This document shows, in pieces, positions 1-64,000 of a stretch of 64,000 nt of DNA (position 1 is the first letter of the stretch; the number at the start of each line of letters is the position of its first letter). The stretch is from Paenibacillus tundrae (GTDB lineage: Bacteria; Bacillota; Bacilli; Paenibacillales; Paenibacillaceae). The notes below the pieces were generated by a model. The model was not told the origin of the DNA. It ran no database searches and saw only the letters and a program-made list of their open reading frames with translations. A program made the position numbers and the translations under genes. The stretch lies in contig NZ_CP145605.1 of assembly GCF_036884255.1 (NCBI RefSeq), positions 1,674,001 to 1,738,000 on the forward strand, in the 5' to 3' direction.

Positions 1-141
1 AAAGATCGTATGATTAAAGTAAAGTATAATTTGAAGACTGCAAGAAGCGCTTTAAAACTGGGATTTGAATTATCAGATATTATGAAAATCACAGAAATTC
101 CACACAAATACATAGAAATATTAAAAGAAAAATATAGTTGA
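1..141 (+). CDS. C-terminal end of an unknown protein, cut by window edge
   Basis: An open frame enters from the left edge and ends at TGA 139-141, giving 46 residues. The tail is Lys-rich and helical, with a pattern (ALKLGFELSDIMKITEIP) that resembles the short helix-turn-helix tails seen at the C-terminus of Rpn/PD-(D/E)XK transposase-like proteins. That resemblance is weak and only inferred. Nothing can be said about the rest of the protein. Confidence 0.5.
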   Translation, partial: KDRMIKVKYNLKTARSALKLGFELSDIMKITEIPHKYIEILKEKYS

Positions 142-195
142 TATAAAGGGATGGTATAAGAAGTATAAGTGATTCGAAGAAGCTTCTGATATCCA

Positions 196-230
196 ATAAC
201 ATAATATTCACGCTGCGGGCACATGCCCTT
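196..230. repeat. attC-like element E1, left arm only
   Basis: Left arm ATAACATAATATTCACGC at 196-213 followed by a small hairpin GGGC-ACAT-GCCC (217-228). It matches the left arm at 3156 almost base for base, and the preceding bases (GTGATTCGAAGAAGCT versus GTGATTCAAAGAAGCT) are shared too. The matching right arm is not visible before the next gene, so the copy appears truncated. Confidence 0.6.
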
Positions 231-263
231 GATTTATCAGAAAGACTATAAAGGAGGGAGAAG

Positions 264-950
264 ATGAAGCTTTTTTCTGGAGTAGAGCCCTTAATTCAAG
301 AAGCTGATCTTTTACAACCCTCAATATATACGCCACTTGGAACCATTGAGTTTTCGCTTTCTGTCTCCAACAAATGTTATCTTCCAACTCAATGTTTTCG
401 ACTCAAACAAGGTGGTTCATTATACCAGTATAGCTATGACTTGTTTGATTGCGAATTAGTGGTCTGCAAACCTAAGCTCGATCTTGCTTCGCATCTGACA
501 ATCGAGGAATGTTGGGGAGCCGTATTTAGAATTCAACCGAATAAAAACCGTCAGATTGATACATGTAGTTTTTCTTCTTATTGGCAGGAGGGATACAGCT
601 GGAAAGATTACGGCTCTAATACCGGGGAACATCTTGAAGCTATTGAGTATGAGAACGAGAAATACCGATTACATGTAGGAACTCAGGATGGAGAGCTTTT
701 AATGGCAAGACGAGATCGAGGCGATATGATTCCTAAATCGCTAAATTTGAATTCAGATTTTGAGAAACATGGTTTTATTATAAGTTCAGATCAAGGCATT
801 GAAGTACCTATGACACGAATTGAATCTCAAGAGACATGCCAAGTACATTTTTTAACAGCTTGGAATCGAAAGATAGAAGAAGATATTTCCACATGGCTAG
901 CGGTAGATTTACTTTCGAAACAAATACTAGAGGGAGAAGAACTTTTGTAA
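264..950 (+). CDS. hypothetical protein (228 aa)
   Basis: A 228-residue soluble protein starting at ATG 264 behind a strong site (AAAGGAGGGAG at 250-260). I do not recognise the family. It has no signal peptide or membrane segment; it is rich in Trp, Tyr and acidic residues and probably forms a mixed alpha/beta fold. It stands alone between elements E1 and E2, as expected of a single-gene cassette. AT-rich base use matches the surrounding array. Confidence 0.75.
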   Translation: MKLFSGVEPLIQEADLLQPSIYTPLGTIEFSLSVSNKCYLPTQCFRLKQGGSLYQYSYDLFDCELVVCKPKLDLASHLTIEECWGAVFRIQPNKNRQIDTCSFSSYWQEGYSWKDYGSNTGEHLEAIEYENEKYRLHVGTQDGELLMARRDRGDMIPKSLNLNSDFEKHGFIISSDQGIEVPMTRIESQETCQVHFLTAWNRKIEEDISTWLAVDLLSKQILEGEELL

Positions 951-1009
951 ACATGTTCAAAAGAAGTTTCTAGTCCATCCGATAACATGATGGCTTAGCT
1001 TATACATCA

Positions 1010-1160
1010 CCTAACACATTGTTCATGTTGTGGACTTTCGTCCCTTGGTTGTGAGGTGTATAATAATGGAAGATAATCAGACAACAAACGCTCCAGCCCA
1101 AGATAAGAGCTATCTAAGGCTGGGGCGTTTCTTGAATACAGGAACTTTAGCAGAAATTAG
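1010..1160. repeat. attC-like element E2 with internal hairpin
   Basis: Left part CCTAACACATTGTTCATG (1010-1027) with a small hairpin GGAC-TTTC-GTCC (1032-1043). The middle is a long stem-loop (about 1088-1129: GCTCCAGCC paired with GGCTGGGGC) with an inner AGATA/TATCT stem. The right part is CTTGAATACAGGAACTTTAGC (1131-1151). Element E6 at 6225-6370 has the same order of parts and the same AAGATAAGAG...ATCTAAGG core, but different outer stem bases that still pair. Confidence 0.55.
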
Positions 1161-1218
1161 GGGAATGCTTAATTATTATAAAGATTAGATAAACTATTAT
1201 CTAAGGGTGGGGATTTCG

Positions 1219-1836
1219 ATGAGTAGCTTGTTACTAACTTCGTGTGGTTTTAATACTGAAGATATTAAGAATCAATTTCTGAGTTTGATTGAAAGAGATA
1301 TTTCTCAATTAAATGTATCTATTATTACAACAGCATCCCCTATGAAAGAAAATAATAGATATGCACAAAGGGCAGTGCAGGACTTCAAAGACATGGGGTT
1401 TCAGCATATTGATTTTGTAGATATAGAGTTTGATGATCCGCAACTTCTCATACATAGCGATGTTATATATATCAATGGTGGAAATCCATTTACATTATTG
1501 TTTTACGCTAAGAAAAGTGGTGCTGATGAAATTATTAAAACCTTGGCCGCACAGAATGTAATTATAGTTGGAGTGAGTGCTGGGACGTTATTACTGGGGC
1601 CGAATATTAACATTGTCGATTTCTTTACTCCACAGATGAACACAATGGATTTAACTGATTTTAAGGCATTAGGTCTAATCGACAAACTTATTTTTCCTCA
1701 CTATGATCGAGAGGACAAATTTAAAGATAGTACGAATAAAACAATAGAAGAGAGAATAGTAGCATTTGAATCCAATGAGAACTGTAAGGTGACAAGGCTT
1801 AAAGATGAAGAATATATCTCAATCTTAGTGGACTAA
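1219..1836 (+). CDS. peptidase S51-like / class I glutamine amidotransferase-like protein
   Basis: A compact protein of about 205 residues with the S51 (peptidase E) layout. The N-terminal strand MSSLLLTSCG is followed by a TTASP turn, a YINGGNP segment, and the nucleophile elbow GVSAG with Ser as likely nucleophile; a later PHYD segment may contribute His. Members cleave Asp-containing dipeptides or have unknown roles. An upstream in-frame GTG at 1207 exists, but GGTGGGG at 1206-1212 sits correctly for ATG 1219. A nucleotidyltransferase gene follows after 22 bp, so the two share one unit between E2 and E3. A second S51 protein lies at 18418. Confidence 0.8.
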   Translation: MSSLLLTSCGFNTEDIKNQFLSLIERDISQLNVSIITTASPMKENNRYAQRAVQDFKDMGFQHIDFVDIEFDDPQLLIHSDVIYINGGNPFTLLFYAKKSGADEIIKTLAAQNVIIVGVSAGTLLLGPNINIVDFFTPQMNTMDLTDFKALGLIDKLIFPHYDREDKFKDSTNKTIEERIVAFESNENCKVTRLKDEEYISILVD

Positions 1837-1858
1837 GCATGTTTTAGGAGGGGTCTAC

Positions 1859-2620
1859 ATGATATTAGAAAAAGTAATAAATAGAGTTGAAATACAAAGT
1901 GAATATAAGGATTTGGTTGATAAGTATATAGATCATGTACGTACCGAATTCAAAGGTGAAATTCATAGCATTTATATGTGCGGCTCAATTCCCAAAGGAA
2001 CTGCTACACCTTTTAAGTCAGATGCAGACTTTACGATTGTATGTGAAAATCCCAAAGGTATCGATTACGAAAGATTGTCGAATATCAAAGACAGGCTTTT
2101 GGAAGAATATCCATTCGTCACTAAGATTGATACGATAATTTGCTCTATAGACGATGTATTAAATAAACCGAATGAGTGGGGGTTCTGGGTTAAGATCATA
2201 TGTGTTTGTATACATGGGGATGACATTGGTGAAAAAGTACCCCCGATCATTATTTCTCCAGAATTCATTTTAGACTTAAATACAGAGACAAAGGAGGAAG
2301 TAGATCGTATACATCGTTCACTTTCTAATACTAGTGATAACGCATTAAAAACTAGATATATTAAAGGTTACTCTAAGAGATTAATTCGTGCATTATACTC
2401 TTTGGTTATAGTAGATACAGGTGTATGGCAAGATGACATGCTTAAGATGAAGAATGCTATATTAGACTATTGTGACATTGACTCCGCTTTAGTTGATTAT
2501 CTGTACGCTTGTTACTTGGATTTTAATAGTGTACTTGTTGAAGAGTTTCTGGAAATTGCTGATGAAGTATATAGCTATTTTGAAAATGTCTTAAAGGCAA
2601 TGGCTGCTTCCAGAAATTAA
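1859..2620 (+). CDS. nucleotidyltransferase domain protein (253 aa)
   Basis: A cytosolic nucleotidyltransferase-fold protein. Residues about 40-60 carry the signature CGSIPKGTATPFKSDADFTI, that is GS-x3-G...S-D-x-D, where the two Asp bind metal. A third strand (KIDTIIC) follows, and the C-terminal half is helical as in aminoglycoside adenylyl- or other small-molecule nucleotidyltransferases. The substrate cannot be named; antibiotic modification is possible but not shown. The ribosome site AGGAGGGG lies 7 bp before ATG 1859. It follows the S51-like gene closely. Confidence 0.8.
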   Translation: MILEKVINRVEIQSEYKDLVDKYIDHVRTEFKGEIHSIYMCGSIPKGTATPFKSDADFTIVCENPKGIDYERLSNIKDRLLEEYPFVTKIDTIICSIDDVLNKPNEWGFWVKIICVCIHGDDIGEKVPPIIISPEFILDLNTETKEEVDRIHRSLSNTSDNALKTRYIKGYSKRLIRALYSLVIVDTGVWQDDMLKMKNAILDYCDIDSALVDYLYACYLDFNSVLVEEFLEIADEVYSYFENVLKAMAASRN

Positions 2621-2621
2621 T

Positions 2622-2722
2622 TCGGATAATAAAATATTGACGCTTCGGATTACTCTGAGAAGCGATTGACGTCATCCAGTCCTCTAAGCCGGTTGGGGAC
2701 GTCACTGCTTTAGTTATTCGGT
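2622..2722. repeat. attC-like element E3 (divergent)
   Basis: Left arm CGGATAATAAAATATTGACGC (2623-2643), then hairpins CGCTTC/GAAGCG and TGACGTC...GACGTCA. The right arm GTTATTCG (2713-2720) pairs with CGGATAAT over 8 bp with two wobbles. The arm order agrees with E4 and E6, though the sequence is less conserved. Confidence 0.4.
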
Positions 2723-2814
2723 AAGCCAACTATAAGCAGCAACTCTAAGGGGTTAGTACGTCATCAATATAAATCATTTATTAAAATTGCTTAATTGCAA
2801 TTAGAGGTGGAATT

Positions 2815-3132
2815 ATGGAGAAAGATCCAAATTTAAGACCAAGACTTTTAAGTTGGAAATTCGATGATGAAGTTGAAACAGATCATGAGGAAGAATGGAA
2901 TTGGATAGAAATCACCATGTATTTCACGGATGGTTCAAAAAGATGGAGTATTTTGTATACACCAGAAAGATTATTAAATAACTTATCTAGACCAAACATT
3001 GATCCACCAGGTTTACATATGCAACAACTGATTGTAGTTAGAAGCTATGAAGTAAGTGATATTGACAGAGTGTTAAGAGTTTTTGATGAAGAAGATGAAT
3101 TGATTAAAGCCTCAAGAGCATATAGTGAGTGA
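2815..3132 (+). CDS. hypothetical protein (105 aa)
   Basis: A small acidic protein with ATG 2815 behind AGAGGTGG. It has no membrane segment, and no motif ties it to a known family. Its C-terminal half (QLIVVRSYEVSDIDRVLRVF) may form a strand-helix unit. It is a single gene between elements E3 and E4. Confidence 0.7.
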   Translation: MEKDPNLRPRLLSWKFDDEVETDHEEEWNWIEITMYFTDGSKRWSILYTPERLLNNLSRPNIDPPGLHMQQLIVVRSYEVSDIDRVLRVFDEEDELIKASRAYSE

Positions 3133-3155
3133 TTCAAAGAAGCTAAAAACATCAT

Positions 3156-3248
3156 ATAACATAATATTCACACTGTGGACATGCGTCTTGATCTGGCATT
3201 AGTCAGCCGCTCTATACGTTGATTCGTGAATACAAAGATGTTATGTGA
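3156..3248. repeat. attC-like element E4, complete
   Basis: This is the clearest copy. The left arm ATAACAT + ATTCAC (3156-3171) is matched by the right arm GTGAAT + ATGTTAT (3226-3244). The two stems are separated by an unpaired spacer that is longer on the right, and about 55 bp of loop lies between the arms, including GGAC-ATGC-GTCT. This layout of two short stems, spacer and variable loop in about 93 bp is like an integron attC site. The canonical GTTRRRY core is not met exactly (GTTATGT). Confidence 0.65.
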
Positions 3249-3276
3249 AATTCACAAATTAAAAGGAAGATAATCT

Positions 3277-4440
3277 ATGAAAAAATTTTTGAAGGTCATT
3301 ACGATAATTCTAATGACGTCAATGTTGCTTACAGGATGCATTTATTCAAACACTGAAGTGACTATTAATGAAAATGGTTCGGGTAGCGTAAAACATGTCG
3401 TTGGTTTCGATAAAAATATGTTAAACAAGCTGGGAAAAACGTATCAGGACTTTACTAGCAAAAGTAACCAATCCTATGAAATTACATATAGTGGTAAAAA
3501 ATATACTGTAGGTACATATGAGGACAAATTTATAGAAGATATTAACGATTCCGGTGTTGCAACTATTTCAAATGAAATGGGACTCGTATCTCTTAACAAA
3601 ATATATGAAGGGTTTGAGTTGAAACTTGAACTTCATGACTTTATCAGTAAGGACATGAGATATGATACCAAATTTCCCGAGGTTAAAGACATTTCCGATA
3701 AAACACTTAGAGACATGCGACTTAAAGATCTCATTGCACAGGATATTGATGGACTGGTACTCAAGGTGAAATTCAGCATGCCCTATCAGGTAAAACAAGT
3801 TTCTGGCGGAACTAGTGGAGTGTATGTAAATGGAAAAACTATTCAATTAGATTATCTGAAGATGATTGAATCCGGTAGCCGCGAATGGAAATTCGAATCT
3901 AGGAAGAACCCTAATAAAGTTGATCCAAACAATACAATATTCAAGGACGTTAAAAAAAACGCATGGTATGCCAAGGCAGTGCTCGAAGTTAACAGCAAGG
4001 GGATTATGAAGGGGTTTGGTGATGGGACATTCAAACCAAACGACACACTTACCATGGCAGAGCTTGCAAAAATTGCTTCAGAAGTGGCAGGACAACGAAT
4101 TCCTAACCATCCAGAGTACTGGGCAATGGGGCATATTCTCTTTGCACAAGACACCGGACTATTTCTTGAGAAAAAGACGATCACAGCAAAAAATTGGAGC
4201 GTACCTGCCACGCGTGAGCAAACCGTGTATGCTATTTCAATGGCAGCAGGACAGCAAGATGTCAAAGAAGTACCATCGACTTCAATTACAGACTGGAATC
4301 AGATCGATAACAGAATGCAGAGTATGATTCTCTATGCATATCAAGCAGGGATCGTCAGTGGGAATTCTAACGGAAAGTTTGAACCAAAAAGTAAGGTGAC
4401 ACGTGCAGAAGTAGCGCAAATTTTGAATAATATCAAGTAA
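3277..4440 (+). CDS. lipoprotein with C-terminal S-layer homology domains
   Basis: A 387-residue exported lipoprotein. The basic start MKKFLKVI is followed by a hydrophobic stretch and lipobox LLTGC (Cys about residue 21). The middle (about 25-210) is a beta-rich domain with a repeated NENGSG-type start, similar to DUF3153-like lipoprotein domains. Residues about 220-387 hold three SLH-type segments; FKDVKKNAWYAKAV and GFGDGTFKPND open the first, and the last contains GKFEPKSKVTRAEVAQIL. SLH repeats bind pyruvylated wall polymer, so the protein may bridge membrane and wall. It is in one unit with the next gene. Confidence 0.85.
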   Translation: MKKFLKVITIILMTSMLLTGCIYSNTEVTINENGSGSVKHVVGFDKNMLNKLGKTYQDFTSKSNQSYEITYSGKKYTVGTYEDKFIEDINDSGVATISNEMGLVSLNKIYEGFELKLELHDFISKDMRYDTKFPEVKDISDKTLRDMRLKDLIAQDIDGLVLKVKFSMPYQVKQVSGGTSGVYVNGKTIQLDYLKMIESGSREWKFESRKNPNKVDPNNTIFKDVKKNAWYAKAVLEVNSKGIMKGFGDGTFKPNDTLTMAELAKIASEVAGQRIPNHPEYWAMGHILFAQDTGLFLEKKTITAKNWSVPATREQTVYAISMAAGQQDVKEVPSTSITDWNQIDNRMQSMILYAYQAGIVSGNSNGKFEPKSKVTRAEVAQILNNIK

Positions 4441-4487
4441 ATGAATAATTCAGTAAATCCAAACCTTTAATCTTGGGGGCACTGCTA

Positions 4488-4907
4488 ATGCCAAATAAAA
4501 TTGAGATATTTCCACCGTATGAAAAAGAAAAAGTATCAATTATTTCTGTTTTAGAACGTATTGATAAAAAAGCTAGATTCGTTAGACAGAGTGGGCCGCC
4601 AGGAAGATTCGCCAGTATTGATATTGTAATCGAGCCATATGAAGGCAGTATTATCTTTGAGAATGAAGCACGAATTCAAGAAGATTTGAAAGGCGACAAT
4701 GAATGGGAATTAGGGTTTCCTATGATTATATGTGCCATATTTGATGCTTTAAAATCCTATATTCAAAATTCTTATGATGAACATAACCTCGCCATAGGGA
4801 ATTTCAAATTTAAACTAATAAACATTGATATTCACAAATATGATAGTAAATTAATGGATTATAAGATAGCAACGTTGATAGGCCTAAAAGAAGTTTTTAA
4901 AGTGTAA
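4488..4907 (+). CDS. hypothetical protein (139 aa)
   Basis: A small soluble protein with no recognised family. A TTG at 4473 lies in frame, but the GGGGG run at 4475-4479 is placed for ATG 4488. The protein is mixed alpha/beta, with a charged N-terminus (EIFPPYEKEKVSII) and no transmembrane segment. It lies 47 bp after the SLH lipoprotein and just before element E5. Confidence 0.65.
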   Translation: MPNKIEIFPPYEKEKVSIISVLERIDKKARFVRQSGPPGRFASIDIVIEPYEGSIIFENEARIQEDLKGDNEWELGFPMIICAIFDALKSYIQNSYDEHNLAIGNFKFKLINIDIHKYDSKLMDYKIATLIGLKEVFKV

Positions 4908-4962
4908 CTGAACATATCACCGTCCGTCCCAGTTCCGTGAATATAAAGATGTAGACGAAACG
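4908..4962. repeat. attC-like element E5, short copy
   Basis: The right arm GTGAATATAAAGATGTAGACG (4937-4957) matches the E4 right arm GTGAATACAAAGATGTTATGTG. The short left part TGAACATATCACCG (4909-4922) resembles ACATAATATTCACG. The loop is only about 14 bp. Confidence 0.45.
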
Positions 4963-4988
4963 AATGATATAAGGTGGTAATTAACTAG

Positions 4989-5618
4989 ATGTCTATTCAA
5001 CAATTTATAAATGAACATCTCTCTAATATAATCTTTGAACCACCATTCTATTACAATAATGATTTTAGTATCCGGTTTGAACTGGGACCACCAAACAGCA
5101 ATATTGATAATGACACATACTATAGTGTAGTCCAGGAGAGAATCCTTGCCTTATTTCTAGCAATATTTAAAGAGAAGTATCCGGTTTATATTGTTGGGGT
5201 ATCATATGAACCTATTGAAGATTTAGATGCTTATATTGAAGAGGAAATTGACCTTCTTCAATATTTTGCAGACCATACAATTGAAAATTTTCTTAACAAA
5301 GAAGACTATGACGATGAAACACTAGAGTTGACTGGACATTATAAATTTTACTCTCTTGAATGCAAACTGTCCGAGATAGACTATATTGATTTGTTAGGAC
5401 TTATTGGAGGATTTACTCAGAAGAATAGTTACCTTAATTCAAGAATTTACTTCATAGATCCTCAATCCCAATTGGTTTTTCACATTTATGATGATCGTGG
5501 TTTAGACATCGTCTCACCGACTAAGGAAGCCTTGCTTTACTTGTACAAGGAATTTAACGATTGGATTCTTGATTACGATCGGAAAGAGATAGATAAGATA
5601 TTTAAGAGTATTTCATAG
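4989..5618 (+). CDS. DUF3885-like hypothetical protein (209 aa)
   Basis: An acidic cytosolic protein. The C-terminal part (YFIDPQSQLVFHIYDDRG, then SPTKEALLYLYKEFNDWILDYDR) matches my recollection of DUF3885 proteins, whose hallmark is a YDDRGxD turn followed by a YNDWILDYDR helix. Function is unknown. ATG 4989 follows AAGGTGG at 4972-4978. It lies just after E5. Confidence 0.7.
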   Translation: MSIQQFINEHLSNIIFEPPFYYNNDFSIRFELGPPNSNIDNDTYYSVVQERILALFLAIFKEKYPVYIVGVSYEPIEDLDAYIEEEIDLLQYFADHTIENFLNKEDYDDETLELTGHYKFYSLECKLSEIDYIDLLGLIGGFTQKNSYLNSRIYFIDPQSQLVFHIYDDRGLDIVSPTKEALLYLYKEFNDWILDYDRKEIDKIFKSIS

Positions 5619-5678
5619 AAATCAATTGACCCGAACGTAAACAAAAGCACGGGGGTTTTGTGGAGAGGAGGCGGAAAT

Positions 5679-6149
5679 GTGATTGGTCCGATATTCTTAA
5701 GAGGTGATTTAATTCATCAGTTTAAAGAGCACCTCACCAACACTGAATACCATCGTGTAATACATAACGGTGTAGCCGATACCAATAGTACAACTGAAAG
5801 ATTCGAATTGGAAAAACTAAATGATACATTCGATACATTTATTAACTCAGACTATCCTATCATTTGTAAGTCAGGCAGCAAGAGTACAATTCCATTCTGG
5901 GATTACCACATTGCAATCAACCGTTCCAAATAGGACAAAGAGGTTATTGTAACTGAACTTTTGGTTCGAGAACCTAATGATCAGAACATAACAAATGCAG
6001 TTTTAATGGCGTTCTATATGTTAATTAATGAGAGGTACAAGTATGAAAGATTAGTAGTGCCAATAAGAATGAATGACATCGTTGAATATGAAGAAATAGG
6101 GATACAATCTCACAAAGATGGAAGCGTTCTATTTAGAAAATATGCGTGA
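5679..6149 (+). pseudogene. hypothetical gene interrupted by an in-frame amber codon
   Basis: GTG 5679 sits 8 bp after AGAGGAGGC and opens a frame that meets TAG at 5931-5933. The same frame then continues without interruption to the TGA at 6147-6149, so the original protein was about 156 residues. The second half would otherwise have to start at TTG 5961 with no ribosome site. The simplest reading is a nonsense mutation in one gene. The family is not recognised. Confidence 0.6.
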
Positions 6150-6224
6150 GTCATTGCTATTCCGTTATTCTATGAAATTCCTTATATTGAAATGGATTTT
6201 AGTAGATAGTGCAATGCGGCATAG

Positions 6225-6370
6225 CCTAACATTATAATCACGCTTCGGGCTTACTCCTATGGTCATCCAGATGTATAATTATAGGAGATAACTCGGACGA
6301 TACGCGAGCCGATCTAAGATAAGAGTTTATCTAAGGTCGGCTCGCGTCGTGAATCCAGGAACGTTATGTA
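6225..6370. repeat. attC-like element E6 with internal hairpin
   Basis: Left arm CCTAACATTATAATCACGC (6225-6243), right arm CGTGAATCCAGGAACGTTATG (6348-6368). Between them a strong stem-loop (about 6303-6346, CGCGAGCCGA paired with TCGGCTCGCG) carries the core AAGATAAGAG...ATCTAAGG shared with E2. Arms pair through TAAC/GTTA and TCACG/CGTGA. Confidence 0.6.
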
Positions 6371-6409
6371 GAAATAACGAAGAAAAAACGTTGTTGGGGG
6401 TTGAATCCA

Positions 6410-7234
6410 TTGAAGTATTCAACTGTAGTTCTTGACTTGGACGGAACATTATTGAATTCAAATAAAGAAGTATCCAAGAGGAATTTAGATGCTGTCTTAT
6501 CTTGTTATCTGAAAGGAATGAGAATAATATTCGCAACAGCTCGACCGCCCAGGGCTGTTAATTGGTTTCTTCCTCAAGAATTATTGGATATCGGGGCTTT
6601 TGTATATTACAACGGAGCTCAAGTGATCTGTAAGGAAACCAAGATAGAAATTAATGAATCAATCCCTGCTAATGTAACCACAGAAATTCTTGATTACTGT
6701 TTGAAGTGTAACCCCGAGATTGAGCTGACGATGGAAGTAAGAGATGAGTGGTTTAGTTTAAGAGAGCTTGATTATATTACCTCAATGAACACACGATCAA
6801 ACCCTATAGTAAAACCCTTAAATGAATTAAAGCAATATGATGCTACGAAGATACTCCTTTCCGGCAATAATGACAGTTCTGGATTATTAAAAAAATTCGA
6901 AGGTAAAGTGAATATACTGATTACGGATAATCATCAATTAATACAAATCATGCCTCTTCTCGCCTCTAAGGAGCTGGCGATTGCTAAACTCTGTGAATTG
7001 TATCATGTAGAATTGGATTCCGTTATTGTATTTGGTGATGACCATAATGACGTAGGCCTCTTTAAGAAGGCTGGATACGCTATTGCTATGGGGAATGCAA
7101 TAAAGGAATTGAAGGAAATTGCTGATGAAATAACCGCTAATAATGATGAGGATGGTGTAGCTATAAGTTTAGAAAGATTTTGTGGGTCACGTAGACTGTT
7201 TGAACGTCAGGATGGCGCGAAGGGTTTTGGATAA
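6410..7234 (+). CDS. Cof-type HAD hydrolase (about 274 aa)
   Basis: A cytosolic phosphatase of the HAD superfamily, Cof subtype, acting on small phosphorylated metabolites. Motif I DLDGTLL gives the nucleophile Asp near residue 10, motif II is FATARP, and motif IV GDDHNDVGLF lies near the C-terminus, ending in the usual AMGNA...DEDGVA. TTG 6401 touches the GGGGG ribosome site, so TTG 6410 is the better start. The last 16 or so residues (CGSRRLFERQDGAKGFG) do not look like a Cof tail and probably come from sequence fused downstream at the remnant that follows. Confidence 0.85.
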   Translation: MKYSTVVLDLDGTLLNSNKEVSKRNLDAVLSCYLKGMRIIFATARPPRAVNWFLPQELLDIGAFVYYNGAQVICKETKIEINESIPANVTTEILDYCLKCNPEIELTMEVRDEWFSLRELDYITSMNTRSNPIVKPLNELKQYDATKILLSGNNDSSGLLKKFEGKVNILITDNHQLIQIMPLLASKELAIAKLCELYHVELDSVIVFGDDHNDVGLFKKAGYAIAMGNAIKELKEIADEITANNDEDGVAISLERFCGSRRLFERQDGAKGFG

Positions 7235-7421
7235 TCTTCATAAATACTTATTTTTTTGGAGGCATCTCAAGAATATATCCTTCAGAGATGCATTAATTAG
7301 TAATCCTGAATTTGTAGTTGAATATGCCAATCTAAAGAAAGAGCTAGTTAATAGTTATAGTGAAAATCGACAGGCTTACACGGATGGGAAAACCGAATTT
7401 GTAAATAAAGTACTGATGTGA
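7235..7421 (+). pseudogene. C-terminal remnant of a GrpB/UPF0157 family gene
   Basis: The frame ending at TGA 7419-7421 reads FFWRHLKNISFRDALISNP and then EYANLKKELVNSY...AYTDGKTEFVNKVL. This is the conserved C-terminal helix pair of GrpB (UPF0157) nucleotidyltransferase-like proteins, which are normally about 170 residues. The N-terminal two thirds are absent and the frame runs back into the end of the HAD gene. It looks like a deletion or recombination scar. Confidence 0.6.
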
Positions 7422-7465
7422 AATCACAGTAAATCTATTTATCAGAGCGGCTCAAGGAGGTCTAA

Positions 7466-8026
7466 ATGAAAACTACAATCTACATGGTTAGGCATGCGGA
7501 ATCACCATATGATGAAGGAAATGAAAGAACTAGAGGTCTTACTGCAAAGGGTAAGGCGGATGTTGAACAAGTAACGAAGTTACTTAGTGATGAAGGAATA
7601 GATATCATACTTTCAAGTCCATATCGCCGAGCGGTATTGAGTGTTGAGGGATTAGCGCAGCACTTAAACTTAGAAATAGAAACATTTGAAGATCTAAGGG
7701 AACGTCATTTTTCATCAGATGATGTTATTGATTTAATGTCTAATATTAGAAATAACTTCTACAACGCTGAATATGCCTTACCAGGTGGCGAATCTAACGC
7801 GGATTGCCAGAATAGGTCAATTACAGTGCTCAAAACCATATTAAAAGAACACAAGGGAAAGAAAATTGCGATTGGAACACACGGTCTTGTAATGACTTTG
7901 ATGATGAATCATTTTGATTCAAATTATGGCTTAGCTTTCTTAGATCAATTAAAGAAACCGGATATCTATAAAATGCAATTTGAAGACCTGGAATTGAAAG
8001 AAGTAACGAGACTGTGGAATGAATAG
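7466..8026 (+). CDS. histidine phosphatase family protein
   Basis: A 186-residue protein of the phosphoglycerate-mutase-like superfamily. The phospho-accepting His is in MVRHAES near the N-terminus, SSPYRRA supplies the conserved Arg, and IAIGTHGLV gives the second catalytic His near residue 140. Such proteins dephosphorylate small metabolites; the substrate is unknown. ATG 7466 follows AAGGAGG. Confidence 0.85.
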   Translation: MKTTIYMVRHAESPYDEGNERTRGLTAKGKADVEQVTKLLSDEGIDIILSSPYRRAVLSVEGLAQHLNLEIETFEDLRERHFSSDDVIDLMSNIRNNFYNAEYALPGGESNADCQNRSITVLKTILKEHKGKKIAIGTHGLVMTLMMNHFDSNYGLAFLDQLKKPDIYKMQFEDLELKEVTRLWNE

Positions 8027-8074
8027 ATATATTTAAGCTTAGCTCTACAGAAGTTTATGAAAAGGAGAAGATCA

Positions 8075-8533
8075 ATGGATTATATTAAGTGGATTAGAAG
8101 TAAGGTAGGCACTGAAGTGATCATTCTTAACTTTGCAGGAGCCATCGTTTTAAACGAAGAAGGACAAATATTGCTTCAACGGAGAAGAGATAAAAATGCT
8201 TGGGGATTTCCAGGAGGAGCTATGGAGTTAGGCGAATCTGCTGAAGAGACAGCTATTCGTGAAGTGAAAGAAGAAACAGGAGTAACAATCTTCGTTGAGA
8301 AATTAATAGGCGTATATACCAAGTATTTCGACAAGTATGCAAATGGGGATCAGGCACAAACGATTTCGTTTTTTTATCAGGGACGCATTTCCGATGGAGA
8401 ACTGATTAGTAGTAATGAAGAAACTATAGAACTTCAATTCTTTAATCCAGATGAAGTGCCTGAGTTATTTAATCAGCAACATACTGATGCATTTAATGAT
8501 TTCAGGGCTCAAAGAGTTGGAGTATCTAGATAA
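8075..8533 (+). CDS. Nudix hydrolase
   Basis: A cytosolic hydrolase of nucleoside diphosphates linked to another group. The Nudix box is complete: GGAMELGESAEETAIREV, then KEETGV (about residues 49-71). The tail VPELFNQQHTDAF is common among Bacillus-type Nudix proteins. ATG 8057 is in frame, but AAAGGAG at 8061-8067 is placed for ATG 8075. It follows the histidine phosphatase closely. Confidence 0.88.
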   Translation: MDYIKWIRSKVGTEVIILNFAGAIVLNEEGQILLQRRRDKNAWGFPGGAMELGESAEETAIREVKEETGVTIFVEKLIGVYTKYFDKYANGDQAQTISFFYQGRISDGELISSNEETIELQFFNPDEVPELFNQQHTDAFNDFRAQRVGVSR

Positions 8534-8627
8534 ACGCAAAGAGCTCAGGATGAAGGTAATTCGAAGATCCTTGGAGTTCTTATAAACTTAGCGGGATAAA
8601 GTGAAATCACTCAAAGGTGGAGATCAT

Positions 8628-9389
8628 GTGAAGCTTTTCAAGAACAAGAGCAAGATTATTGGGTTAATCATAGTTTTGTTCATAGTATCATCTGTTGCTG
8701 TTTCTTTAAAAGTTTATGCAAAACCTGTGCATGCTGTGTTAGTAAATTATTCAAATATGGATCACATCAAAAACAATGTATATATAGAATCTGATGTAGG
8801 GAGCAATGTGAAAAATCAGTTGCTCGAATTGGTTCAATTATCAGAGGATAAAGTTATTAATGTATTTGGTAATAAAGTTTCATCTCCATATGTAATAGCT
8901 GCTCTAAGTCAAAGAGCATTGGATATGTATGCAGAAAACCTAACGGGTCAAACCTATTATTATCCATGGAAGAATTACATTGTTGTAGGACCAAAAGGGC
9001 TAACTGATCATGTACTATCGCATGAGTTTACACATGCAGAGTTGAGAGAAAGGCTACATAATAAGAATAAAGTTCCTGTTTGGTTTGATGAAGGTCTAGC
9101 TACAATGGTTGACGGTAGATTTTCCAGCAACGAAGAAGTATGGAAGGAACATACGAATGATGGCGAGAATCCTATTGACTATAAAAGACTAGACTCACAT
9201 GATGCATTTAATAATTATGGAACTGCAGAGGCTTGGATGAATTATAACTTGGCGTGCTACGAAGTTACCCGGTGGTACACCATTGTAGGGAGTTCTGGGC
9301 TGCTCCAATTAATCGATGGATTGAACAAGGGTGAAGAATTCGATGTTCAATACAGATTAATAGAAAGTGAAACAGAAAATCAGGATTAA
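8628..9389 (+). CDS. membrane-anchored or secreted HExxH metallopeptidase
   Basis: A zinc peptidase-like protein of about 253 residues. The N-terminus (VKLFKNKSKIIGLIIVLFIV) is one uncleaved anchor or signal peptide. HEFTHAEL at about 132-136 supplies two His ligands and the catalytic Glu, and WFDEGLAT near residue 155 supplies the third ligand Glu, so this is a gluzincin. The catalytic domain lies outside the membrane. GTG 8628 is preferred over GTG 8601 because AAAGGTGG lies 7 bp before it. Confidence 0.8.
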   Translation: MKLFKNKSKIIGLIIVLFIVSSVAVSLKVYAKPVHAVLVNYSNMDHIKNNVYIESDVGSNVKNQLLELVQLSEDKVINVFGNKVSSPYVIAALSQRALDMYAENLTGQTYYYPWKNYIVVGPKGLTDHVLSHEFTHAELRERLHNKNKVPVWFDEGLATMVDGRFSSNEEVWKEHTNDGENPIDYKRLDSHDAFNNYGTAEAWMNYNLACYEVTRWYTIVGSSGLLQLIDGLNKGEEFDVQYRLIESETENQD

Positions 9390-9516
9390 TAAATATTGCA
9401 AAACCTGATTACGTAGTGGCTGTCAAATCCTGAATTCCAGAGAGTTGACTCATTAGGTAGCACACCCGCACTATCCTACCTGAATGGTACCCGCTTGCTT
9501 CCGGTGAGAGGACATG

Positions 9517-9541
9517 GTGAACACGAAACATTGTGTGAATG
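9517..9541. repeat. attC-like element E7, right arm
   Basis: GTGAACACGAAACATTGTGTG aligns with the E4 right arm GTGAATACAAAGATGTTATGTG with few changes. A left arm is not obvious in 9390-9516. The rest of this 195-bp gap shows no other feature I can support. Confidence 0.35.
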
Positions 9542-9584
9542 CCAAGAAATATATAAACAAATAAAACGAAGATAGGTGCATTAC

Positions 9585-9950
9585 ATGGCGGTGAGTAGAA
9601 AACTACGACGGAAAATAGTTCGTCTTAATAGAGTGTTTTATTGGTATGTGGCTCCAGACTACGATGATGCTGGGGTTTACAAGCTTCACATTTTATCTGA
9701 AGATAAAAAATTTATCGTTGCCTATGAACTAGAACAAGCAGATAAACCGAATTGGAGACCGAAGTTAGTCGTAATGGGGAAGGAATTTGAGGGGTTAAGT
9801 GGTGATTATACGGGATATAGAAGGGTTCTGACACCTGTTTGGCAAGACAAACTGATAACCCCAAAACTAGTAGGCGAGATCATTGATTGGTGTTATTCAA
9901 AAGAGAAGGATCTAATCTTAGTAAATTGGATGGGAGAAATACTTACCTAA
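9585..9950 (+). CDS. hypothetical protein (121 aa)
   Basis: A small basic-start protein (MAVSRKLRRKIVRLN) with a Trp/Tyr-rich beta-type middle (FYWYVAPDYDDAGVYKLHIL) and a C-terminal helix plus strand. No family is recognised. ATG 9585 is preferred to GTG 9576, which overlaps the GATAGG ribosome site. It sits directly after E7. Confidence 0.65.
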   Translation: MAVSRKLRRKIVRLNRVFYWYVAPDYDDAGVYKLHILSEDKKFIVAYELEQADKPNWRPKLVVMGKEFEGLSGDYTGYRRVLTPVWQDKLITPKLVGEIIDWCYSKEKDLILVNWMGEILT

Positions 9951-9976
9951 ATTAATGAAGAGATGAGGATGATATG

Positions 9977-10458
9977 ATGAGCTATAAATCCATTTTGTAG
10001 ATCAATTAACGGCATGTTATAACGATAAGAGTTGGTTTCTTCCTCTTGCGGAGATCTTGGATGATCTAACAGCAGAAGAAGCAGTCATTCAGAATGACAA
10101 TGAACAAAGCATATGGTCGATAGTGAATCATCTTATTTTTTGGAATGAAAAATGGCTTGAGCGATTTAAGGCTGGAGAATTTAGATTAGATCATAATATT
10201 GATAATGATAGGACATTTGCTGTGGCACAAGATCAATTGAATGAGATTGGCTGGACAGAAACATTGAATAGACTTGAGAATGTGTTCGTTAATTGGAAAG
10301 TTGTCTTAGAAGAAACAGAAGATTCGAAGCTCACCAAACAACTTCCAGAATATTTCAATGCTCCTTGGTGGGGAGTTGTCTCTAATTTGAGCATTCATAA
10401 TGCTTATCATGTCGGGCAGATCATGTTGTTAAAGAAGCAAATACGAGTTGAAAAATGA
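9977..10458 (+). pseudogene. DinB family gene with N-terminal frameshift
   Basis: The DinB-like helical bundle is clear: DDLTAEEAVIQND, SIWSIVNHLIFWNEKWL with the metal-type His, and a later SIHNAYHVGQIMLLKK. DinB-fold proteins are metal-binding thiol-transferase-like bundles. A good start (ATG 9977 after GATGAGGATGAT) encodes MSYKSI but meets TAG seven codons later. The rest lies one frame away, and one extra T in the run at 9993-9996 would join them as MSYKSIFVDQLTACYNDKSW. As it stands only a weak TTG 10057 start remains. Confidence 0.65.
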
Positions 10459-10498
10459 GTTTAGAGAAAGAGCTAACAAAGAAGCAAGGAGTCATGCA

Positions 10499-11095
10499 AT
10501 GACTGATGAAGTGTTAACCATTTTCAAAGAAATAAATAATAAAGATAACTTGCCAGGTGTGTGGCTCAGAAGAAATTCAACTCACTACAATTTGGTTTCA
10601 TACATAAATCACATTATTGGGTTGTATCTTAGTGGAACATTCGAGTTCATTCCAGTATTCATTAATAGGGCTGATAAAGAGCTGAATTTCTTAACTGACA
10701 GAGTGGGACACCACCGATATTTTGAAAAGTGTCGGATCTTATTACTTCAGGTTTCGGATCAAATTATAACTAATCTCCAGAACTCTTCACATAAAGAAGT
10801 ATTACCGTTAATTTATCAAGAAGACAAAGAACGATTTCGTGTATGTCCAGAGAAATTTTGCTTCCACTGGGTTGATGAAGGGAGTATTAAGCTTCCTTTT
10901 CAATTTACAGAACTAGAAGAAACATTAAAATTATCCAATAATGCAACACCTTCAAAAACTTCATATTGTGGTTGCGCATTTGGAACGTGTAAAAGACAGG
11001 TAGGGGAAGCTGGAAATAAGGATTGGTACGAACCCAATGAACCCTTATTAAGTGCATATAAAGTATCAGATAATCATTTTAGGAATGATTGCTGA
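10499..11095 (+). CDS. hypothetical protein with Cys-rich C-terminus (198 aa)
   Basis: ATG 10499 follows AAGGAG by 7 bp; the longer in-frame ATG 10448 lies inside the preceding DinB reading frame. The protein is largely helical, with a CPEKFCFHWVDEG segment and a tail YCGCAFGTCKRQ holding four Cys that could bind metal. Family not recognised. The following gene starts close to its stop, suggesting co-transcription. Confidence 0.65.
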   Translation: MTDEVLTIFKEINNKDNLPGVWLRRNSTHYNLVSYINHIIGLYLSGTFEFIPVFINRADKELNFLTDRVGHHRYFEKCRILLLQVSDQIITNLQNSSHKEVLPLIYQEDKERFRVCPEKFCFHWVDEGSIKLPFQFTELEETLKLSNNATPSKTSYCGCAFGTCKRQVGEAGNKDWYEPNEPLLSAYKVSDNHFRNDC

Positions 11096-11129
11096 AATTA
11101 CCAAACATATAAAGGAAGGTATAGATTTT

Positions 11130-11471
11130 ATGTGGGAACATCCATCTCATAAAAAAATTCAAAAACTTAAAGAAAAATATAAAGATTTATATCCTCAGGT
11201 TGAATCATTAGTCAATGAGTGGGATCCAGTAGGGCTGATTGAAGGTGGAGCGCCAAAAGATGAATACGATTGCATTTCAGTCCAATTAATTGAATTACTA
11301 ATACAAGGAAAAAGTAGTATTGAAATATATGAGTTTGTGATGCGTGAACTTGAAGATCATTTTGAGTTAGGAATCAAATCAATAGGAGAAGAATTTAAAG
11401 AAAAATATATTCAAAAGCAAATTAACTTTAGTGAAGAAATCTCAGCTTGGTATCTAGAAAACAAGCAATAA
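11130..11471 (+). CDS. DUF1871-like hypothetical protein (113 aa)
   Basis: A short helical protein containing EWDPVGL, then APKDEYDCISVQLIELLIQG and a helix ending in ELEDHF. The order DP(I/V)G...PxDEYD...LL..G resembles DUF1871 proteins of Bacillus, whose function is unknown. AAAGGAAGG lies 10 bp before ATG 11130; upstream in-frame ATGs (11052, 11085) overlap the previous gene. Confidence 0.65.
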   Translation: MWEHPSHKKIQKLKEKYKDLYPQVESLVNEWDPVGLIEGGAPKDEYDCISVQLIELLIQGKSSIEIYEFVMRELEDHFELGIKSIGEEFKEKYIQKQINFSEEISAWYLENKQ

Positions 11472-11518
11472 AACTAAATAATATTCAGTCCAGTCAACCG
11501 AGAGAGGGGAAGGTATTC

Positions 11519-12247
11519 ATGGATCAGCAGGAATATGGTCGTTATTTGTTAGCGATGGGCGGAGAAGAATTAGAGATAGAAGAAGATGAGCAGGTGGAAG
11601 CAGACCATCTGTACGGTTTTTTTCAGTGGTTTATGCCATCGGGCTCGGGGGTGGAGCGTGTATTTGAACCTATTCCTGGCGGGCAGCGTTTTCTGGACAG
11701 AATACGTCCAATTTATGAGATGTTGAATCCAGAAGATTTCACCGGCGAATATGTACCAGGTTATTTCAATGGTGGACATGAAGGTACATCCGAGGAAGCG
11801 TTACGAGGACTCGGCCAAGAGCTAATAAAAGGGTTGGAGAGTCTGTTCTCCATCGTGCCGGAAGATGACGAAGCAGCGGACATTGCTAAGGAAGCATTAC
11901 ACGATTTGGCTTGTGTGAAGGCAGTCGTAGTTTTAAAGCAGGGTGAAATTGGAAAGTTAGAGAAAGAAGCGATTCAAGGCACGAATGAAGAACATAGCGA
12001 AGCAGTTTACGAAGCACTTGGAGAACTTCTCAGTTCGCGCAGTGACTACAATGAGACGATTGAAATATTGAATGAAGCCTACTACTCTATCGCTTGTGAT
12101 TATTGGGTAGCATACTACTTGCAATGGCCTCGTTATCAAGGTTTGCAGGACATGGAAGCCTGCCTATATCCATACTTTGAGCTATACCGTTATGGATACA
12201 ATCTTCATTGGACTCAGAACGTGTTATTCATTGGAAAACGTACGTAG
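11519..12247 (+). CDS. hypothetical protein (242 aa)
   Basis: A strongly acidic protein starting at ATG 11519 after AGAGAGGGGAAGG. Features are an EELEIEEDEQ run, a Gly/Pro-rich middle (GYFNGGHEGTSEEALRG) and a helical C-terminal half with many Glu and Ala. No signal peptide. Codon use is visibly more GC-rich than its neighbours, which could mean a different origin. No function assigned. Confidence 0.65.
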   Translation: MDQQEYGRYLLAMGGEELEIEEDEQVEADHLYGFFQWFMPSGSGVERVFEPIPGGQRFLDRIRPIYEMLNPEDFTGEYVPGYFNGGHEGTSEEALRGLGQELIKGLESLFSIVPEDDEAADIAKEALHDLACVKAVVVLKQGEIGKLEKEAIQGTNEEHSEAVYEALGELLSSRSDYNETIEILNEAYYSIACDYWVAYYLQWPRYQGLQDMEACLYPYFELYRYGYNLHWTQNVLFIGKRT

Positions 12248-12306
12248 ATGTTAAACCAAAATATGCTCAATAATTTGAGCCAATTCATAAGATAAGGGTG
12301 ATCAAT

Positions 12307-12888
12307 GTGGAACGGGGACTCATTATATTTTTGAACGGAACGTCAAGTTCGGGGAAGACCAGCATTGCGATGGAAATGAAAAATCAGGCTGACATTCCCT
12401 TTCATCATCTGTCTGTAGATCAATTTTTCCAAAATTATGATCAGTTTATCGATACTACATATCCAGATATAAAACCAACAAGAGAATTAGATGCAGGTGT
12501 GATATCAGATATTCTTTTTGACCCGATTGGCTCATTGTACTATGCAACTATTAAATTATTTTCAGAGCTGGGTTTGAATGTGATTGTGGATACAGTCATC
12601 AGTAATGACAAGTGGTTTAATGATTTTTATGATTTGCTTTCGGATTATCCGATCATGTTTGTAGGTGTACATTGCTCCAAAGAAGAACTCACCAGAAGAG
12701 AACAGAGTAGGGGAGATCGCGAGATTGGACTCGCCCATTCCCAGTTCGATTATATATACTCCTACGATGAATATGATCTGGAAGTGAATACGGAAGAACT
12801 CAGTTCCGCAGCATGTGCGGAGAAAATATTAAGTTATATGAAATCCGGTCAGGAATACCCAGCCTTCAAAAAGTTAAGTAGAAAATAA
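12307..12888 (+). CDS. chloramphenicol phosphotransferase-like P-loop kinase
   Basis: A cytosolic kinase-like protein of about 193 residues. The Walker A loop GTSSSGKTSI lies near residue 11, the VDTVIS strand follows the long middle helix, and GVHCSKEELTRREQSRGDRE plus GLAHSQFD matches the C-terminal lid of chloramphenicol 3-O-phosphotransferase. Whether it acts on an antibiotic is unknown. GTG 12307 is preferred to GTG 12298, which overlaps the AAGGG site. Confidence 0.8.
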   Translation: MERGLIIFLNGTSSSGKTSIAMEMKNQADIPFHHLSVDQFFQNYDQFIDTTYPDIKPTRELDAGVISDILFDPIGSLYYATIKLFSELGLNVIVDTVISNDKWFNDFYDLLSDYPIMFVGVHCSKEELTRREQSRGDREIGLAHSQFDYIYSYDEYDLEVNTEELSSAACAEKILSYMKSGQEYPAFKKLSRK

Positions 12889-12960
12889 TGATGTAAGCTG
12901 CAGAAGCAGCTCCAGTTTTGGTACGTTATTATCGTTTACCTCACATAGTTAGATCATTTA

Positions 12961-12994
12961 AATCGATGTCTCAATACAATTTGGGGCATCGATT
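12961..12994 (+). terminator. possible terminator hairpin
   Basis: AATCGATGTC pairs with GGCATCGATT across a 14-bp loop, with a T-rich stretch (TTGTATTTTG) soon after. It lies between the kinase and the next small gene. The rest of 12889-13029 has only a weak CTGC/GCAG hairpin. Confidence 0.35.
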
Positions 12995-13029
12995 CATTGT
13001 ATTTTGTCAGAACAAAAGGAGATCACCTC

Positions 13030-13323
13030 ATGGAAACTAACGCTATGCATCCAGAAGATGATATTCATCAAAGGTTACAGGCAATCATTGAAGATACACA
13101 TTCCATCATTAACGATAAACATAGACAATCCTTTGGCTCCCTGGAATATTTCTTAGAGTACATTCTAGAGTATTGGAAAGAGAAGCAATACATGACAGAT
13201 GAGTGGCACATCCGCACCCCGCGCTGGCTTGGAGAGTATGGAAATACACAGGAGGAAGAGAAGCTTCTCTCTGACATATATCAACTTCAAGCGTATATTG
13301 CTGAAAAGTTAAAGGGTGGATAA
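13030..13323 (+). CDS. hypothetical protein (97 aa)
   Basis: A small, acidic, helical protein with ATG 13030 placed 7 bp after AAAAGGAG. Charged residues and aromatic pairs (EYFLEYILEYWKEK) dominate. There is no Cys cluster, signal peptide or recognised motif. Confidence 0.65.
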   Translation: METNAMHPEDDIHQRLQAIIEDTHSIINDKHRQSFGSLEYFLEYILEYWKEKQYMTDEWHIRTPRWLGEYGNTQEEEKLLSDIYQLQAYIAEKLKGG

Positions 13324-13365
13324 GGAGCGTATGATATCGTATTATTTCGGATTCAATGATATTAA

Positions 13366-13447
13366 ATGATAGTTTATTCAGATCAATATTTAAAGCATGT
13401 TTATTGGCTAGATGATCGTTGTTGTACGGAAAAGAGCACAAATCAGC
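13366..13447 (+). pseudogene. decayed N-terminal remnant of a P-loop kinase gene
   Basis: The frame from ATG 13366 reads MIVYSDQYLKHVYWLDDRCC, which mirrors the start of the intact kinase at 19334 (LKEQLKHVYWLNGGCCAGKT). The nucleotide match is also visible (AAGCATGTTTATTGG in both). In the remnant the P-loop has lost its Gly and Lys pattern (DDRCCTEKST) and the frame then runs out of phase into the response regulator start. Confidence 0.55.
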
Positions 13448-13495
13448 TACACTACACTACACTTAGACTGACAGAAAGAAGGGGGAAGAATCCTC

Positions 13496-14194
13496 ATGAC
13501 CAATAGAATTCTCATCATAGATGATGATATTGAATTGTGCTCATTAGTAAAAAAATGCGTATCGCAAGTAAACCTGGAAACCGATGTGGCATATAACGGA
13601 CAATCAGGAATGCTACAAGTGATCAATGAAAAAGATACTTATTCGCTAATTATTTTAGATGTGATGTTACCGAAAATGGACGGTTTTCAAGTATTATCTG
13701 AAATCAGAAAGTATAGCAATGTACCCGTACTTATGCTGACGGCTAAAGGAAGTGAGCCGGATAAGGTAACAGGTCTTAGCCTTGGGGCAGATGACTATTT
13801 AACAAAACCGTTCAGTATCAATGAACTTATCGCTAGAGTACAATCTTTGATTAGAAGATATACCACATTTAATCCTGGAGATTCCGTAAGCATTCTTACC
13901 TTTAAAGGAATGGTTGTTGATAAAGAAATAAGAACTGTTCAAGTTGAGGGCAAGCTAATAGATCTAACAGGCAAGGAGTTTGATTTATTAGTATTATTAG
14001 CTTCTAATAAGGGGCGTGTGTTTACGAAGAAACAAATCTATACACAAGTTTGGAAAGATGATTATGCTTATGATGATAATAATATTATGTCTTTTATAAG
14101 TAAGTTGAGGAAGAAAGTAGAGCCTAATTCAGAACAGCCATTTTATATTTTAACGGTACACGGAGTAGGTTATCGTTTTAATAAGGAGGCTTAA
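13496..14194 (+). CDS. OmpR-family response regulator
   Basis: A 232-residue regulator with a receiver domain (DDD at 9-11, phospho-acceptor Asp55 in ILDVMLPK, Lys in YLTKPFS) and a winged-helix DNA-binding domain (DLTGKEFDLLVLLASN to the terminal HGVGYRFN). It pairs with the kinase 2 bp downstream and very likely controls the ABC transporter genes that follow. This arrangement matches LanRK/BceRS-type peptide-antibiotic sensing. It probably binds the phased CAAG repeats at 15143-15186. Confidence 0.9.
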   Translation: MTNRILIIDDDIELCSLVKKCVSQVNLETDVAYNGQSGMLQVINEKDTYSLIILDVMLPKMDGFQVLSEIRKYSNVPVLMLTAKGSEPDKVTGLSLGADDYLTKPFSINELIARVQSLIRRYTTFNPGDSVSILTFKGMVVDKEIRTVQVEGKLIDLTGKEFDLLVLLASNKGRVFTKKQIYTQVWKDDYAYDDNNIMSFISKLRKKVEPNSEQPFYILTVHGVGYRFNKEA

Positions 14195-14196
14195 TT

Positions 14197-15120
14197 ATGG
14201 ATTGGACTTATATTCTACTTTTTGTTCTAGCTTTTTGTCTTGTTATTATCATTTATTTGGGAACGAAACTATTAAAGATTTCTGAACAACTCTCAATTAT
14301 CGAAGATTCATTAGCGGATATTAAAAAAGGAAATTGGAATCGTCGTATTTTAGTAAATGAAAATGATATGACTAAAAGAATTTGTTATTCCATAAATGAT
14401 ATGGCAATGAATAGTCAAAATCAACTCATACAATTAAAGCAATCTGAACAGATTTATAAGCGACTAATGACGAGCTTATCTCATGATGTACGTACACCTT
14501 TAACTTCTTTAGTTGGCTATTTAGAAGCAATTCATCAAAAGTTTGTTACAGGCAAAGAAAAAGAAGAATATCTTGAAATCGCTTTAAATAAAGCACATCA
14601 TTTGAAGGGTTTTGTTGAAGCTTTATTTGATTGGGTCAAACTTGATGCAAAAGAGCAAGTTTTTAAACTTGAACAAAAGGATATAAACGAATTTACTCGT
14701 GATATTTTGGTGAATTGGATACCAACCTTCGAGGACAAACATTTTGAATTTAATATTGATATTTCTGATAAAGAATGCTTTATCAGGTTAGATCCAAATG
14801 CTTATTTAAGGATTGTGAATAATTTAATTCAGAATGTTATTGAACATAGTGAGGGAACTAGTATTGATCTACAAATAAGCGAAAATGAACAAAGTGTTAT
14901 AGTTCAGATAAGTGATAATGGAAAAGGGATCTCTCCACATGACCTGCCACACATATTTGACAGACTGTATCAAAGTGATGAATCTCGTTCGACTAACGGA
15001 AATGGTTTAGGGCTTGCTATTGCGAGAGAACTTGTTCTTTTGCATAAAGGAACAATCCATACTCAAAATCAATTGTCTGGTGGTACAACATTTATAGTAA
15101 ATCTTCCGAAAGCTCTTTAA
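14197..15120 (+). CDS. sensor histidine kinase
   Basis: A 307-residue membrane kinase with one N-terminal transmembrane helix (YILLFVLAFCLVIIIYL), almost no extracellular part and a short HAMP-like linker. The HisKA domain is SLSHDVRTPLTSL (His96), and the ATPase domain has NLIQNVIEH, DNGKGI and GNGLGLA boxes. With so little outside the membrane it may sense through the membrane or through the neighbouring transporter. It is the partner of the upstream regulator. Confidence 0.9.
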   Translation: MDWTYILLFVLAFCLVIIIYLGTKLLKISEQLSIIEDSLADIKKGNWNRRILVNENDMTKRICYSINDMAMNSQNQLIQLKQSEQIYKRLMTSLSHDVRTPLTSLVGYLEAIHQKFVTGKEKEEYLEIALNKAHHLKGFVEALFDWVKLDAKEQVFKLEQKDINEFTRDILVNWIPTFEDKHFEFNIDISDKECFIRLDPNAYLRIVNNLIQNVIEHSEGTSIDLQISENEQSVIVQISDNGKGISPHDLPHIFDRLYQSDESRSTNGNGLGLAIARELVLLHKGTIHTQNQLSGGTTFIVNLPKAL

Positions 15121-15137
15121 TTATTGAGGGCTTTTTT
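15109..15137 (+). terminator. terminator or attenuator between kinase and ABC genes
   Basis: AAAGCTCT pairs with AGGGCTTT (one wobble) and is followed by TTTTTT. It overlaps the kinase stop codon and lies just before the phased repeats, so the ABC genes probably have their own promoter. Confidence 0.6.
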
Positions 15138-15142
15138 ATTAT

Positions 15143-15186
15143 CAAGAAACAAACAAGATTTCAGCAAGGTTTAGGCAAGTTTTGTT
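15143..15186 (+). promoter_or_regulatory. four 11-bp phased direct repeats, likely response-regulator site
   Basis: CAAG begins at 15143, 15154, 15165 and 15176, exactly 11 bp apart: CAAGAAACAAA, CAAGATTTCAG, CAAGGTTTAGG, CAAGTTTTGTT. OmpR-family regulators bind direct repeats one helical turn apart. The array ends immediately before a possible -10 (GATAAA or TAAACT near 15188-15195) and the AAAGGAGGGG ribosome site of the transporter gene. Confidence 0.6.
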
Positions 15187-15216
15187 TGATAAACTTTAAT
15201 TAAAGGAGGGGTTCGT

Positions 15217-16140
15217 ATGACAGGATATATCATAGAAACTAAACAACTTACTAAGAATTATAGAGATCAAAAAGCTGTAGATAATGTGAATATGCATGTG
15301 AAAAAAGGTCGTATTTACGGTTTGCTCGGTCGTAATGGCGCTGGTAAAACGACAATTATGAAAATGATTTTAGGGTTAACATCTACATCTTCTGGTGAGG
15401 TGAACGTATTTGGTAAGAATATTAAAGGTAGAGAAAAGCAGGTATATCCCAGAATTGGAGCGATTATTGAAACACCTGGATTTTATCCAAACTTAACTGG
15501 TACAGAAAATTTGAGTATTTTTGCAAAATTGCGTGGTACAGCTGCTCCTAACGCCGTGAAGAACGCATTGGAGGTTGTAGGATTACCGTATAAAGATAAG
15601 AAGCTGTTTGCTGAGTACTCCCTCGGCATGAAGCAGCGTCTGGGTATTGCTAACGCTATATTGCATGACCCAGAACTTTTAATTTTGGATGAACCTACAA
15701 ACGGTCTTGACCCTATAGGTATAGCCGAAGTTAGAGATTTTATTAAGAAGTTGAGCGTTGAACGTGGAAAAACAATTCTTATTTCTAGCCATATTCTTTC
15801 GGAGATTTCATTGCTTGCGGATGATATTGGAATTATCGACAACGGTATTCTGTTGGAAGAAAGCAGTATGGATGAACTTAAACGAAAAAATGGCAAGTAC
15901 ATTTTGCTTCAAGTTTCTGATGCTGCTAAAGCTAGCTTGATTTTGGAGCGTCAATTCGATTTGAAAAATTATTCTGTGCAAGACGACCATACGTTGCAAA
16001 TTTACAATAATTCTCTGGATATGGCTTCTGTTAATAAGGCTCTTATATTGGGAGATGTGTCGGTTATTAGTTCTCAGCTTTGTAATGATACTTTAGAGGA
16101 CTACTTTAAGAAAATTACGGGAGGAGATGGCATTGCTTAA
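15217..16140 (+). CDS. ABC transporter ATPase, lantibiotic-immunity/BcrA type
   Basis: A 307-residue ATPase with Walker A GRNGAGKTT (about 40-48), signature YSLGMKQRLGIA, and Walker B LLILDEPTNGLDP. The C-terminal extension is typical of LanF/BcrA drug and peptide exporters. With the two permeases that follow it should form a transporter removing a peptide antibiotic from the membrane. ATG 15217 follows AAAGGAGGGG. Its end overlaps the next gene by 14 bp. Confidence 0.88.
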   Translation: MTGYIIETKQLTKNYRDQKAVDNVNMHVKKGRIYGLLGRNGAGKTTIMKMILGLTSTSSGEVNVFGKNIKGREKQVYPRIGAIIETPGFYPNLTGTENLSIFAKLRGTAAPNAVKNALEVVGLPYKDKKLFAEYSLGMKQRLGIANAILHDPELLILDEPTNGLDPIGIAEVRDFIKKLSVERGKTILISSHILSEISLLADDIGIIDNGILLEESSMDELKRKNGKYILLQVSDAAKASLILERQFDLKNYSVQDDHTLQIYNNSLDMASVNKALILGDVSVISSQLCNDTLEDYFKKITGGDGIA

Positions 16141-16870
16141 ACTTATTCAAATCGAATTCTTTAAGTTGCGACGTAGAAAATTTTTGTGGATGATGATGTT
16201 TTCAGCTCTTATCATGCCATTTCTATCATACTTACTATTTAAATATGCGTGGAGTACAGGGGGCGACCCTGTACAGTTTTATAAATGGTCAGCGTTCGGA
16301 CTTACACTTTTTATTGTCTTGCCTGTTGTTTTAGGAATACTAAGCAGCATGTTAATGTACAATGAAAATCAATACGATATGCTTAAACAAATTTGGATTG
16401 TGCCTGTCAGCAAAATGAGGTATTTCTTTAGTAAATTTTTTGTGGTTTTAATTTATTCTATTTGCTTCATGATCGTTACAGCTTTAGGTTCCGTTATATT
16501 TAGTATACTTCTTGACGACCTTGCATTGGATTGGCATAACACTTTGTTTTTGATAAGAAAGTGTTTGGAGATTGGTATTATAACAGCTTTTGCTATGCTG
16601 CCGATCCTGGCAATTGCTACCACGCAAAATGGATACATTCTTCCCGTTTCTATAACCTTGGTTTATGCATTTCTGGGGTCTATTATAGTGTCGATAAATA
16701 TGTACATACATCCTTTATCTAGTATGGCATTGATCGTTGCTCGAAACGGAGATATTCCAGGTCTGAATGATACACAGGTAATTAGTATACCTTTGGCGTT
16801 TTTTAGCATTTTTGTCTGGGGGATTGGTTCCGTTCTCCTTGCAAACGTTGCGTTAGCAAGAAGAAAGTGA
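16127..16870 (+). CDS. ABC transporter permease, LanE/LanG-like (first)
   Basis: A 247-residue integral membrane protein with six predicted helices, beginning with the LIQIEFFKLRRRKFLW motif common to LanE/LanG and BcrB permeases. ATG 16127 follows GGGAGG within the end of the ATPase gene, so the two are translationally coupled. It is expected to pair with the second permease and the ATPase. Confidence 0.85.
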   Translation: MALLKLIQIEFFKLRRRKFLWMMMFSALIMPFLSYLLFKYAWSTGGDPVQFYKWSAFGLTLFIVLPVVLGILSSMLMYNENQYDMLKQIWIVPVSKMRYFFSKFFVVLIYSICFMIVTALGSVIFSILLDDLALDWHNTLFLIRKCLEIGIITAFAMLPILAIATTQNGYILPVSITLVYAFLGSIIVSINMYIHPLSSMALIVARNGDIPGLNDTQVISIPLAFFSIFVWGIGSVLLANVALARRK

Positions 16871-16880
16871 GGTGTTCATC

Positions 16881-17609
16881 ATGCGAACATTACTTTGGGC
16901 AGAATATCAGAAGATTCGGCGTTTAAGTTTTGTTTGGATTGCAATTTTCGCAACAGTTATGGTAGCGGTTATTGTTTTTTTATCCGGATTAACAGATAAT
17001 GACGGCATCAGGGATATAGATACTGCAGGTTGGTATATGGCTGTAGCTCAACCACTGGGAACATTTTTCGTTCTTCCGGCGGTTATTGCTCTCTTAGGTA
17101 GTTACATGATATGTCGCGAAGAACAGGAGAATACAATTGAATCTCTTCGACTTATCCCAGTGAATGAAGCGAAGTTAACCCTTGCAAAAATGATTATAAC
17201 CCTTATATATAGTATTCTTTTTTACTTATTACTCTTTGCTATAACATTTTTTACTGAAGCAGCTTTACATTTTTCTGATTTATCCATAGGGGTGGTCCTA
17301 AATTTTTTGAGAGCTTATTTTTTGGATGGTCTATGCATATTCCTTGCGATCTCACCTATTATTGCTTGGGTATCGTACATGAAAAAGGGATATTGGATTG
17401 CGTTAGTGATCACTGAATTTTATTCTTTTATTGGATTATTTGCGAGTACATCAAACACCCTAAAAGCTTTATATCCTATTACAGCTGTATTTACCATTTC
17501 TGGCTACTATGAAGCATCGACTAGTCAGGTTATTCTTAGTTGCATTAGCTTAATGTTTTGCGTAGGGCTTTCTGCTGTGATACTTGCTAGCATGAAAAAA
17601 TACAAATGA
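16881..17609 (+). CDS. ABC transporter permease, LanE/LanG-like (second)
   Basis: A 242-residue membrane protein with six predicted helices and the same start pattern (LLWAEYQKIRRLSFVW) as the first permease, with which it would form a heterodimer. ATG 16881 follows GTGAGGTG; the in-frame GTG 16872 lies inside that site. It ends the operon, 33 bp before a strong terminator. No precursor peptide or modification gene is adjacent. Confidence 0.85.
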   Translation: MRTLLWAEYQKIRRLSFVWIAIFATVMVAVIVFLSGLTDNDGIRDIDTAGWYMAVAQPLGTFFVLPAVIALLGSYMICREEQENTIESLRLIPVNEAKLTLAKMIITLIYSILFYLLLFAITFFTEAALHFSDLSIGVVLNFLRAYFLDGLCIFLAISPIIAWVSYMKKGYWIALVITEFYSFIGLFASTSNTLKALYPITAVFTISGYYEASTSQVILSCISLMFCVGLSAVILASMKKYK

Positions 17610-17642
17610 AATAAATCATCTATCTGCCAAACCTAAATCGTC

Positions 17643-17670
17643 AACCATGCTCGAAAAGAGCATGGTTTTT
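17643..17670 (+). terminator. rho-independent terminator
   Basis: A perfect 10-bp stem AACCATGCTC / GAGCATGGTT with a 5-base loop runs into TTTTT. It closes the RR-HK-ABC operon. The following 246 bp (17671-17916) show no gene or repeat, only the upstream region of the Nudix gene. Confidence 0.9.
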
Positions 17671-17916
17671 AACTATCTCATCTTATTTGCGAAGCAAAAA
17701 TATTTGGATCCTCTCAAATATAGATCAATATACTTAAAACAAAGTACCTGGGTATCTGAAAAACAACATTAGAATCCGTTATCAGATTAGAGGAAATCAT
17801 GTGACTATGAAAGAAGAAAGATAAGGATGTAAAATCCAAAAAACTGCAAGTATGATGATAGATTAAATGATTTTAATTGAAGTAACTATAACCTTTAACA
17901 GGAAAGGTGGATTACC

Positions 17917-18327
17917 TTGTTTTATGTTAATACAAGAGCAATCATTGAAAGACATATTGATGATCATATCGAAATTGTGATTCAGAATAGAGTAAAACCG
18001 AATGAGCCATTAACTATTGAACTTCCTGGAGGGCGCATCGAACCCTTTGAATCATTAACACAAGCATTGAGGAGAGAAGTGAAAGAAGAAACGGGGCTAG
18101 ATTTATCTGAAATTGAAGGAGAGGAATTAAGAATAGTTACTGAAGGAAATCACTTTGAAGTAGAATGTGTTAAACCATTTGTAGCGTACCAAACTATTAA
18201 AGGGCCCGTGGATTCTCTAGGTTATTATTTTAGATGTAAAGCAAACGGAGAGTTGCTTGAAACGGGAGATGAAACATCAGGGATTCGATGGATCAAGATA
18301 AGAGATTTAAAAGAACTATTGGAATAA
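17917..18327 (+). CDS. Nudix hydrolase
   Basis: A 136-residue Nudix protein. The box GGRIEPFESLTQALRREV plus KEETGL lies near residues 37-60. It differs clearly from the Nudix protein at 8075, so it is not a recent duplicate. TTG 17917 is the start, 6 bp after AAAGGTGG. Substrate unknown. Confidence 0.85.
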   Translation: MFYVNTRAIIERHIDDHIEIVIQNRVKPNEPLTIELPGGRIEPFESLTQALRREVKEETGLDLSEIEGEELRIVTEGNHFEVECVKPFVAYQTIKGPVDSLGYYFRCKANGELLETGDETSGIRWIKIRDLKELLE

Positions 18328-18417
18328 AATCCCTTTCAATTTTCAGAAATAGATCGAGCTGGAATACAATATTATATAAACGAAACACTCGTATAGAATT
18401 TTGGGAGGTGCGTACCA

Positions 18418-19146
18418 ATGGGGAGAATAGTTGCAATCGGTGGTGGCGAAATGCGGTTTCATGAGACTCTGCCTATAGACAGATATATCGTTGAATTTTC
18501 AAATATTGAAAATCCGAAGCTACTATTCATTCCAACAGCAAGTAATGATGCTCAAGGCTACATTGATACTGTTAAGGCTGTATATGGAGAGCAATTGGGT
18601 TGTGAAGTTGATACGTTATGTCTTGTCGATCAAGATATCTCTGATGAAGCCATTAAGAACAAGATCCTATCCTCAAATATCATTTATGTAGGTGGCGGAG
18701 ACAATGTTAAAATGATGGAAATATGGAGAGCTAATAAAGTAGATCAATATCTTAAAGAAGCCTATGCACATAATATAGTATTGTCCGGTTTGAGTGCAGG
18801 TTCTATTTGTTGGTTTTTAGAAGGCCATAGTAACAGTAGTATAGAAACCAATCGTGATGGATGGTGGGATAGAGAACAAGTCATAGGACTGGGGCTAATC
18901 CCCGCTAATCACTGTCCACATTACAATGAAGATGGTCATGAAACATTTGATGACAATATGTTAGATAAAGAGGTTCCTGGCATTGCTCTTGAGAACAATG
19001 TTGCAATTGTAATTGATGGAGATATGTACAAGATAGTAAAGAGCAATACAGAAAGTAAGGCATATGTATTGAAAAAATGTGACGGTAAAATGAACAAGAT
19101 TGAAATAAACAATTGCGACTTCAAACCATTATCAGAAATTATATAA
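18418..19146 (+). CDS. peptidase E-like protein (family S51)
   Basis: A 242-residue S51 protein that is much closer to true peptidase E than the one at 1219. IVAIGGGEM opens the fold, IYVGGGDNVKMM follows, and LSGLSAGSICWF carries the nucleophile Ser. The NHCPHYNEDGHE segment supplies His, and the end is GIALENNVAIVIDG. Expected to hydrolyse Asp-Xaa dipeptides in the cytosol. The ribosome site GGGAGGTG lies 8 bp before ATG 18418. Confidence 0.85.
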   Translation: MGRIVAIGGGEMRFHETLPIDRYIVEFSNIENPKLLFIPTASNDAQGYIDTVKAVYGEQLGCEVDTLCLVDQDISDEAIKNKILSSNIIYVGGGDNVKMMEIWRANKVDQYLKEAYAHNIVLSGLSAGSICWFLEGHSNSSIETNRDGWWDREQVIGLGLIPANHCPHYNEDGHETFDDNMLDKEVPGIALENNVAIVIDGDMYKIVKSNTESKAYVLKKCDGKMNKIEINNCDFKPLSEII

Positions 19147-19235
19147 CTTCTCATTAGGAAACTATCGAGAGCGGAAAAAGTAGCAATTCAGCGTAAGAGT
19201 GTAAGGAATAAAAAGGATTAGATCACAATTCATAG

Positions 19236-19333
19236 AATACTACCTTTATACTTGAAGAAAGGTGGTATTAACATGTATTTTCCAATAAAGATTCGTCACC
19301 TCTCTCAATTCTAAAAAATTGAGGAGGGTAAAT
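19236..19333 (+). promoter_or_regulatory. structured leader that can hide the ribosome site of the kinase gene
   Basis: Two alternative folds are visible. AATACTACCTTT (19236-19247) pairs with AAAGGTGGTATT (19258-19269). CTCAATT (19304-19310) pairs with AATTGAG (19317-19323), and this stem can extend outward so that ACC at 19298-19300 faces the GGAGGG ribosome site. The GGTG part of the first stem can also pair with CACC at 19297-19300, making the folds mutually exclusive. The AAGGTGGTA piece recalls a T-box core, but the rest of a T-box is not evident. Confidence 0.4.
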
Positions 19334-19975
19334 ATGAAAGTAAACGATAATTATTTAAAAGAACAATTAAAGCATGTTTATTGGTTAAATGGTGGTTGTT
19401 GCGCGGGGAAGACCACCATGACTAGGAAATTTGTGGAGGAATTGAGATTTCAAACTCTTCGGGATGATGTCTTGAAGTATAGATCATTCACTAGCCATGT
19501 TGAATACCCTGCGCTTCAATATCCTCATCCTAAATTGGATTGGGACAAATGGTTTAACAGACCGAATGATGAACATTGTGAATGGCTTTTTCAAATTGTC
19601 AAAGAAATGATGGAGTTTTTTGTCATCGATTTGTTGAAGATGCCTAATGATCAGCCAATTATAATAGACCTAGGGATCATGCCAGAGGAAATATTGCCGT
19701 TTATCCCCAAGGAAAGAATCGTATGCCTCTATACTTCTGATCAAGAGATTGAGAGGCTATATTATTTTAGAGAAGATCATAAAATGATTCTGGATGTTAT
19801 TAACCGTACGGCTAACCCAGAGGAATCAATAAAGAATGGTAACAAAAACATGGTGAAGTTTTCTCACGATATTAGAGAAGCCTGCATTAAACATGGTATC
19901 AAAACAATAGAAAGAACACCTGAATTGAGTGTTGATGAACAATTTAAATTAGTTCGCGGGCACTTTGGAATATGA
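19334..19975 (+). CDS. AAA/P-loop kinase-like protein (213 aa)
   Basis: A cytosolic P-loop NTPase. Walker A is GGCCAGKTTM near residues 19-28, and a later PIIIDLGIMPEEILPFIP strand may carry the Asp. The rest is helical with a DxxR-type lid (YYFREDH). It resembles small-molecule kinases of unknown substrate found in Bacilli. ATG 19334 follows GAGGAGGG. A decayed partial copy of the same gene lies at 13366. A strong terminator follows. Confidence 0.75.
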   Translation: MKVNDNYLKEQLKHVYWLNGGCCAGKTTMTRKFVEELRFQTLRDDVLKYRSFTSHVEYPALQYPHPKLDWDKWFNRPNDEHCEWLFQIVKEMMEFFVIDLLKMPNDQPIIIDLGIMPEEILPFIPKERIVCLYTSDQEIERLYYFREDHKMILDVINRTANPEESIKNGNKNMVKFSHDIREACIKHGIKTIERTPELSVDEQFKLVRGHFGI

Positions 19976-20000
19976 ATTAATAAATTCTATTAATGAACGC

Positions 20001-20031
20001 CAACAGGCTGCCGAGATTAGGCAGCCTGTTG
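20001..20031 (+). terminator. terminator hairpin
   Basis: A perfect 12-bp stem CAACAGGCTGCC / GGCAGCCTGTTG with a 7-base loop, flanked by TTAATG and CATTAA which can lengthen it. The run of T is short (ACTTTT at 20042), so termination may be partial. Confidence 0.7.
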
Positions 20032-20088
20032 CATTAACGCAACTTTTATATCAAATTAGTTCGTCCAAAACATGTAGGAGATGATAAT

Positions 20089-20622
20089 TTGCGGATTAGA
20101 GAAGCTACGATTCATGACGCTGAAGGAATTGCAAGAGTTCATGTGGATAGTTGGAGAACGACATACAAGGGGATTATTCCAGAGGAATTTTTAAACAATC
20201 TATCGTATACACAAAGGACTGAATTATGGATTAACAATATCAAGAAAACAGATAATTTTGTAATACTGGCAGAGAATACAAAAGGAGAAATCATTGGATT
20301 TGCAGATTGTTGGAAGAGAGAGACAAATACGGTGCCCAACGCAGGCGATTTGACTTCAATTTACATACTTGAGGAATACCAAGGGAATGGATTAGGGAAG
20401 GAATTACTTAAAAGTATATTTAATCGATTCAATTCATTGGGTTACCAGAAAATATTCGTTGATGTTCTAGAGGATAACAAGACACGCTATTTTTATGAGT
20501 ATTATGGAGCTCACTTATCTAAATCAGTTCAAATAAAAATTGGAGGAAAAGTCCTTAATGAATTAATCTATGAATGGGATAACGTTGACGAAGTATTAGC
20601 GAGATTAACTAAAACTAATTAG
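20089..20622 (+). CDS. GNAT family N-acetyltransferase
   Basis: A 177-residue acetyl-CoA-dependent acetyltransferase. The start IREATIHDAEGIARVHVDSW is typical of the phosphinothricin/RimI-like branch; LTSIYILEEYQGNGLGKELL contains the acetyl-CoA loop (QGNGLG), and the RYFYEYYGA strand-helix follows. Substrate unknown. TTG 20089 is the start, 8 bp after TAGGAG. Confidence 0.88.
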   Translation: MRIREATIHDAEGIARVHVDSWRTTYKGIIPEEFLNNLSYTQRTELWINNIKKTDNFVILAENTKGEIIGFADCWKRETNTVPNAGDLTSIYILEEYQGNGLGKELLKSIFNRFNSLGYQKIFVDVLEDNKTRYFYEYYGAHLSKSVQIKIGGKVLNELIYEWDNVDEVLARLTKTN

Positions 20623-20676
20623 TGGGAATTTATGAGTTATCAAGTAAATGATATGAGAGAAAACGTAGGAGGAGAA

Positions 20677-21126
20677 ATGAACAAGGTAAATCATTTTGAA
20701 ACGAAGCTTGCACCTCGTTATGATGACAGTGACCCTGATCAAGAAGGAAATAAAAATGTGGTTTTTGCTGATTGGATCATTGATGGGAAATCCCTCTATC
20801 AGATGCTTAAAAAGTACGAATTTGTACCAAGTTTAGGCTGGGGGACAGAAGAGGAACAGCAAGAGTCTATTGATTATTTTCTGCTGAAGCAACTACATCC
20901 AGTCTTATATTATAGGTACCCCATATTAGTGTGTCCTTGGTGTAAGGATGAAGATTGCGGTTATGTATCAGTATTGATTGAAAGGGAAGGGGATTTTGTA
21001 AGGTGGAGCGATTTTAGATTAGAACCACATAATAGAAAAATTGATCTAGAATCGTTCACTTTCAAGTGGAATGATTATAAGAGAGAGATTATTCGTACAT
21101 ATAGAATGGCAGCGATGAATAGCTAG
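20677..21126 (+). CDS. hypothetical protein with CPWC motif (149 aa)
   Basis: An acidic protein starting at ATG 20677 after GTAGGAGGAG. It contains VVFADWIIDGKSLYQMLKKY, a GWGTEEEQ turn and VCPWCKDEDCGYVSV, where three Cys could bind a metal. Similar proteins occur in Paenibacillus genomes as uncharacterised ORFs, from memory. No function assigned. Confidence 0.65.
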   Translation: MNKVNHFETKLAPRYDDSDPDQEGNKNVVFADWIIDGKSLYQMLKKYEFVPSLGWGTEEEQQESIDYFLLKQLHPVLYYRYPILVCPWCKDEDCGYVSVLIEREGDFVRWSDFRLEPHNRKIDLESFTFKWNDYKREIIRTYRMAAMNS

Positions 21127-21164
21127 AGAAGAAGTTTAAAAAGAAGATAGGAAGTGAGAAGAAT

Positions 21165-21524
21165 TTGAATTTAATGCAACTCAAGATTCCAGCAGGTTAT
21201 GCAGTGACCTATAACAAATTCTACGATGTAGACCCTGTTCTTAGTGCAGATAGTGACTACTTTATTGAGAATTGGGGATTCTTCACAGAAGATTTATTAC
21301 AGATCGTTAAAATGAAAATCAACAATGGGAAGTGGTTTATTCCTGAAAGAGAAGACACGATACTCTTTGATCTAGGATGGTATCCAGATTCAGATATTAA
21401 CGGCCATTACCGTCTGGAACTTGTTGATGGGGATTGGAATGAAATTAAAAGCATTTCTTCTAAAGATCGATTTGTAATTAAAGAGCAACTTGAAGAATGG
21501 TTGGAAGAACAACTAAGAGTGTAA
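21165..21524 (+). CDS. hypothetical protein (119 aa)
   Basis: A small cytosolic protein with LKIPAGYAVTYNKFYDVDP at the start and DLGWYPDSDINGHYRL in the middle. The layout recalls the uncharacterised YdhH-type proteins of Bacillus, but I am not certain. TTG 21165 suits the AGGAAGTGAG site better than ATG 21174. Confidence 0.6.
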   Translation: MNLMQLKIPAGYAVTYNKFYDVDPVLSADSDYFIENWGFFTEDLLQIVKMKINNGKWFIPEREDTILFDLGWYPDSDINGHYRLELVDGDWNEIKSISSKDRFVIKEQLEEWLEEQLRV

Positions 21525-21620
21525 ACAGAAACAACCGAGATCTGAAGATTATTTGAATAAATACGCTCAGAAGACATACAGGGAGGTTACTTCAATAATA
21601 ACTCCAGGAGGATTCTGCTA

Positions 21621-21851
21621 ATGAGGAAGAGATATTCTATTGAAAAAGCAGAGTGGTCAGAAACAAGAGAAAAGGAGTATGAGCAAGAATGTAGAGATAT
21701 TGTGTTTAAGTTCGACGATGAGCTTGTTCAGCGGGAGAACGTTATTTATTTAAATAGAAAAGATGGTCAATCTGTAGTAGTAGAGCCTTTGAATCAAAAA
21801 ACATTTTGGTATGAAACATGGTTGAAGATTAAAGACATCTACAGTACTTGA
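21621..21851 (+). CDS. small hypothetical protein (76 aa)
   Basis: A charged 76-residue protein with ATG 21621 after CAGGAGGAT. Its stop TGA (21849-21851) shares its last base with the ATG of the following TetR-like frame, so the two are coupled. There is no recognised domain. It may have lost its original 3' end at this junction. Confidence 0.55.
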   Translation: MRKRYSIEKAEWSETREKEYEQECRDIVFKFDDELVQRENVIYLNRKDGQSVVVEPLNQKTFWYETWLKIKDIYST

Positions 21852-22345
21852 TGATGGAAAAAGAATTTGATCAAATTACGATTCAAGATATTTCGGACAG
21901 AGCAGATGTTAGTCGAAGGACCATCTATCTTCACTACATGGACAAATTCGATCTTCTGGATCAGCTCATCAAAGAACATATTGATGACTTAAGAAGGATC
22001 TGCAATTCTACAGACGATAACACGGATTATGAGAATATGGGGTTGGTGTGGTTCCAGTACTTCGAGAATCATTCGATGTTCTTTTCTGCATTACTAGCGA
22101 GTAAAGGTAGCCCTTTTTTCCGCGATCAGTTCCTTACGTTTTTCATCGAAGAACTAGAGAAAGAAAACGGCATGTCCGAAGGGTGTAACTCTGAATTAAC
22201 GGAGGGTATGAATGTGGATATTCAGTTCCTGGGGTCAGCGATCGTTGGCGTAGTGGAGTGGTGGTTTAAACAAGGGAAGCCTCCTACTCCTTCCTTTATG
22301 GCGCAGCGAGTGGGCGTATTGCTTGAAAGAAATCTGGAGATATAA
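21851..22345 (+). CDS. TetR-like regulator lacking its N-terminal helix
   Basis: A regulator of about 164 residues. The helix-turn-helix FDQITIQDISDRADVSRRTI and the YLHYMDKFDLLDQLI segment are typical of TetR/AcrR proteins with a C-terminal ligand domain (TetR_C_7-like). The usual 20 or so residues before MMEKEFDQ, including helix 1, are missing because the frame begins at the stop of the upstream gene. There is no own ribosome site; translation would need coupling through TGATG. It may be a 5'-truncated gene with impaired DNA binding. Confidence 0.7.
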   Translation: MMEKEFDQITIQDISDRADVSRRTIYLHYMDKFDLLDQLIKEHIDDLRRICNSTDDNTDYENMGLVWFQYFENHSMFFSALLASKGSPFFRDQFLTFFIEELEKENGMSEGCNSELTEGMNVDIQFLGSAIVGVVEWWFKQGKPPTPSFMAQRVGVLLERNLEI

Positions 22346-22410
22346 ATGTTGATGTGAAGAAGAATGTTAGATGGAATTCGAGTAGAATAATTCTAAGAGG
22401 GAGGATATAC

Positions 22411-23130
22411 ATGGAAACATTAAAAAGTAAGCTTGTCCAGTATAAGGCAGGTCATATACTCGAAGTAGGCACAGGAACAGGGAAGTTTATTCCGATGATG
22501 TTGAATATATTTAATGGAATTGACCAGATTGTGGGCATTGATATGGATCATGAAGCAATACTCCAAGCAAAGAACACCTACATAGAAAATACTAAAATTG
22601 ACTTTGTTGCAATGAACGCTGAGCAGTTAAGTTATGAAGATCATACTTTTAATACGGTATGCATATCGAATGCATTACATCATATGCCCCCAGAATCCAA
22701 AGTATTAGATGAGATGAAAAGGGTTTTGAAGAGTGATGGGTTATTCCTAATTAACGAATTGTTTTGCGATGGTCAAAATGAAGCACAATTATCTCATGTG
22801 ATGTATCATCATTTTAGCGCTGGAATTGATCGACGATTAGGGATTTACCATAGTCAGACTTATACAAAACAACAAATTTTAGATCTGATTAGGGATAAAG
22901 GAATAAGAGTAGAGATTGTGTATGAATACAATGAATCCAAGGGAAATGTAAGAGCTGAGCAAGATATTGTTTTAGTCACAGAGGCATGTCGAAAACATAT
23001 AGAGAGAACTAAGAATTTATCGGACTACATTGAATTCAAAAGACGTGGGGAAGAAATTATTGAACGGCTTAATAACATAGGTATTCAACGACCTACACAA
23101 CTCATGGTATTAGGAAAAGTCGAAGCATAA
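22411..23130 (+). CDS. class I SAM-dependent methyltransferase
   Basis: A 239-residue methyltransferase. Motif I is ILEVGTGTGKFIP (about residues 16-28), followed by VGIDMDHEAI, then AEQLSYEDHTFNTVCISNALHH and MKRVLKSDGLFLINE. This is a UbiE/Methyltransf_11 layout; substrate unknown. ATG 22411 follows GAGGGAGGAT, better than upstream in-frame starts. Confidence 0.85.
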   Translation: METLKSKLVQYKAGHILEVGTGTGKFIPMMLNIFNGIDQIVGIDMDHEAILQAKNTYIENTKIDFVAMNAEQLSYEDHTFNTVCISNALHHMPPESKVLDEMKRVLKSDGLFLINELFCDGQNEAQLSHVMYHHFSAGIDRRLGIYHSQTYTKQQILDLIRDKGIRVEIVYEYNESKGNVRAEQDIVLVTEACRKHIERTKNLSDYIEFKRRGEEIIERLNNIGIQRPTQLMVLGKVEA

Positions 23131-23192
23131 ATTTATTGGAGGACGATTTAAGTGAAATTGAGAAAAATCAAAATTTACAAAGGAGAGGTAAT

Positions 23193-23933
23193 ATGTTTAT
23201 AGACCTTTTTAATAGACTTAGTATCACATTACCTATTGTACTCATTGAGGAGTTAGAAGCTCACTATAAGAAACAGAAGGATCAGGAGTACTTGTTAAGA
23301 TTAATGGAATTTGACGAAGTCATTGAAATGGCCGAATTATTGTCTGAAATGAAGGTGTATCAAGACATTATTCCTTTATGGACAGATGATCATTCGAACT
23401 ACATAGGTTTACAGGTTCAGGGTGCTTGCAAATACAGAATTAGTTATATCGATCATGAAGAAACAGATGTATCTCCAGGTTTTAGAAGTGTACGTTCTTT
23501 TATATCGAAACTCGAACAACATCCTAGTTATGATTGGGACGAGTTGGAGAAAGATTATCCCTCAGATATAGAAATTAGTGATGCTGAGATGGAGGAAGAC
23601 TTACGTTGTATTGAAGCGTTAAACAAGCTGATAAATTCTAACCCACTAATAGATGACGATATCCGTTGTCAGTATATTTTTTCAGTTATGGCGTTAACAC
23701 CGAAAAGGAATCTTGACTCATTAATACCATATTTGGATGATGAAGATATGTATGTTCAAGAGAGAGCGTGTGAGATTCTTGGTTTTCATAGATACATTCC
23801 AGCTAGAGATAAGTTAATAGAGGTTTCGACAAACGGAATGCATAATGGGAAACTCGCAGCGAAAAGAGCGTTAGCAAGAATAAGAGAAGAGAACCAAGGA
23901 GCATTCTACTGGAGCCAAGATATAAAGAAATAA
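23193..23933 (+). CDS. SMI1/KNR4-like protein with HEAT-type C-terminus
   Basis: A 246-residue soluble protein. The N-terminal half (LPIVLIEELEAHYKK, LIPLWTDDHSNYIGL) resembles SMI1/KNR4 (SUKH) domains, which in bacteria often act as toxin-immunity proteins. The C-terminal half (SLIPYLDDEDMYVQERACEI, LAAKRALARIRE) is a HEAT-repeat-like helical pair. ATG 23193 follows AAAGGAGAGG; an earlier in-frame start at 23136 lacks such a site. Confidence 0.7.
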   Translation: MFIDLFNRLSITLPIVLIEELEAHYKKQKDQEYLLRLMEFDEVIEMAELLSEMKVYQDIIPLWTDDHSNYIGLQVQGACKYRISYIDHEETDVSPGFRSVRSFISKLEQHPSYDWDELEKDYPSDIEISDAEMEEDLRCIEALNKLINSNPLIDDDIRCQYIFSVMALTPKRNLDSLIPYLDDEDMYVQERACEILGFHRYIPARDKLIEVSTNGMHNGKLAAKRALARIREENQGAFYWSQDIKK

Positions 23934-23976
23934 GAGAATATAACGGACTAATACTAAATGATAAAGGAATTCATCG

Positions 23977-24255
23977 ATGAAATTGTACTTATTTATTATT
24001 CAAAGCTTCTATGTGTTGACCTTAATGCCTTGGTTCATCATTTGGGGATTATCTTTCATGGCATTTGATAGTGGAGTTTCAATGTGGGGAGTAGCACTTG
24101 TAACGATCGTTACGTTGTATCCTTTGGCTGTTGTCATTAGTTCGGTTCTATCTTGGTTATTAAAGAAAAAGGTAAAGACGTTAGGCCTTATTCTAATCAG
24201 TTCATTTCCACTTCTGTGGGTGATTTCATTTGCAGTTTTGATATTAGGAAATTGA
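23977..24255 (+). CDS. small integral membrane protein (92 aa)
   Basis: Three hydrophobic helices (LYLFIIQSFYVLTLMPWFII, VALVTIVTLYPLAVVISSVL, LGLILISSFPLLWVISFAVL) separated by a short KKKVK loop. No family recognised. ATG 23977 is preceded by AAAGGAA. Confidence 0.65.
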   Translation: MKLYLFIIQSFYVLTLMPWFIIWGLSFMAFDSGVSMWGVALVTIVTLYPLAVVISSVLSWLLKKKVKTLGLILISSFPLLWVISFAVLILGN

Positions 24256-24311
24256 ATGAAGAATAAAACTAGGAGTAGAGAGCTCCAATCAAAGAGACAA
24301 GGAGATTAGAA

Positions 24312-24806
24312 ATGGAGTCTTTATCCGTTCGATTGGAGATTGAAGAACTCATTAAAAAGTGTTCAATCAACAGGCAGGAACTGTTTGAAGTCCGAAAAGA
24401 TCAGTGGAAATCCATTTTAGATCATATCGAAAAGCACTTTCTAAAGAAGATTCATTATACTCAAGACTTGCATTGGGGATGGAATAGACTTCAAGAACCG
24501 TATTACGCATTGAGGTTTATCGAGCAACCTTATAAATCCATTAAAGAGATTATTAAAGATGAATTTATATGGTTTATTGCTGAAGACCACAACGATAAAA
24601 TGTGGGTTTATGAAGGGGAAAAGAATATTATTTTCGATAAAATAATTCCTGAACTTTACCATTTGGACGAATACTTTCTGGTATCGAAGAAATATGAATG
24701 GCTCGTATGTGAAGATCATCATGAGATTGTACATTTCTCAGGGGAAGGCATCATTAATCAAGCGAAGAAGTTTGAATTAGAGAACGAGAGCAAGATAATT
24801 AAGTAA
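24312..24806 (+). CDS. DUF6756-like hypothetical protein (164 aa)
   Basis: A cytosolic protein with FIAEDHNDKMWVYEGEK and YFLVSKKYEWLVCEDHH, a pattern I associate with DUF6756 proteins of unknown function. ATG 24312 follows CAAGGAGA. It is followed by attC-like element E8. Confidence 0.6.
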   Translation: MESLSVRLEIEELIKKCSINRQELFEVRKDQWKSILDHIEKHFLKKIHYTQDLHWGWNRLQEPYYALRFIEQPYKSIKEIIKDEFIWFIAEDHNDKMWVYEGEKNIIFDKIIPELYHLDEYFLVSKKYEWLVCEDHHEIVHFSGEGIINQAKKFELENESKIIK

Positions 24807-24840
24807 ATGCTCAGTTAGAAAGGAAAGTTACGGACTTCAT

Positions 24841-24882
24841 ATTACATAATTTTCACGCTGTGACTCCTTACGGGTCTTATTG
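24841..24882. repeat. attC-like element E8, left arm
   Basis: ATTACATAATTTTCACGCTGTG (24841-24862) matches the left arms of E1 and E4, followed by the hairpin GACTC-CTTAC-GGGTC (24862-24876) and TTATTG. No right arm is seen before the next gene, as in E1. It shows the family reaches nearly to the end of the AT-rich array. Confidence 0.55.
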
Positions 24883-24898
24883 AAAGGGTGGATGGAAG

Positions 24899-25447
24899 TT
24901 GATACAGGGAGAATTAATCTATAAAACAATAGACTCGCTTAAGAAAAGATTGGAAAATAACAACCTGCTAGAATTACAGCTTCAAGAGGGTTATTTAACT
25001 CAAGCTACCTGTACGTTTAATGAGCCGGCAGATGAAAGTGATTTAATCGAATTCCAAAGGAAATTAGGGTTTGAACTTCCGAATGATTATATTAACTTTT
25101 TGAAGATAAGTAATGGTTGCTCGTTATTTGACCATCCGCAACACGGAGGAGAGGCGTATTTATATAAGTGGCAGGATATCCAAGAAGCAACGTATGAGAG
25201 TTCAAACGAGGGGTACCTGAAGATCGCCTATATCTACCAAGATAATATCGTAATTGATCTGAAAAAATACAGCGAAGGCTCAAATAATTACTTAATGGTT
25301 AAGGGGTACATAGACAATTTTGATGAGTCGAGACCCTTTAATATGAACTTCGAGTTGTGGTTTGATCGATTTATTATCAGTCAGGGAGATAAATTTTGGG
25401 ACTGGTCAGTGTATACGGCAGAAAATTTCTATAAATTAAAAGGATAA
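24899..25447 (+). CDS. SMI1/KNR4 (SUKH) family protein
   Basis: A 182-residue SUKH-fold protein. The hallmark ADESDLIEFQRKLGFELP, DYINFLKISNGCSLF and WQDIQEATYES order is clear. Bacterial members serve as immunity proteins against polymorphic toxins or have unknown regulatory roles; no toxin gene is adjacent. TTG 24899 is the likely start after GGGTGGATGGAAG. Confidence 0.8.
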   Translation: MIQGELIYKTIDSLKKRLENNNLLELQLQEGYLTQATCTFNEPADESDLIEFQRKLGFELPNDYINFLKISNGCSLFDHPQHGGEAYLYKWQDIQEATYESSNEGYLKIAYIYQDNIVIDLKKYSEGSNNYLMVKGYIDNFDESRPFNMNFELWFDRFIISQGDKFWDWSVYTAENFYKLKG

Positions 25448-25486
25448 AGTACGCTTAGGCGATACTTTGTATGAGAGGAATTCAGA

Positions 25487-25909
25487 ATGAATTATAAATT
25501 TATGTTGAAGGGTTACCCATTATATTATCTATTTATATTTTTGCCTATTGGCTTTCTCTCTGTAATTACTTTATTAAGTAATTATATTGGTGATGGCCTT
25601 CGAGTAATACTACTGCTAACAACTGGGCTGATTGTGATCGCTCTAGTTATTAAAAATTGGATAGATTCACAAAAGGAATATACGATAGTGCTATCGCCCG
25701 AGGGAATAACAGTAAATAAGACGAACTATTCGATTAATCAAATTAGTGAAATGCGAATAGGTACTAATCTTCTTCAAATACATCTTCTCGATCAAAATAA
25801 AAAGCTATCTTTCTCGTTAAAAAGTCAGGATAAAGATAGCGTAATCAAGGCATTCAAAGAATACTGTGAAAACGCCGGGATAAAAGCAGAGGATTATCAA
25901 AAGGTATAG
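25487..25909 (+). CDS. membrane protein with cytoplasmic PH-like tail (140 aa)
   Basis: Two N-terminal transmembrane helices (LYYLFIFLPIGFLSVITLL, VILLLTTGLIVIALVI) are followed by a beta-rich domain (YTIVLSPEGITVNKTNYS...) ending in a helix (KAFKEYCENAG), as in DUF5673 or bacterial PH-like membrane proteins. It is the last gene of the AT-rich array and runs into a terminator-bearing repeat. Confidence 0.65.
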   Translation: MNYKFMLKGYPLYYLFIFLPIGFLSVITLLSNYIGDGLRVILLLTTGLIVIALVIKNWIDSQKEYTIVLSPEGITVNKTNYSINQISEMRIGTNLLQIHLLDQNKKLSFSLKSQDKDSVIKAFKEYCENAGIKAEDYQKV

Positions 25910-26046
25910 AAGCTGCTGCGATGAAGGTAAAACAGCAGCTTATGATTGTGCTGTATGACCAATTGGCATCATACAGCAGGAAGAAGCGCCACGACGATAC
26001 GAGCGTGGCGCTTTTTGCTATGCATCACGATGATGAACTCGTGATG
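25910..26046 (+). repeat. intergenic repeat, copy A
   Basis: A chain of hairpins: GCTGCTG...CAGCAGC, TGCTGTATGA...TCATACAGCA, a terminator, and TCACGATGATGAACTCGTGA. The same chain in the same order and orientation recurs at 41503-41644 with many identical blocks (GAAGCGCCACG, GTGGCGCTTTTT, ACTCGTGATG). Confidence 0.75.
25985..26016 (+). terminator. rho-independent terminator within repeat A
   Basis: AGCGCCACG pairs with CGTGGCGCT and is followed by TTTTT. It closes the AT-rich gene array. Confidence 0.85.
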
Positions 26047-26440
26047 TTACTTCAATGATAAGCACTGCGTTGAATAATACGCGGTGCAACTCTGAGAGGT
26101 GCTACCTCTTTTGGACACAGCACCTTACCCTTATATAGCTTGCCATAGTGCAAGCAAATGCTGTGGAATGAACCAACGGAAACGAAAATATTTTAAAAAA
26201 TATCAGAATGTGTACTGACTTAAGGATTTTAATAATACTATAAATGAAATGGGTTTCATGAAATCCTTTTCAAGTATACTCAACAACTTGGCTAATGCTC
26301 TTGAAAGCGAAGTGTGAATCTAGGTTTTCAAATCCCATTAAGGCGGCCTTGTAATGATTCAGATTGTTCAGGGCAGTCATCAAAAAGCATTTTGTAAGCT
26401 TGATTCAATGTTATCAACTTTGAGGGGGAGCGTGTGTAGG

Positions 26441-26515
26441 ATGAAGTTTGAGCCCAAAGAAATGAGTACTTTACGAGGAATCGATATGGATGGCTGGGGT
26501 GGTGAAGGTACATAA
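26441..26515 (+). CDS. possible 24-residue peptide ORF
   Basis: ATG 26441 stands 10 bp after TGAGGGGGAG and encodes 24 residues ending DGWGGEGT before TAA. It has no Cys and no obvious leader, so it is not a clear autoinducer or bacteriocin. It may be a leader peptide or chance. Confidence 0.2.
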   Translation: MKFEPKEMSTLRGIDMDGWGGEGT

Positions 26516-26548
26516 TCCAACACCGAGAAGTGTACTTTGTTCAATGTT

Positions 26549-26562
26549 TGTAAGCGCTTAAC
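26549..26562 (+). promoter_or_regulatory. cre site (CcpA operator)
   Basis: TGTAAGCGCTTAAC fits the catabolite-responsive consensus TGWAARCGYTWNCW and is nearly palindromic. It lies 224 bp before the first gene of a carbohydrate-uptake island, where glucose repression through CcpA is expected. Confidence 0.7.
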
Positions 26563-26785
26563 CCGCTGCATAATTCAGTCATTTCAAGAAAGGGGCGAAC
26601 ACCCTGAACGGAATTGAGAAGCTGAATAGGCATTACGCTCACACTAGCAGGTCAGGTGTTAAGGAGGGGTTGGATCATCTTTGAAGCGTTCGTTAAAGGG
26701 AAGATGAACGACTCATTTAAAGGGCTCTGTTTTATCACATTTGCATTGGAACAGATTAAGATCATTTACTTGAGGGAGGCCGCCC

Positions 26786-28198
26786 ATGTTGAAAAAAATG
26801 ATGTCTAAACCAATGATGATGTTCGTATTATTTGCCATGTTAATCATGCTTTTGTCTGCATGCAGTGGTACAAATGACAAACCAGCCGATCTAGTTGCTC
26901 AACCAGCTGAAGTAGAGACGAACACAACACCAGTGCAGGAAGAGGAAGAGGACAAGGAAGAAGCTGTGCCGGCGCCAGATTTAGACGGTCGTGTTATTCG
27001 AATTTCTCACTGGTGGGATGCGACACCAAAAGGGGATTCAGAATCAGATGAACTTGCCCGCGAGCGTATTCAAATGGTGGAAAAAAAGTATAACGTAAAG
27101 ATCAAATATTTGAATACGGAATATTGGTCTACCTCTGAAAAGCTGTCCTCCTCTGTGCTCGCGAACGAACCATTTGCTGAAATAGTCCGAGTTCCTGATG
27201 GATTTATCTGGGGACTTATGCAGAGTGGTTTTCTGACACCGCTGGATGACTACCTTCAAGATACTCGTGTGGAGCAGGATGTTGTTAATGCTATGCGCTT
27301 TGGAGGCGACAAGGTGTACGGACTCGAAAGCTGGTATACACCTAATGATAGTGGCATGTTCTACAACAAGCGTATATTCAAGGAGGCTGGTCTGAAAGAC
27401 CCGCAGCAATTGATGGACGAAGATAACTGGAATTGGGATACGATGCTGGATGCGGCGAAAAAGCTAACGGTTGATCGTAACGGTGACGGTAAAATGGATC
27501 AATACGGACTGGCTGGAGCGCATTACGTACTTTCTGAGATGCTGGTCGCGAGCAACGGAGGCAAATTATATGATGAGCAAACAGGTACAGTGACGTTTAA
27601 TTCACCCGAATCTATGGAAGCGCTTAATTTTCTGCATGGTCTGTACAATGAGCACAAAGTGGTGAAGGCCAACGGAGGTAACGACTGGGAAGATCCAGCC
27701 AAGTTCTTCGGAGAAGGCACCATTGCCATGTATCCGGGTGGACTCTGGGAGATCGAAGGCCGGATTCTAGATAAGATGAAGGATGAGTGGGGTTATGTAT
27801 ACATGCCGAAGGGACCTCAAGCGGAGTCGTATTACGAACCATTCGGTCAGGCTACAGCTTACGTTATTCCAAAGGGAGTGAAGGATGCAGATGTGATCGT
27901 GAAGATTTGGGAAGATCTGCAAGACTTCGATAACTGGCAAGATAACCGTAGGCTCTCGCTCGAAAATATTTTGCCGGACGAAGCATCCATTGCCAACGCG
28001 ATGAATGATAATGGCCAGGTGCAGCGTCTGTTTGGTGGTCGCTTTGGTGGTCTGGGCATTAAGGATCAACTGGACAAAGTAACGGAGAAATTCATCAAAG
28101 GCGAGATTACACCTTCAACAGGTGTTGCTCAGGTTATCGGGCCTGCACAGGCTGCAGTGAAAAAAGTGTTAAGCGGGGAACAGCCCGAGAAAAAATAG
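26786..28198 (+). CDS. extracellular sugar-binding lipoprotein of an ABC transporter
   Basis: A 470-residue family-1 solute-binding protein. The signal peptide ends at lipobox LLSACSG (Cys about 26), followed by a Pro/Glu-rich linker and the binding fold (VIRISHWWDATPKG, GDKVYGLESWYTPNDSGMFY, YPGGLWEIEG). It captures an oligosaccharide outside the cell and should dock to one of the two permease pairs downstream. ATG 26786 follows GAGGGAGG. A stem-loop after its stop may stabilise its mRNA. Confidence 0.88.
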   Translation: MLKKMMSKPMMMFVLFAMLIMLLSACSGTNDKPADLVAQPAEVETNTTPVQEEEEDKEEAVPAPDLDGRVIRISHWWDATPKGDSESDELARERIQMVEKKYNVKIKYLNTEYWSTSEKLSSSVLANEPFAEIVRVPDGFIWGLMQSGFLTPLDDYLQDTRVEQDVVNAMRFGGDKVYGLESWYTPNDSGMFYNKRIFKEAGLKDPQQLMDEDNWNWDTMLDAAKKLTVDRNGDGKMDQYGLAGAHYVLSEMLVASNGGKLYDEQTGTVTFNSPESMEALNFLHGLYNEHKVVKANGGNDWEDPAKFFGEGTIAMYPGGLWEIEGRILDKMKDEWGYVYMPKGPQAESYYEPFGQATAYVIPKGVKDADVIVKIWEDLQDFDNWQDNRRLSLENILPDEASIANAMNDNGQVQRLFGGRFGGLGIKDQLDKVTEKFIKGEITPSTGVAQVIGPAQAAVKKVLSGEQPEKK

Positions 28199-28224
28199 TT
28201 CGAGTAATCAGCGTTAACAAACAG

Positions 28225-28271
28225 GACGGCCTCATTTCTGATTTCATCCCAAAATCGATATGCGGGCCGTC
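28225..28271 (+). other. stem-loop after the binding-protein gene
   Basis: GACGGCC (28225-28231) pairs with GGCCGTC (28265-28271) over a 33-base loop, without a strong T-run. Hairpins at this position often raise binding-protein levels above those of the downstream transport genes. Confidence 0.4.
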
Positions 28272-28309
28272 TATCTAATTCACTACAGTCTGCTAAAGGG
28301 GGGCATCGG

Positions 28310-31222
28310 GTGAAGTTTACATTATCCCGAGTGACGCTTATCGTCGTTATGCTAATCCTCGTCATGGTGTACACGATATCCAGTTCTGGTGCAAGCGGCA
28401 ATGAAAAGTCTGGGAAGCGAACATCAGATCCGAGCCGTGTGATGCCGATTTCTGAATCTGCTTCGGAGGATAGCTATGATTATTATTTGCAGCAATTCCA
28501 GAACGAGAAGCAGCCTTCGAGGGAAATTGTTATTCGCGGAGCTGACTACACAGCTGCGGAAGGAATGGAACCGAAGATGGTCACGGAGCTAGGTGGTGAG
28601 ACTGGCAAGTTCATAAGAACAGAGGAGAGTGGTTCCGTGCAATGGGAAGTGGATGTTCCTGAATCGGGCATGTATCACATGACTTTGCGTTATTACCCGA
28701 TCCAGGGTAAAAGTTCCGCAATAGAACGTGAACTATGGATCGATGGCAAATTGCCTTTCAATAGCGCACGTAATCTGAGTTTTCATCGTGTATGGGTCAA
28801 CGAGAAATCCGAGATCGAACAAGATAACAGAGGTAACGACCTGCGCCCACGTCAGACGGAGGCACCGATGTGGCAAGAATCTCTTCTGAGAGACAAGGAG
28901 GGCTATTATGAGGAGCCGTACCAGTTTTATTTTTCTGCAGGCAAACACTCATTGACGCTTGTGTCCACCCGGGAGCCTATGGTTATTGATTCGATCAGGC
29001 TACACCAGTATGAACAACCGATATCCTATGCAGAAGTGAAGCAGGAGTATGAGAGACAGGGATATACGGAAACCAGTGGACACTTGATCAAAGTTCAAGG
29101 TGAGCATGCCAATTACAAGTCATCACCAACGTTGTATCCAATCACTGATCGATCAAGCACATCCACGGAACCATACGATGTATCCAAAATCAGAATGAAC
29201 ACCATCGGCGGAAGCAACTGGCGTGTGCCAGGACAATGGATTGCATGGGAAATGGATGTGCCGGAGGATGGACTATACAAGATTGCGATCAAAGGCAGAC
29301 AGGAACTGCTGAGGGGGATTTATTCTACCCGTTCGCTGCAGATCGACAATAAGGTTCCCTTCCGTGAAATGATGCAAATTCCGTTCTTCTATGACTCGAA
29401 TTGGCAGATGAATGTGCTTGGCAACGAGGACGAACCTTATTTATTTTATTTGACCGAAGGAAAACATGAATTGCAGCTTGAGGTCAGTCTGGGAGCGATT
29501 GCGCCTCTGATCCGTCAGGTGGAAGCCAGTGTGCTCGATATCAATGCGATGTATCGCAAAATTCTGATGATCACAGGTAACGTACCTGACCCCTATCGGG
29601 ATTATCAATTAGAGAAGCAGATTCCGGATATGGTGAAGGTGTTTCGCGAACAAAGTGACATTCTAAATGCCGTATCTGAAGAGTTAATTCGTTTAACGGG
29701 GGAAAAGAGTGATAAGACCGCGATATTGAGTAAAACAGCCTATCAACTGGCTGATCTGGCCGACAAGCCAGAAACCGTGCAGAAGCGGCTGGGTCAATTC
29801 AAAATCAATGTAGGCAGTGTCGGTTCTTGGCTTCTGGAGGTACGCGAACAGCCGCTGGAAATTGACTATCTGCTGCTTGCTTCACCTGATGTGAAGCTGC
29901 CGAAAGCGAATGATTCGTCCTTCCGAAAAGTTGGACACGAAATTTCGTCTTTCTTCCATTCATTTTTCGAGGATTATGACACCATTGGTAGCACATCTGA
30001 TGAAGACAAGTCAGTCACGGTATGGATTGGTACAGGCCGGGATCAGGCTCAGGTGTTGAAGGCCATGATTGACGATACGTTTACACCGCTGACGGGAATT
30101 AGTGTGAACCTCAAGCTGGTGAATGCGGATGTTTTGCTGCGTGCTTCCCTGGCAGGAGAGGGGCCGGATGTGGCCATGCAGGTCGGAAATGATGTGCCTG
30201 TCAACTTCGGAATGCGGAACGCGGCAGAAGATCTGTCCGAGTATCCCGGCTATGACGAGTTAATTAGGCAGTTCAGGGATAGTGCGATGGTTCCCTATAA
30301 CTATGAGGATCAAGTGTTTGCACTGCCGGAGCAACAAATCTTCAATATGTTATTTTACCGGAAGGATATTTTGGAACAGCTTGATCTGGAGCCGCCGCAG
30401 ACATGGGAGGACGTCTACGCCATGATCCCGGTGCTACAGAAGCATAATATGGAAATGGCTTTGCCGCTTGCTCAAACGACAGGTGTACCCGTATTGGAAG
30501 TGAACCGGGCATATGCCATGCTGCTGTACCAGATGGGCGGTTCGTTTTATTTGGACAATGGCTCCAAAAGCGGTATGGATACGGAAACGGGGCTGGAGGC
30601 GTTCAAGGAGTGGACGAATTTCTATACCAGTTACAAGCTGCCACTCACCTTCGATTTTCCAATGCGCTTTAGAACCGGAGAAATGCCTATAGGTATTATG
30701 GATTACACCTTTTATAACTATCTGTCCGTATCAGCTCCCGAGATCAAGGGGTTATGGGAGTTCATTCCGGTTCCCGGCCTCAAGCAGCAAGACGGAAGTA
30801 TCAAACGAGATGTCGCGAGTGGAGGCACGGCGACCGTTATGCTCGAGCAATCGAAACATAAGGATGCGGCCTGGGAATTTATGAAATGGTGGGTCAGCAA
30901 GGATGCACAGGTTCGCTTCGGACGCGAAATGGAAGGTCTGATGGGAGCGGCGGCGCGGTATCCAACGGCGAATATTGAAGCGTTACAGGAGTTACCTTGG
31001 CCTGTCCGCGATTATCGAAGTCTGGAAGAACAATGGGAATGGGTTCAGGGTGTTCCGGAGGTTCCGGGAGGTTACTTTACGGGTCGGCATCTGGACAATG
31101 CTCTGCGTGAGGTCGTCAATAACGGGACGAATTCCACCGATGCCTTATACGATTATGTGCAGGAAATTAACTACGAAATTCAGGAGAAACGAAAAGAGTT
31201 TAAATTGGACGGAATGCACTAG
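28310..31222 (+). CDS. large solute-binding protein with N-terminal beta-sandwich domains
   Basis: A 970-residue exported protein. An N-terminal hydrophobic segment (LIVVMLILVMVYTIS) serves as signal or anchor. Two carbohydrate-binding-type beta-sandwich modules follow (about 60-240 and 255-410), each ending in a YxFYxxxGKHxLxL pattern, then a helical linker. A family-1 solute-binding domain fills about 560-970 (VWIGTGRDQAQVLKAM, GGTATVMLEQSKHKDAAWEF). Most binding proteins are half this size. It probably presents polymer fragments to the second permease pair. GTG 28310 follows AAAGGGGGG. Confidence 0.8.
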   Translation: MKFTLSRVTLIVVMLILVMVYTISSSGASGNEKSGKRTSDPSRVMPISESASEDSYDYYLQQFQNEKQPSREIVIRGADYTAAEGMEPKMVTELGGETGKFIRTEESGSVQWEVDVPESGMYHMTLRYYPIQGKSSAIERELWIDGKLPFNSARNLSFHRVWVNEKSEIEQDNRGNDLRPRQTEAPMWQESLLRDKEGYYEEPYQFYFSAGKHSLTLVSTREPMVIDSIRLHQYEQPISYAEVKQEYERQGYTETSGHLIKVQGEHANYKSSPTLYPITDRSSTSTEPYDVSKIRMNTIGGSNWRVPGQWIAWEMDVPEDGLYKIAIKGRQELLRGIYSTRSLQIDNKVPFREMMQIPFFYDSNWQMNVLGNEDEPYLFYLTEGKHELQLEVSLGAIAPLIRQVEASVLDINAMYRKILMITGNVPDPYRDYQLEKQIPDMVKVFREQSDILNAVSEELIRLTGEKSDKTAILSKTAYQLADLADKPETVQKRLGQFKINVGSVGSWLLEVREQPLEIDYLLLASPDVKLPKANDSSFRKVGHEISSFFHSFFEDYDTIGSTSDEDKSVTVWIGTGRDQAQVLKAMIDDTFTPLTGISVNLKLVNADVLLRASLAGEGPDVAMQVGNDVPVNFGMRNAAEDLSEYPGYDELIRQFRDSAMVPYNYEDQVFALPEQQIFNMLFYRKDILEQLDLEPPQTWEDVYAMIPVLQKHNMEMALPLAQTTGVPVLEVNRAYAMLLYQMGGSFYLDNGSKSGMDTETGLEAFKEWTNFYTSYKLPLTFDFPMRFRTGEMPIGIMDYTFYNYLSVSAPEIKGLWEFIPVPGLKQQDGSIKRDVASGGTATVMLEQSKHKDAAWEFMKWWVSKDAQVRFGREMEGLMGAAARYPTANIEALQELPWPVRDYRSLEEQWEWVQGVPEVPGGYFTGRHLDNALREVVNNGTNSTDALYDYVQEINYEIQEKRKEFKLDGMH

Positions 31223-31234
31223 GGAGGGACTCTT

Positions 31235-32200
31235 TTGCAGAAGGCTAATATGGTGACCAAAACCGGTTCTCAGCCCAAACGTACGCCTGCCGGCTTACCC
31301 GGGAAGTGGGAACTCTTTAGGAGAGATATAAAGCGGGATAAGCATCTCTATATCCTTCTTTCACCCTACATGTTGTTATTCTTCTTGTTTACCGTGTTTC
31401 CAGTCATCATCTCCATCTTCTTCAGCTTCACCAATTTCAACATGCTGGAGTTTCCAGAGTGGGTTGGTTGGGAGAACTACTCCAAGCTGCTCTGGAATGA
31501 TGATGTGTTTCTGATCGGTCTTAAAAATACAATTATTTTCTCGGTGATCACCGGTCCAATCAGCTACATTGCCTGCTTTGTATTTGCCTGGCTTATTAAT
31601 GAGCTGAATCCAAAGGTGAGAGCCTTCATGACACTGATCTTTTTTGCACCGTCCATTTCAGGCAATGTGTTTTTTATTTGGCAAATTATTTTCTCTGGAG
31701 ATTCGTACGGCATTATGAACGGGTTCCTGATGAAAATAGGCATCATTTATGAGCCAATCCTATGGCTACAGAATCCCAAATACATGCTTGCGATCATTAT
31801 GCTTGTACAGCTATGGCTCAGCCTTGGAACCAGTTTTCTTGCGTTCATTGCCGGTTTGCAAACCGTGGATCGCACCTTGTATGAAGCAGGAAGCATCGAC
31901 GGGGTTCAAAATCGTTGGCAGGAGCTGTGGTATATTACTTTGCCTTCGATGCGTCCGCAGCTCATGTTCGGAGCTGTTATCCAGATTACCGCGTCCTTGG
32001 CCGTTGCCGAAGTGGCTACTGCGCTGGCAGGTTTCCCGAGCGTACAGTACGGAGCGCATACGATTGTTACTCACTTGATGGATTACGGAACAATCCGCTT
32101 CGAGATGGGCTACGCTTCTGCCATTGCAACAGTGCTGTTTAGTCTGATGCTCGGTTCCAACCTGCTTGTTCAAAAGCTGTTAAAGAGAGTGGGGGAATAG
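31235..32200 (+). CDS. sugar ABC transporter permease (MalF-type)
   Basis: A 321-residue inner-membrane permease with six helices. The EAA loop EAGSIDGVQNRWQELWYITLP near residue 210 contacts the ATPase. The MalF/LacF/UgpA branch pairs with a MalG-type partner, here the next gene 3 bp downstream. TTG 31235 follows GGGAGG. No ATPase gene is present; a shared MsmX-like ATPase is the likely energiser. Confidence 0.88.
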   Translation: MQKANMVTKTGSQPKRTPAGLPGKWELFRRDIKRDKHLYILLSPYMLLFFLFTVFPVIISIFFSFTNFNMLEFPEWVGWENYSKLLWNDDVFLIGLKNTIIFSVITGPISYIACFVFAWLINELNPKVRAFMTLIFFAPSISGNVFFIWQIIFSGDSYGIMNGFLMKIGIIYEPILWLQNPKYMLAIIMLVQLWLSLGTSFLAFIAGLQTVDRTLYEAGSIDGVQNRWQELWYITLPSMRPQLMFGAVIQITASLAVAEVATALAGFPSVQYGAHTIVTHLMDYGTIRFEMGYASAIATVLFSLMLGSNLLVQKLLKRVGE

Positions 32201-32203
32201 CAG

Positions 32204-33067
32204 ATGAAGATGGCCTTGCGTATGAAAAGGAAAATCAACAGATCCTGGCAGGTCGATATCTTGCTTTTCCTTTTACTCGGCGGATTTGGTGCTTTTATGG
32301 TCATTCCGCTTATCTATGTGATCAATAATGCGTTTAAGCCGCTGGATGAACTTTTTATTTTCCCACCAACGCTGTTTGTCCGGAATCCAACGTTTGAGAA
32401 TTTTTCAGACCTATTTCAGGTGATGAAAAATTCATGGGTTCCATTCTCAAGATATATTTTCAATACGGTGTTTATCACTGCGGCAGGCACGTTCGGACAT
32501 ATTATCTTAGCCTCTGCGGCGGCTTATCCACTAGCTAAATACAAGTTCCGCGGGCACAAAATCCTGTTCACGATTATCGTGTTGTCTCTGATGTTCTCGC
32601 CGCATGTAACGGCTATTCCTAATTACATGATCATGTCCACGTTAGGCTGGCTCGATTCCTATCAGGCCATGATTATTCCCGCCTTCGCTTATCCGCTGGG
32701 CTTGTATCTGATGAAGCAGTTTATGGAGCAGATACCAGATGCACTTCTAGAGGCGGCAAAAATGGATGGAGCCAGCGAATATCGGATTTTCTTTCAGGTA
32801 GTTATGCCACTTGTCAAACCTGCGTGGTTAACGCTGCTGATTTTAATGATGCAGATGTTGTGGGGAACGGATGGCGGTAGCTTTATCTATAGTGAGCAGC
32901 TCAAAACGATGCATTATGCCATGGGACAGATTGTTCAGGGGGGAATAGCTCGTGCGGGTGTGGGCGCTGCCGTTGCTGTCATCATGATGACGGTGCCGAT
33001 CGTGACGTTTGTATTGTCTCAGAGCCAGGTCATCCAAACAATGGCATCATCCGGCATGAAGGACTAA
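32204..33067 (+). CDS. sugar ABC transporter permease (MalG-type)
   Basis: A 287-residue permease with six helices and the EAA loop EAAKMDGASEYRIFFQVVMP. The conserved MalG-type ending is present (TMASSGMKD). It forms the heterodimer with the previous gene. ATG 32204 follows GTGGGGGAA. Confidence 0.88.
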   Translation: MKMALRMKRKINRSWQVDILLFLLLGGFGAFMVIPLIYVINNAFKPLDELFIFPPTLFVRNPTFENFSDLFQVMKNSWVPFSRYIFNTVFITAAGTFGHIILASAAAYPLAKYKFRGHKILFTIIVLSLMFSPHVTAIPNYMIMSTLGWLDSYQAMIIPAFAYPLGLYLMKQFMEQIPDALLEAAKMDGASEYRIFFQVVMPLVKPAWLTLLILMMQMLWGTDGGSFIYSEQLKTMHYAMGQIVQGGIARAGVGAAVAVIMMTVPIVTFVLSQSQVIQTMASSGMKD

Positions 33068-33085
33068 GTGAGGGGGGTGTTAGAG

Positions 33086-34525
33086 ATGAAAGTAAGATCA
33101 TGGCTAATCGTTCTGGCAGCTTCCCTGCTGATCTCCGGATTCGGACATAACGTGTCTTATGGGGCACCGTATGAGGGATATACCTACAATTACTGGGGTA
33201 ATTCGGTCAAGTCTCCGATTGCTTTTCTCCCCTCCAGAGTGATCACGGGTAACGACGCCGGAACGGGAGCATGGCAGTCTCCACTGGATTTGTATGCTGC
33301 ACATAATGGCTTGCTCTATGTCCTGGATTCAGGCAATGGACGAATTATTGTACTCAACGATAAATGGGAAACGATGCGAGTCATCCAACATTTTGAGCAT
33401 GAAGGCAAAGAGGATAGCTTTCTGAATCCTGAAGGGCTGTTCGTTACGGAGTCAGGTCAGATTTACGTTGCCGACACCGAAAACAGGCGAGTCGTGGAGC
33501 TGAATCCTGACGGTACGTTCGTTCGTGCCATTGGTGCGCCGGAGTCGGATGTGATCAGTGATACATTTGAGTATTTTCCCAGGAAAGTGATCGTTGACAA
33601 GGCTGGGCGCATCTATGTTGTCGGTCGGGGTGTCTATGAAGGGTTGATCGAATTCGATAGTGACGGGCGCTTTACGGGGTTTATGGGCACGAATCGTGTG
33701 CAGTTTGATCCGGTTGATCTATTCTGGAAAAGCGTGTCCACCAAGGAACAGCGGGAAAAGATGATTCGTTTTATTCCACTGGAGTTCAATAACGCAGATA
33801 TTGATGAAGGCGGTTTCATCTATACAACGACGGCGGACAAAAACACAGCTTCGGCGGTAAAAAAACTGAATCCCTCCGGCATTGATGTACTTCGGGTCAA
33901 CGGGGAATTTGCCCCGGTGGGGGACTTGAGTATCAATCGCTCCTCCTTCATTGATATTCAGGTGTCCAGCAATGGGGTATACCGTGCTCTCGATTCTACG
34001 AGAGGGCGTGTGTTCACGTACAACGAGGATGGCAACTTACTGTATGTGATTGGTCAGCTAGGTAATCAGAAAGGCACATTCAAAAATCCGGTAGCCATTG
34101 AAAGCTATGGCGACGCCATCTATGTGCTGGATCGTGATCTCGGCCAGATCACCCAATTTAAGCCGACGACATTTGGAGGCCTGGTGAACGAGGCCAATCG
34201 TTTGTACAGCTCAGGCAAGCATTCGGAAGCTGCAACGTTGTGGCAAGAGGTGCTGCGACTTGACGCCAACTATGAAATGGCCTATGTAGGCATCGGCAAA
34301 TCAATGCTGAGAGAAGGGAAGTACAAGGAAGCGATGACCCACCTGAAGCTTGGCAATGATCGCGAATATTACTCCAGAGCTCTGGCGAAATATCGGAGAG
34401 AATACATGCGGGAATATTTCGGAATCTACATGACGGTGGCGATCGGAGTGCTTGTTAGCCTAATCCTCTGGCGCCGAATCGCTAGATCGAGGAATGAGAG
34501 GGGAGCCCGAGATGTCGCTAATTAA
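33086..34525 (+). CDS. NHL-repeat and TPR protein, exported and membrane-anchored
   Basis: A 479-residue protein with a signal peptide (VRSWLIVLAASLLISGFG). NHL-type blades occupy about 70-370 (LLYVLDSGNGRIIVLND, QIYVADTENRRVVELN, IYVLDRDLGQITQF). A TPR pair lies at about 375-445 and a C-terminal helix (VAIGVLVSLILWRRIARS) anchors it. The beta-propeller faces outside and may bind polysaccharide or scaffold the transporter. ATG 33086 suits AGGGGGG; GTG 33068 lies before that site. Confidence 0.8.
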   Translation: MKVRSWLIVLAASLLISGFGHNVSYGAPYEGYTYNYWGNSVKSPIAFLPSRVITGNDAGTGAWQSPLDLYAAHNGLLYVLDSGNGRIIVLNDKWETMRVIQHFEHEGKEDSFLNPEGLFVTESGQIYVADTENRRVVELNPDGTFVRAIGAPESDVISDTFEYFPRKVIVDKAGRIYVVGRGVYEGLIEFDSDGRFTGFMGTNRVQFDPVDLFWKSVSTKEQREKMIRFIPLEFNNADIDEGGFIYTTTADKNTASAVKKLNPSGIDVLRVNGEFAPVGDLSINRSSFIDIQVSSNGVYRALDSTRGRVFTYNEDGNLLYVIGQLGNQKGTFKNPVAIESYGDAIYVLDRDLGQITQFKPTTFGGLVNEANRLYSSGKHSEAATLWQEVLRLDANYEMAYVGIGKSMLREGKYKEAMTHLKLGNDREYYSRALAKYRREYMREYFGIYMTVAIGVLVSLILWRRIARSRNERGARDVAN

Positions 34526-35135
34526 GGAAATCAAATACTCTCTACATGTCACTGTACGTCCATTCGACGGATACTGGGATCTGAAGTATGAAAATAAAGG
34601 CAGGCTGCGTGTGGCGCTATTAGTGCTGCTCGGTGTTACCGTAACGATGATTCTGAAACGTCAGTACGCCGGATATGTCGTGAATGACAACTATCCACTC
34701 TCTCTGAACAGTATCAATGAGTTGAAGTACATCATTCTTCCCTTCTTGCTCTGGTGTATCTCCAATTGGTCTCTGACCACGCTGATGGACGGAGAAGGCA
34801 AGTTCAGGGATATTCTGATTGCGACGGGATATGCCATGCTCCCGCTTATTCTCATCAACATTCCCAATATATTACTGAGTAATGTGATTACACTGCGTGA
34901 ATCTTCTTTCTATTATTTATTTGACTCAATAGGGGTCATTTGGTTTGTCTGGCTGCTTTTTATAGGAACCAAAACGGTACATCAGTATTCCGTGATCAAA
35001 ACGATTAGCACGATGCTGCTCACCCTGGTTGTTATGGGGATTGTTATCTTTCTGGGTCTGCTTTTCTTTAGCTTGATTCAACAGATTATCAGTTTTGTGT
35101 ACACCCTCTATCAAGAGGTCGCGCTGCGCAAATAG
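34512..35135 (+). CDS. Yip1 family membrane protein
   Basis: A 207-residue protein with five or six helices. The start (LIKEIKYSLHVTVRPFDGYW) and helices VALLVLLGVTVTMIL, YIILPFLLWCISNWSL and DILIATGYAMLPLILINIP are typical of Yip1-type proteins in Bacilli. Role unknown; it is common in Paenibacillus polysaccharide clusters, from memory. ATG 34512 follows GAGAGGGGAG and overlaps the previous gene end. Confidence 0.75.
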   Translation: MSLIKEIKYSLHVTVRPFDGYWDLKYENKGRLRVALLVLLGVTVTMILKRQYAGYVVNDNYPLSLNSINELKYIILPFLLWCISNWSLTTLMDGEGKFRDILIATGYAMLPLILINIPNILLSNVITLRESSFYYLFDSIGVIWFVWLLFIGTKTVHQYSVIKTISTMLLTLVVMGIVIFLGLLFFSLIQQIISFVYTLYQEVALRK

Positions 35136-35157
35136 AAGAAGGAAGGAGGTGTCGGAG

Positions 35158-37809
35158 GTGAGCAAAAGTCGTACTACGTTTGCCATAACCATCATGATCG
35201 GCAGCTTGTTAATGACTCAACATGTCAACTATGCAGAGTCGGTTTATGAACGAGCGGTGACCACAACAGTTGATTCTGAACAACCTCATCGTAGCACTGT
35301 TGCCGAAACAGAAGAAACAGAAGCATCACCAGAGCAAAAGACGACAGAGTCTATTCAGGCTGACGCAGATCCATCCATAACCAAAGAGCTGGCAAATCAA
35401 GCTGCAAGCCACAACGTAATAACTGTTCCTGATGGTATGGAGGCTATCGCCGAAAACGAAGAGCTGATTCTATATCTTCAGCCGGAAACGACAGAGATTG
35501 CGACGCTCGATAAGCAGCATGGTGAGATATGGTTTTCCAATCCGCAGGATCGGGAACAGGATGCCATCGCAACCGGATATAACAAGTCCCAGCTGAATGT
35601 ACAGCTCGAATTGACGTATTACGATAACGCCGGCAACGCGCTCAAATACGACAATTATACACATAGTGTTCAGAGTGGTCAGTTTGAGATCGAAAAAGTC
35701 GAAGACGGCGTTAATATCGTGTATACGCTGGGTGAAGTCAAGAGCGATATTGAAGCTATTCCCAAATATATTAGCGAGGAACGCTTCAGGACTCTAATCC
35801 TCGAGAAACTGGAGGAAAAGGATCAGAAAGAGTTAGAGAAGCGCTTTCGTTACGATGAGCAGAACAAGCGTTACGAAAGACGGGATTCATCTCTGAAAGG
35901 TGTTGGTTTGTCCAAAGTAACCCGAATTCTGGAATCCATTGGCTATGATGAGGTACAGATCGCGATTGACAAGGAAGCCTACGGTGAGGGAGAGAGCGGG
36001 CTTGAGAATGTCGTCGTGCCAGTGCACTATCGACTCGAAGATGGACGGCTGAGAGTATCGATCCCTGAGGGCGGTATCCAGTATCCGGATTCCATGAAGA
36101 TTCAATCCTTGTCACTGCTACCTTTTTTCGGTGCCAGCGGGCCTTCAGAAGAAGGATACAGTCTGGTGCCGGACGGATCAGGATCACTGATTTATTTTAA
36201 TAACCAAAAGACGTATGCATCACCGTATAGCACCACCCTGTATGGTGGGGATCATGCTGTTAATCAACTCACCCAGATTCAGAAGGAACAGAAGGCTAGA
36301 ATTCCTGTGTATGGCATGAGTTACGGAGACAAAGGGTATTTAGCCATCATTGATAAAGGCGATGCGGTCGCATCCGTTGAGGCAGATATCAGTGGTAGAT
36401 TGAATCAATACAATACGGTGCATTCAAGCTTTACGCTGAGCAGTATGGAGGAAGTTACGCTCACCAATGGATGGCGTTCCAGCACGGTCAAACGGTTTCA
36501 GGCACAGCCTTTCCATAATGAGATGGCGGTTGTCTTTGAATTTCTGGGTGCGGACAATGCGAGCTATTCAGGTATGGCTTCAACGTATCGGGATTATCTG
36601 GTTGAGCATAAGCAGCTGACGCGTTTGGCTGATGACACAGCACTGCCGTTTTACGTAGAACTCATTGGCGGTATTCCGAAGAAAAAGTTCTTTCTGGGCA
36701 TACCCTACAATGCCTATGAGCCGTTGACAACCTTTGAGGAAGCACAGGAAATCCTGAAGGAGATGCAGAGCTACGGTGTGAGCGACATTCAGCTTCGTTA
36801 CTCGGGGTGGTTTAACGGAGGAATCCATCATGACATGCCTCAGTCAATTGATGTTGATAAGAAGCTGGGAGGTGCTCAGGGTTTGCAAAGCATGCAGGCC
36901 TACACGGAGCAGAATGGCTTCGGATTTTACCCGGATGTGTCTTTTCTGGAGGTGTATCCAGAAGCTAAAGCGTTCAAGAAATCATATGCTTCACGTCAAG
37001 TTACAGGCAAGCTTGCTCAGTTGTTCCCATACCGGATCTCTACATTTACGCGGGATGAAGAGGCTTCACCAGGATATGTCGTCAGCCCGCAAGCCGTACC
37101 TGGCATTGTGGATGGATTTATGCAAGACTACACCCGGTTGGGACTTTCGGGACTGTCCCTTCGAGATTTAGGCGATCAGTTGAACTCCGATTTCAATCGT
37201 ACAAATGTGGTGAATCGCGAGCAGGCGAAGAAGGTTGTAGTCGAACAGCTTGAGCAGCTGCATCATTCCGATGCGTCACTTCTTGTGGAAGGTGGCAATG
37301 TGTATGCAAGTGCCTACACCCGGCATGTTGTCGATGCACCTATGAGTAACAGCGGCTTTAACCTAACCGACGAAGCCGTTCCCTTTTTCCAGCTGGTATA
37401 TCACGGCTACATCCAATATGCGGGAAAAGCATGGAATATGGCTGACGATCAGGACTCTCTTGTACAGATGCTGCGAGCGATTGAAACGGGATCAGCACCT
37501 TACTACACATGGTTCTATGCGGATCCATCTGCCATTAAGATGACTGGATTCGACGAGTTGTATTCAGCAGATTATCGGCGCTGGATTCAGGAATCAGCCG
37601 AGCGGTACGAGCAGATTAGCGATGTCCTGAACGACGTGCAGAATCAAACCATTGTGAACCATGAGAAGCTGAGCGATGGTGTCTATCAGACGACTTTTGA
37701 AAAAGGAAAAACGGTCATGGTCAATTACAACGATGTTGCTGCGAACATTAACGGCGTAAGTGTGGCAGCGAAGAGTTACCGTGTAGGAGGAGGTGACATT
37801 CCGGAATGA
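35158..37809 (+). CDS. DUF5696 exported protein (883 aa)
   Basis: A large exported protein. The signal peptide (TTFAITIMIGSLLMTQHV) is followed by a Glu/Thr-rich linker, a beta-rich region (about 80-340) and a long alpha/beta part (about 480-860). The latter contains LRYSGWFNGGIHHDMP and LSLRDLGDQLNSDFN, suggestive of a TIM-barrel glycosidase-like fold; enzymatic activity is not proven. GTG 35158 follows AAGGAGG. The stop overlaps the next start (ATGA). Confidence 0.7.
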   Translation: MSKSRTTFAITIMIGSLLMTQHVNYAESVYERAVTTTVDSEQPHRSTVAETEETEASPEQKTTESIQADADPSITKELANQAASHNVITVPDGMEAIAENEELILYLQPETTEIATLDKQHGEIWFSNPQDREQDAIATGYNKSQLNVQLELTYYDNAGNALKYDNYTHSVQSGQFEIEKVEDGVNIVYTLGEVKSDIEAIPKYISEERFRTLILEKLEEKDQKELEKRFRYDEQNKRYERRDSSLKGVGLSKVTRILESIGYDEVQIAIDKEAYGEGESGLENVVVPVHYRLEDGRLRVSIPEGGIQYPDSMKIQSLSLLPFFGASGPSEEGYSLVPDGSGSLIYFNNQKTYASPYSTTLYGGDHAVNQLTQIQKEQKARIPVYGMSYGDKGYLAIIDKGDAVASVEADISGRLNQYNTVHSSFTLSSMEEVTLTNGWRSSTVKRFQAQPFHNEMAVVFEFLGADNASYSGMASTYRDYLVEHKQLTRLADDTALPFYVELIGGIPKKKFFLGIPYNAYEPLTTFEEAQEILKEMQSYGVSDIQLRYSGWFNGGIHHDMPQSIDVDKKLGGAQGLQSMQAYTEQNGFGFYPDVSFLEVYPEAKAFKKSYASRQVTGKLAQLFPYRISTFTRDEEASPGYVVSPQAVPGIVDGFMQDYTRLGLSGLSLRDLGDQLNSDFNRTNVVNREQAKKVVVEQLEQLHHSDASLLVEGGNVYASAYTRHVVDAPMSNSGFNLTDEAVPFFQLVYHGYIQYAGKAWNMADDQDSLVQMLRAIETGSAPYYTWFYADPSAIKMTGFDELYSADYRRWIQESAERYEQISDVLNDVQNQTIVNHEKLSDGVYQTTFEKGKTVMVNYNDVAANINGVSVAAKSYRVGGGDIPE

Positions 37810-38705
37810 AACTCAAAAAGTTATCTCTTGAACAAAAAAACAGATATTACGGTTTGTATTTCATTCTGCCCTGGTTCATCGGTTTCCTATTTCTGTTCAT
37901 GGTGCCGTTAATCTCATCGTTCCGATACAGTCTGAGTAATCTTCAGGTGTCTAATGAAGGGTTCACCCTAGAGTTTATCGGTTTGGCTAATTTCCGTGAG
38001 GCTCTGTTATCCCATGAATCCTATGTACGAATGTTGACGGAATCGGTTCTGAATATTGTGGTAAATACACCACTGATTATTATTTTCAGCCTGTTTTTTG
38101 CCGTCATTCTGAATCAGAAGTTTCACGGACGGGTTTTGGCAAGAGCGATCTTTTTTCTGCCAGTCATTCTGGCCTCAGGCATCATTGCCAGTATTGAAAA
38201 CGGGGACTTGATGCAATCCGTTGTACGCAATGCCAATGATATGACCGGTGGTGGACTGTCCGTCTTAAAAAACCTAGATCTGACGATTATGCTGCTTGAA
38301 TCCGGCATGAGTCCGATTCTAGTTGAATATTTGACAGGTGCGGTAAGTCGTATTTATGAGATTGTCAGTCAGTCCGGAGTACAAATTCTGATTTTCCTTG
38401 CAGGCTTGCAGTCGATCTCACCTTCACTGTATGAAGCCGCCAAGATCGAAGGATCGACGGGATATGAAGCCTTTTGGAAGATTACTTTCCCTATGCTGAG
38501 TCCATTGATTCTGACCAATCTGGTCTACACGATCGTGGACAGCTTCATCAGTGACCAAACCAGTCGACTTGTGGTGGATACGGCCTTCAAGAGCTTTAAT
38601 TTTGGGCTCAGTGCGGCGATGTCCTGGATATATTTTGCCGTTATTGCACTGATCTTGTGGGTAACGACTGCCCTTGTGTCTCGCAAGGTCTTTTATCAGA
38701 ATTAG
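37806..38705 (+). CDS. sugar ABC transporter permease (MalF-type, second pair)
   Basis: A 299-residue permease with six helices and the EAA loop EAAKIEGSTGYEAFWKITFP. It is translationally coupled to the DUF5696 gene by a 4-bp overlap and forms a pair with the next gene. The second transporter suggests import of two product classes or two oligomer lengths. Confidence 0.88.
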   Translation: MKLKKLSLEQKNRYYGLYFILPWFIGFLFLFMVPLISSFRYSLSNLQVSNEGFTLEFIGLANFREALLSHESYVRMLTESVLNIVVNTPLIIIFSLFFAVILNQKFHGRVLARAIFFLPVILASGIIASIENGDLMQSVVRNANDMTGGGLSVLKNLDLTIMLLESGMSPILVEYLTGAVSRIYEIVSQSGVQILIFLAGLQSISPSLYEAAKIEGSTGYEAFWKITFPMLSPLILTNLVYTIVDSFISDQTSRLVVDTAFKSFNFGLSAAMSWIYFAVIALILWVTTALVSRKVFYQN

Positions 38706-38731
38706 TAATTCCGAAGGAGGCATGACATGAC

Positions 38732-39745
38732 ATGAAGACAGGAACCGCATCAGGGCAGCGAACTGCAAAAAAAGTAGGGCTAGAGCGCCTAACTTCTACT
38801 GCCTACTGGTTTGAATTCATTAAAAAGTGGCTGTGGATTTTGGTACGATTCGTCCTGATATTTGGCATTTCATTCGTTATTCTGTATCCCATTTTATTGA
38901 AGATATCGATTTCATTTAAAAGTATGTCCGATCTGTATGACCCGACAGTAATCTGGATCCCCCGCGAATTCACGCTGGATAACTTTAAATTGGTATTCAC
39001 GGCAATGAACTACCCCAGTGTGCTGATGAATACCTTATGGTTGTCGACTGCTGTTATGCTGCTTCAGACGATAACGTGTGTACTCGCAGGCTATGGGTTC
39101 GCAAGGATCAGGTTCAGAGGAAGTGGTCTGTTGTTTGCCGCGGTTATCTTTACCATTTTGGTTCCTTCACAGACAATCATGATTCCGCTCTATCTGAATT
39201 TTAAAAATTTTGATGTGCTTGGTTTGATTGAACTGTTTCGAGGCAGTCCTGCGAATCTGATTAATACGTACTGGCCGTTCCTGATCTCTGCATTATTGGG
39301 CATGGGTGTGAAAACAGGTCTGTACGTATACATTTTCCGCCAATTCTTCAGGGGCATTCCGCGTGAGATTGAAGAAGCGGCATACGTTGATGGTGCAGGC
39401 TATTTCAAGACGTTTGGACGCATTATTTTACCAAATGCAATACCCTCCATGGTCACTGTAATGCTGTTTTCGTTTGTATGGCAATGGAATGATTCGTTCT
39501 TCACCAATATGTACCTAAACGAGCCCAAGGTTATGTCGTCGATGATGTCTTCCTCTGGATATACGATCGCAACGTACCTGACCGGTGGTGGGCAAGCCGC
39601 AGAATCGTACACGCAAGACCCATTTTTCATGTCCATGATGATGAATACAAGTGTGCTAATGGCTATTCTGCCACTTCTGATCAACTATCTGTTCGTTCAG
39701 CGACATTTCGTAGAGAGTGTGGAACGTTCCGGACTTGTAGGCTAG
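38732..39745 (+). CDS. sugar ABC transporter permease (MalG-type, second pair)
   Basis: A 337-residue permease with the EAA loop EEAAYVDGAGYFKTFGRIILP and ending QRHFVESVERSGLVG, typical of the MalG/CUT1 family. The N-terminal extension before the first helix is longer than usual. AAGGAGG lies 11 bp before ATG 38732. Confidence 0.88.
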   Translation: MKTGTASGQRTAKKVGLERLTSTAYWFEFIKKWLWILVRFVLIFGISFVILYPILLKISISFKSMSDLYDPTVIWIPREFTLDNFKLVFTAMNYPSVLMNTLWLSTAVMLLQTITCVLAGYGFARIRFRGSGLLFAAVIFTILVPSQTIMIPLYLNFKNFDVLGLIELFRGSPANLINTYWPFLISALLGMGVKTGLYVYIFRQFFRGIPREIEEAAYVDGAGYFKTFGRIILPNAIPSMVTVMLFSFVWQWNDSFFTNMYLNEPKVMSSMMSSSGYTIATYLTGGGQAAESYTQDPFFMSMMMNTSVLMAILPLLINYLFVQRHFVESVERSGLVG

Positions 39746-39798
39746 ATGAACATAGAGAATGGCTGAAAGAGAAGAGGCTGGAATGTTAGGACAGAAAG

Positions 39799-39847
39799 CT
39801 TGCAATTACATGGGTGCCACTGTAAAGCGTGGCCCCTGTATTGCAAG
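39799..39847 (+). other. strong stem-loop between permease and glycosidase genes
   Basis: CTTGCAATTACATGGGTGCCAC pairs imperfectly with GTGGCCCCTGTATTGCAAG across about 8 bases. No T-run follows, so it may be a processing or stabilising hairpin rather than a terminator. Confidence 0.5.
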
Positions 39848-39887
39848 TAAATGTAGTCGCTTCGGCTGGAAAAGAGGAGGATCATAG

Positions 39888-41441
39888 ATGGGGAAAACGC
39901 TATCGAAGTCAGAAGGGTCACCGGATGCGGTGGTAACGGTTAGTGGGGAGCTTCGCTACCAGATAATAGATAACTTTGGCGCATCGGATGCATGGTCCAT
40001 GGAACCGTTAGGTAAGCATTGGACAGTGGAGAATAAAAACCGGTTGGCGGATCTGTTATTTTCGAGAGAGAAGGGCATCGGATTATCTGCATGGCGTTTC
40101 AATATTGGTGCAGGTTCCTCAGTAACAGATAAAGACCGAATTCCTGACTCTTGGAGACGCGCAGAAGCTTTCAAAATGTCGGAGGATGGAGAATACGACT
40201 GGAGCAAACAGTCCGGACAACAATGGTTCCTGCAGGCTGCACGTGATCGGGGGGTGGAGATGCTCATTGCATTTGTGAATAGTCCGCCGGTATGGATGAC
40301 CAAAAACGGTCATGCCCAGCCAGATTCCGAAGTGGGCTCGACCAATCTGAAACAGGGGTATGAGGGGACATTTGCAACTTTTCTTCTACATATATTGACG
40401 CACTTTCAGGAGATTGGACTGTCCTTTGATTATATCAGCCCGATTAATGAGCCTACCTGGGACTGGAACCAGGCTTGGCAAGAGGGCAATCGCTATAACA
40501 ACGAGGATATGAGACGTGTTATTCTGGAGCTGCATCGGCAATTGCAGTTAACCCATCTGGGAACACGGATTAGTGCACCTGACGGGGTGGAAATTACATC
40601 ACTGCTGGATGACACGTATTATCGCCAGTTTGCAGGCAGTGGTACGTATTCAAGTGGTGCCAACAAGCTGGGTACAGGCCAATACCGGGAATACATCAAG
40701 GCGCTGATTGGCGACCCCGAGATGAAGGAAGCAGTAGGCAATAAAATAGCTTCACACTCCTACTGGTCGGATTATAGCCATCCGGGTAATGATCGGCTAG
40801 TTCGACTCAGACGGTTATTGAGTGACAATATGAACCATTATGATGCGAGCACCAAATATTGGGTGACGGAATATTGCATTTTGGGCGATTACGGCCCTGG
40901 TCGGGACCTGGGCATGGAGCCTGCACTGCATGTTGCACGGACCATTCATTTCGACCTGGTGGAAGCAAACGCAGCTGCGTGGCAGTGGTGGACGGCGGTA
41001 TCCAAAGTGGACTATAAGGACGGACTGATCTACACCGATTTTCAGGAGGAGGGCGACGAACAGAACATTGTAACCTCCAAAATGTTGTGGGTGCTGGGCA
41101 ACTACAGCAAATTCATTCGCCCCGGCGCACAGCGAATCGGCCTCACGGGTCTGGGTGAAGAAGCAGACAGCGGATTGCTGGGCTCTGCCTATGTGCATGA
41201 TGAAGAGCAGACGGTGACCGTGGTCTTGGTGAATCATGGAGCACGAGACAAATGCATTCAGTTGAGCCTTCACAATCTAGGGGTGAACGGATTCGTTTCC
41301 GCACTGGAATGTTACGTGACCAATGCCGGGCTGGATTTGGTTAATATGGGGTGTGTTAAGGCAGGCGATGAACAATCCTTTTTCGTTACGATTCCAGAGC
41401 AATCGGTAGTGACGTTGACTGGTGTAGTGCAACTCAGCTAG
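39888..41441 (+). CDS. glycoside hydrolase family 30 enzyme, cytoplasmic
   Basis: A 517-residue retaining glycosidase. The (beta/alpha)8 core has the acid/base Glu188 in INEPTWDW and nucleophile Glu328 in VTEYCIL. The start DNFGASDAW and LSAWRFNIGAG match the beta-1,6-galactanase-like branch of GH30. The C-terminal beta-sandwich is typical. There is no signal peptide, so it should hydrolyse imported oligosaccharides, perhaps beta-1,6-galacto-oligomers; substrate is inferred. ATG 39888 follows AAAAGAGGAGG. It ends the island and is followed by repeat B. Confidence 0.85.
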   Translation: MGKTLSKSEGSPDAVVTVSGELRYQIIDNFGASDAWSMEPLGKHWTVENKNRLADLLFSREKGIGLSAWRFNIGAGSSVTDKDRIPDSWRRAEAFKMSEDGEYDWSKQSGQQWFLQAARDRGVEMLIAFVNSPPVWMTKNGHAQPDSEVGSTNLKQGYEGTFATFLLHILTHFQEIGLSFDYISPINEPTWDWNQAWQEGNRYNNEDMRRVILELHRQLQLTHLGTRISAPDGVEITSLLDDTYYRQFAGSGTYSSGANKLGTGQYREYIKALIGDPEMKEAVGNKIASHSYWSDYSHPGNDRLVRLRRLLSDNMNHYDASTKYWVTEYCILGDYGPGRDLGMEPALHVARTIHFDLVEANAAAWQWWTAVSKVDYKDGLIYTDFQEEGDEQNIVTSKMLWVLGNYSKFIRPGAQRIGLTGLGEEADSGLLGSAYVHDEEQTVTVVLVNHGARDKCIQLSLHNLGVNGFVSALECYVTNAGLDLVNMGCVKAGDEQSFFVTIPEQSVVTLTGVVQLS

Positions 41442-41502
41442 GTGTGATGTTGTGCGGCATATTCAGTAAATGAGGTAGTTTTACACGCTGCTGCTAGATT
41501 AA

Positions 41503-41644
41503 GAAGCTGCTGCCATGTCGGTACAGCAGCCTAGATTATTGTGCTACATGACCGATTAGCATCATGCATCAGCAGAAAAGAAGCGCCACGGCGATACAAA
41601 CGTGGCGCTTTTTGGCATCCCATCACTACGATACACTCGTGATG
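41503..41644 (+). repeat. intergenic repeat, copy B, with terminator
   Basis: Same hairpin chain and orientation as copy A (25910-26046). The terminator is AGCGCCACG...CGTGGCGCT plus TTTTT at 41582-41613. It ends the sugar island. The next 171 bp (41645-41815) hold only the upstream region of the cystine-type operon; I see no S-box or other riboswitch there. Confidence 0.75.
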
Positions 41645-41815
41645 CTGCGGCAATGTATTCGCACACATTCAATAATTGAATCTTCATATAGAACTTATCT
41701 ATAAGCAATCCGTTGACGCTGGATCGGTGGGAATGATACTTTTAGATTAATTCCTACTTAACAAGTAAGAATTGGTGGTATAAAAATAATAACCAACATG
41801 ACGGGGGAAATATTC

Positions 41816-42643
41816 ATGAAAAAATGGTCACTTTTAACGGTTACTACTGCACTGCTTGTGGCGTTGACAGGATGCAGCGCTGGGGAGGAAACTCCGACAG
41901 CAGCAGGGGCAGATGGAGCACAGGCGCCGACCAAAATTATTGTAGGGACAGGCACGCAGTTTCCGAATGTAGCCTTTATTGACGATAATAACAAGCTGAC
42001 AGGTTATGACGTAGAGCTGGTCAGAGAAATTGATAAACGTCTGGATGATTACGAGTTCGAGTTTCAGACCTTGGAGTTCACTAACTTACTGCTGAGCCTA
42101 GAAACGAACAAGATTGATATGGTTGCACATCAAATGGAGAAAAATCCGGAGCGCGAGGAGAAGTATCTGTTTAACAAAGAAGCATATTCACACTGGAAAA
42201 ACAAAATTGCTGTTCTCAAAGACGATAACGCCATTCAATCGATTGACGATTTGAAGGGCAAAAAAGTATTTACAACAGCAACCAGTGCACAAGCAATCCT
42301 GTTGGAAAACTACAATAAAGAGCATGACAATGCACTTGAAATTGTTTATTCGAGCGGTGTAGCCAACGATTTCATCTCACAACTCAAGTCGAAACGGGTT
42401 GCAGCATCGATTGCTGCGGACTTCACGCTTCCACTGATTGATCCTAACAACGATTTGAAGCTAGTCGGTGCGCCGCTTAGTGAATCCGACACGTTGTTTA
42501 TGTTCCGCAAAAATGACCCTGAAGAGCAGAAGCTCGCTGACCGTGTTGACGAGGTGCTGAAGGAAATTAAGGCGGACGGTACATTGAAGCAACTGAGTGA
42601 GCAATGGCTTGGGTTTGACGCTACGGAATCGGAGATCAAATAA
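41816..42643 (+). CDS. amino-acid (cystine-type) ABC transporter binding lipoprotein
   Basis: A 275-residue family-3 solute-binding lipoprotein. The signal peptide ends at VALTGCSAGEE, then TKIIVGTGTQFPNVAFID, LTGYDVELVREI and the rest of the SBP_bac_3 fold. The downstream monooxygenases suggest cystine or S-substituted cysteines as ligands, as in the B. subtilis tcyJ/tcyK and yxeM loci. ATG 41816 follows ACGGGGGAA. Confidence 0.85.
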   Translation: MKKWSLLTVTTALLVALTGCSAGEETPTAAGADGAQAPTKIIVGTGTQFPNVAFIDDNNKLTGYDVELVREIDKRLDDYEFEFQTLEFTNLLLSLETNKIDMVAHQMEKNPEREEKYLFNKEAYSHWKNKIAVLKDDNAIQSIDDLKGKKVFTTATSAQAILLENYNKEHDNALEIVYSSGVANDFISQLKSKRVAASIAADFTLPLIDPNNDLKLVGAPLSESDTLFMFRKNDPEEQKLADRVDEVLKEIKADGTLKQLSEQWLGFDATESEIK

Positions 42644-42652
42644 CACTTAGAG

Positions 42653-42859
42653 AGGTTGTTCAAAAAGTCCGCTTTTGATTACGAAGGATGCCCTGAGGCA
42701 TCTCAGCATCGAATATGGGATTCAGCCGAAATAAGTGGAGGCTTACGAAGCTTGTTTCCGTTGGAAACAATGTAGTTGCTCACGTAGTTTTGCCTACGCT
42801 CCGCTACTCCATTTCTATCTTTATCCCATCTTCTCGGTACTGCGTACTTTGAACAACCT
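42653..42859 (+). mobile_element. MITE-like repeat, copy 1 (inside transporter operon)
   Basis: Terminal inverted repeats AGGTTGTTCAAA and TTTGAACAACCT flank about 180 bp with no coding capacity. CTTAGAG at 42646-42652 and 42860-42866 looks like a 7-bp target duplication. Internal blocks GATTACGAAGGATGCC, GGGATTCAGCCGAAAT and TACGCTCCGCTACTCCATTT match copy 2 at 50283. It separates the binding protein gene from its permeases. Confidence 0.8.
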
Positions 42860-42884
42860 CTTAGAGGAAAGGCAGGCCGCAACG

Positions 42885-43580
42885 ATGGGCGCAACATTTG
42901 AGTTCAGCTATATCATTGACTATTTTATAAAGCTTCTACCGACCATCAGCACTACGCTTCTGATTGTAGTTAGTGCGATGGTACTGGGACTTGTCATTAG
43001 TTCTATCGCAGCACTGCCTCAAATGTATAACATCCCAGTGCTGAATCGGTTATCGAAACTGTATGTATCCTTTTTTCGTGGTACGCCGATCTTAATTCAG
43101 TTGTTTTTATTCTATTATGGATTTCCAGAAATATTGAAGTTGTTTGGTGTAAATACAGATCGTGTACCAGCCCTGTATTTTGTTATTTTGACATACGCGC
43201 TGAACAGCGGGGCATTTATGGTGGAGATGATTCGGGCTTCCGTTGCTTCTGTTGATCGTGGTCAGGTAGAGGCTGCTTATGCAATTGGTATGTCGGGGCC
43301 GCAAGCGTTTTTCCGCATTGTATTGCCACAGGCGATCGTTACGGCATTGCCGATCTTCTCCAATATGGTCATTGGCAGCTTGAAGGATACTTCGCTTGCT
43401 TTTAGCGTGGGTGTTATGGAGATGACAGGAAAATCTTCTACGCTGGCGACGATGTCCCGGCATTTTATAGAAGCGTACATTTCACTGGCTCTCATTTATT
43501 TCGTCCTAAGTTTTGTGCTAGAACGACTGTTCCGTGTACTTGAGCGGAGAGTGCAGAAAAGGGGGTTTGCTCCGATATGA
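42885..43580 (+). CDS. amino-acid ABC transporter permease (first)
   Basis: A 231-residue HisM-type permease with five helices; the EAA-type loop is VEAAYAIGMSGPQAFFRIVLP and the start is FSYIIDYFIKLLPTISTTLL. The in-frame extension upstream (from 42735) is repeat sequence, so ATG 42885 after AGAGGAAAGG is chosen. Overlaps the next gene by 4 bp. Confidence 0.85.
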   Translation: MGATFEFSYIIDYFIKLLPTISTTLLIVVSAMVLGLVISSIAALPQMYNIPVLNRLSKLYVSFFRGTPILIQLFLFYYGFPEILKLFGVNTDRVPALYFVILTYALNSGAFMVEMIRASVASVDRGQVEAAYAIGMSGPQAFFRIVLPQAIVTALPIFSNMVIGSLKDTSLAFSVGVMEMTGKSSTLATMSRHFIEAYISLALIYFVLSFVLERLFRVLERRVQKRGFAPI

Positions 43581-44287
43581 GCTTTGATCTCTCTTTTGTG
43601 TGGACCGCCTTTGTGGAGCTTCTCGGCGTAATCCCAATTACGCTAGCGATTACGGTTGTATCGGTTGTTTTCGGTTTCCTAATCGGCACAGCCGTTGCAC
43701 TTGTTCGTCAATTTCGAATTCCTGTGCTAAGTCAACTGGCGGCTGCCTACGTTACATTTGTTCGCGGCACACCGATGATTACCCACCTGTTACTGATTTA
43801 CTTTGGTGTTCCCATGCTGCTAGATAGTGTGTCGGAATCGCTCGGGCTTGGGTTTAATTCGGCCTCTATTCCGTTGATCGGATTTGCTTATCTGGCATTT
43901 TCAATTACGGCTGGAGCTTATGCATCCGAGATTGTCAGATCAGGTTTGCTTTCGGTTGATCGCGGGCAGATTGAGGCCGCTTATTCTCTAGGTATGACTG
44001 CGACGAAAGCCTTGCGCAGAATTGTGTTGCCGCAGGCTTTTGCAGCGAGTCTACCCAACATTTCGAACATGCTGATCGGTATGTTGCATGGTTCAACGTT
44101 GGCATTTGCCGTATCGGTGGTCGAGATTAATGCCAAGGCACAGATTGTTGCATCAACGAATTGGAAGTTTTTTGAGGCATATGTGGCAGCTGCTCTTATT
44201 TTCTGGGGTCTGACCATTGGGATTGAAAGACTGAGCGCGCTGGCAGAGAAGCGGTTCAGAGCGTACAGTCGGGGAGGCGTGTCATGA
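43577..44287 (+). CDS. amino-acid ABC transporter permease (second)
   Basis: A 236-residue permease, homologous in layout to the previous one ([40 protein letters not shown]). It forms the heterodimeric channel. Start and stop overlap both neighbours by 4 bp, a tight operon as in tcyL-tcyM-tcyN. Confidence 0.87.
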
Positions 44288-45036
44288 TTGAACTTAAGCA
44301 AATATATAAAAGCTTCGGAGACAACAAGGTGCTTACCGGCATTGACCTAAATGTGGCACGTGGTGAGGTCGTTGCGATTTTGGGGCCCAGTGGCTCGGGC
44401 AAAACCACACTTCTGCGCTGCATTAACTATCTGGAAAAACCGGATTCCGGGCATATCACACTCGGAGATTTCACCTTGGATTATAAGAAGCATGGCAAAA
44501 AGGACATCCATGCTCTACGCCAAAAATCAGCGATGGTATTTCAGCAATACAATTTGTTCCGCCACAAAACGGCGCTGCAAAATGTGATGGAAGGTCTCGT
44601 TGCTGTTCGCAAAGTGCCAAAGGATGAAGCGCGGGCGCGTAGCGCTGCCTTGCTGGAGAAGGTGGGTCTCGGAAATAAGCTTGATTCGTACCCTAGTGAG
44701 TTGTCAGGTGGACAACAGCAGCGTGTTGGCATTGCACGAGCCTTGGCGATGAATCCGGAAGTTATTTTGTTCGATGAGCCAACCTCTGCTCTGGATCCGG
44801 AACTTGTGGGTGAGGTACTGGCTGTTATACGCCAAATTGCAAAGGAAGGCATTACGATGATCATCGTTACCCACGAGATGGGCTTCGCTCAGGAAGTGGC
44901 GAATCACGTTGTATTTATGGACGGTGGAGTCATTGTTGAGGAAGGGGAACCAACTCAGTTATTCCGATATCCAAAAGAGGAACGTACGAAACAGTTCCTT
45001 AAACGGATTACGCCTGATAGCGCGTATTCCATCTAG
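44284..45036 (+). CDS. amino-acid ABC transporter ATPase
   Basis: A 250-residue polar amino-acid uptake ATPase: Walker [10 protein letters not shown] near residue 33-41, Q-loop MVFQQYNLF, signature [12 protein letters not shown], Walker [14 protein letters not shown], switch His in VTHEMGFA. It belongs to the GlnQ/TcyN branch and energises the two preceding permeases. Confidence 0.92.
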
Positions 45037-45059
45037 GTCACATTTGAGGAGGAATGCAT

Positions 45060-46070
45060 ATGTCATTTACATTGGGGATTTTGGATCAAAGCATTGTGTT
45101 TCCAGGCCAAACGGCTGCGGAAGCGTTGAATAATACAGTCGAACTTGTGAAACTCGCAGAGTCGCTTGGCTATGATCGGTTTTGGGTAGCGGAGCATCAT
45201 GACTCGGAAGGTGTTGCCGGCTCCTCTCCAGAAGTGTTGGTATCTTATTTGCTCGCACAGACAAGTACGATCCGAATTGGTTCTGGCGGCGTCATGCTCC
45301 AGCATTACAGTCCTTATAAAGTAGCGGAGAACTTTAATGTGCTTGCCACGCTGGCACCTGGTCGGGTAGAACTTGGCATCGGACGTGCACCGGGAGGTTT
45401 ACCTCGTTCGACAAAGGCACTGCAAAAAGGGATCGCGGAACCGGAAACGTTGGAAGACAAATTAGTGGAACTTCATGACTTCTTGCATTCCTCTGCCGGT
45501 GAACACCATGCGCAGCCTGGACTGTCTGCCCAACCGTTGCCGGTACAACCAGCAGGTATTTACATGCTTGGTACGAGTGTTTCCAGTGCTGAATTAGCAG
45601 CAAAGCAGGGGCTGCCTTATGTATTTGCATTGTTTATTAACAGTGATCCTGAGACAGCGCTGGCTGCGCTGGATACCTACCGCAATCAGTTCAATCGTGA
45701 GAAGCATGGGGAACCACAAGCCATTCTGGCCCTGTCTGTTATTGCAGCAGATACGGAAGAAGAGGCAGCGGAACTGGCAGGACAGCACAAAAGTGTACGT
45801 GTGACGTTGGCCAGTGGCAAAACCGTTAATGTACAGACGCTGAAGCAGGCGGAGGAATTCGCAAGACAGGCAGGAGAAACGTATACAGCGGTTGAGCGCG
45901 AAGCGGACATCACCCGTGGCACGAAGGAAACCGTGAGGGAGCGATTACTTGGACTTTCGGAGGAATACGGTGTAGACAGTTTTGTATTTACAACAATAGT
46001 CCCTGATTTTAATAAAAGGGTTCGCTCCTTCCAGTTGCTTAAAGAGGCGTTTGCAGAAGAATTAGTGTAA
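45060..46070 (+). CDS. luciferase-like flavin monooxygenase (YtmO type)
   Basis: A 336-residue LLM-class protein (TIM barrel). LAESLGYDRFWVAEHHD and LAPGRVELGIGRAPGG match the MsnO8/YtmO branch that lies in the B. subtilis S-alkylcysteine operon. It should use reduced FMN and oxygen. ATG 45060 is 7 bp after GAGGAGG; the in-frame ATG 45054 is too close. Confidence 0.87.
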   Translation: MSFTLGILDQSIVFPGQTAAEALNNTVELVKLAESLGYDRFWVAEHHDSEGVAGSSPEVLVSYLLAQTSTIRIGSGGVMLQHYSPYKVAENFNVLATLAPGRVELGIGRAPGGLPRSTKALQKGIAEPETLEDKLVELHDFLHSSAGEHHAQPGLSAQPLPVQPAGIYMLGTSVSSAELAAKQGLPYVFALFINSDPETALAALDTYRNQFNREKHGEPQAILALSVIAADTEEEAAELAGQHKSVRVTLASGKTVNVQTLKQAEEFARQAGETYTAVEREADITRGTKETVRERLLGLSEEYGVDSFVFTTIVPDFNKRVRSFQLLKEAFAEELV

Positions 46071-46115
46071 ACATATCACGTTTAAATTAATGATACAGAT
46101 CGGAGAGCGGTAATT

Positions 46116-46610
46116 ATGGGGAACACAGTAGACACAACGGAGTCAATCATTTCCGCATATACACAGGCGTATAGCGAGATTGAACAGGAAATTGCTGGAC
46201 TAAGCGAGCAGCAGGTGAGATGGAAGTCATCTCCAACTTCGTGGAGTGTTACGGAGGTGCTGGCACATCTGGTGGATCATAGTATCGTTGTTTCCTTTCG
46301 AATCCGTGAGATATTAGCGGGATCGCAGGTAAAGCTACCTGCGTTTGATCAGGATGCATGGGTTGCTGGACAAAAAGCGAATGAGGAACACGTATCCAAA
46401 CTTATTGCGATTGCTCACGGTTTGGTTCAATACAACTCCGGTCTATTGGAGCGGCTTGATGAACAGGAATGGAACAAAACCGGTATCAACTTTAAAGGCG
46501 AGTCGGTCTCTCTTTCCGCGATCATTCCGGCCTTTGTTGCTCATGTGCAGCATCATGTGAACCAGATTCGGAGAATTAAGCAGGAAGCAGCCGGAAAGCA
46601 GGTGCTGTGA
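46116..46610 (+). CDS. DinB family protein
   Basis: A 164-residue four-helix bundle. WSVTEVLAHLVDHSIVV and FVAHVQHHVNQI supply the three His of the DinB metal site. Bacillithiol or similar thiol transfer is known for part of the family, which would suit a sulfur operon. It overlaps the acetyltransferase start by one base (TGATG). Confidence 0.82.
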   Translation: MGNTVDTTESIISAYTQAYSEIEQEIAGLSEQQVRWKSSPTSWSVTEVLAHLVDHSIVVSFRIREILAGSQVKLPAFDQDAWVAGQKANEEHVSKLIAIAHGLVQYNSGLLERLDEQEWNKTGINFKGESVSLSAIIPAFVAHVQHHVNQIRRIKQEAAGKQVL

Positions 46611-47191
46611 TGGGAAATATAGAGGCGCAATCTAATGGAAGTCAGCATACGACGGAGGGTGCGGATGGTAGCGAACCTTTCATTAGAGAAGCCACTACCG
46701 AAGACCTTCATTTATTGGAGGCAGTTCTGCTGGATGCATATAGCCAATATGAACAGGAACTGCCTCATGATGTATGGATTGCGTATAAAGCAAGTATTGT
46801 AGAAGCGATCGAGCAATCGTCAACGGTAGCGAAGCTGGTAGCTGAGCTTGACGGAGAAGTTGTAGGCAGTGTGTTTGTGTATGCTTCATCCGACACGGCT
46901 TACGGTAGGCCAGAGCTTGGCATCCACTCCCCTGTTATTCGTCTGCTCGGCGTGACAAGCAAGGCACGTGGCAGAGGCGTAGCTACGGGGTTAATTCGAG
47001 CTAGCGCCCAATTCGCTAGAGAACGTGGAGCGAATACGTTGCACCTTCATACTTCGGATATGATGGGGGAGGCTATCCGTCTCTATGAGCGACTGGGCTT
47101 TGAACGAGCCTACGATAAAGAATTTACTACAGGGCAGACGCTGGTCAAAAGCTATTGCTTACAGCTAGCCAACACCCCACTGCTTCAATAA
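46610..47191 (+). CDS. GNAT family N-acetyltransferase
   Basis: A 193-residue acetyltransferase with IRLLGVTSKARGRGVATGLI as the acetyl-CoA loop and AIRLYERLGFERAY at the end. In B. subtilis, GNAT enzymes of the ytm and yxe operons acetylate S-alkyl cysteines before flavin-dependent C-S cleavage; the same role is inferred here. GTG 46607 is possible, but ATG 46610 overlaps the stop and is preferred. Confidence 0.85.
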   Translation: MGNIEAQSNGSQHTTEGADGSEPFIREATTEDLHLLEAVLLDAYSQYEQELPHDVWIAYKASIVEAIEQSSTVAKLVAELDGEVVGSVFVYASSDTAYGRPELGIHSPVIRLLGVTSKARGRGVATGLIRASAQFARERGANTLHLHTSDMMGEAIRLYERLGFERAYDKEFTTGQTLVKSYCLQLANTPLLQ

Positions 47192-47217
47192 ATGCAACTC
47201 TGCGGGAGGTCTGAATC

Positions 47218-48555
47218 ATGAGTAAACCTAAACAGCTTAAATTAGGCAGTATTATTCTGGGCGTTGGTGGAACGATGTCCAGTTGGCGTCATCCAAGTGT
47301 ACCCGTAGATGCCAGCGTTAATCTGGACTTTTACACACAGCAGGCACAGACGGCGGAGCGAGGTAAATTCGATCTTGTGTTTATTGCTGACGGATTATCT
47401 ATCAATGAGAAGTCGATTCCTCACTTTCTGAATCGCTTCGAGCCACTGACGATTTTGTCCGCGCTTGCGGCAGTCACCACTCGAATCGGGCTGGTGGGGA
47501 CGTTATCCAGCACGTACAGTGAACCTTTTAACGCAGCCCGTCAGTTTGCTTCTCTTGATCATATCAGCAAGGGACGTGGAGGCTGGAATCTGGTGACATC
47601 ACCGCTGGAAGGTTCTGCAGCTAATTACAGTAAAGAGCAGCACCCATCTCATGGCGATCGTTACGAGATTGCAGAGGAGTTCTTGGACATTGTGCGTGGT
47701 CTCTGGGATTCTTGGGAGGATGACGCTTTTGTACGGAACAAGGAGACGGGTGTCTTTTTCGATGCTGATAAGCTACATACGCTTAATCATAAAGGCAAAC
47801 ATTTCAAGGTAGCGGGACCACTCAACATTGCACGAACCAAACAGGGACAGCCTGTAGTATTCCAGGCGGGTTCATCGGAGCCCGGCAAACAACTCGCGGC
47901 GAAGGGAGCCGACGCAGTATTTACGGGACAGAACTCCATCGAAGATGCCAGAGCCTTCTATCAGGATGTGAAGCAGCGTACGGTGGAGGAAGGGCGCGGA
48001 GTTGATGACCTTGCCATTATGGTAGGCATTGTTCCCATTGTTGAGCAAACGGACGAAGCGGCGGAGCAGAGATACCAGGAGTCTATAAACCGCATACCGA
48101 TTACGGAAGCGCTGGATGTGCTGGCGCGGTTTTTCGACCATCATGATTTTCATCAGTACCCGCTGGACGAGCCATTCCCGGAGCTTGGCAATATAGGACA
48201 AAACTCATTCCGCAGCAGCACCGATCGCATCAAAGCGAGAGCTCGTGAACTAGGACAGACATTGCGACAGGTCGCGCTGGAAGCGGTGGCGCCGCGTACT
48301 CCTTTTATCGGATCACCTGATACGGTAGCAGATACGCTACAGCACTGGTTCGAGACGGGAGCAGCCGACGGCTTCATTGTGCATCCGATTAGACCGGAAG
48401 ACCTTGATGTGTTTGTCGATAACGTTGTGCCGATTTTGCAAGAGCGGGGTGTATTTCGTAACGATTATGAGTTCGACACACTGCGAGGTCATCTGGGGTT
48501 GCCAGTACCGGAAAATCGTTTTGCCCAGCGGAAGGAAGCGAATACCGCATTTTAA
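47218..48555 (+). CDS. NtaA/SnaA/DszA-type FMN-dependent monooxygenase (first)
   Basis: A 445-residue monooxygenase of the nitrilotriacetate/DszA branch: [20 protein letters not shown], a conserved [19 protein letters not shown], and [19 protein letters not shown]. In B. subtilis YtnJ (CmoJ) and YxeK of this family cleave C-S bonds of N-acetylated S-alkyl cysteines. ATG 47218 follows GGGAGG. Confidence 0.88.
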
Positions 48556-48591
48556 AATGTGTGTTCCAAAAGAGTTGAGAGGAGAACGGTT

Positions 48592-49914
48592 ATGTCGAGA
48601 GAAGGTCAATTAAAGCTGGGCACATCATTGCACGGCGTTGGTTCCAGTGTTTCGGGCTGGAGACATCCCGATCTACCAGCAGATGCAAGTATTAATATAG
48701 ACTTCTATATTCAGCAGGCTAAGCGGGCGGAGGCAGGCAAGCTTGATTTTGTATTTATTGCAGATGGTTTACATATTACCGAGAAGTCAATTCCTCATTT
48801 TTTGAATCGTTTTGAGCCACTTACGGTTTTGTCTGCCCTGGCAGCATCAACTCGAAACATCGGTCTTGCGGGAACGCTGTCCACTTCCTACAGCGAACCG
48901 TTTACCGTGGCTCGTCAGTTTGCATCTCTAGATCATCTAAGCGGTGGACGTGCAGCTTGGAATGTGGTGACCTCGCCATCGGAGGGGGTGGCGGACAACT
49001 TCAACAAGGGGGGCCATCCTGATCATGAAACCCGTTATCGCATGGCAGAAGAGTATGTGGAGGTTACGCGGGGCCTATGGGACTCGTGGGAAGATGATGC
49101 GTTAATTCGAGATAAGGAAAGCGGCATTTTCTTTGACCCAGAGAAGCTACACAAGCTTAATCATAAAGGTGAGTTTTACCAGGTGGCAGGCCCGCTGAAC
49201 ATCGCACGTTCGAAACAGGGACATCCTGTCATTTTCCAAGCAGGTGCTTCGGAATCAGGGCGAAATTTTGCTGCAAGTACAGCAGACGCTGTCTTTGTTC
49301 ATGGGAATTCATTGGAGGAAGCCAAGGCGGTATATGTTGACCTGAAGCAGCGGGCTGTGTCCCACGGACGCAAGCCGGAGGACATTCTGATATTGCCGGG
49401 CATTGCACCGATTGTAGGGCATACCGAAGAGGAGGCTCAACGTAAATATGATGAGGTTGTCCGTCTTGGTTCCGTCGAAGATGCGGTTCAATACTTGAGT
49501 CGTTACTTCGATTATCATGATTTTACGCAGTATGCTCTGGATGAGCCTTTTCCGGATCTGGGCGATTTCGGCTCCAACGGCTTCAGAAGTCTGACGGATC
49601 AGATCAAAAGGGATGCGAAGGAGCAAGGGTTAACGTTGCGCGAGGTTAGTCTACATGTGGCACAGCCCCGCCCTCTATTTTTTGGCACACCTGAAACGAT
49701 TGCTGACAGGATGCAGCTATGGTTCGAGCAGCAGGCGGTGGACGGCTTTATTATTCTTCCGATGGTACCGAATGGTCTGGAGGATTTTGTAGAGCTGGTC
49801 GTACCGGTGCTGCAAGATCGCGGACTGTTCCGCACAGAGTATGAGCACGATACGTTACGTGGCAATCTGGGACTTAAAGTTCCCGTTAACCGTTATGTTG
49901 CTTCGAGTAGCTAA
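48592..49914 (+). CDS. NtaA/SnaA/DszA-type FMN-dependent monooxygenase (second)
   Basis: A 440-residue paralogue of the previous gene with the same motifs ([40 protein letters not shown]) at the same positions. They are similar over the whole length, suggesting tandem duplication with substrate divergence. ATG 48592 follows GAGAGGAG. It is the last gene of the operon. Confidence 0.88.
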
Positions 49915-49991
49915 ATGAGTAGCTAAATTGGTTTCTAATCGTGATACGATGAAGTTGAGATGGGAAATGAATGAATAAGGACAAGGGTGTT

Positions 49992-50568
49992 TTAACTAAG
50001 ACGCTCTTTCTTTTTGTTTCTTAGAATAACTAGTTTAAATCCACTCCATATGACCACTATAATATTTAGTAATAATAGACCGACATACCCGTCTGTGATC
50101 CTCGTACGTTCAACCCACTTATTCGCTAACTCTCCTGAGAGAGCTTGTTTGTGCAAATATGTTTCTAGTGTGTCATGGCTGATCTCATCAATATATATGA
50201 GTGGAAACTCCATACTATTGGTAGAGGCAAGGGGTGGATAGAAGTCTACCCATTTCTGCCCTGCCCATCTGTCATACTTATAGAGGTTGTTCAAAAAGTC
50301 CGCTTTTGATTACGAAGGATGCCTAGCGGCATCATCAGCATCGAAGCTGGGATTCAGCCGAAATGTCCGTTGCTCACGTAGCTCCATCTACGCTCCGCTA
50401 CTCCATTTCTAGCTTCACCCCATCTTCTCGATACTGAAAACCGACCTTTTTGAACACGCACTTATACCTGAAGTCTATGCTGGATTCGAGGTCAACCCAC
50501 CTGAAATTACCCAATATAAGTAGAATACATAGTGTAACGATACTGAGTAATAGCCCTATATTCTTCAG
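49992..50568 (-). pseudogene. small membrane-protein gene split by a MITE
   Basis: Reading the minus strand from 50568: a likely CTG start, KNIGLLLSIVTLCILLILGN (transmembrane helix), then VDLESSIDFRYK. After the repeat the frame resumes as YDRWAGQKWVDFYPPLAS... and ends with a second helix (YVGLLLLNIIVVIWSGFKL) and RNKKKERLS. Removing the 177-bp repeat and one copy of ACTTATA joins both parts in frame into about 130 residues. Family unknown. The CTG start may itself be a decayed codon. Confidence 0.75.
50283..50459 (+). mobile_element. MITE-like repeat, copy 2 (inside a gene)
   Basis: Ends GAGGTTGTTCAAAAAGTC and GACCTTTTTGAACACGC are imperfect inverted repeats. The 7-bp direct repeat ACTTATA flanks it at 50276-50282 and 50460-50466. 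Internal blocks match copy 1. It has no coding capacity, so movement would need a transposase elsewhere. Confidence 0.88.
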
Positions 50569-50728
50569 AAAAACACATCCTTATGTTGTGGTAATTACAT
50601 TTATTTTCAAGTATACCTTGAGTTTGTGAGCTTGGTATGTAGATGTGATGTCGCTTTAGTCCGGTTGAAATGTCGCAAAAGTACATGGTAAGGCGATGTG
50701 AAGATCGTTTATACTCGCCTTATCATAC

Positions 50729-50747
50729 GATAATGAAAATCATTATC
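50729..50747 (+). promoter_or_regulatory. Fur box
   Basis: GATAATGAAAATCATTATC differs by one base from the classic Fur consensus GATAATGATAATCATTATC. It lies 20 bp before the siderophore-binding protein gene and should repress it in iron-replete cells. Confidence 0.9.
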
Positions 50748-50767
50748 ACATACAAGGGGGATTCATC

Positions 50768-51808
50768 TTGATTAAAGGAACAGAGGGGAAAACGGCGATA
50801 AGCAAGATATACGCTGCCCAAAAAACACGATTTGTAATGGGTCTGATGCTGGCACTTGTGCTTGTATTAACGGCTTGTGGTGCCGGAGCAGGTACAAATG
50901 GGGGCAATGAGTCCGCTGCAACGCCTGCGGAGACACCTTCGAATACAGAAACTCAAGCTGCTGGAGCTTTTCCTGTAACGCTCAAACATATGAAGGGCGA
51001 GCTAACACTAGACGAGAAACCACAGAGAATTGCTGTGCTTGATGTTAAATTTCTGGATCAAATGTTAGCTGTTGGCGAGAAGCCGGCAGGTAGTGTTATC
51101 GCTGGAGGTAACACTGATTTTCCAGAGTACTTAGGTGATGAGCCGAAGGACGTACAGGTTCTGGGTACACGGGACGAGCCTAATCTGGAAGCCATTGTAG
51201 CTTTGGATCCGGATCTGATCATCATGACTGACTTTCAAGAGAAACAGTATGAGAGTGTGAGCAAAATCGCACCTACCCTCGTACTCGACTTCTACGAAGA
51301 CTGGCGTGATACGTTAGCTACGATTGCTCAGATTACAGACAAGCAGGACGAGGCAGAGACAGTGCGTAAAGCGTATGAGGAGAAAGCCGCTGGAGTGAAG
51401 GCGCAACTGGCAGAGAAAATGGGAGATGAGACGGTAGCCCTTATTCGTCCGAGAAAAGAAGGCATCCGTGTTCATGGTATCGAGCATCGCACAGGCGAAA
51501 TTCTGTATAAGGACTTAGGTTTGAAAATGCCTGCACTCGTTGAGGAGATCAAAGGCGATACTTCTGTTGAAATCTCGATGGAGAAGGTTCCTGAGATCGG
51601 CGCAGATCGTTATTTCGTACTGTCAGACGAGTTGTTTGCAGCAGAGGCAGAGGCTATGGTTAGCAATCCAGTATGGCAATCTCTAGATGCAGTGAAAAAC
51701 AATCTTACCTATGACGTAAATTCAACACTTTGGATCGCATACTATGGCCCTATCGCGATTAATCTGATTGTAGATCAAGCATCAGAAGCGCTACTGGGAT
51801 CGAATTAA
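50768..51808 (+). CDS. iron-siderophore binding lipoprotein
   Basis: A 346-residue family-8 (FecB/FhuD-type) binding protein. After a long basic N-terminus the signal peptide ends at VLTACGAG; then RIAVLDVKFLDQMLAVGEKP, EAIVALDPDLIIMTDFQEKQ and the helical backbone of the fold. TTG 50768 lies 7 bp after AGGGGG. Permease and ATPase genes are not adjacent. The binding domain resembles the one in the regulator at 52696 (same RIAVLDV...GSV, LIRPxxxxxRVHxxxHRTG), implying the same ligand. Confidence 0.88.
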   Translation: MIKGTEGKTAISKIYAAQKTRFVMGLMLALVLVLTACGAGAGTNGGNESAATPAETPSNTETQAAGAFPVTLKHMKGELTLDEKPQRIAVLDVKFLDQMLAVGEKPAGSVIAGGNTDFPEYLGDEPKDVQVLGTRDEPNLEAIVALDPDLIIMTDFQEKQYESVSKIAPTLVLDFYEDWRDTLATIAQITDKQDEAETVRKAYEEKAAGVKAQLAEKMGDETVALIRPRKEGIRVHGIEHRTGEILYKDLGLKMPALVEEIKGDTSVEISMEKVPEIGADRYFVLSDELFAAEAEAMVSNPVWQSLDAVKNNLTYDVNSTLWIAYYGPIAINLIVDQASEALLGSN

Positions 51809-51809
51809 T

Positions 51810-52586
51810 ATGAATCAGTATCTCTCGAGTGACTTATGGAAAGTAACCGTGGAGGATCATTCGATTCTGCTTGGTAAGCCGCCTGAGAATAGTGTTCGTA
51901 CCATTGCTTTGAGTGAGCTGCATGATGAAGCGGCATGCCGAGAGTATATCAGCTGGTTTCAGGAGTATATTGATGCGCCTGACATGAAGGTTGCCGCTTC
52001 CATGTTAGCCAAGCGAATTGGTTATCTGTGGACAGCTCCACTTGTGACCGCAATGACGTTTCATCATCAGCATGTTTCGTTTCAGCTGGAGAACAGCTTC
52101 CTCTATCATCCGACGCTCTCATCTAATGAGGGCGGTACACGTTTTCCTTTTCTAGCGGTGAATGGGCTTCAAGCAGAAGAACTAACGGGAGAAAGAAACG
52201 TGTGGCGGGAAAAGGTAGTACAGGAGATGTTTGCAGAGCAGCTTACACCGTTGTTACAAACGCTTGCTGTGGTTGCACCTCTTTCCATGAGCATTCTTTG
52301 GGAGAATATCATGGTACGCATTGGGCCGCTGTATACGCCTGATGCAGACGAGGTAGAGCAGGGAAATGAGCATATCCAGGCTGATTTTGCATATCTGACG
52401 CAGGTGGCATCGGGGCAAATGTTTGGTGTGAGAAAGAATCCGTTAACCCGCTTCACGTACATTAAAGACAATATTCCAGTTGCGAAAAGCGAACGGATCA
52501 CCTGTTGTTTCTATTACCAGATGTCAGGGGAATATTGCAGGAAATGTCCGAAAATTGACAATGAGAATGAATCTCAATTAAAATGA
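51810..52586 (+). CDS. FhuF-like ferric reductase / siderophore-iron release protein
   Basis: A 258-residue cytosolic protein. The C-terminus has CCFYYQMSGEYCRKCP, that is CC-x9-C-x2-C, the [2Fe-2S] signature of FhuF-type proteins that reduce siderophore-bound iron. The rest is helical (AASMLAKRIGYLWTAP). It starts 1 bp after the binding-protein stop, so it shares the Fur-controlled transcript. Confidence 0.82.
   Translation: MNQYLSSDLWKVTVEDHSILLGKPPENSVRTIALSELHDEAACREYISWFQEYIDAPDMKVAASMLAKRIGYLWTAPLVTAMTFHHQHVSFQLENSFLYHPTLSSNEGGTRFPFLAVNGLQAEELTGERNVWREKVVQEMFAEQLTPLLQTLAVVAPLSMSILWENIMVRIGPLYTPDADEVEQGNEHIQADFAYLTQVASGQMFGVRKNPLTRFTYIKDNIPVAKSERITCCFYYQMSGEYCRKCPKIDNENESQLK
52555..52584 (+). 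promoter_or_regulatory. promoter with embedded Fur-like box for the AraC-type regulator
   Basis: TTGACA (52555-52560) and TAAAAT (52579-52584) with an 18-bp spacer. The spacer contains TGAGAATGAATCTCA (52562-52576), a 7-1-7 inverted repeat close to TGATAATNATTATCA. It overlaps the end of the FhuF-like gene and lies 112 bp before the regulator. Confidence 0.65.
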
Positions 52587-52695
52587 CAAGAGCAACCATT
52601 TTACCTTTGCTAAGGGACTCGCTTGGAATTAAGGGTGTACACCTATTCGGGCGATTCTTTCTAGCCAAGGATGCTATTGTCAGGAGATGAGAGAA

Positions 52696-54414
52696 ATGCC
52701 GCTGCAAGAACAGACAAGTCTATGGAGTAATACGGCGATCAAGGTGCTTGACGTGCATAGCGGAATTTTGCAGACAGGCAGCGTTCTTAGCGAAACCGAA
52801 TTAACATCCAATGTGCTGCTATTGGCAGGCGGCGGAGAAGGGGAGCTCTTCATAAATGGTGAGGTTTGCCATGTTGGTGCTTCTTTTGCTGCTCATGTGG
52901 TGAAGGGGGCATCCTTTACGCTGACTGCTATAGCAGACAATGTTCAATATATTGTGATCATGTATGAGGCTTCTTCCATGGAAGGAGCCTCCCTTGTCAT
53001 GCCCTCGTATCGCAAACATCCACTGAACATTTCATTTGTTCAGCATTCGGTAACCCAAGCGGAATGGGTTCAGGTGGCTGAGAAAATCGTAGTGAAATGG
53101 AGTCGTGGCGAAGGACTGGAACGGTTTCATGCCAATGCATTGTTGCAGGGGATCATCTACGAGCTCATTATGGAGTATGAAGGCAGTCAGGGCGGAGCAG
53201 AATCAGACGTGGTTAATGTTGTGGCTGCGTATATATCAGGGCATTATCGCCAGAATTTGGAGCTGAAGGAGTTAGCCGCACTTGCTGGATGTAGCGTAAG
53301 ACAGCTACAGCGACGTTTCAAACAAGAGAAAGAGCTCGGACCGATGGAGTACGTCATTCAGTTGCGGATGGAGAGTGCGTCGCGGATGCTTCGCCATACA
53401 GATGCACCCATTGGTGAAATTGCTGACAAGATGGGTTATCGCGATATGTACTATTTCAGTCGAGCGTTTAAAAAATATTTTGGAGTGCCTCCGCAGCGCT
53501 ATAGGCTTTCGGTCGCTTCGAGAGAGACACTCTTAACTAATCCCTTATTGCGAGACCGCACGGCTTCTTCCTATGAGTCTGCACAAGGCTCGGTCATTTG
53601 CCATTTGCGTGGTGAATATTGTGTCACTAGTACTCCTCAACGTATCGCTGTACTCGATGTCCAATTTGCGGATCATTTGCTTGCGCTGGATTTGTCTCCA
53701 GCAGGTAGTGTGGGAACGGGAAGTGCGACGATTAATTTCCCTCAATATATTAGAGCAGGACTGCAAAATACCGAGTTGCTAGGAACCTATGAGTACCCCG
53801 ATCTGCCTGCGGTGGAACGGTTGGCACCAGATCTGATTATCTGTACTGAGGTGCATGACCAGTACTATGAACGTTTAAGCCGGATCGCGCCAGTTCTCAT
53901 GTTCAAGCGCAATGAGAGCTGGCAGACCATTCTGAGCTTGTTCGGTGAACTAACGGGTAAGCGAGCAGAAGCCAAACGTATTATTGCGGATTATCATCGA
54001 CGCACGGCACTCTTGTCAGAAGAGCTTGCTCCAGTATTAGCAGGCAAAAGTGTGGCATTGATTCGTCCGCTGGAGTCTCTGGTTCGCGTACACTCGCCGA
54101 CTCATCGTACAGGTGCTGTGCTGTACCGTGATCTAGGTCTGCCTGCTCCGTTATTTGTCGCAGATACCTCTGACACGGCTTATCATATTTCCGTAGATAG
54201 ACTACCCGTTGTACATGCCAGTCACTACTTCTTGCTGAGTAACGAACTCATTCAGGATGGCATATCCGCGACAGAGCACCGTGTGTGGGGCATGCTTGAT
54301 GAAGGTGAGCGACAACACATACACTCGGTCGATGCCGCAACCTGGATCGGTTGTTATGGACCGACAGGTATTAATGGGATCGTGGATCAGATTGCCCAGG
54401 CTTTTTTGGCTTAA
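52696..54414 (+). CDS. Btr-like AraC regulator fused to a siderophore-binding domain
   Basis: A 572-residue cytosolic regulator. A cupin-like N-terminal part (about 1-150) is followed by the AraC double HTH (LKELAALAGCSVRQLQRRFK; IGEIADKMGYRDMYYFSRAF). A family-8 binding domain (about 300-572) resembles the lipoprotein at 50768. In B. subtilis Btr has this design and activates feuABC when bacillibactin binds. Likely activates the siderophore operon here. ATG 52696 is placed 9 bp after CAGGAG. Confidence 0.88.
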   Translation: MPLQEQTSLWSNTAIKVLDVHSGILQTGSVLSETELTSNVLLLAGGGEGELFINGEVCHVGASFAAHVVKGASFTLTAIADNVQYIVIMYEASSMEGASLVMPSYRKHPLNISFVQHSVTQAEWVQVAEKIVVKWSRGEGLERFHANALLQGIIYELIMEYEGSQGGAESDVVNVVAAYISGHYRQNLELKELAALAGCSVRQLQRRFKQEKELGPMEYVIQLRMESASRMLRHTDAPIGEIADKMGYRDMYYFSRAFKKYFGVPPQRYRLSVASRETLLTNPLLRDRTASSYESAQGSVICHLRGEYCVTSTPQRIAVLDVQFADHLLALDLSPAGSVGTGSATINFPQYIRAGLQNTELLGTYEYPDLPAVERLAPDLIICTEVHDQYYERLSRIAPVLMFKRNESWQTILSLFGELTGKRAEAKRIIADYHRRTALLSEELAPVLAGKSVALIRPLESLVRVHSPTHRTGAVLYRDLGLPAPLFVADTSDTAYHISVDRLPVVHASHYFLLSNELIQDGISATEHRVWGMLDEGERQHIHSVDAATWIGCYGPTGINGIVDQIAQAFLA

Positions 54415-54427
54415 AATATATAAAATA

Positions 54428-54487
54428 AAAACCGTCTCTTGGTCATGGAAGTGCGAGTAACCATGTATCAAAGAGACGGTTTCTTTT
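54428..54487 (+). terminator. terminator after the iron locus
   Basis: AAACCGTCTCTT pairs with AAGAGACGGTTT, with an inner ATGG/CCAT stem, followed by TTTCTTTTT. Perfect outer stem of about 12 bp. Confidence 0.8.
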
Positions 54488-54565
54488 TACTTTTCTATAC
54501 TTAAGTGGGGGATATGTTAAAATGATAGAAAGTTGAACCAATACGGATAACAGGAAGGATAACTC

Positions 54566-54789
54566 ATGAAATGGCAAGAAGTTAGAGAACTGTTCCCTGA
54601 CCAATTTGTTCTGGTAAATATCATTCATTATCATGAGGAAGATAATAAAAAGATTGTAGATGAAGTTGCACCCATTCGCACGTTATCAGAACAAGATGCG
54701 AATAAAGAATTTTTCAAGTAGAGCCTGGTAACTTTGTATATCATACTTCGAATCAAGACTTTGTGATTCATCTGCTTAAGGATCCATAA
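54566..54789 (+). pseudogene. frameshifted small gene normally paired with a retropepsin-like gene
   Basis: ATG 54566 after AGGAAGGAT encodes MKWQEVRELFPDQFVLVNII and continues to NKEFFK before TAG 54719. The next frame then reads VEPGNFVYHTSNQDFVIHLL to TAA 54787. One missing base near 54718 explains it. From memory, similar intact ORFs precede retropepsin-like aspartyl protease genes in Bacilli, as here. Confidence 0.6.
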
Positions 54790-54811
54790 ATGAAAGTGAG
54801 ACGTAATACGA

Positions 54812-55021
54812 ATGAAAATTAACTATGATGGGCAACTAGTTACAACGTCACTCACTGTTACATTTAGAGGAAGAACACTAGAAATAGATGATGTCATCAT
54901 AGACACGGGATCCTCACATACGATCTTTAATCCTGATGTTTTAGAGGAAATCGGCGTGACTTATGAAACAGGAAATTCAATTTTTCGTTTGATTATAGGA
55001 TGGATAAATATATTATTATAG
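54812..55021 (+). pseudogene. truncated retropepsin-like aspartyl protease gene
   Basis: The frame encodes the N-terminal half of a retropepsin fold, including the catalytic motif VIIDTGSSHTIF. After VTYETGN the sequence stops resembling the family and ends as IGWINILL. Full proteins are about 130-150 residues; only 69 are present. AT-rich DNA begins where similarity ends, so the 3' half was probably replaced when the defence-like genes arrived. Confidence 0.6.
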
Positions 55022-55259
55022 TTAACGAACCGAGACGAGATAATCTCGTATAATATTAATAAAAGATAGTCATATCTAATATGATGCAGTCAAATGAACT
55101 GATCAAAACTACAATATAAAATATACAAACATGAAAACGAAAATAGCGCATCAGGAGATGCAGTTTTGATCGATAACGGGATAAATATAATTATTTACAT
55201 ATATTATGATGTTTATTTTTGGATCTTTTTTCAATTTAATACAAGGAGATTCAGTGAAA

Positions 55260-56027
55260 ATGAGTAGAACTATACCTTCATTTCCTTTACCTGAGAGAAA
55301 TAATGTTCCGCTTAATGAAATATTTTATTATAACCATATTTATGGAGATTTCAAAGAATATGAGATCGTATATAGAAGGAAGATTTCTAGAGAAGCTGCA
55401 ACAATAAAAAATCAGTATCTGGGTACCGAGCAAATAATTATTAATTCATTTCAATATGTTCAACCAACTGTTAAGAATAGATCAACAACGTCAGTACGTT
55501 TCGCAACTATTATTAGAGAGGCGTCTAACTTATTCGAAATACTATCTAGGATGATATATAACAAGTTATTTAACGTTCAGGAGAACTCAAATTTAGACAT
55601 CAAAAATTTTTTGACACTTGATGTGTTTCTTAATTTAAGACAAGGAGTATTGTCAGCACCTTTATTACAGGACGACTTCAGTTCTAGTGATATCTTACAA
55701 CCGTTCAGTTCTCTTGACACATGGGATAGAGAATCTTTAATTAGAAAAGAGCATGTACCAAGATGGTGGAAGGCTTATAATAAATTAAAGCATGATTTGT
55801 TAGGTTTTGAAGAGTATGCAACTTTTGAGAATGCCTTGCTGTCGTTAGGTGCTGTTTATTTAATGATATGTAGGATTTATGGAGATGGTGTTGTAGGTGG
55901 AAAGTTAGAAAGACCGATGTTTGGAAATAGTTTTAGTACGAGTTTCGCTCATCAAGTAGTTCCAGTATCACAATTATTTATTGAAGATACAGATTATAAA
56001 ACAATATCAATTTTCGGGGAAAGATAG
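55260..56027 (+). CDS. HEPN-like helical protein, candidate defence partner (255 aa)
   Basis: A mostly helical cytosolic protein. The C-terminal third has RWWKAYNKLKHDLLGFEEYA (residues about 168-187), followed by the helix NALLSLGAVYLMICRIYG. The YNKLKHD helix resembles those in HEPN-type or Abi-like proteins of defence islands, but the strict R-x4-6-H ribonuclease motif is not seen, so RNase activity is uncertain. GTG 55254 is an alternative start nearer to AAGGAG. The ATPase gene follows after 36 bp. Confidence 0.6.
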   Translation: MSRTIPSFPLPERNNVPLNEIFYYNHIYGDFKEYEIVYRRKISREAATIKNQYLGTEQIIINSFQYVQPTVKNRSTTSVRFATIIREASNLFEILSRMIYNKLFNVQENSNLDIKNFLTLDVFLNLRQGVLSAPLLQDDFSSSDILQPFSSLDTWDRESLIRKEHVPRWWKAYNKLKHDLLGFEEYATFENALLSLGAVYLMICRIYGDGVVGGKLERPMFGNSFSTSFAHQVVPVSQLFIEDTDYKTISIFGER

Positions 56028-56063
56028 AGATAATTTATTATTAGAATTTGAAGGGATAAAAAC

Positions 56064-57839
56064 ATGTCAAGTAAAGAGAGTATAACATCCGTAGAATTTA
56101 AAAATTTTAAGGCGTTAAAGAACTACTCTGTTAAAATGCAAAGAATGAATATATTAGTTGGTCCTAATAATAGCGGCAAATCAACAATAATAAGTGCCTT
56201 TCGTGCGTTAAGTGTAGGTATAAAACATGCACGTTCAAAAAAAGCCACAATTGTTAGTACCTCTGTAGGTGATAAGTTTGGTTATTCAATTTCAGAAGAA
56301 GCCTTACCCATGTCACTTGAAAATGTACACACTGATTATGCAGAGATTGATTCTACAATTAGTTTTCGTATATCAAATGGGAACCGTCTTATATTGTATT
56401 TCCCTATCTCAGGTGGCTGTTTTTTGTTAACCGAGACAAGCGATGAGAAAATTGTAAATAGCCCAAGGCACTTTATGGAACAATTCCCTCTCTTATTAGA
56501 GATAGTCCCAATTTTAGGTCCAATAGAACAAAACGAACAATTAATCTCTGAAAAAACTGTCCGAAATGGTTTGACTACACATAGAGCATCTCGGCATTTC
56601 CGTAATTACTGGAGATTCTATCCTGAGGGTTTCGAAGAATTTTCTGAGCTTGTAAGAAAAACTTGGCCTGGAATGACGATAGAACCACCTAGAAAAGTAG
56701 ATATGATGTCCTCTGAGCTTGTGATGTTTTGTAATGAAAATCGTATAGCACGTGAACTATATTGGTCTGGTTTCGGTTTTCAAATATGGTGTCAACTTTT
56801 AACACATATTTCACGATGTAAGGAAGCTTCAATTTTGATTGTTGATGAACCCGAAGTATATTTACATCCAGATGTTCAAAGACAACTCTTAGGAATTCTT
56901 AGAGACTGTGGCCCTGACATTTTAATAGCTTCGCATTCTACGGAAATTATGGGTGAAGCTGATGCATCAGAAATTTTATTAATTAATAAGAAGATGCGTT
57001 CTGCTGAGAGGCTCAAGGATATCGAGGATATACAAAAAGCTATGGATGCAGTGGGCTCAATACAAAATATTACATTAACTCATTTAGCTCGAACAGGTAG
57101 ATTATTATTTGTAGAAGGATTAGATGACTACAAAATAATTAGAAGGTTTGCCAAACAGTTTGGTTTATCTGAACTTTCAACAGGAAATGATATAACTGCT
57201 TTTGAATGTGGTGGTTTTTCTTATTGGGATACCATTAGATCATTTGCTTGGGGATTTAAAGAAACTCTAAAAACTTCACTGCATATTGGTGCTGTGTTTG
57301 ATAGAGATTATAGGTGCGATGAGGAAATTAATAATATACAGGATGATCTTGGTAAACACCTTGAATTTTCTCATATACATGGAAGAAAGGAAATCGAGAA
57401 TTATTTATTAGTACCAAATGTTCTTGAAAAGGCATTTAAAAAGTCCGTTCGTGAAAGAGAGAAACGAACAGGATTAGTGATTGAAGAATCTGATTCAATA
57501 ATAAGAATACTAGATGATATCACCACTACTATGAAGATAGATATTCAATCACAATATTTAGCTAGGAGGGCGGAGTATTTAAGGAATTCAGGACTAGATC
57601 AAGCAACAATAAATAGAGACTCTATGCAGAGATTTGAAGAAAAATGGAATAAAATTGAAACTAGATTAGAGGTAGTTCCGGGCAAAGAAGTCCTAAGACA
57701 ACTAAGGGCTGAGCTACAAAGAATTTATGCAATTAGTTTGACTGATTTTAAAATAATTGATGAATTCTCAGTAAAGGACATTCCAGATGATCTTCGAGAT
57801 TTATTGTTTAAGTTGGATTTGTTTAGGTCAGTTGAATGA
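56064..57839 (+). CDS. AAA ATPase fused to TOPRIM/DUF4435-like domain (OLD/PARIS-like)
   Basis: A 591-residue protein. The ATPase half has Walker A GPNNSGKST (33-41), a signature-like SGFGFQIW, and Walker B ILIVDEPEVYLHP (Asp261, Glu262) followed by IASHSTEI. The second half has LLFVEGLDD (Glu351), VFDRDY (Asp413, Asp415) and KEIENYLL (445-449). This order fits a TOPRIM nuclease of the OLD group or the DUF4435 domain of PARIS AriB. Such fusions act in anti-phage abortive responses. No GajB helicase is adjacent. Very AT-rich. Confidence 0.75.
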   Translation: MSSKESITSVEFKNFKALKNYSVKMQRMNILVGPNNSGKSTIISAFRALSVGIKHARSKKATIVSTSVGDKFGYSISEEALPMSLENVHTDYAEIDSTISFRISNGNRLILYFPISGGCFLLTETSDEKIVNSPRHFMEQFPLLLEIVPILGPIEQNEQLISEKTVRNGLTTHRASRHFRNYWRFYPEGFEEFSELVRKTWPGMTIEPPRKVDMMSSELVMFCNENRIARELYWSGFGFQIWCQLLTHISRCKEASILIVDEPEVYLHPDVQRQLLGILRDCGPDILIASHSTEIMGEADASEILLINKKMRSAERLKDIEDIQKAMDAVGSIQNITLTHLARTGRLLFVEGLDDYKIIRRFAKQFGLSELSTGNDITAFECGGFSYWDTIRSFAWGFKETLKTSLHIGAVFDRDYRCDEEINNIQDDLGKHLEFSHIHGRKEIENYLLVPNVLEKAFKKSVREREKRTGLVIEESDSIIRILDDITTTMKIDIQSQYLARRAEYLRNSGLDQATINRDSMQRFEEKWNKIETRLEVVPGKEVLRQLRAELQRIYAISLTDFKIIDEFSVKDIPDDLRDLLFKLDLFRSVE

Positions 57840-57871
57840 TTTAGAAATTATTCTGAAAATCAAAAACATTA

Positions 57872-57901
57872 GCAAAAGTGGTTCTACGGAGCCGCTTTTG
57901 C
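57872..57901 (+). terminator. terminator-like hairpin after the ATPase gene
   Basis: GCAAAAGTGG pairs with CCGCTTTTGC over a loop of TTCTACGGAG, with one wobble. The following bases are AT-rich rather than a clean T-run. The 160 bp from here to the XRE gene show no further gene. Confidence 0.55.
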
Positions 57902-58062
57902 TTATAAATAAAAGTAGCATTCAGAAAGATTTAAGAGAGAAATTAGTTTCTTCTGTTCGATGTACTTTCTAATTGAATTTCTATTTAATGTATTTTTATG
58001 TGGTTGCATTAGCTGGATGAGACTTCATTTTTTAGTAAGTAACTTATTCCAAATCAAAAGTT

Positions 58063-58317
58063 TTAAGCACGATGCTCTTCTCCAAGCAAATACCCCACAG
58101 AAACCTCCAAAGCCTTTGCAATACTCACCACTTCATAATCTTGAACAAGACGGTATTGACCTTCCAGACGTGAAAGACTAGTCTGACTGATATCCAAACC
58201 CAATGTTTGCAGTCTGGCGAGGAACTCACGTTGTTTGATGCCTTTACTTTTACGAATAGCTACGACTCGGGAGCCGATGATGTTTTTGTCACCTGGTGGT
58301 TCTTGTCTATGCTTCAT
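58063..58317 (-). CDS. XRE-family helix-turn-helix regulator (84 aa)
   Basis: A small DNA-binding protein: IGSRVVAIRKSKGIKQREFL, then LDISQTSLSRLEGQYR as recognition helix, and IAKALEVSVGYLLGEE as the closing helix of the HTH_3 fold. There is no additional domain. It is transcribed leftward and divergent from the Spo0E-like gene; the palindrome in the 165-bp gap is its probable operator. Confidence 0.85.
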   Translation of the reverse strand: MKHRQEPPGDKNIIGSRVVAIRKSKGIKQREFLARLQTLGLDISQTSLSRLEGQYRLVQDYEVVSIAKALEVSVGYLLGEEHRA

Positions 58318-58365
58318 TTATGTACACCTCTCATTTCAACCAAATTGTATGAGAAATAATGGTTA

Positions 58366-58417
58366 TTTTAATGCGAATATCGAATTAAAATAAAATAAAC
58401 CGATAATCGCATTAAAA
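58366..58417. promoter_or_regulatory. inverted repeat, probable XRE operator
   Basis: TTTTAATGCGA (58366-58376) and TCGCATTAAAA (58407-58417) are perfect inverted copies 30 bp apart. The inner bases ATATCG/CGATAA are partly symmetric too. It lies in the divergent promoter region between the XRE gene and the Spo0E-like gene. Confidence 0.55.
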
Positions 58418-58482
58418 ATGACTGTTCATGTCTAGCATTAACAAGACATGGCGCAGTTTAGACCCATCAGAGAGGTGGATGT

Positions 58483-58668
58483 ATGAGCCGGTTGCTTGAC
58501 TTATTGGAAGAGGAACGGCGCAAGCTTAATCAGCTTGGTGAGGCATCTTTGAAGCAAGCGATTCCGTTATCGGACAACCCTGGGGTTCAGGAACAGAGCC
58601 GAAGGGTGGATGAACTAGTGTCACGAGTGAGCGAAACGAAGAAGAAGCATAGCCGAGTGATACGATAA
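58483..58668 (+). CDS. Spo0E-like aspartyl-phosphate phosphatase (61 aa)
   Basis: A 61-residue helical hairpin with LLDLLEEERRKLNQLGEASL and EQSRRVDELVSRV, matching the Spo0E family layout (helix, loop, SQELD-like motif). The diagnostic SQxLD is degenerate here (SRRVD), so activity on Spo0A-P is uncertain. ATG 58483 follows AGAGGTGG. Confidence 0.65.
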   Translation: MSRLLDLLEEERRKLNQLGEASLKQAIPLSDNPGVQEQSRRVDELVSRVSETKKKHSRVIR

Positions 58669-58703
58669 TGAGTATGGTACATATTGCGTAGGGGAGGTAA
58701 GCT

Positions 58704-59006
58704 ATGTATTTTCCACCATGGATGCAGCGAGTAATTCGGGCGAGGCTAGATGAGGTGAGTGCCCAGATTGAGCACGAGCCTGAACTGAGTCGAGTACGTG
58801 GGGAAACCGACAAAGCCTTCGAAGCTTTGTTTGCGGGCAAGGATGTCGAACAGACACCTGAATATACCGAATGGGAAAATCGTTACATTGTCAGCAAAGG
58901 CATAGAAAATGAACGGTTGTACATGCAAGGGTTGCGAGATGGTATTCAGCTCACTGTATCCTTGTTGAATCAGTCAATACCGGAGGAGAATGATACGAAG
59001 GCTTGA
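58704..59006 (+). CDS. hypothetical protein (100 aa)
   Basis: A helical, acidic protein (MYFPPWMQRVIRARLDEVSA; ENERLYMQGLRDGIQLTVSL) preceded by AGGGGAGG. The family is not recognised. It lies 35 bp after the Spo0E-like gene and before a strong bidirectional terminator, so both are likely co-transcribed. Confidence 0.65.
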   Translation: MYFPPWMQRVIRARLDEVSAQIEHEPELSRVRGETDKAFEALFAGKDVEQTPEYTEWENRYIVSKGIENERLYMQGLRDGIQLTVSLLNQSIPEENDTKA

Positions 59007-59057
59007 TCTACTTACGCGAACCCATAAGTCATGGGGGAGCTGCCCTGATCTTCACTA

Positions 59058-59104
59058 AAAAACCCGAGCCGAAGCGTGAATAAATCGCTTCGGCTCGGGT
59101 TTTT
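59058..59104. terminator. bidirectional terminator
   Basis: A 19-bp perfect stem, AAAAACCCGAGCCGAAGCG with CGCTTCGGCTCGGGTTTTT, loop of 9. The A and T tails serve both strands, ending the + strand pair and the minus-strand operon. Confidence 0.9.
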
Positions 59105-59134
59105 AATGCTTTATTTTTCCAAAAATAAAGCATT
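59105..59134. terminator. second hairpin at the end of the minus-strand operon
   Basis: AATGCTTTATTTTT and AAAAATAAAGCATT form a 14-bp perfect stem with a 2-base loop, reaching the stop codon of the solute-binding protein gene. Confidence 0.6.
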
Positions 59135-60815
59135 AATTCCCACTTACCGACTTAAACCAATCATTCACTTCTTGCGTGATCTGGTCTCCGCCGTTGGATT
59201 TCCAGTTGGCGACGAATTGGTCGAAGGCATCGACTGGCAGTTTGCCGTAGATGATCTTATTGAACGTTTCCATCTCAGACTGGCGGAGCAGGTTCCATTT
59301 GGACACCATTGTTGGTGTGGCTGCTCCAGTGAAGTAGTTCTGTTTGCGAATGTCGATCTGAGACATGACGACTTTGGCAGCGGCCCAGTTTTCAGGTTTG
59401 CGGAATTCAGCCATTTGTTTCTCATAAGGCGTTTCGGGCTTCTCGCCGTCAGCCAGCTTCACGAGGGTTTTCATGTACAGGTCTGGAATACGCGCTGGAC
59501 CAGTCAGGAACGGGAATTCGTTGGAGAAGTCTTTGATTTTCTCCTTGTCACTGGTTGGTTGACCGTCGATGATATCCCAGTCGTATCCTTTGGCAAAGCC
59601 ATATTCGTAATCACTGCCTGCAGCCGGGTTAGCCAGGTTATCGAGCAAATAGTTATAGTACAGGAAAATCGCTTCTGGATGCTTGGCATCCTTATTGATC
59701 ATGATACTGGCGTTCACACCAGAGTTCTGCCACTTCGTACCGATCTTGCCGTCTGGGCCAGCCGGAATAGGGTAGGCTTTGTATTTGGCACCAGGTACGT
59801 TCTTCAGCAGATCAGGTGCAGGCCAGTCAGGTACCCAGTTCGCGCCAGGCAGAATACCAGCGGTGCCAGCAGTCCAGCTTTCAGCGGATTTACCTTCGTC
59901 CCACAGTGCGGAGTCGGCGTGGATGTACCCTTTGTTCATCCATTCATTTAGCTTGGCAAGAGCTTGCTTGGCACCTGGGTTAATGGAGCCATATTCGAGA
60001 TTACCATCGGCGTCTTTATTCCATTGTTCCTGGATCGTGCCGTATGCACCGAATAACCAGTCGAGCGAGCCCATCCAGGTATTGGTGTTATTTTTCAGCG
60101 AGATTGCCAGTGGGAACACTTTATCCGGAGACAGACCGTCTGGATTCTCGTTCTTGAATTTGTCCATGATGTTCTCCAGGTCTGCTATGGTCTTCGGAGC
60201 TTCTAGATTCAGCTTCTCCATCCAGTCTTCTCTGAGCCAGAGCAGGGTATCGTCGTTATCCGTGTACTCCATGATCGGCATGTTGTATTTTTTGCCGTCC
60301 TTGGTAAACGGGTACCACAGCTCAGGATGCGCTGCTGCGTGATCTTTCAGTGTTTGGTTTGCGTACTTGTCGAACAGCTCATCGATGGCGATGAATTGAC
60401 CGGAGTCGATCAGCTGATTCGTCAGTACAGCGTTGGTTGGTACAGTTACGAAATCAGGCAGTTTCTCGCCAGACGCAATCGCGAGCTGCAGCTTCTGTCT
60501 GTATTGATCGTCATTGGCCGGATACCATGTATCCTTATGCTTCATGCCCAGCGTTTCGAGCATCCAACGATCGTGCACATTGTTTTCTTTTGTATCGCCT
60601 TGCACGTATTTCTTCGGCATCAGCACCGAACTGAACTCGATAGGTGGGTCGTATTTTCCATTAGCAAAAGCAGCTTCTGCTTCAGCCGAACCGACAATTG
60701 CCGGCGTATTATCGTCAGTACCATCTTCACTCGCAGTCTCACCACTGCCGCATGCAGTGATCGTGATGAGTGCGATAACCATGAGCAGTGACCACCATGT
60801 TTTGAATTTGATCAT
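59133..60815 (-). CDS. extracellular solute-binding lipoprotein, LplA type (560 aa)
   Basis: A large binding lipoprotein with signal peptide LMVIALITITACGSGETA (Cys about 22), then an acidic linker. The fold shows WMLETLGMKHKDTWYPANDD, LWLREDWMEKLNLEAPKTI and a C-terminal NDWFKSV. Size and motifs match LplA-type proteins linked to YesM/YesN regulators in Paenibacillus. Permease genes are not in view. It lies 107 bp downstream of the regulator gene on the same strand. ATG ends at 60815 behind AGGGGGATT. Confidence 0.87.
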   Translation of the reverse strand: MIKFKTWWSLLMVIALITITACGSGETASEDGTDDNTPAIVGSAEAEAAFANGKYDPPIEFSSVLMPKKYVQGDTKENNVHDRWMLETLGMKHKDTWYPANDDQYRQKLQLAIASGEKLPDFVTVPTNAVLTNQLIDSGQFIAIDELFDKYANQTLKDHAAAHPELWYPFTKDGKKYNMPIMEYTDNDDTLLWLREDWMEKLNLEAPKTIADLENIMDKFKNENPDGLSPDKVFPLAISLKNNTNTWMGSLDWLFGAYGTIQEQWNKDADGNLEYGSINPGAKQALAKLNEWMNKGYIHADSALWDEGKSAESWTAGTAGILPGANWVPDWPAPDLLKNVPGAKYKAYPIPAGPDGKIGTKWQNSGVNASIMINKDAKHPEAIFLYYNYLLDNLANPAAGSDYEYGFAKGYDWDIIDGQPTSDKEKIKDFSNEFPFLTGPARIPDLYMKTLVKLADGEKPETPYEKQMAEFRKPENWAAAKVVMSQIDIRKQNYFTGAATPTMVSKWNLLRQSEMETFNKIIYGKLPVDAFDQFVANWKSNGGDQITQEVNDWFKSVSGN

Positions 60816-60922
60816 TGTTCAATCCCCCTACGATGTATGATCTTTAATAATGTAACTGTACCAATTTGGGTGGGAGGGCATCTATATGAGTTTGTTAGTT
60901 TTGATAGGACTCTATTATGTTA

Positions 60923-62530
60923 TTAGTGCTGGTCTCTATACTCCTGCGGCGTAACGCCGAACTGACGCTTGAATACTTTGATAAAATAAGCCGGGTCCAT
61001 ATAGCCAATCTCCATGCTGATTTCATATACTTTTTTGCTGGTCGTAACCAGCTTGTGACATGCGCGATCCATACGCAGGCGCGAGATGTACTCACTGATG
61101 CCTTCGCCTGTTTCAATCTTATATATCTTGGACAGATGGGTCGGATGCAGATTGACATGATCGGCCAAGGCACGCAAAGAAACATCCAAATGCAGGTTCT
61201 TATCTGTATAATCCTGAATTTTCTTCACGTACTCGGAGCGAATATCCTTGATCTCGTTGGACGTGCCTTCTTTGAGTTTGCCAAGCACGCTAAGTGACCA
61301 TTTTCGCAGCTTGCCAATCGTGGAGAAGGCTTCTCCGCTTTGGAGAAACTCGATATCGCTGCCCATTAGATTAGCCAGTGTGAGCTTGTTACGGTGTGCG
61401 AGATTAGTGAATGAAGCCGTAATGAGAAAACCAGCCTCCATGCAGTGCTCCCACGATTCCGACCATTTCTCATCCAGTTCTGTGCAGACAGCGAGAATTT
61501 TCTCTTCAGCAGCATCCCATTGCCCACTCTCTAGAAGCTGTGCTAACGTAGGTGGGGTATATAGCTCATCCAACGGGCCTTGCGCTGCGTGTGATTCTAC
61601 ATCACTGACCCGCATCACGAATTCACGTTCGTCTCCAACGATCTGCCGGAAATAGGCTGAGGCTTGACGAAAACGGGGATAGAGCTGATCCGGGAAAGCA
61701 AACCACTCGGTCATAACGATAGAGAGGGAGCCCTTGAGGAACTGCTTGACCTTGGATTGCAGCTGAATGGACAGCTTCTCTAAAATGGTTTCTTTGCCAA
61801 TATCACCTTTGCGCTCCTTCAGTTGTAGTAAGAACACCAAATAGCCGTGCTCTTCCTTGACACCCCATACCTCCATAAATTCACCCATAATCTCCTCCGC
61901 CATATTGATGATGGCATATTCGATTAGCGTCTGATCATGGCTGTCATATTGACCGAATTCCTCTTCCAAACGCACCAACATAAGTGCCGCATCCCCCGTA
62001 TGGAAGGGCAGACCGTAGTTAGCGAGCTTCCGATCCCATTCACTAGCTGAGTAGCGATGTCCCTGTAAAGCCTCCAACAGCAGTCGTCCACGTAAATGAG
62101 GCAGATTCTCCCGTAACGTAAACTGAGTTCGCGTAAGTGAGCTTACAAGCTCCCATTCGTTATTGAGTTGGTCGATTGCCTTCTGCACGGCACCCATTAA
62201 TTCATCATCTGTAGGCGGCTTGAGCAGATAATCTACGGCCTCGTACTGGATGGCTTTTTTGGCATATTCAAATTCGGAGTACCCGGATAAAAGAATGCAT
62301 TTTATTTTTTTGTCACGGACTCGAATCCGTTCTATCAGTTCAATACCCGTCATTTCTGGCATTTGAATGTCTGAAATCACGATATCAATCGGGTGTGTAT
62401 CAATCATTTGTAAAGCTTCACGCGCCGAATAAGCTTTATGCACTTGTTCGATCCCCAGCGTATGCCAGGGCTTGGTCATGGATAGATTATCTACCCAGTG
62501 TGCTTCGTCGTCTACGATGATAATTTGCAC
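60923..62530 (-). CDS. YesN-type response regulator with AraC DNA-binding domain
   Basis: A 535-residue regulator. The receiver domain has IIVDDEAHW, phospho-Asp in DIVISDIQMPEM, and LLKPPTD. A long helical middle (about 130-420) follows, and the C-terminal AraC HTH pair reads LHLDVSLRALADHVNLHPTH and VYEISMEIGYMDPAYFIKVF. Such regulators activate the adjacent transporter genes on a signal from the kinase. GTG start at 62530 behind AAGGAG. Confidence 0.9.
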   Translation of the reverse strand: MQIIIVDDEAHWVDNLSMTKPWHTLGIEQVHKAYSAREALQMIDTHPIDIVISDIQMPEMTGIELIERIRVRDKKIKCILLSGYSEFEYAKKAIQYEAVDYLLKPPTDDELMGAVQKAIDQLNNEWELVSSLTRTQFTLRENLPHLRGRLLLEALQGHRYSASEWDRKLANYGLPFHTGDAALMLVRLEEEFGQYDSHDQTLIEYAIINMAEEIMGEFMEVWGVKEEHGYLVFLLQLKERKGDIGKETILEKLSIQLQSKVKQFLKGSLSIVMTEWFAFPDQLYPRFRQASAYFRQIVGDEREFVMRVSDVESHAAQGPLDELYTPPTLAQLLESGQWDAAEEKILAVCTELDEKWSESWEHCMEAGFLITASFTNLAHRNKLTLANLMGSDIEFLQSGEAFSTIGKLRKWSLSVLGKLKEGTSNEIKDIRSEYVKKIQDYTDKNLHLDVSLRALADHVNLHPTHLSKIYKIETGEGISEYISRLRMDRACHKLVTTSKKVYEISMEIGYMDPAYFIKVFKRQFGVTPQEYRDQH

Positions 62531-62605
62531 GATGTTAGTCTCCTTGGGTGGTATATAAGTCTTGAGGTTAAAATAAAAAAATTAATGAGTGAGCAGGGGC
62601 GCTAC

Positions 62606-62718
62606 GGATTCAAAGGTTCTTTCGATCGCTGTTATCCCCAGATTTTATTGAATCTTCTCAAAAGGTGAAATCCGGGGATAAAGGCGAACACTTCGTTTCT
62701 CCAGAATCCCTTTGATCC
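62606..62718. repeat. long palindromic intergenic repeat
   Basis: The outer arms GGATTCAAAGG (62606-62616) and CCCTTTGATCC (62708-62718) and inner arms TTATCCCCAGATTT (62632-62645) and AAATCCGGGGATAA (62668-62681) are inverted copies with one or two mismatches. No coding potential. It looks like a dispersed palindromic element, from memory common in Paenibacillus. Confidence 0.65.
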
Positions 62719-62818
62719 TTTGCTTTGGTTCACATAAAGCTCCCCTTTATTTTAAAGAAAGACTAATATAAAGGTGAATTAGTATTAATTTAAGGGCGGA
62801 TCGTATGGTTTCGCTACA

Positions 62819-63008
62819 GCCAGTTATCAAAAAAGGCTTTCAGTTGAACACGTACATACACTGTTCTTTTCAAGTTTTTTTACTGTGCTCCAGGTTTTCG
62901 CGCTTCTGTCATATTTCGTTCAGATACTTATTTCCCCTGAATCCTATATCCGATGCGATATGCCTCTAGGCATCCTTTGTCATCCCAATCTGACTTTTTG
63001 AACAACCT
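62819..63008 (-). mobile_element. MITE-like repeat, copy 3 (degenerate, inverted)
   Basis: On the minus strand it begins AGGTTGTTCAAAAAGTC (63008 leftward), continues AAAGGATGCC...GGCAT and GGATTCAGGGGAAATAAG, and ends near CTTTTTTGATAACTGG. The start, the AAGGATGCC block, the GATTCAG block and the end match copies 1 and 2, but the middle has diverged. No target duplication remains. It starts 6 bp after the kinase stop codon. Confidence 0.65.
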
Positions 63009-63014
63009 CTCATA

Positions 63015-64000
63015 TTAGTTTCGGTTTCCTCGCTCGGGATCTGTATCTTCCTTCGGAATCTCCCAGATGATTTCGGTTCGGAATCCGCCAAGTGGGGAGG
63101 GGCCGAATCGGAGGTAGGATTGGATACCGAACAGGTGCATGATGCGCTGGTTGGTATTCCAAAGTCCACAGCCCATTTCCTCTTGCAACGGCTCTTGCAT
63201 TTTCATATTCAGTGCTTCGTACTGTTCTGGGCTTAGGCCAGGGCCGTCGTCATCGATGTATATTTTGCCTATTCCGTCCTCGCTCTCGCCAGTTATTCGA
63301 ATTTCCCCGGAAGAATAGGACTTCGCCACACCGTGAATAACGGAATTCTCGACCATCGGTTGCAGCATTAATCGGGGTACAGACTGGTGGAGCATGTCCT
63401 CCGGAATATCGATGTGATACTCTATGCGACCGTTACGCAGCTTTTGAATATCCAAATAGTTAATGAGCAGCTTAATCTCTTCCTGAAGGGAAGAGGTTTC
63501 TCGTTCCATGCGCGTCGTATAGCGATAATACGCACTTAGGTTATGCGCCATGGACACGACGGCTTGCTCGTCCTTCATCTGAGCCATATTGATGATATAG
63601 CCAAGACAGTTATAGAGAAAATGTGGATTAATCTGCGCCTGCAACTGCTTCAGCGTAGCTTCTCTAGCTCTAATTTTCTCATGAAATACATTCTCGATCA
63701 GGTCTTGAATCTGATGGGACATGTCGTTGAAGCGGCGGAACAGGAACGAGAACTCGTTCTGCTTGTTACTATGCAGGCGTACGGAATAGTCTCCCTGCTC
63801 TACACGGCGTAAGCCTTTGATCAGTTTTTTGATTGGATATTGTACATTCCGGTAGAGCAGGATCGACGCCGAGATGCCCACCACCAGTAACAAAATCATA
63901 CAAGCATAGAATAGATTCCGGCTAAGTGAGATCGGCTGGAGAATCTGATAGAGCGGGATGACATCAACCAGATGCCAGTCCAGATACGTGGATTTCACGG
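63015..64000 (-). CDS. YesM-type sensor histidine kinase, N-terminus outside window
   Basis: The C-terminal 328 or so residues of a membrane kinase. Visible in order: end of the extracellular sensor (DWHLVDVIPLYQIL), transmembrane helix (LFYACMILLLVVGISASILL), HAMP linker, His_kinase box LQAQINPHFLYNCLGYIINM with the phospho-His, and ATPase boxes LQPMVENSVIHG, DDDGPGLS and GCGLWNTNQRI. The frame is open to the window edge. It pairs with the YesN-type regulator downstream; a degenerate MITE and a palindrome separate them. Confidence 0.9.
   Translation of the reverse strand, partial: VKSTYLDWHLVDVIPLYQILQPISLSRNLFYACMILLLVVGISASILLYRNVQYPIKKLIKGLRRVEQGDYSVRLHSNKQNEFSFLFRRFNDMSHQIQDLIENVFHEKIRAREATLKQLQAQINPHFLYNCLGYIINMAQMKDEQAVVSMAHNLSAYYRYTTRMERETSSLQEEIKLLINYLDIQKLRNGRIEYHIDIPEDMLHQSVPRLMLQPMVENSVIHGVAKSYSSGEIRITGESEDGIGKIYIDDDGPGLSPEQYEALNMKMQEPLQEEMGCGLWNTNQRIMHLFGIQSYLRFGPSPLGGFRTEIIWEIPKEDTDPERGNRN

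What the first reader, a model, noticed from the sequence alone, without database searches (positions are those of the whole stretch)
1..25909. Integron-like cassette array: 25 kb of co-directional unrelated genes with attC-like repeats and no integrase in view
Seen: all genes from 1 to 25909 are on the + strand, AT-rich, mostly small and functionally unrelated. Repeats with left arm ATAACAT-ATTCAC and right arm GTGAAT-ATGTTAT lie between genes at 196, 1010, 2622, 3156, 4908, 6225, 9517 and 24841. The best copy (3156-3248) folds into two short stems separated by an asymmetric spacer with a variable loop, as in attC. Known: integron attC sites have R/L stems, an unpaired spacer, a variable end, and cassettes in one orientation. 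Inferred: a cassette-type capture system in a Firmicute. Against it: no tyrosine integrase here, the core GTTATGT does not fit GTTRRRY, and most gene gaps from 10 to 24 kb lack a copy.
Basis: partly seen in the sequence, partly recalled or inferred. Interest (0 to 1): 0.85.

Follow-up and report, generated by a model that had tools for sequence, protein, structure and literature searches.

The report
Second integron class with HARP integrase
The window holds the old tail of an integron, a chromosomal row of small genes separated by hairpin-forming repeats, and 17 kb upstream lies a recombinase gene outside the known integron-integrase family that likely inserted these genes as cassettes; the same layout turns up in many other bacteria, where standard integron searches would likely miss it.

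Summary
The repeats are real attC-type cassette sites, but the window shows only the decayed far end of the array. In the same Paenibacillus chromosome 19 sites in one orientation lie 0.9-23 kb behind a tyrosine-recombinase gene; 9 more form a second array. Three results identify an integron. (1) The left box of a site is complementary to the right box of the PREVIOUS site (142 of 224 neighbour pairs; own box 22 of 270; random mean 11.7), the mark of circular cassettes exchanged at G|TTA. (2) An attI 97-124 nt behind the recombinase is conserved up to G|TTA and differs beyond. (3) Three close relatives are collinear on both sides, but their integrase-proximal cassettes are almost wholly different. 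The recombinase is not IntI: the 41-residue IntI insertion is absent, a HARP-like N-terminal domain is added, and it forms its own clade. Homologues with attI and attC-like sites occur in Clostridia and in MAGs of Nitrospirota, Spirochaetota, Bacteroidales and one archaeal lineage. Eight literature searches found no description. The integrase of this genome is frameshifted, and activity is untested. Verdict: a genuine, apparently undescribed integron class without I2.

The parts
188..240 (+). attC half site: left arm CCAATAAC-ATAATATTCACG present, right arm lost
   Evidence: model hit 188-317, E 7.6e-6; sequence
1003..1159 (+). attC site ending cassette 17 (cassette starts left of the window)
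   Evidence: model E 3.8e-8
1147..3240 (+). cassette 18: three ORFs (peptidase S51-like, nucleotidyltransferase-domain, unknown)
2618..2789 (+). degenerate attC remnant inside cassette 18
   Evidence: model E 2.8, marginal
3148..3253 (+). best attC site of the window
   Evidence: model E 6.2e-16
3241..6363 (+). cassette 19 (five ORFs of 60 aa or more, first with SLH domains); probably several old cassettes whose sites decayed, since a lone right arm lies near 4935
   Evidence: the decay is inferred
6218..6376 (+). last significant attC site, 23.3 kb behind the integrase
   Evidence: model E 6.2e-9
6401..25909 (+). co-directional small genes without significant sites, mostly collinear in relatives; old tail or neighbouring gene run
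24833..24907 (+). possible attC remnant
   Evidence: model E 0.61, marginal

Best explanation
This is the distal tail of a chromosomal integron: a row of gene cassettes, each ended by an attC-type hairpin site, that a tyrosine recombinase encoded 17 kb upstream likely inserted at an attI site just behind its own gene. The recombinase (371 aa in a genome of the same species; frameshifted here) is not of the IntI family: it lacks the IntI-specific insertion I2 and has an extra HARP-like N-terminal domain. Shown by sequence: site architecture, attI, cassette boundaries at G|TTA, replacement of the integrase-proximal cassettes between close relatives, near-identical cassettes in different species and in different arrays. 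Inferred: that this recombinase catalyses the exchange; that one strand of attC acts in folded form, as in IntI integrons (the unpaired spacer is asymmetric, 4 against 7 nt); and that the HARP-like domain, a relative of branched-DNA-binding domains of fork-remodelling proteins, does the fold recognition that I2 does in IntI.
For: Lag test: the four bases after GTTA pair with the left box of the next site in 142 of 224 pairs, own site 22 of 270, next-but-one direction (lag +1) 13 of 224, random mean 11.7, maximum 29 in 5000 draws; independent set of 13 loci of other genera 66 of 87 against 10 of 113. attI: 14 of 18 integrase loci have, 97 or 123-124 nt behind the stop, a box that matches the first attC in 9 of 9 bases; pairwise identity 0.88 left of G|TTA, 1.00 in TTA, 0.42 right of it (14 loci). 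Turnover: G000, G034 and G037 93-98% alike in front, 17.5/18.5/7.8 kb almost wholly different, then collinear. Cassettes: 58 pairs over 85% alike, 24 of them between an 'a' and a 'b' array; with different right neighbours (54 pairs) left box identical in 27, right box in 5. Co-occurrence: 56 genomes with the integrase, median 20.5 sites; 19 without, median 9.0; p 1.2e-5. Not IntI. HARP. Other phyla.
Confidence: 0.88

Rival explanations
1. It is an IntI-family integron whose integrase lost the I2 domain; a deviant member of the known family and not a separate class.
For: One clade with IntI is not rejected (AU p 0.27 and 0.32); Foldseek's first match is IntI4; the C-terminus ends in SPLD as in IntI.
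Against: The shorter interval is found in 111 of 111 measured homologues and 63 of 63 measured named loci, across phyla; IntI (97/96) and the HARP integrases (90/93) are separate clades with non-integron recombinases of the same short interval in the tree; IntI hits lack the N-terminal motif (0 of 120); XerA structures fit as well as or better than IntI4.
Confidence: 0.2
2. The repeats are terminators or REP-like palindromes, and the genes moved by homologous recombination between repeats.
For: Repeats fold stably in both strands; near-identical cassettes could recombine through flanks.
Against: Neither predicts complementarity to the previous site and not to the own one, a conserved attI ending at G|TTA, or one orientation (298 sites forward, 1 reversed).
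Confidence: 0.03
3. The cassettes are moved by another recombinase (host Xer or an integrase elsewhere), and the adjacent gene is a passenger.
For: Arrays without a nearby integrase exist: the second array of this genome has no IntI-model hit near it, and 18 of 19 genomes without the integrase have sites; the own copy is broken.
Against: attI sits 97-124 nt behind this gene in 14 of 18 loci and within 50-300 nt in 27 of 35 loci of other groups; genomes with the gene have more sites; the catalytic residues are conserved in the 41-protein alignment.
Confidence: 0.05

Closest known systems
IntI integrons, in particular sedentary chromosomal integrons
   Same: Tyrosine recombinase next to attI, one-way array of mostly single-gene cassettes, attC with R and L boxes, unpaired spacer and variable terminal part, crossover at G|TT, insertion next to the integrase, cassettes shared between species.
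   Different: No I2 domain, HARP-like N-terminus, core GTTAnnnG instead of GTTRRRY (70 of 270 fit), R pairing extended to about 14 bases, branched terminal hairpins, integrase gene in the same direction as the cassettes with attI behind its 3' end. The usual divergent orientation of intI is recalled, not looked up.
CALIN (clusters of attC lacking an integron integrase)
   Same: Array B at 2606.7-2614.9 kb and the arrays of genomes without the integrase.
   Different: The sites are of the new type.
XerA / Xer recombinases
   Same: Nearest family model (212.6 bits, cut-off 220) and nearest solved structures together with IntI4.
   Different: Extra N-terminal domain; linked to cassette arrays and an attI.
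HARP / UvsW / XPB-type branched-DNA-binding domains
   Same: Weak but repeated sequence match of the N-terminus (12 of 17 members, best 6.9e-7) and similar predicted fold.
   Different: Those domains sit on ATP-driven helicases or translocases; here the domain sits on a recombinase.

Membership tests
Integron (IntI type) | Integrase with the IntI-specific additional domain (I2) | tested here: not met
   interval from lysine motif to HxxR box 67-71 residues in 111 measured of 121 homologues; IntI 108-109 in 101 measured of 120; TIGR02249 196.7 bits, cut-off 265, match split
Integron (IntI type) | attI next to the integrase gene | tested here: met
   14 of 18 loci; conservation ends at G|TTA
Integron (IntI type) | Array of attC sites in one orientation with paired R and L boxes | tested here: met
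   19 and 9 sites in the own genome; 298 forward, 1 reversed before merging in 24 arrays; folds
Integron (IntI type) | Core GTTRRRY | tested here: not met
   70 of 270 right boxes fit; 266 of 270 begin GTTA
Integron (IntI type) | Cassette gain and loss with crossover at G|TT next to attI | tested here: met
   sequence traces only:
Integron (IntI type) | Recombination of the folded bottom strand of attC by the integrase | not testable with these tools
   needs a strand-specific assay
Integron (IntI type) | SOS (LexA) control of the integrase gene | tested here: inconclusive
   no box with under 3 mismatches to a recalled consensus in 12 loci
Integron (IntI type) | Cassette promoter Pc | not tested
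   -
XerA/Xer recombinases | Score over the curated cut-off of NF040815, XerC or XerD | tested here: not met
   212.6 of 220, 195.2 of 335, 194.0 of 330 bits
HARP domain (PF07443) | Match over the Pfam cut-off in the N-terminal domain | tested here: inconclusive

The most novel reading that the evidence does not exclude
There is a second, separately evolved class of integrons, spread over many bacterial phyla and perhaps archaea, in which a Xer-like recombinase came to use folded attC sites by adding a HARP-type branched-DNA-binding domain instead of the I2 insertion of IntI: two solutions to the same problem, the second overlooked because detection tools ask for I2.
Probability: 0.5. Interest if true: 0.96.

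Novelty: new variant of a known kind. Interest (0 to 1): 0.9.

Why it matters
Integrons are described as very rare in Firmicutes: IntegronFinder 2.0 reports one complete integron there, in Limnochorda pilosa, and a few CALIN (passages of PMC9024848). Here 74 of 75 genomes of one Paenibacillus group carry the sites, in arrays of up to two dozen called cassettes that pass between species. It also touches a stated open question: Escudero et al. (passages of PMC4792948) describe as a chicken-egg paradox how I2 and attC could have been selected without each other. A cassette system with attC but without I2 makes that question testable. Practically it predicts a large unsurveyed pool of cassette genes (HEPN, HNH, restriction-like, immunity-protein and acetyltransferase families among those seen).

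Tried and rejected
Terminator or REP-like repeats: rejected by the lag test and attI. Another recombinase as the mover: disfavoured. IntI membership: the I2 test failed, a shared root is undecided (AU p 0.27 and 0.32). Rfam: no match at gathering score in the 20 kb of L011. Viral contigs: 80 of 552 relatives listed, best 49%, only 2 of the 80 matching before residue 80; not followed. Plasmids: 958 records match, all under 60% identity; first row a Chryseobacterium plasmid at 41%. Anti-phage library: weak hits in 4 of 10 proteins.

Corrected on the way: one search had a register error in the site scan (redone); one search counted 298 sites, of which 28 shared a right arm with a neighbour (merged to 270, lag test repeated). 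The interval measure missed IntI motifs (redone; 10 of 121 and 19 of 120 proteins stay unmeasured). Site counts per genome are lower bounds (48 candidates scored per genome, stricter filters). In one search, 5 of 21 chosen distant integrases were dropped because their plain translation held stops. In one search candidate sites had to hold TAAC/GTTA and an 8-bp inner stem, so divergent sites are missed; 33 of 68 loci had no usable first site. Site model outside the genus: 8 of 101 genomes drawn from the class have hits, 4 of them of this genus; the other 4 were not followed. The whole-model fold comparison spans mainly residues 93-358, so the N-terminus was predicted alone; Foldseek gave no match at E<=0.001 for it.

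Literature: searches (integron terms; HARP terms) listed no description of this system; the library lacks preprints and most subscription papers. Read as passages only: PMC9024848, PMC8618304, PMC9668308, PMC8138268, PMC4792948, PMC4035279, PMC8946536, PMC6213257. All others: listing and start of the abstract.

Full report
What the window shows. The main ORFs from 1 to 25909 are on the + strand. The window lies at 1674001-1738000 of a 6.5-Mb chromosome.

The array starts outside the window. Seventeen blastn matches of one copy, all on the + strand, fall in two clusters. A fuller scan finds 19 sites at 1657.8-1680.4 kb and 9 at 2606.7-2614.9 kb; one further site is reversed. An intact site reads CnnnTAAC, 4 nt, TATTCACG, two or three hairpins, CGTGAATA, 7 nt, GTTAnnnGA. 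Of three copies folded as DNA, two are far more stable than shuffles (z -5.1, -7.5), the window copy is not (0.00).

Integrase and attI. The IntI model finds its best match in this genome, in two stretches, at 1656245-1656898, just before the first site. The gene is broken by a frameshift here and open over its whole length in the same species (G034, 371 aa) and in other species. Behind the stop codon lies a stretch that is alike between loci up to G|TTA (pairwise identity 0.88 over 40 nt); the three bases after TTA differ, and the next 37 nt fall to 0.42 (14 loci). In 14 of 18 integrase loci the nine bases from this GTT equal the complement of the left box of the first attC. That is what insertion of a circular cassette at attI leaves behind.

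The lag test. In an integron the start and the end of a cassette were joined in the circle, so the left box of a site should pair with the right box of the site before it, not with its own. In 24 arrays from 18 genomes (270 sites) the four bases after GTTA match in 142 of 224 pairs at lag -1, in 22 of 270 at lag 0, in 13 of 224 at lag +1; random pairing gives a mean of 11.7 and at most 29 in 5000 draws. In the own genome alone it is 14 of 25 against 3 of 28. The match goes on to about 14 bases behind GTT, with a steady mismatch at bases 7-8. In 13 loci of other genera of the order the counts are 66 of 87 and 10 of 113.

Turnover. G000, G034 and G037 are 93-98% alike in the 3 kb up to the end of the integrase. 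The next 17.5, 18.5 and 7.8 kb share almost nothing (two displaced stretches between G000 and G034); beyond that the three are mostly collinear again. The window begins 17.1 kb behind the integrase, so it holds the old, shared tail. Among 229 cassettes, 58 pairs are over 85% identical; 24 of these pairs join an 'a' array to a 'b' array; in 54 pairs with different right neighbours the left box is identical in 27, the right box in 5. One pair (G014, G034) is 96.6% identical although the integrases of these genomes are 58% identical.

Contents. Of 30 proteins of the two own arrays scanned, 16 match a Pfam family at E<=0.001, among them DUF1643, HEPN, HNH, DUF4062, a DpnII-MboI-like nuclease domain, SUKH, YxiJ and (under its cut-off) WapI-like immunity proteins, GNAT and DinB. 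In 197 of 225 cassettes of the 24 arrays the longest ORF is on the array strand.

Spread. The site model hits 74 of 75 genomes of the genus; the integrase at E<=1e-30 is in 56 of 75. Genomes with it have a median of 20.5 sites, those without 9.0 (p 1.2e-5). In the order, 105 of 296 genomes hold a homologue at 1e-40, in a phylum sample 33 of 398 at 1e-50. In a class sample the site model hits 8 of 101 genomes. A named scan kept 80 of 569 relatives: Paenibacillus, Saccharibacillus, Cohnella, Clostridium, Halonatronum, Alkaliphilus, and MAGs titled Nitrospirae, Nitrospinae, Spirochaetota, Aminicenantes, Bacteroidales, Thermotogae, Gemmatimonadetes, and archaea. Behind these genes attC-like sites occur at 0.45 per kb, against 0.02 in front and 0.01 in shuffled sequence. 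In 27 of 35 loci with a first site the attI box matches it in 9 or 10 of 10 bases, against 6.5% for keys of other loci; the 27 include Nitrospirae, Nitrospinae, Spirochaetota, Aminicenantes, Bacteroidales, Thermotogae and one archaeal (Micrarchaeota) MAG.

How it likely works. By analogy with IntI integrons, a cassette circle is inserted at attI by one crossover at G|TTA and pushes older cassettes outward; the oldest, decayed ones make up the window. Strand use, catalysis and the role of the HARP-like domain are inferred. HARP domains of SMARCAL1 are needed for annealing activity at DNA forks (passages of PMC4035279), which is why this domain is a candidate reader of folded sites. The system works like an integron; it is not an IntI integron by two features tested and not met (I2, GTTRRRY); and it was not described in the papers that the searches named under Tried and rejected could reach.

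Noticed in passing
L011:12724-12808 (-), chromosome 1672724-1672808, about 1.2 kb left of the window: A single attC-type copy in reverse orientation inside cassette 16 (E 2.8e-8).
   Followed up: no
L153 (Chryseobacterium sp. SNU WT5 plasmid NZ_CP041688.1), 5923-11732: A 347-aa recombinase of the same clade with the N-terminal motif, followed by + strand genes and three 90-98% identical repeats of about 209 nt that end in GTTA plus variable bases: possibly the same kind of array in Bacteroidota.
   Followed up: partly
L163, L164, L165, L166, L175 (Bacillota outside the order): Relatives of the integrase followed by repeats with TAAC and GTTAnnnGA arms but different L boxes and hairpins.
   Followed up: partly
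chromosome 2606681-2614925 (L012, L013): Second array of nine sites without an IntI-model hit nearby.
   Followed up: partly
G040 array (L067-L069), cassettes 1 and 6: Two cassettes of the same array identical over the compared part (100%): a recent duplication or double capture.
   Followed up: no
G001 (L070, L071) and other genomes: Some genomes carry two full or partial integrase copies tens of kb apart, many of them broken.
   Followed up: no
G723, G733, G749, G781: Four genomes of the class outside the genus have weak site-model hits (best E 8e-8); whether they are true sites is open.
   Followed up: no
window 6401-25909: About 19 kb of small co-directional genes without significant sites, mostly collinear in relatives: very old cassettes or an unrelated gene run.
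   Followed up: partly
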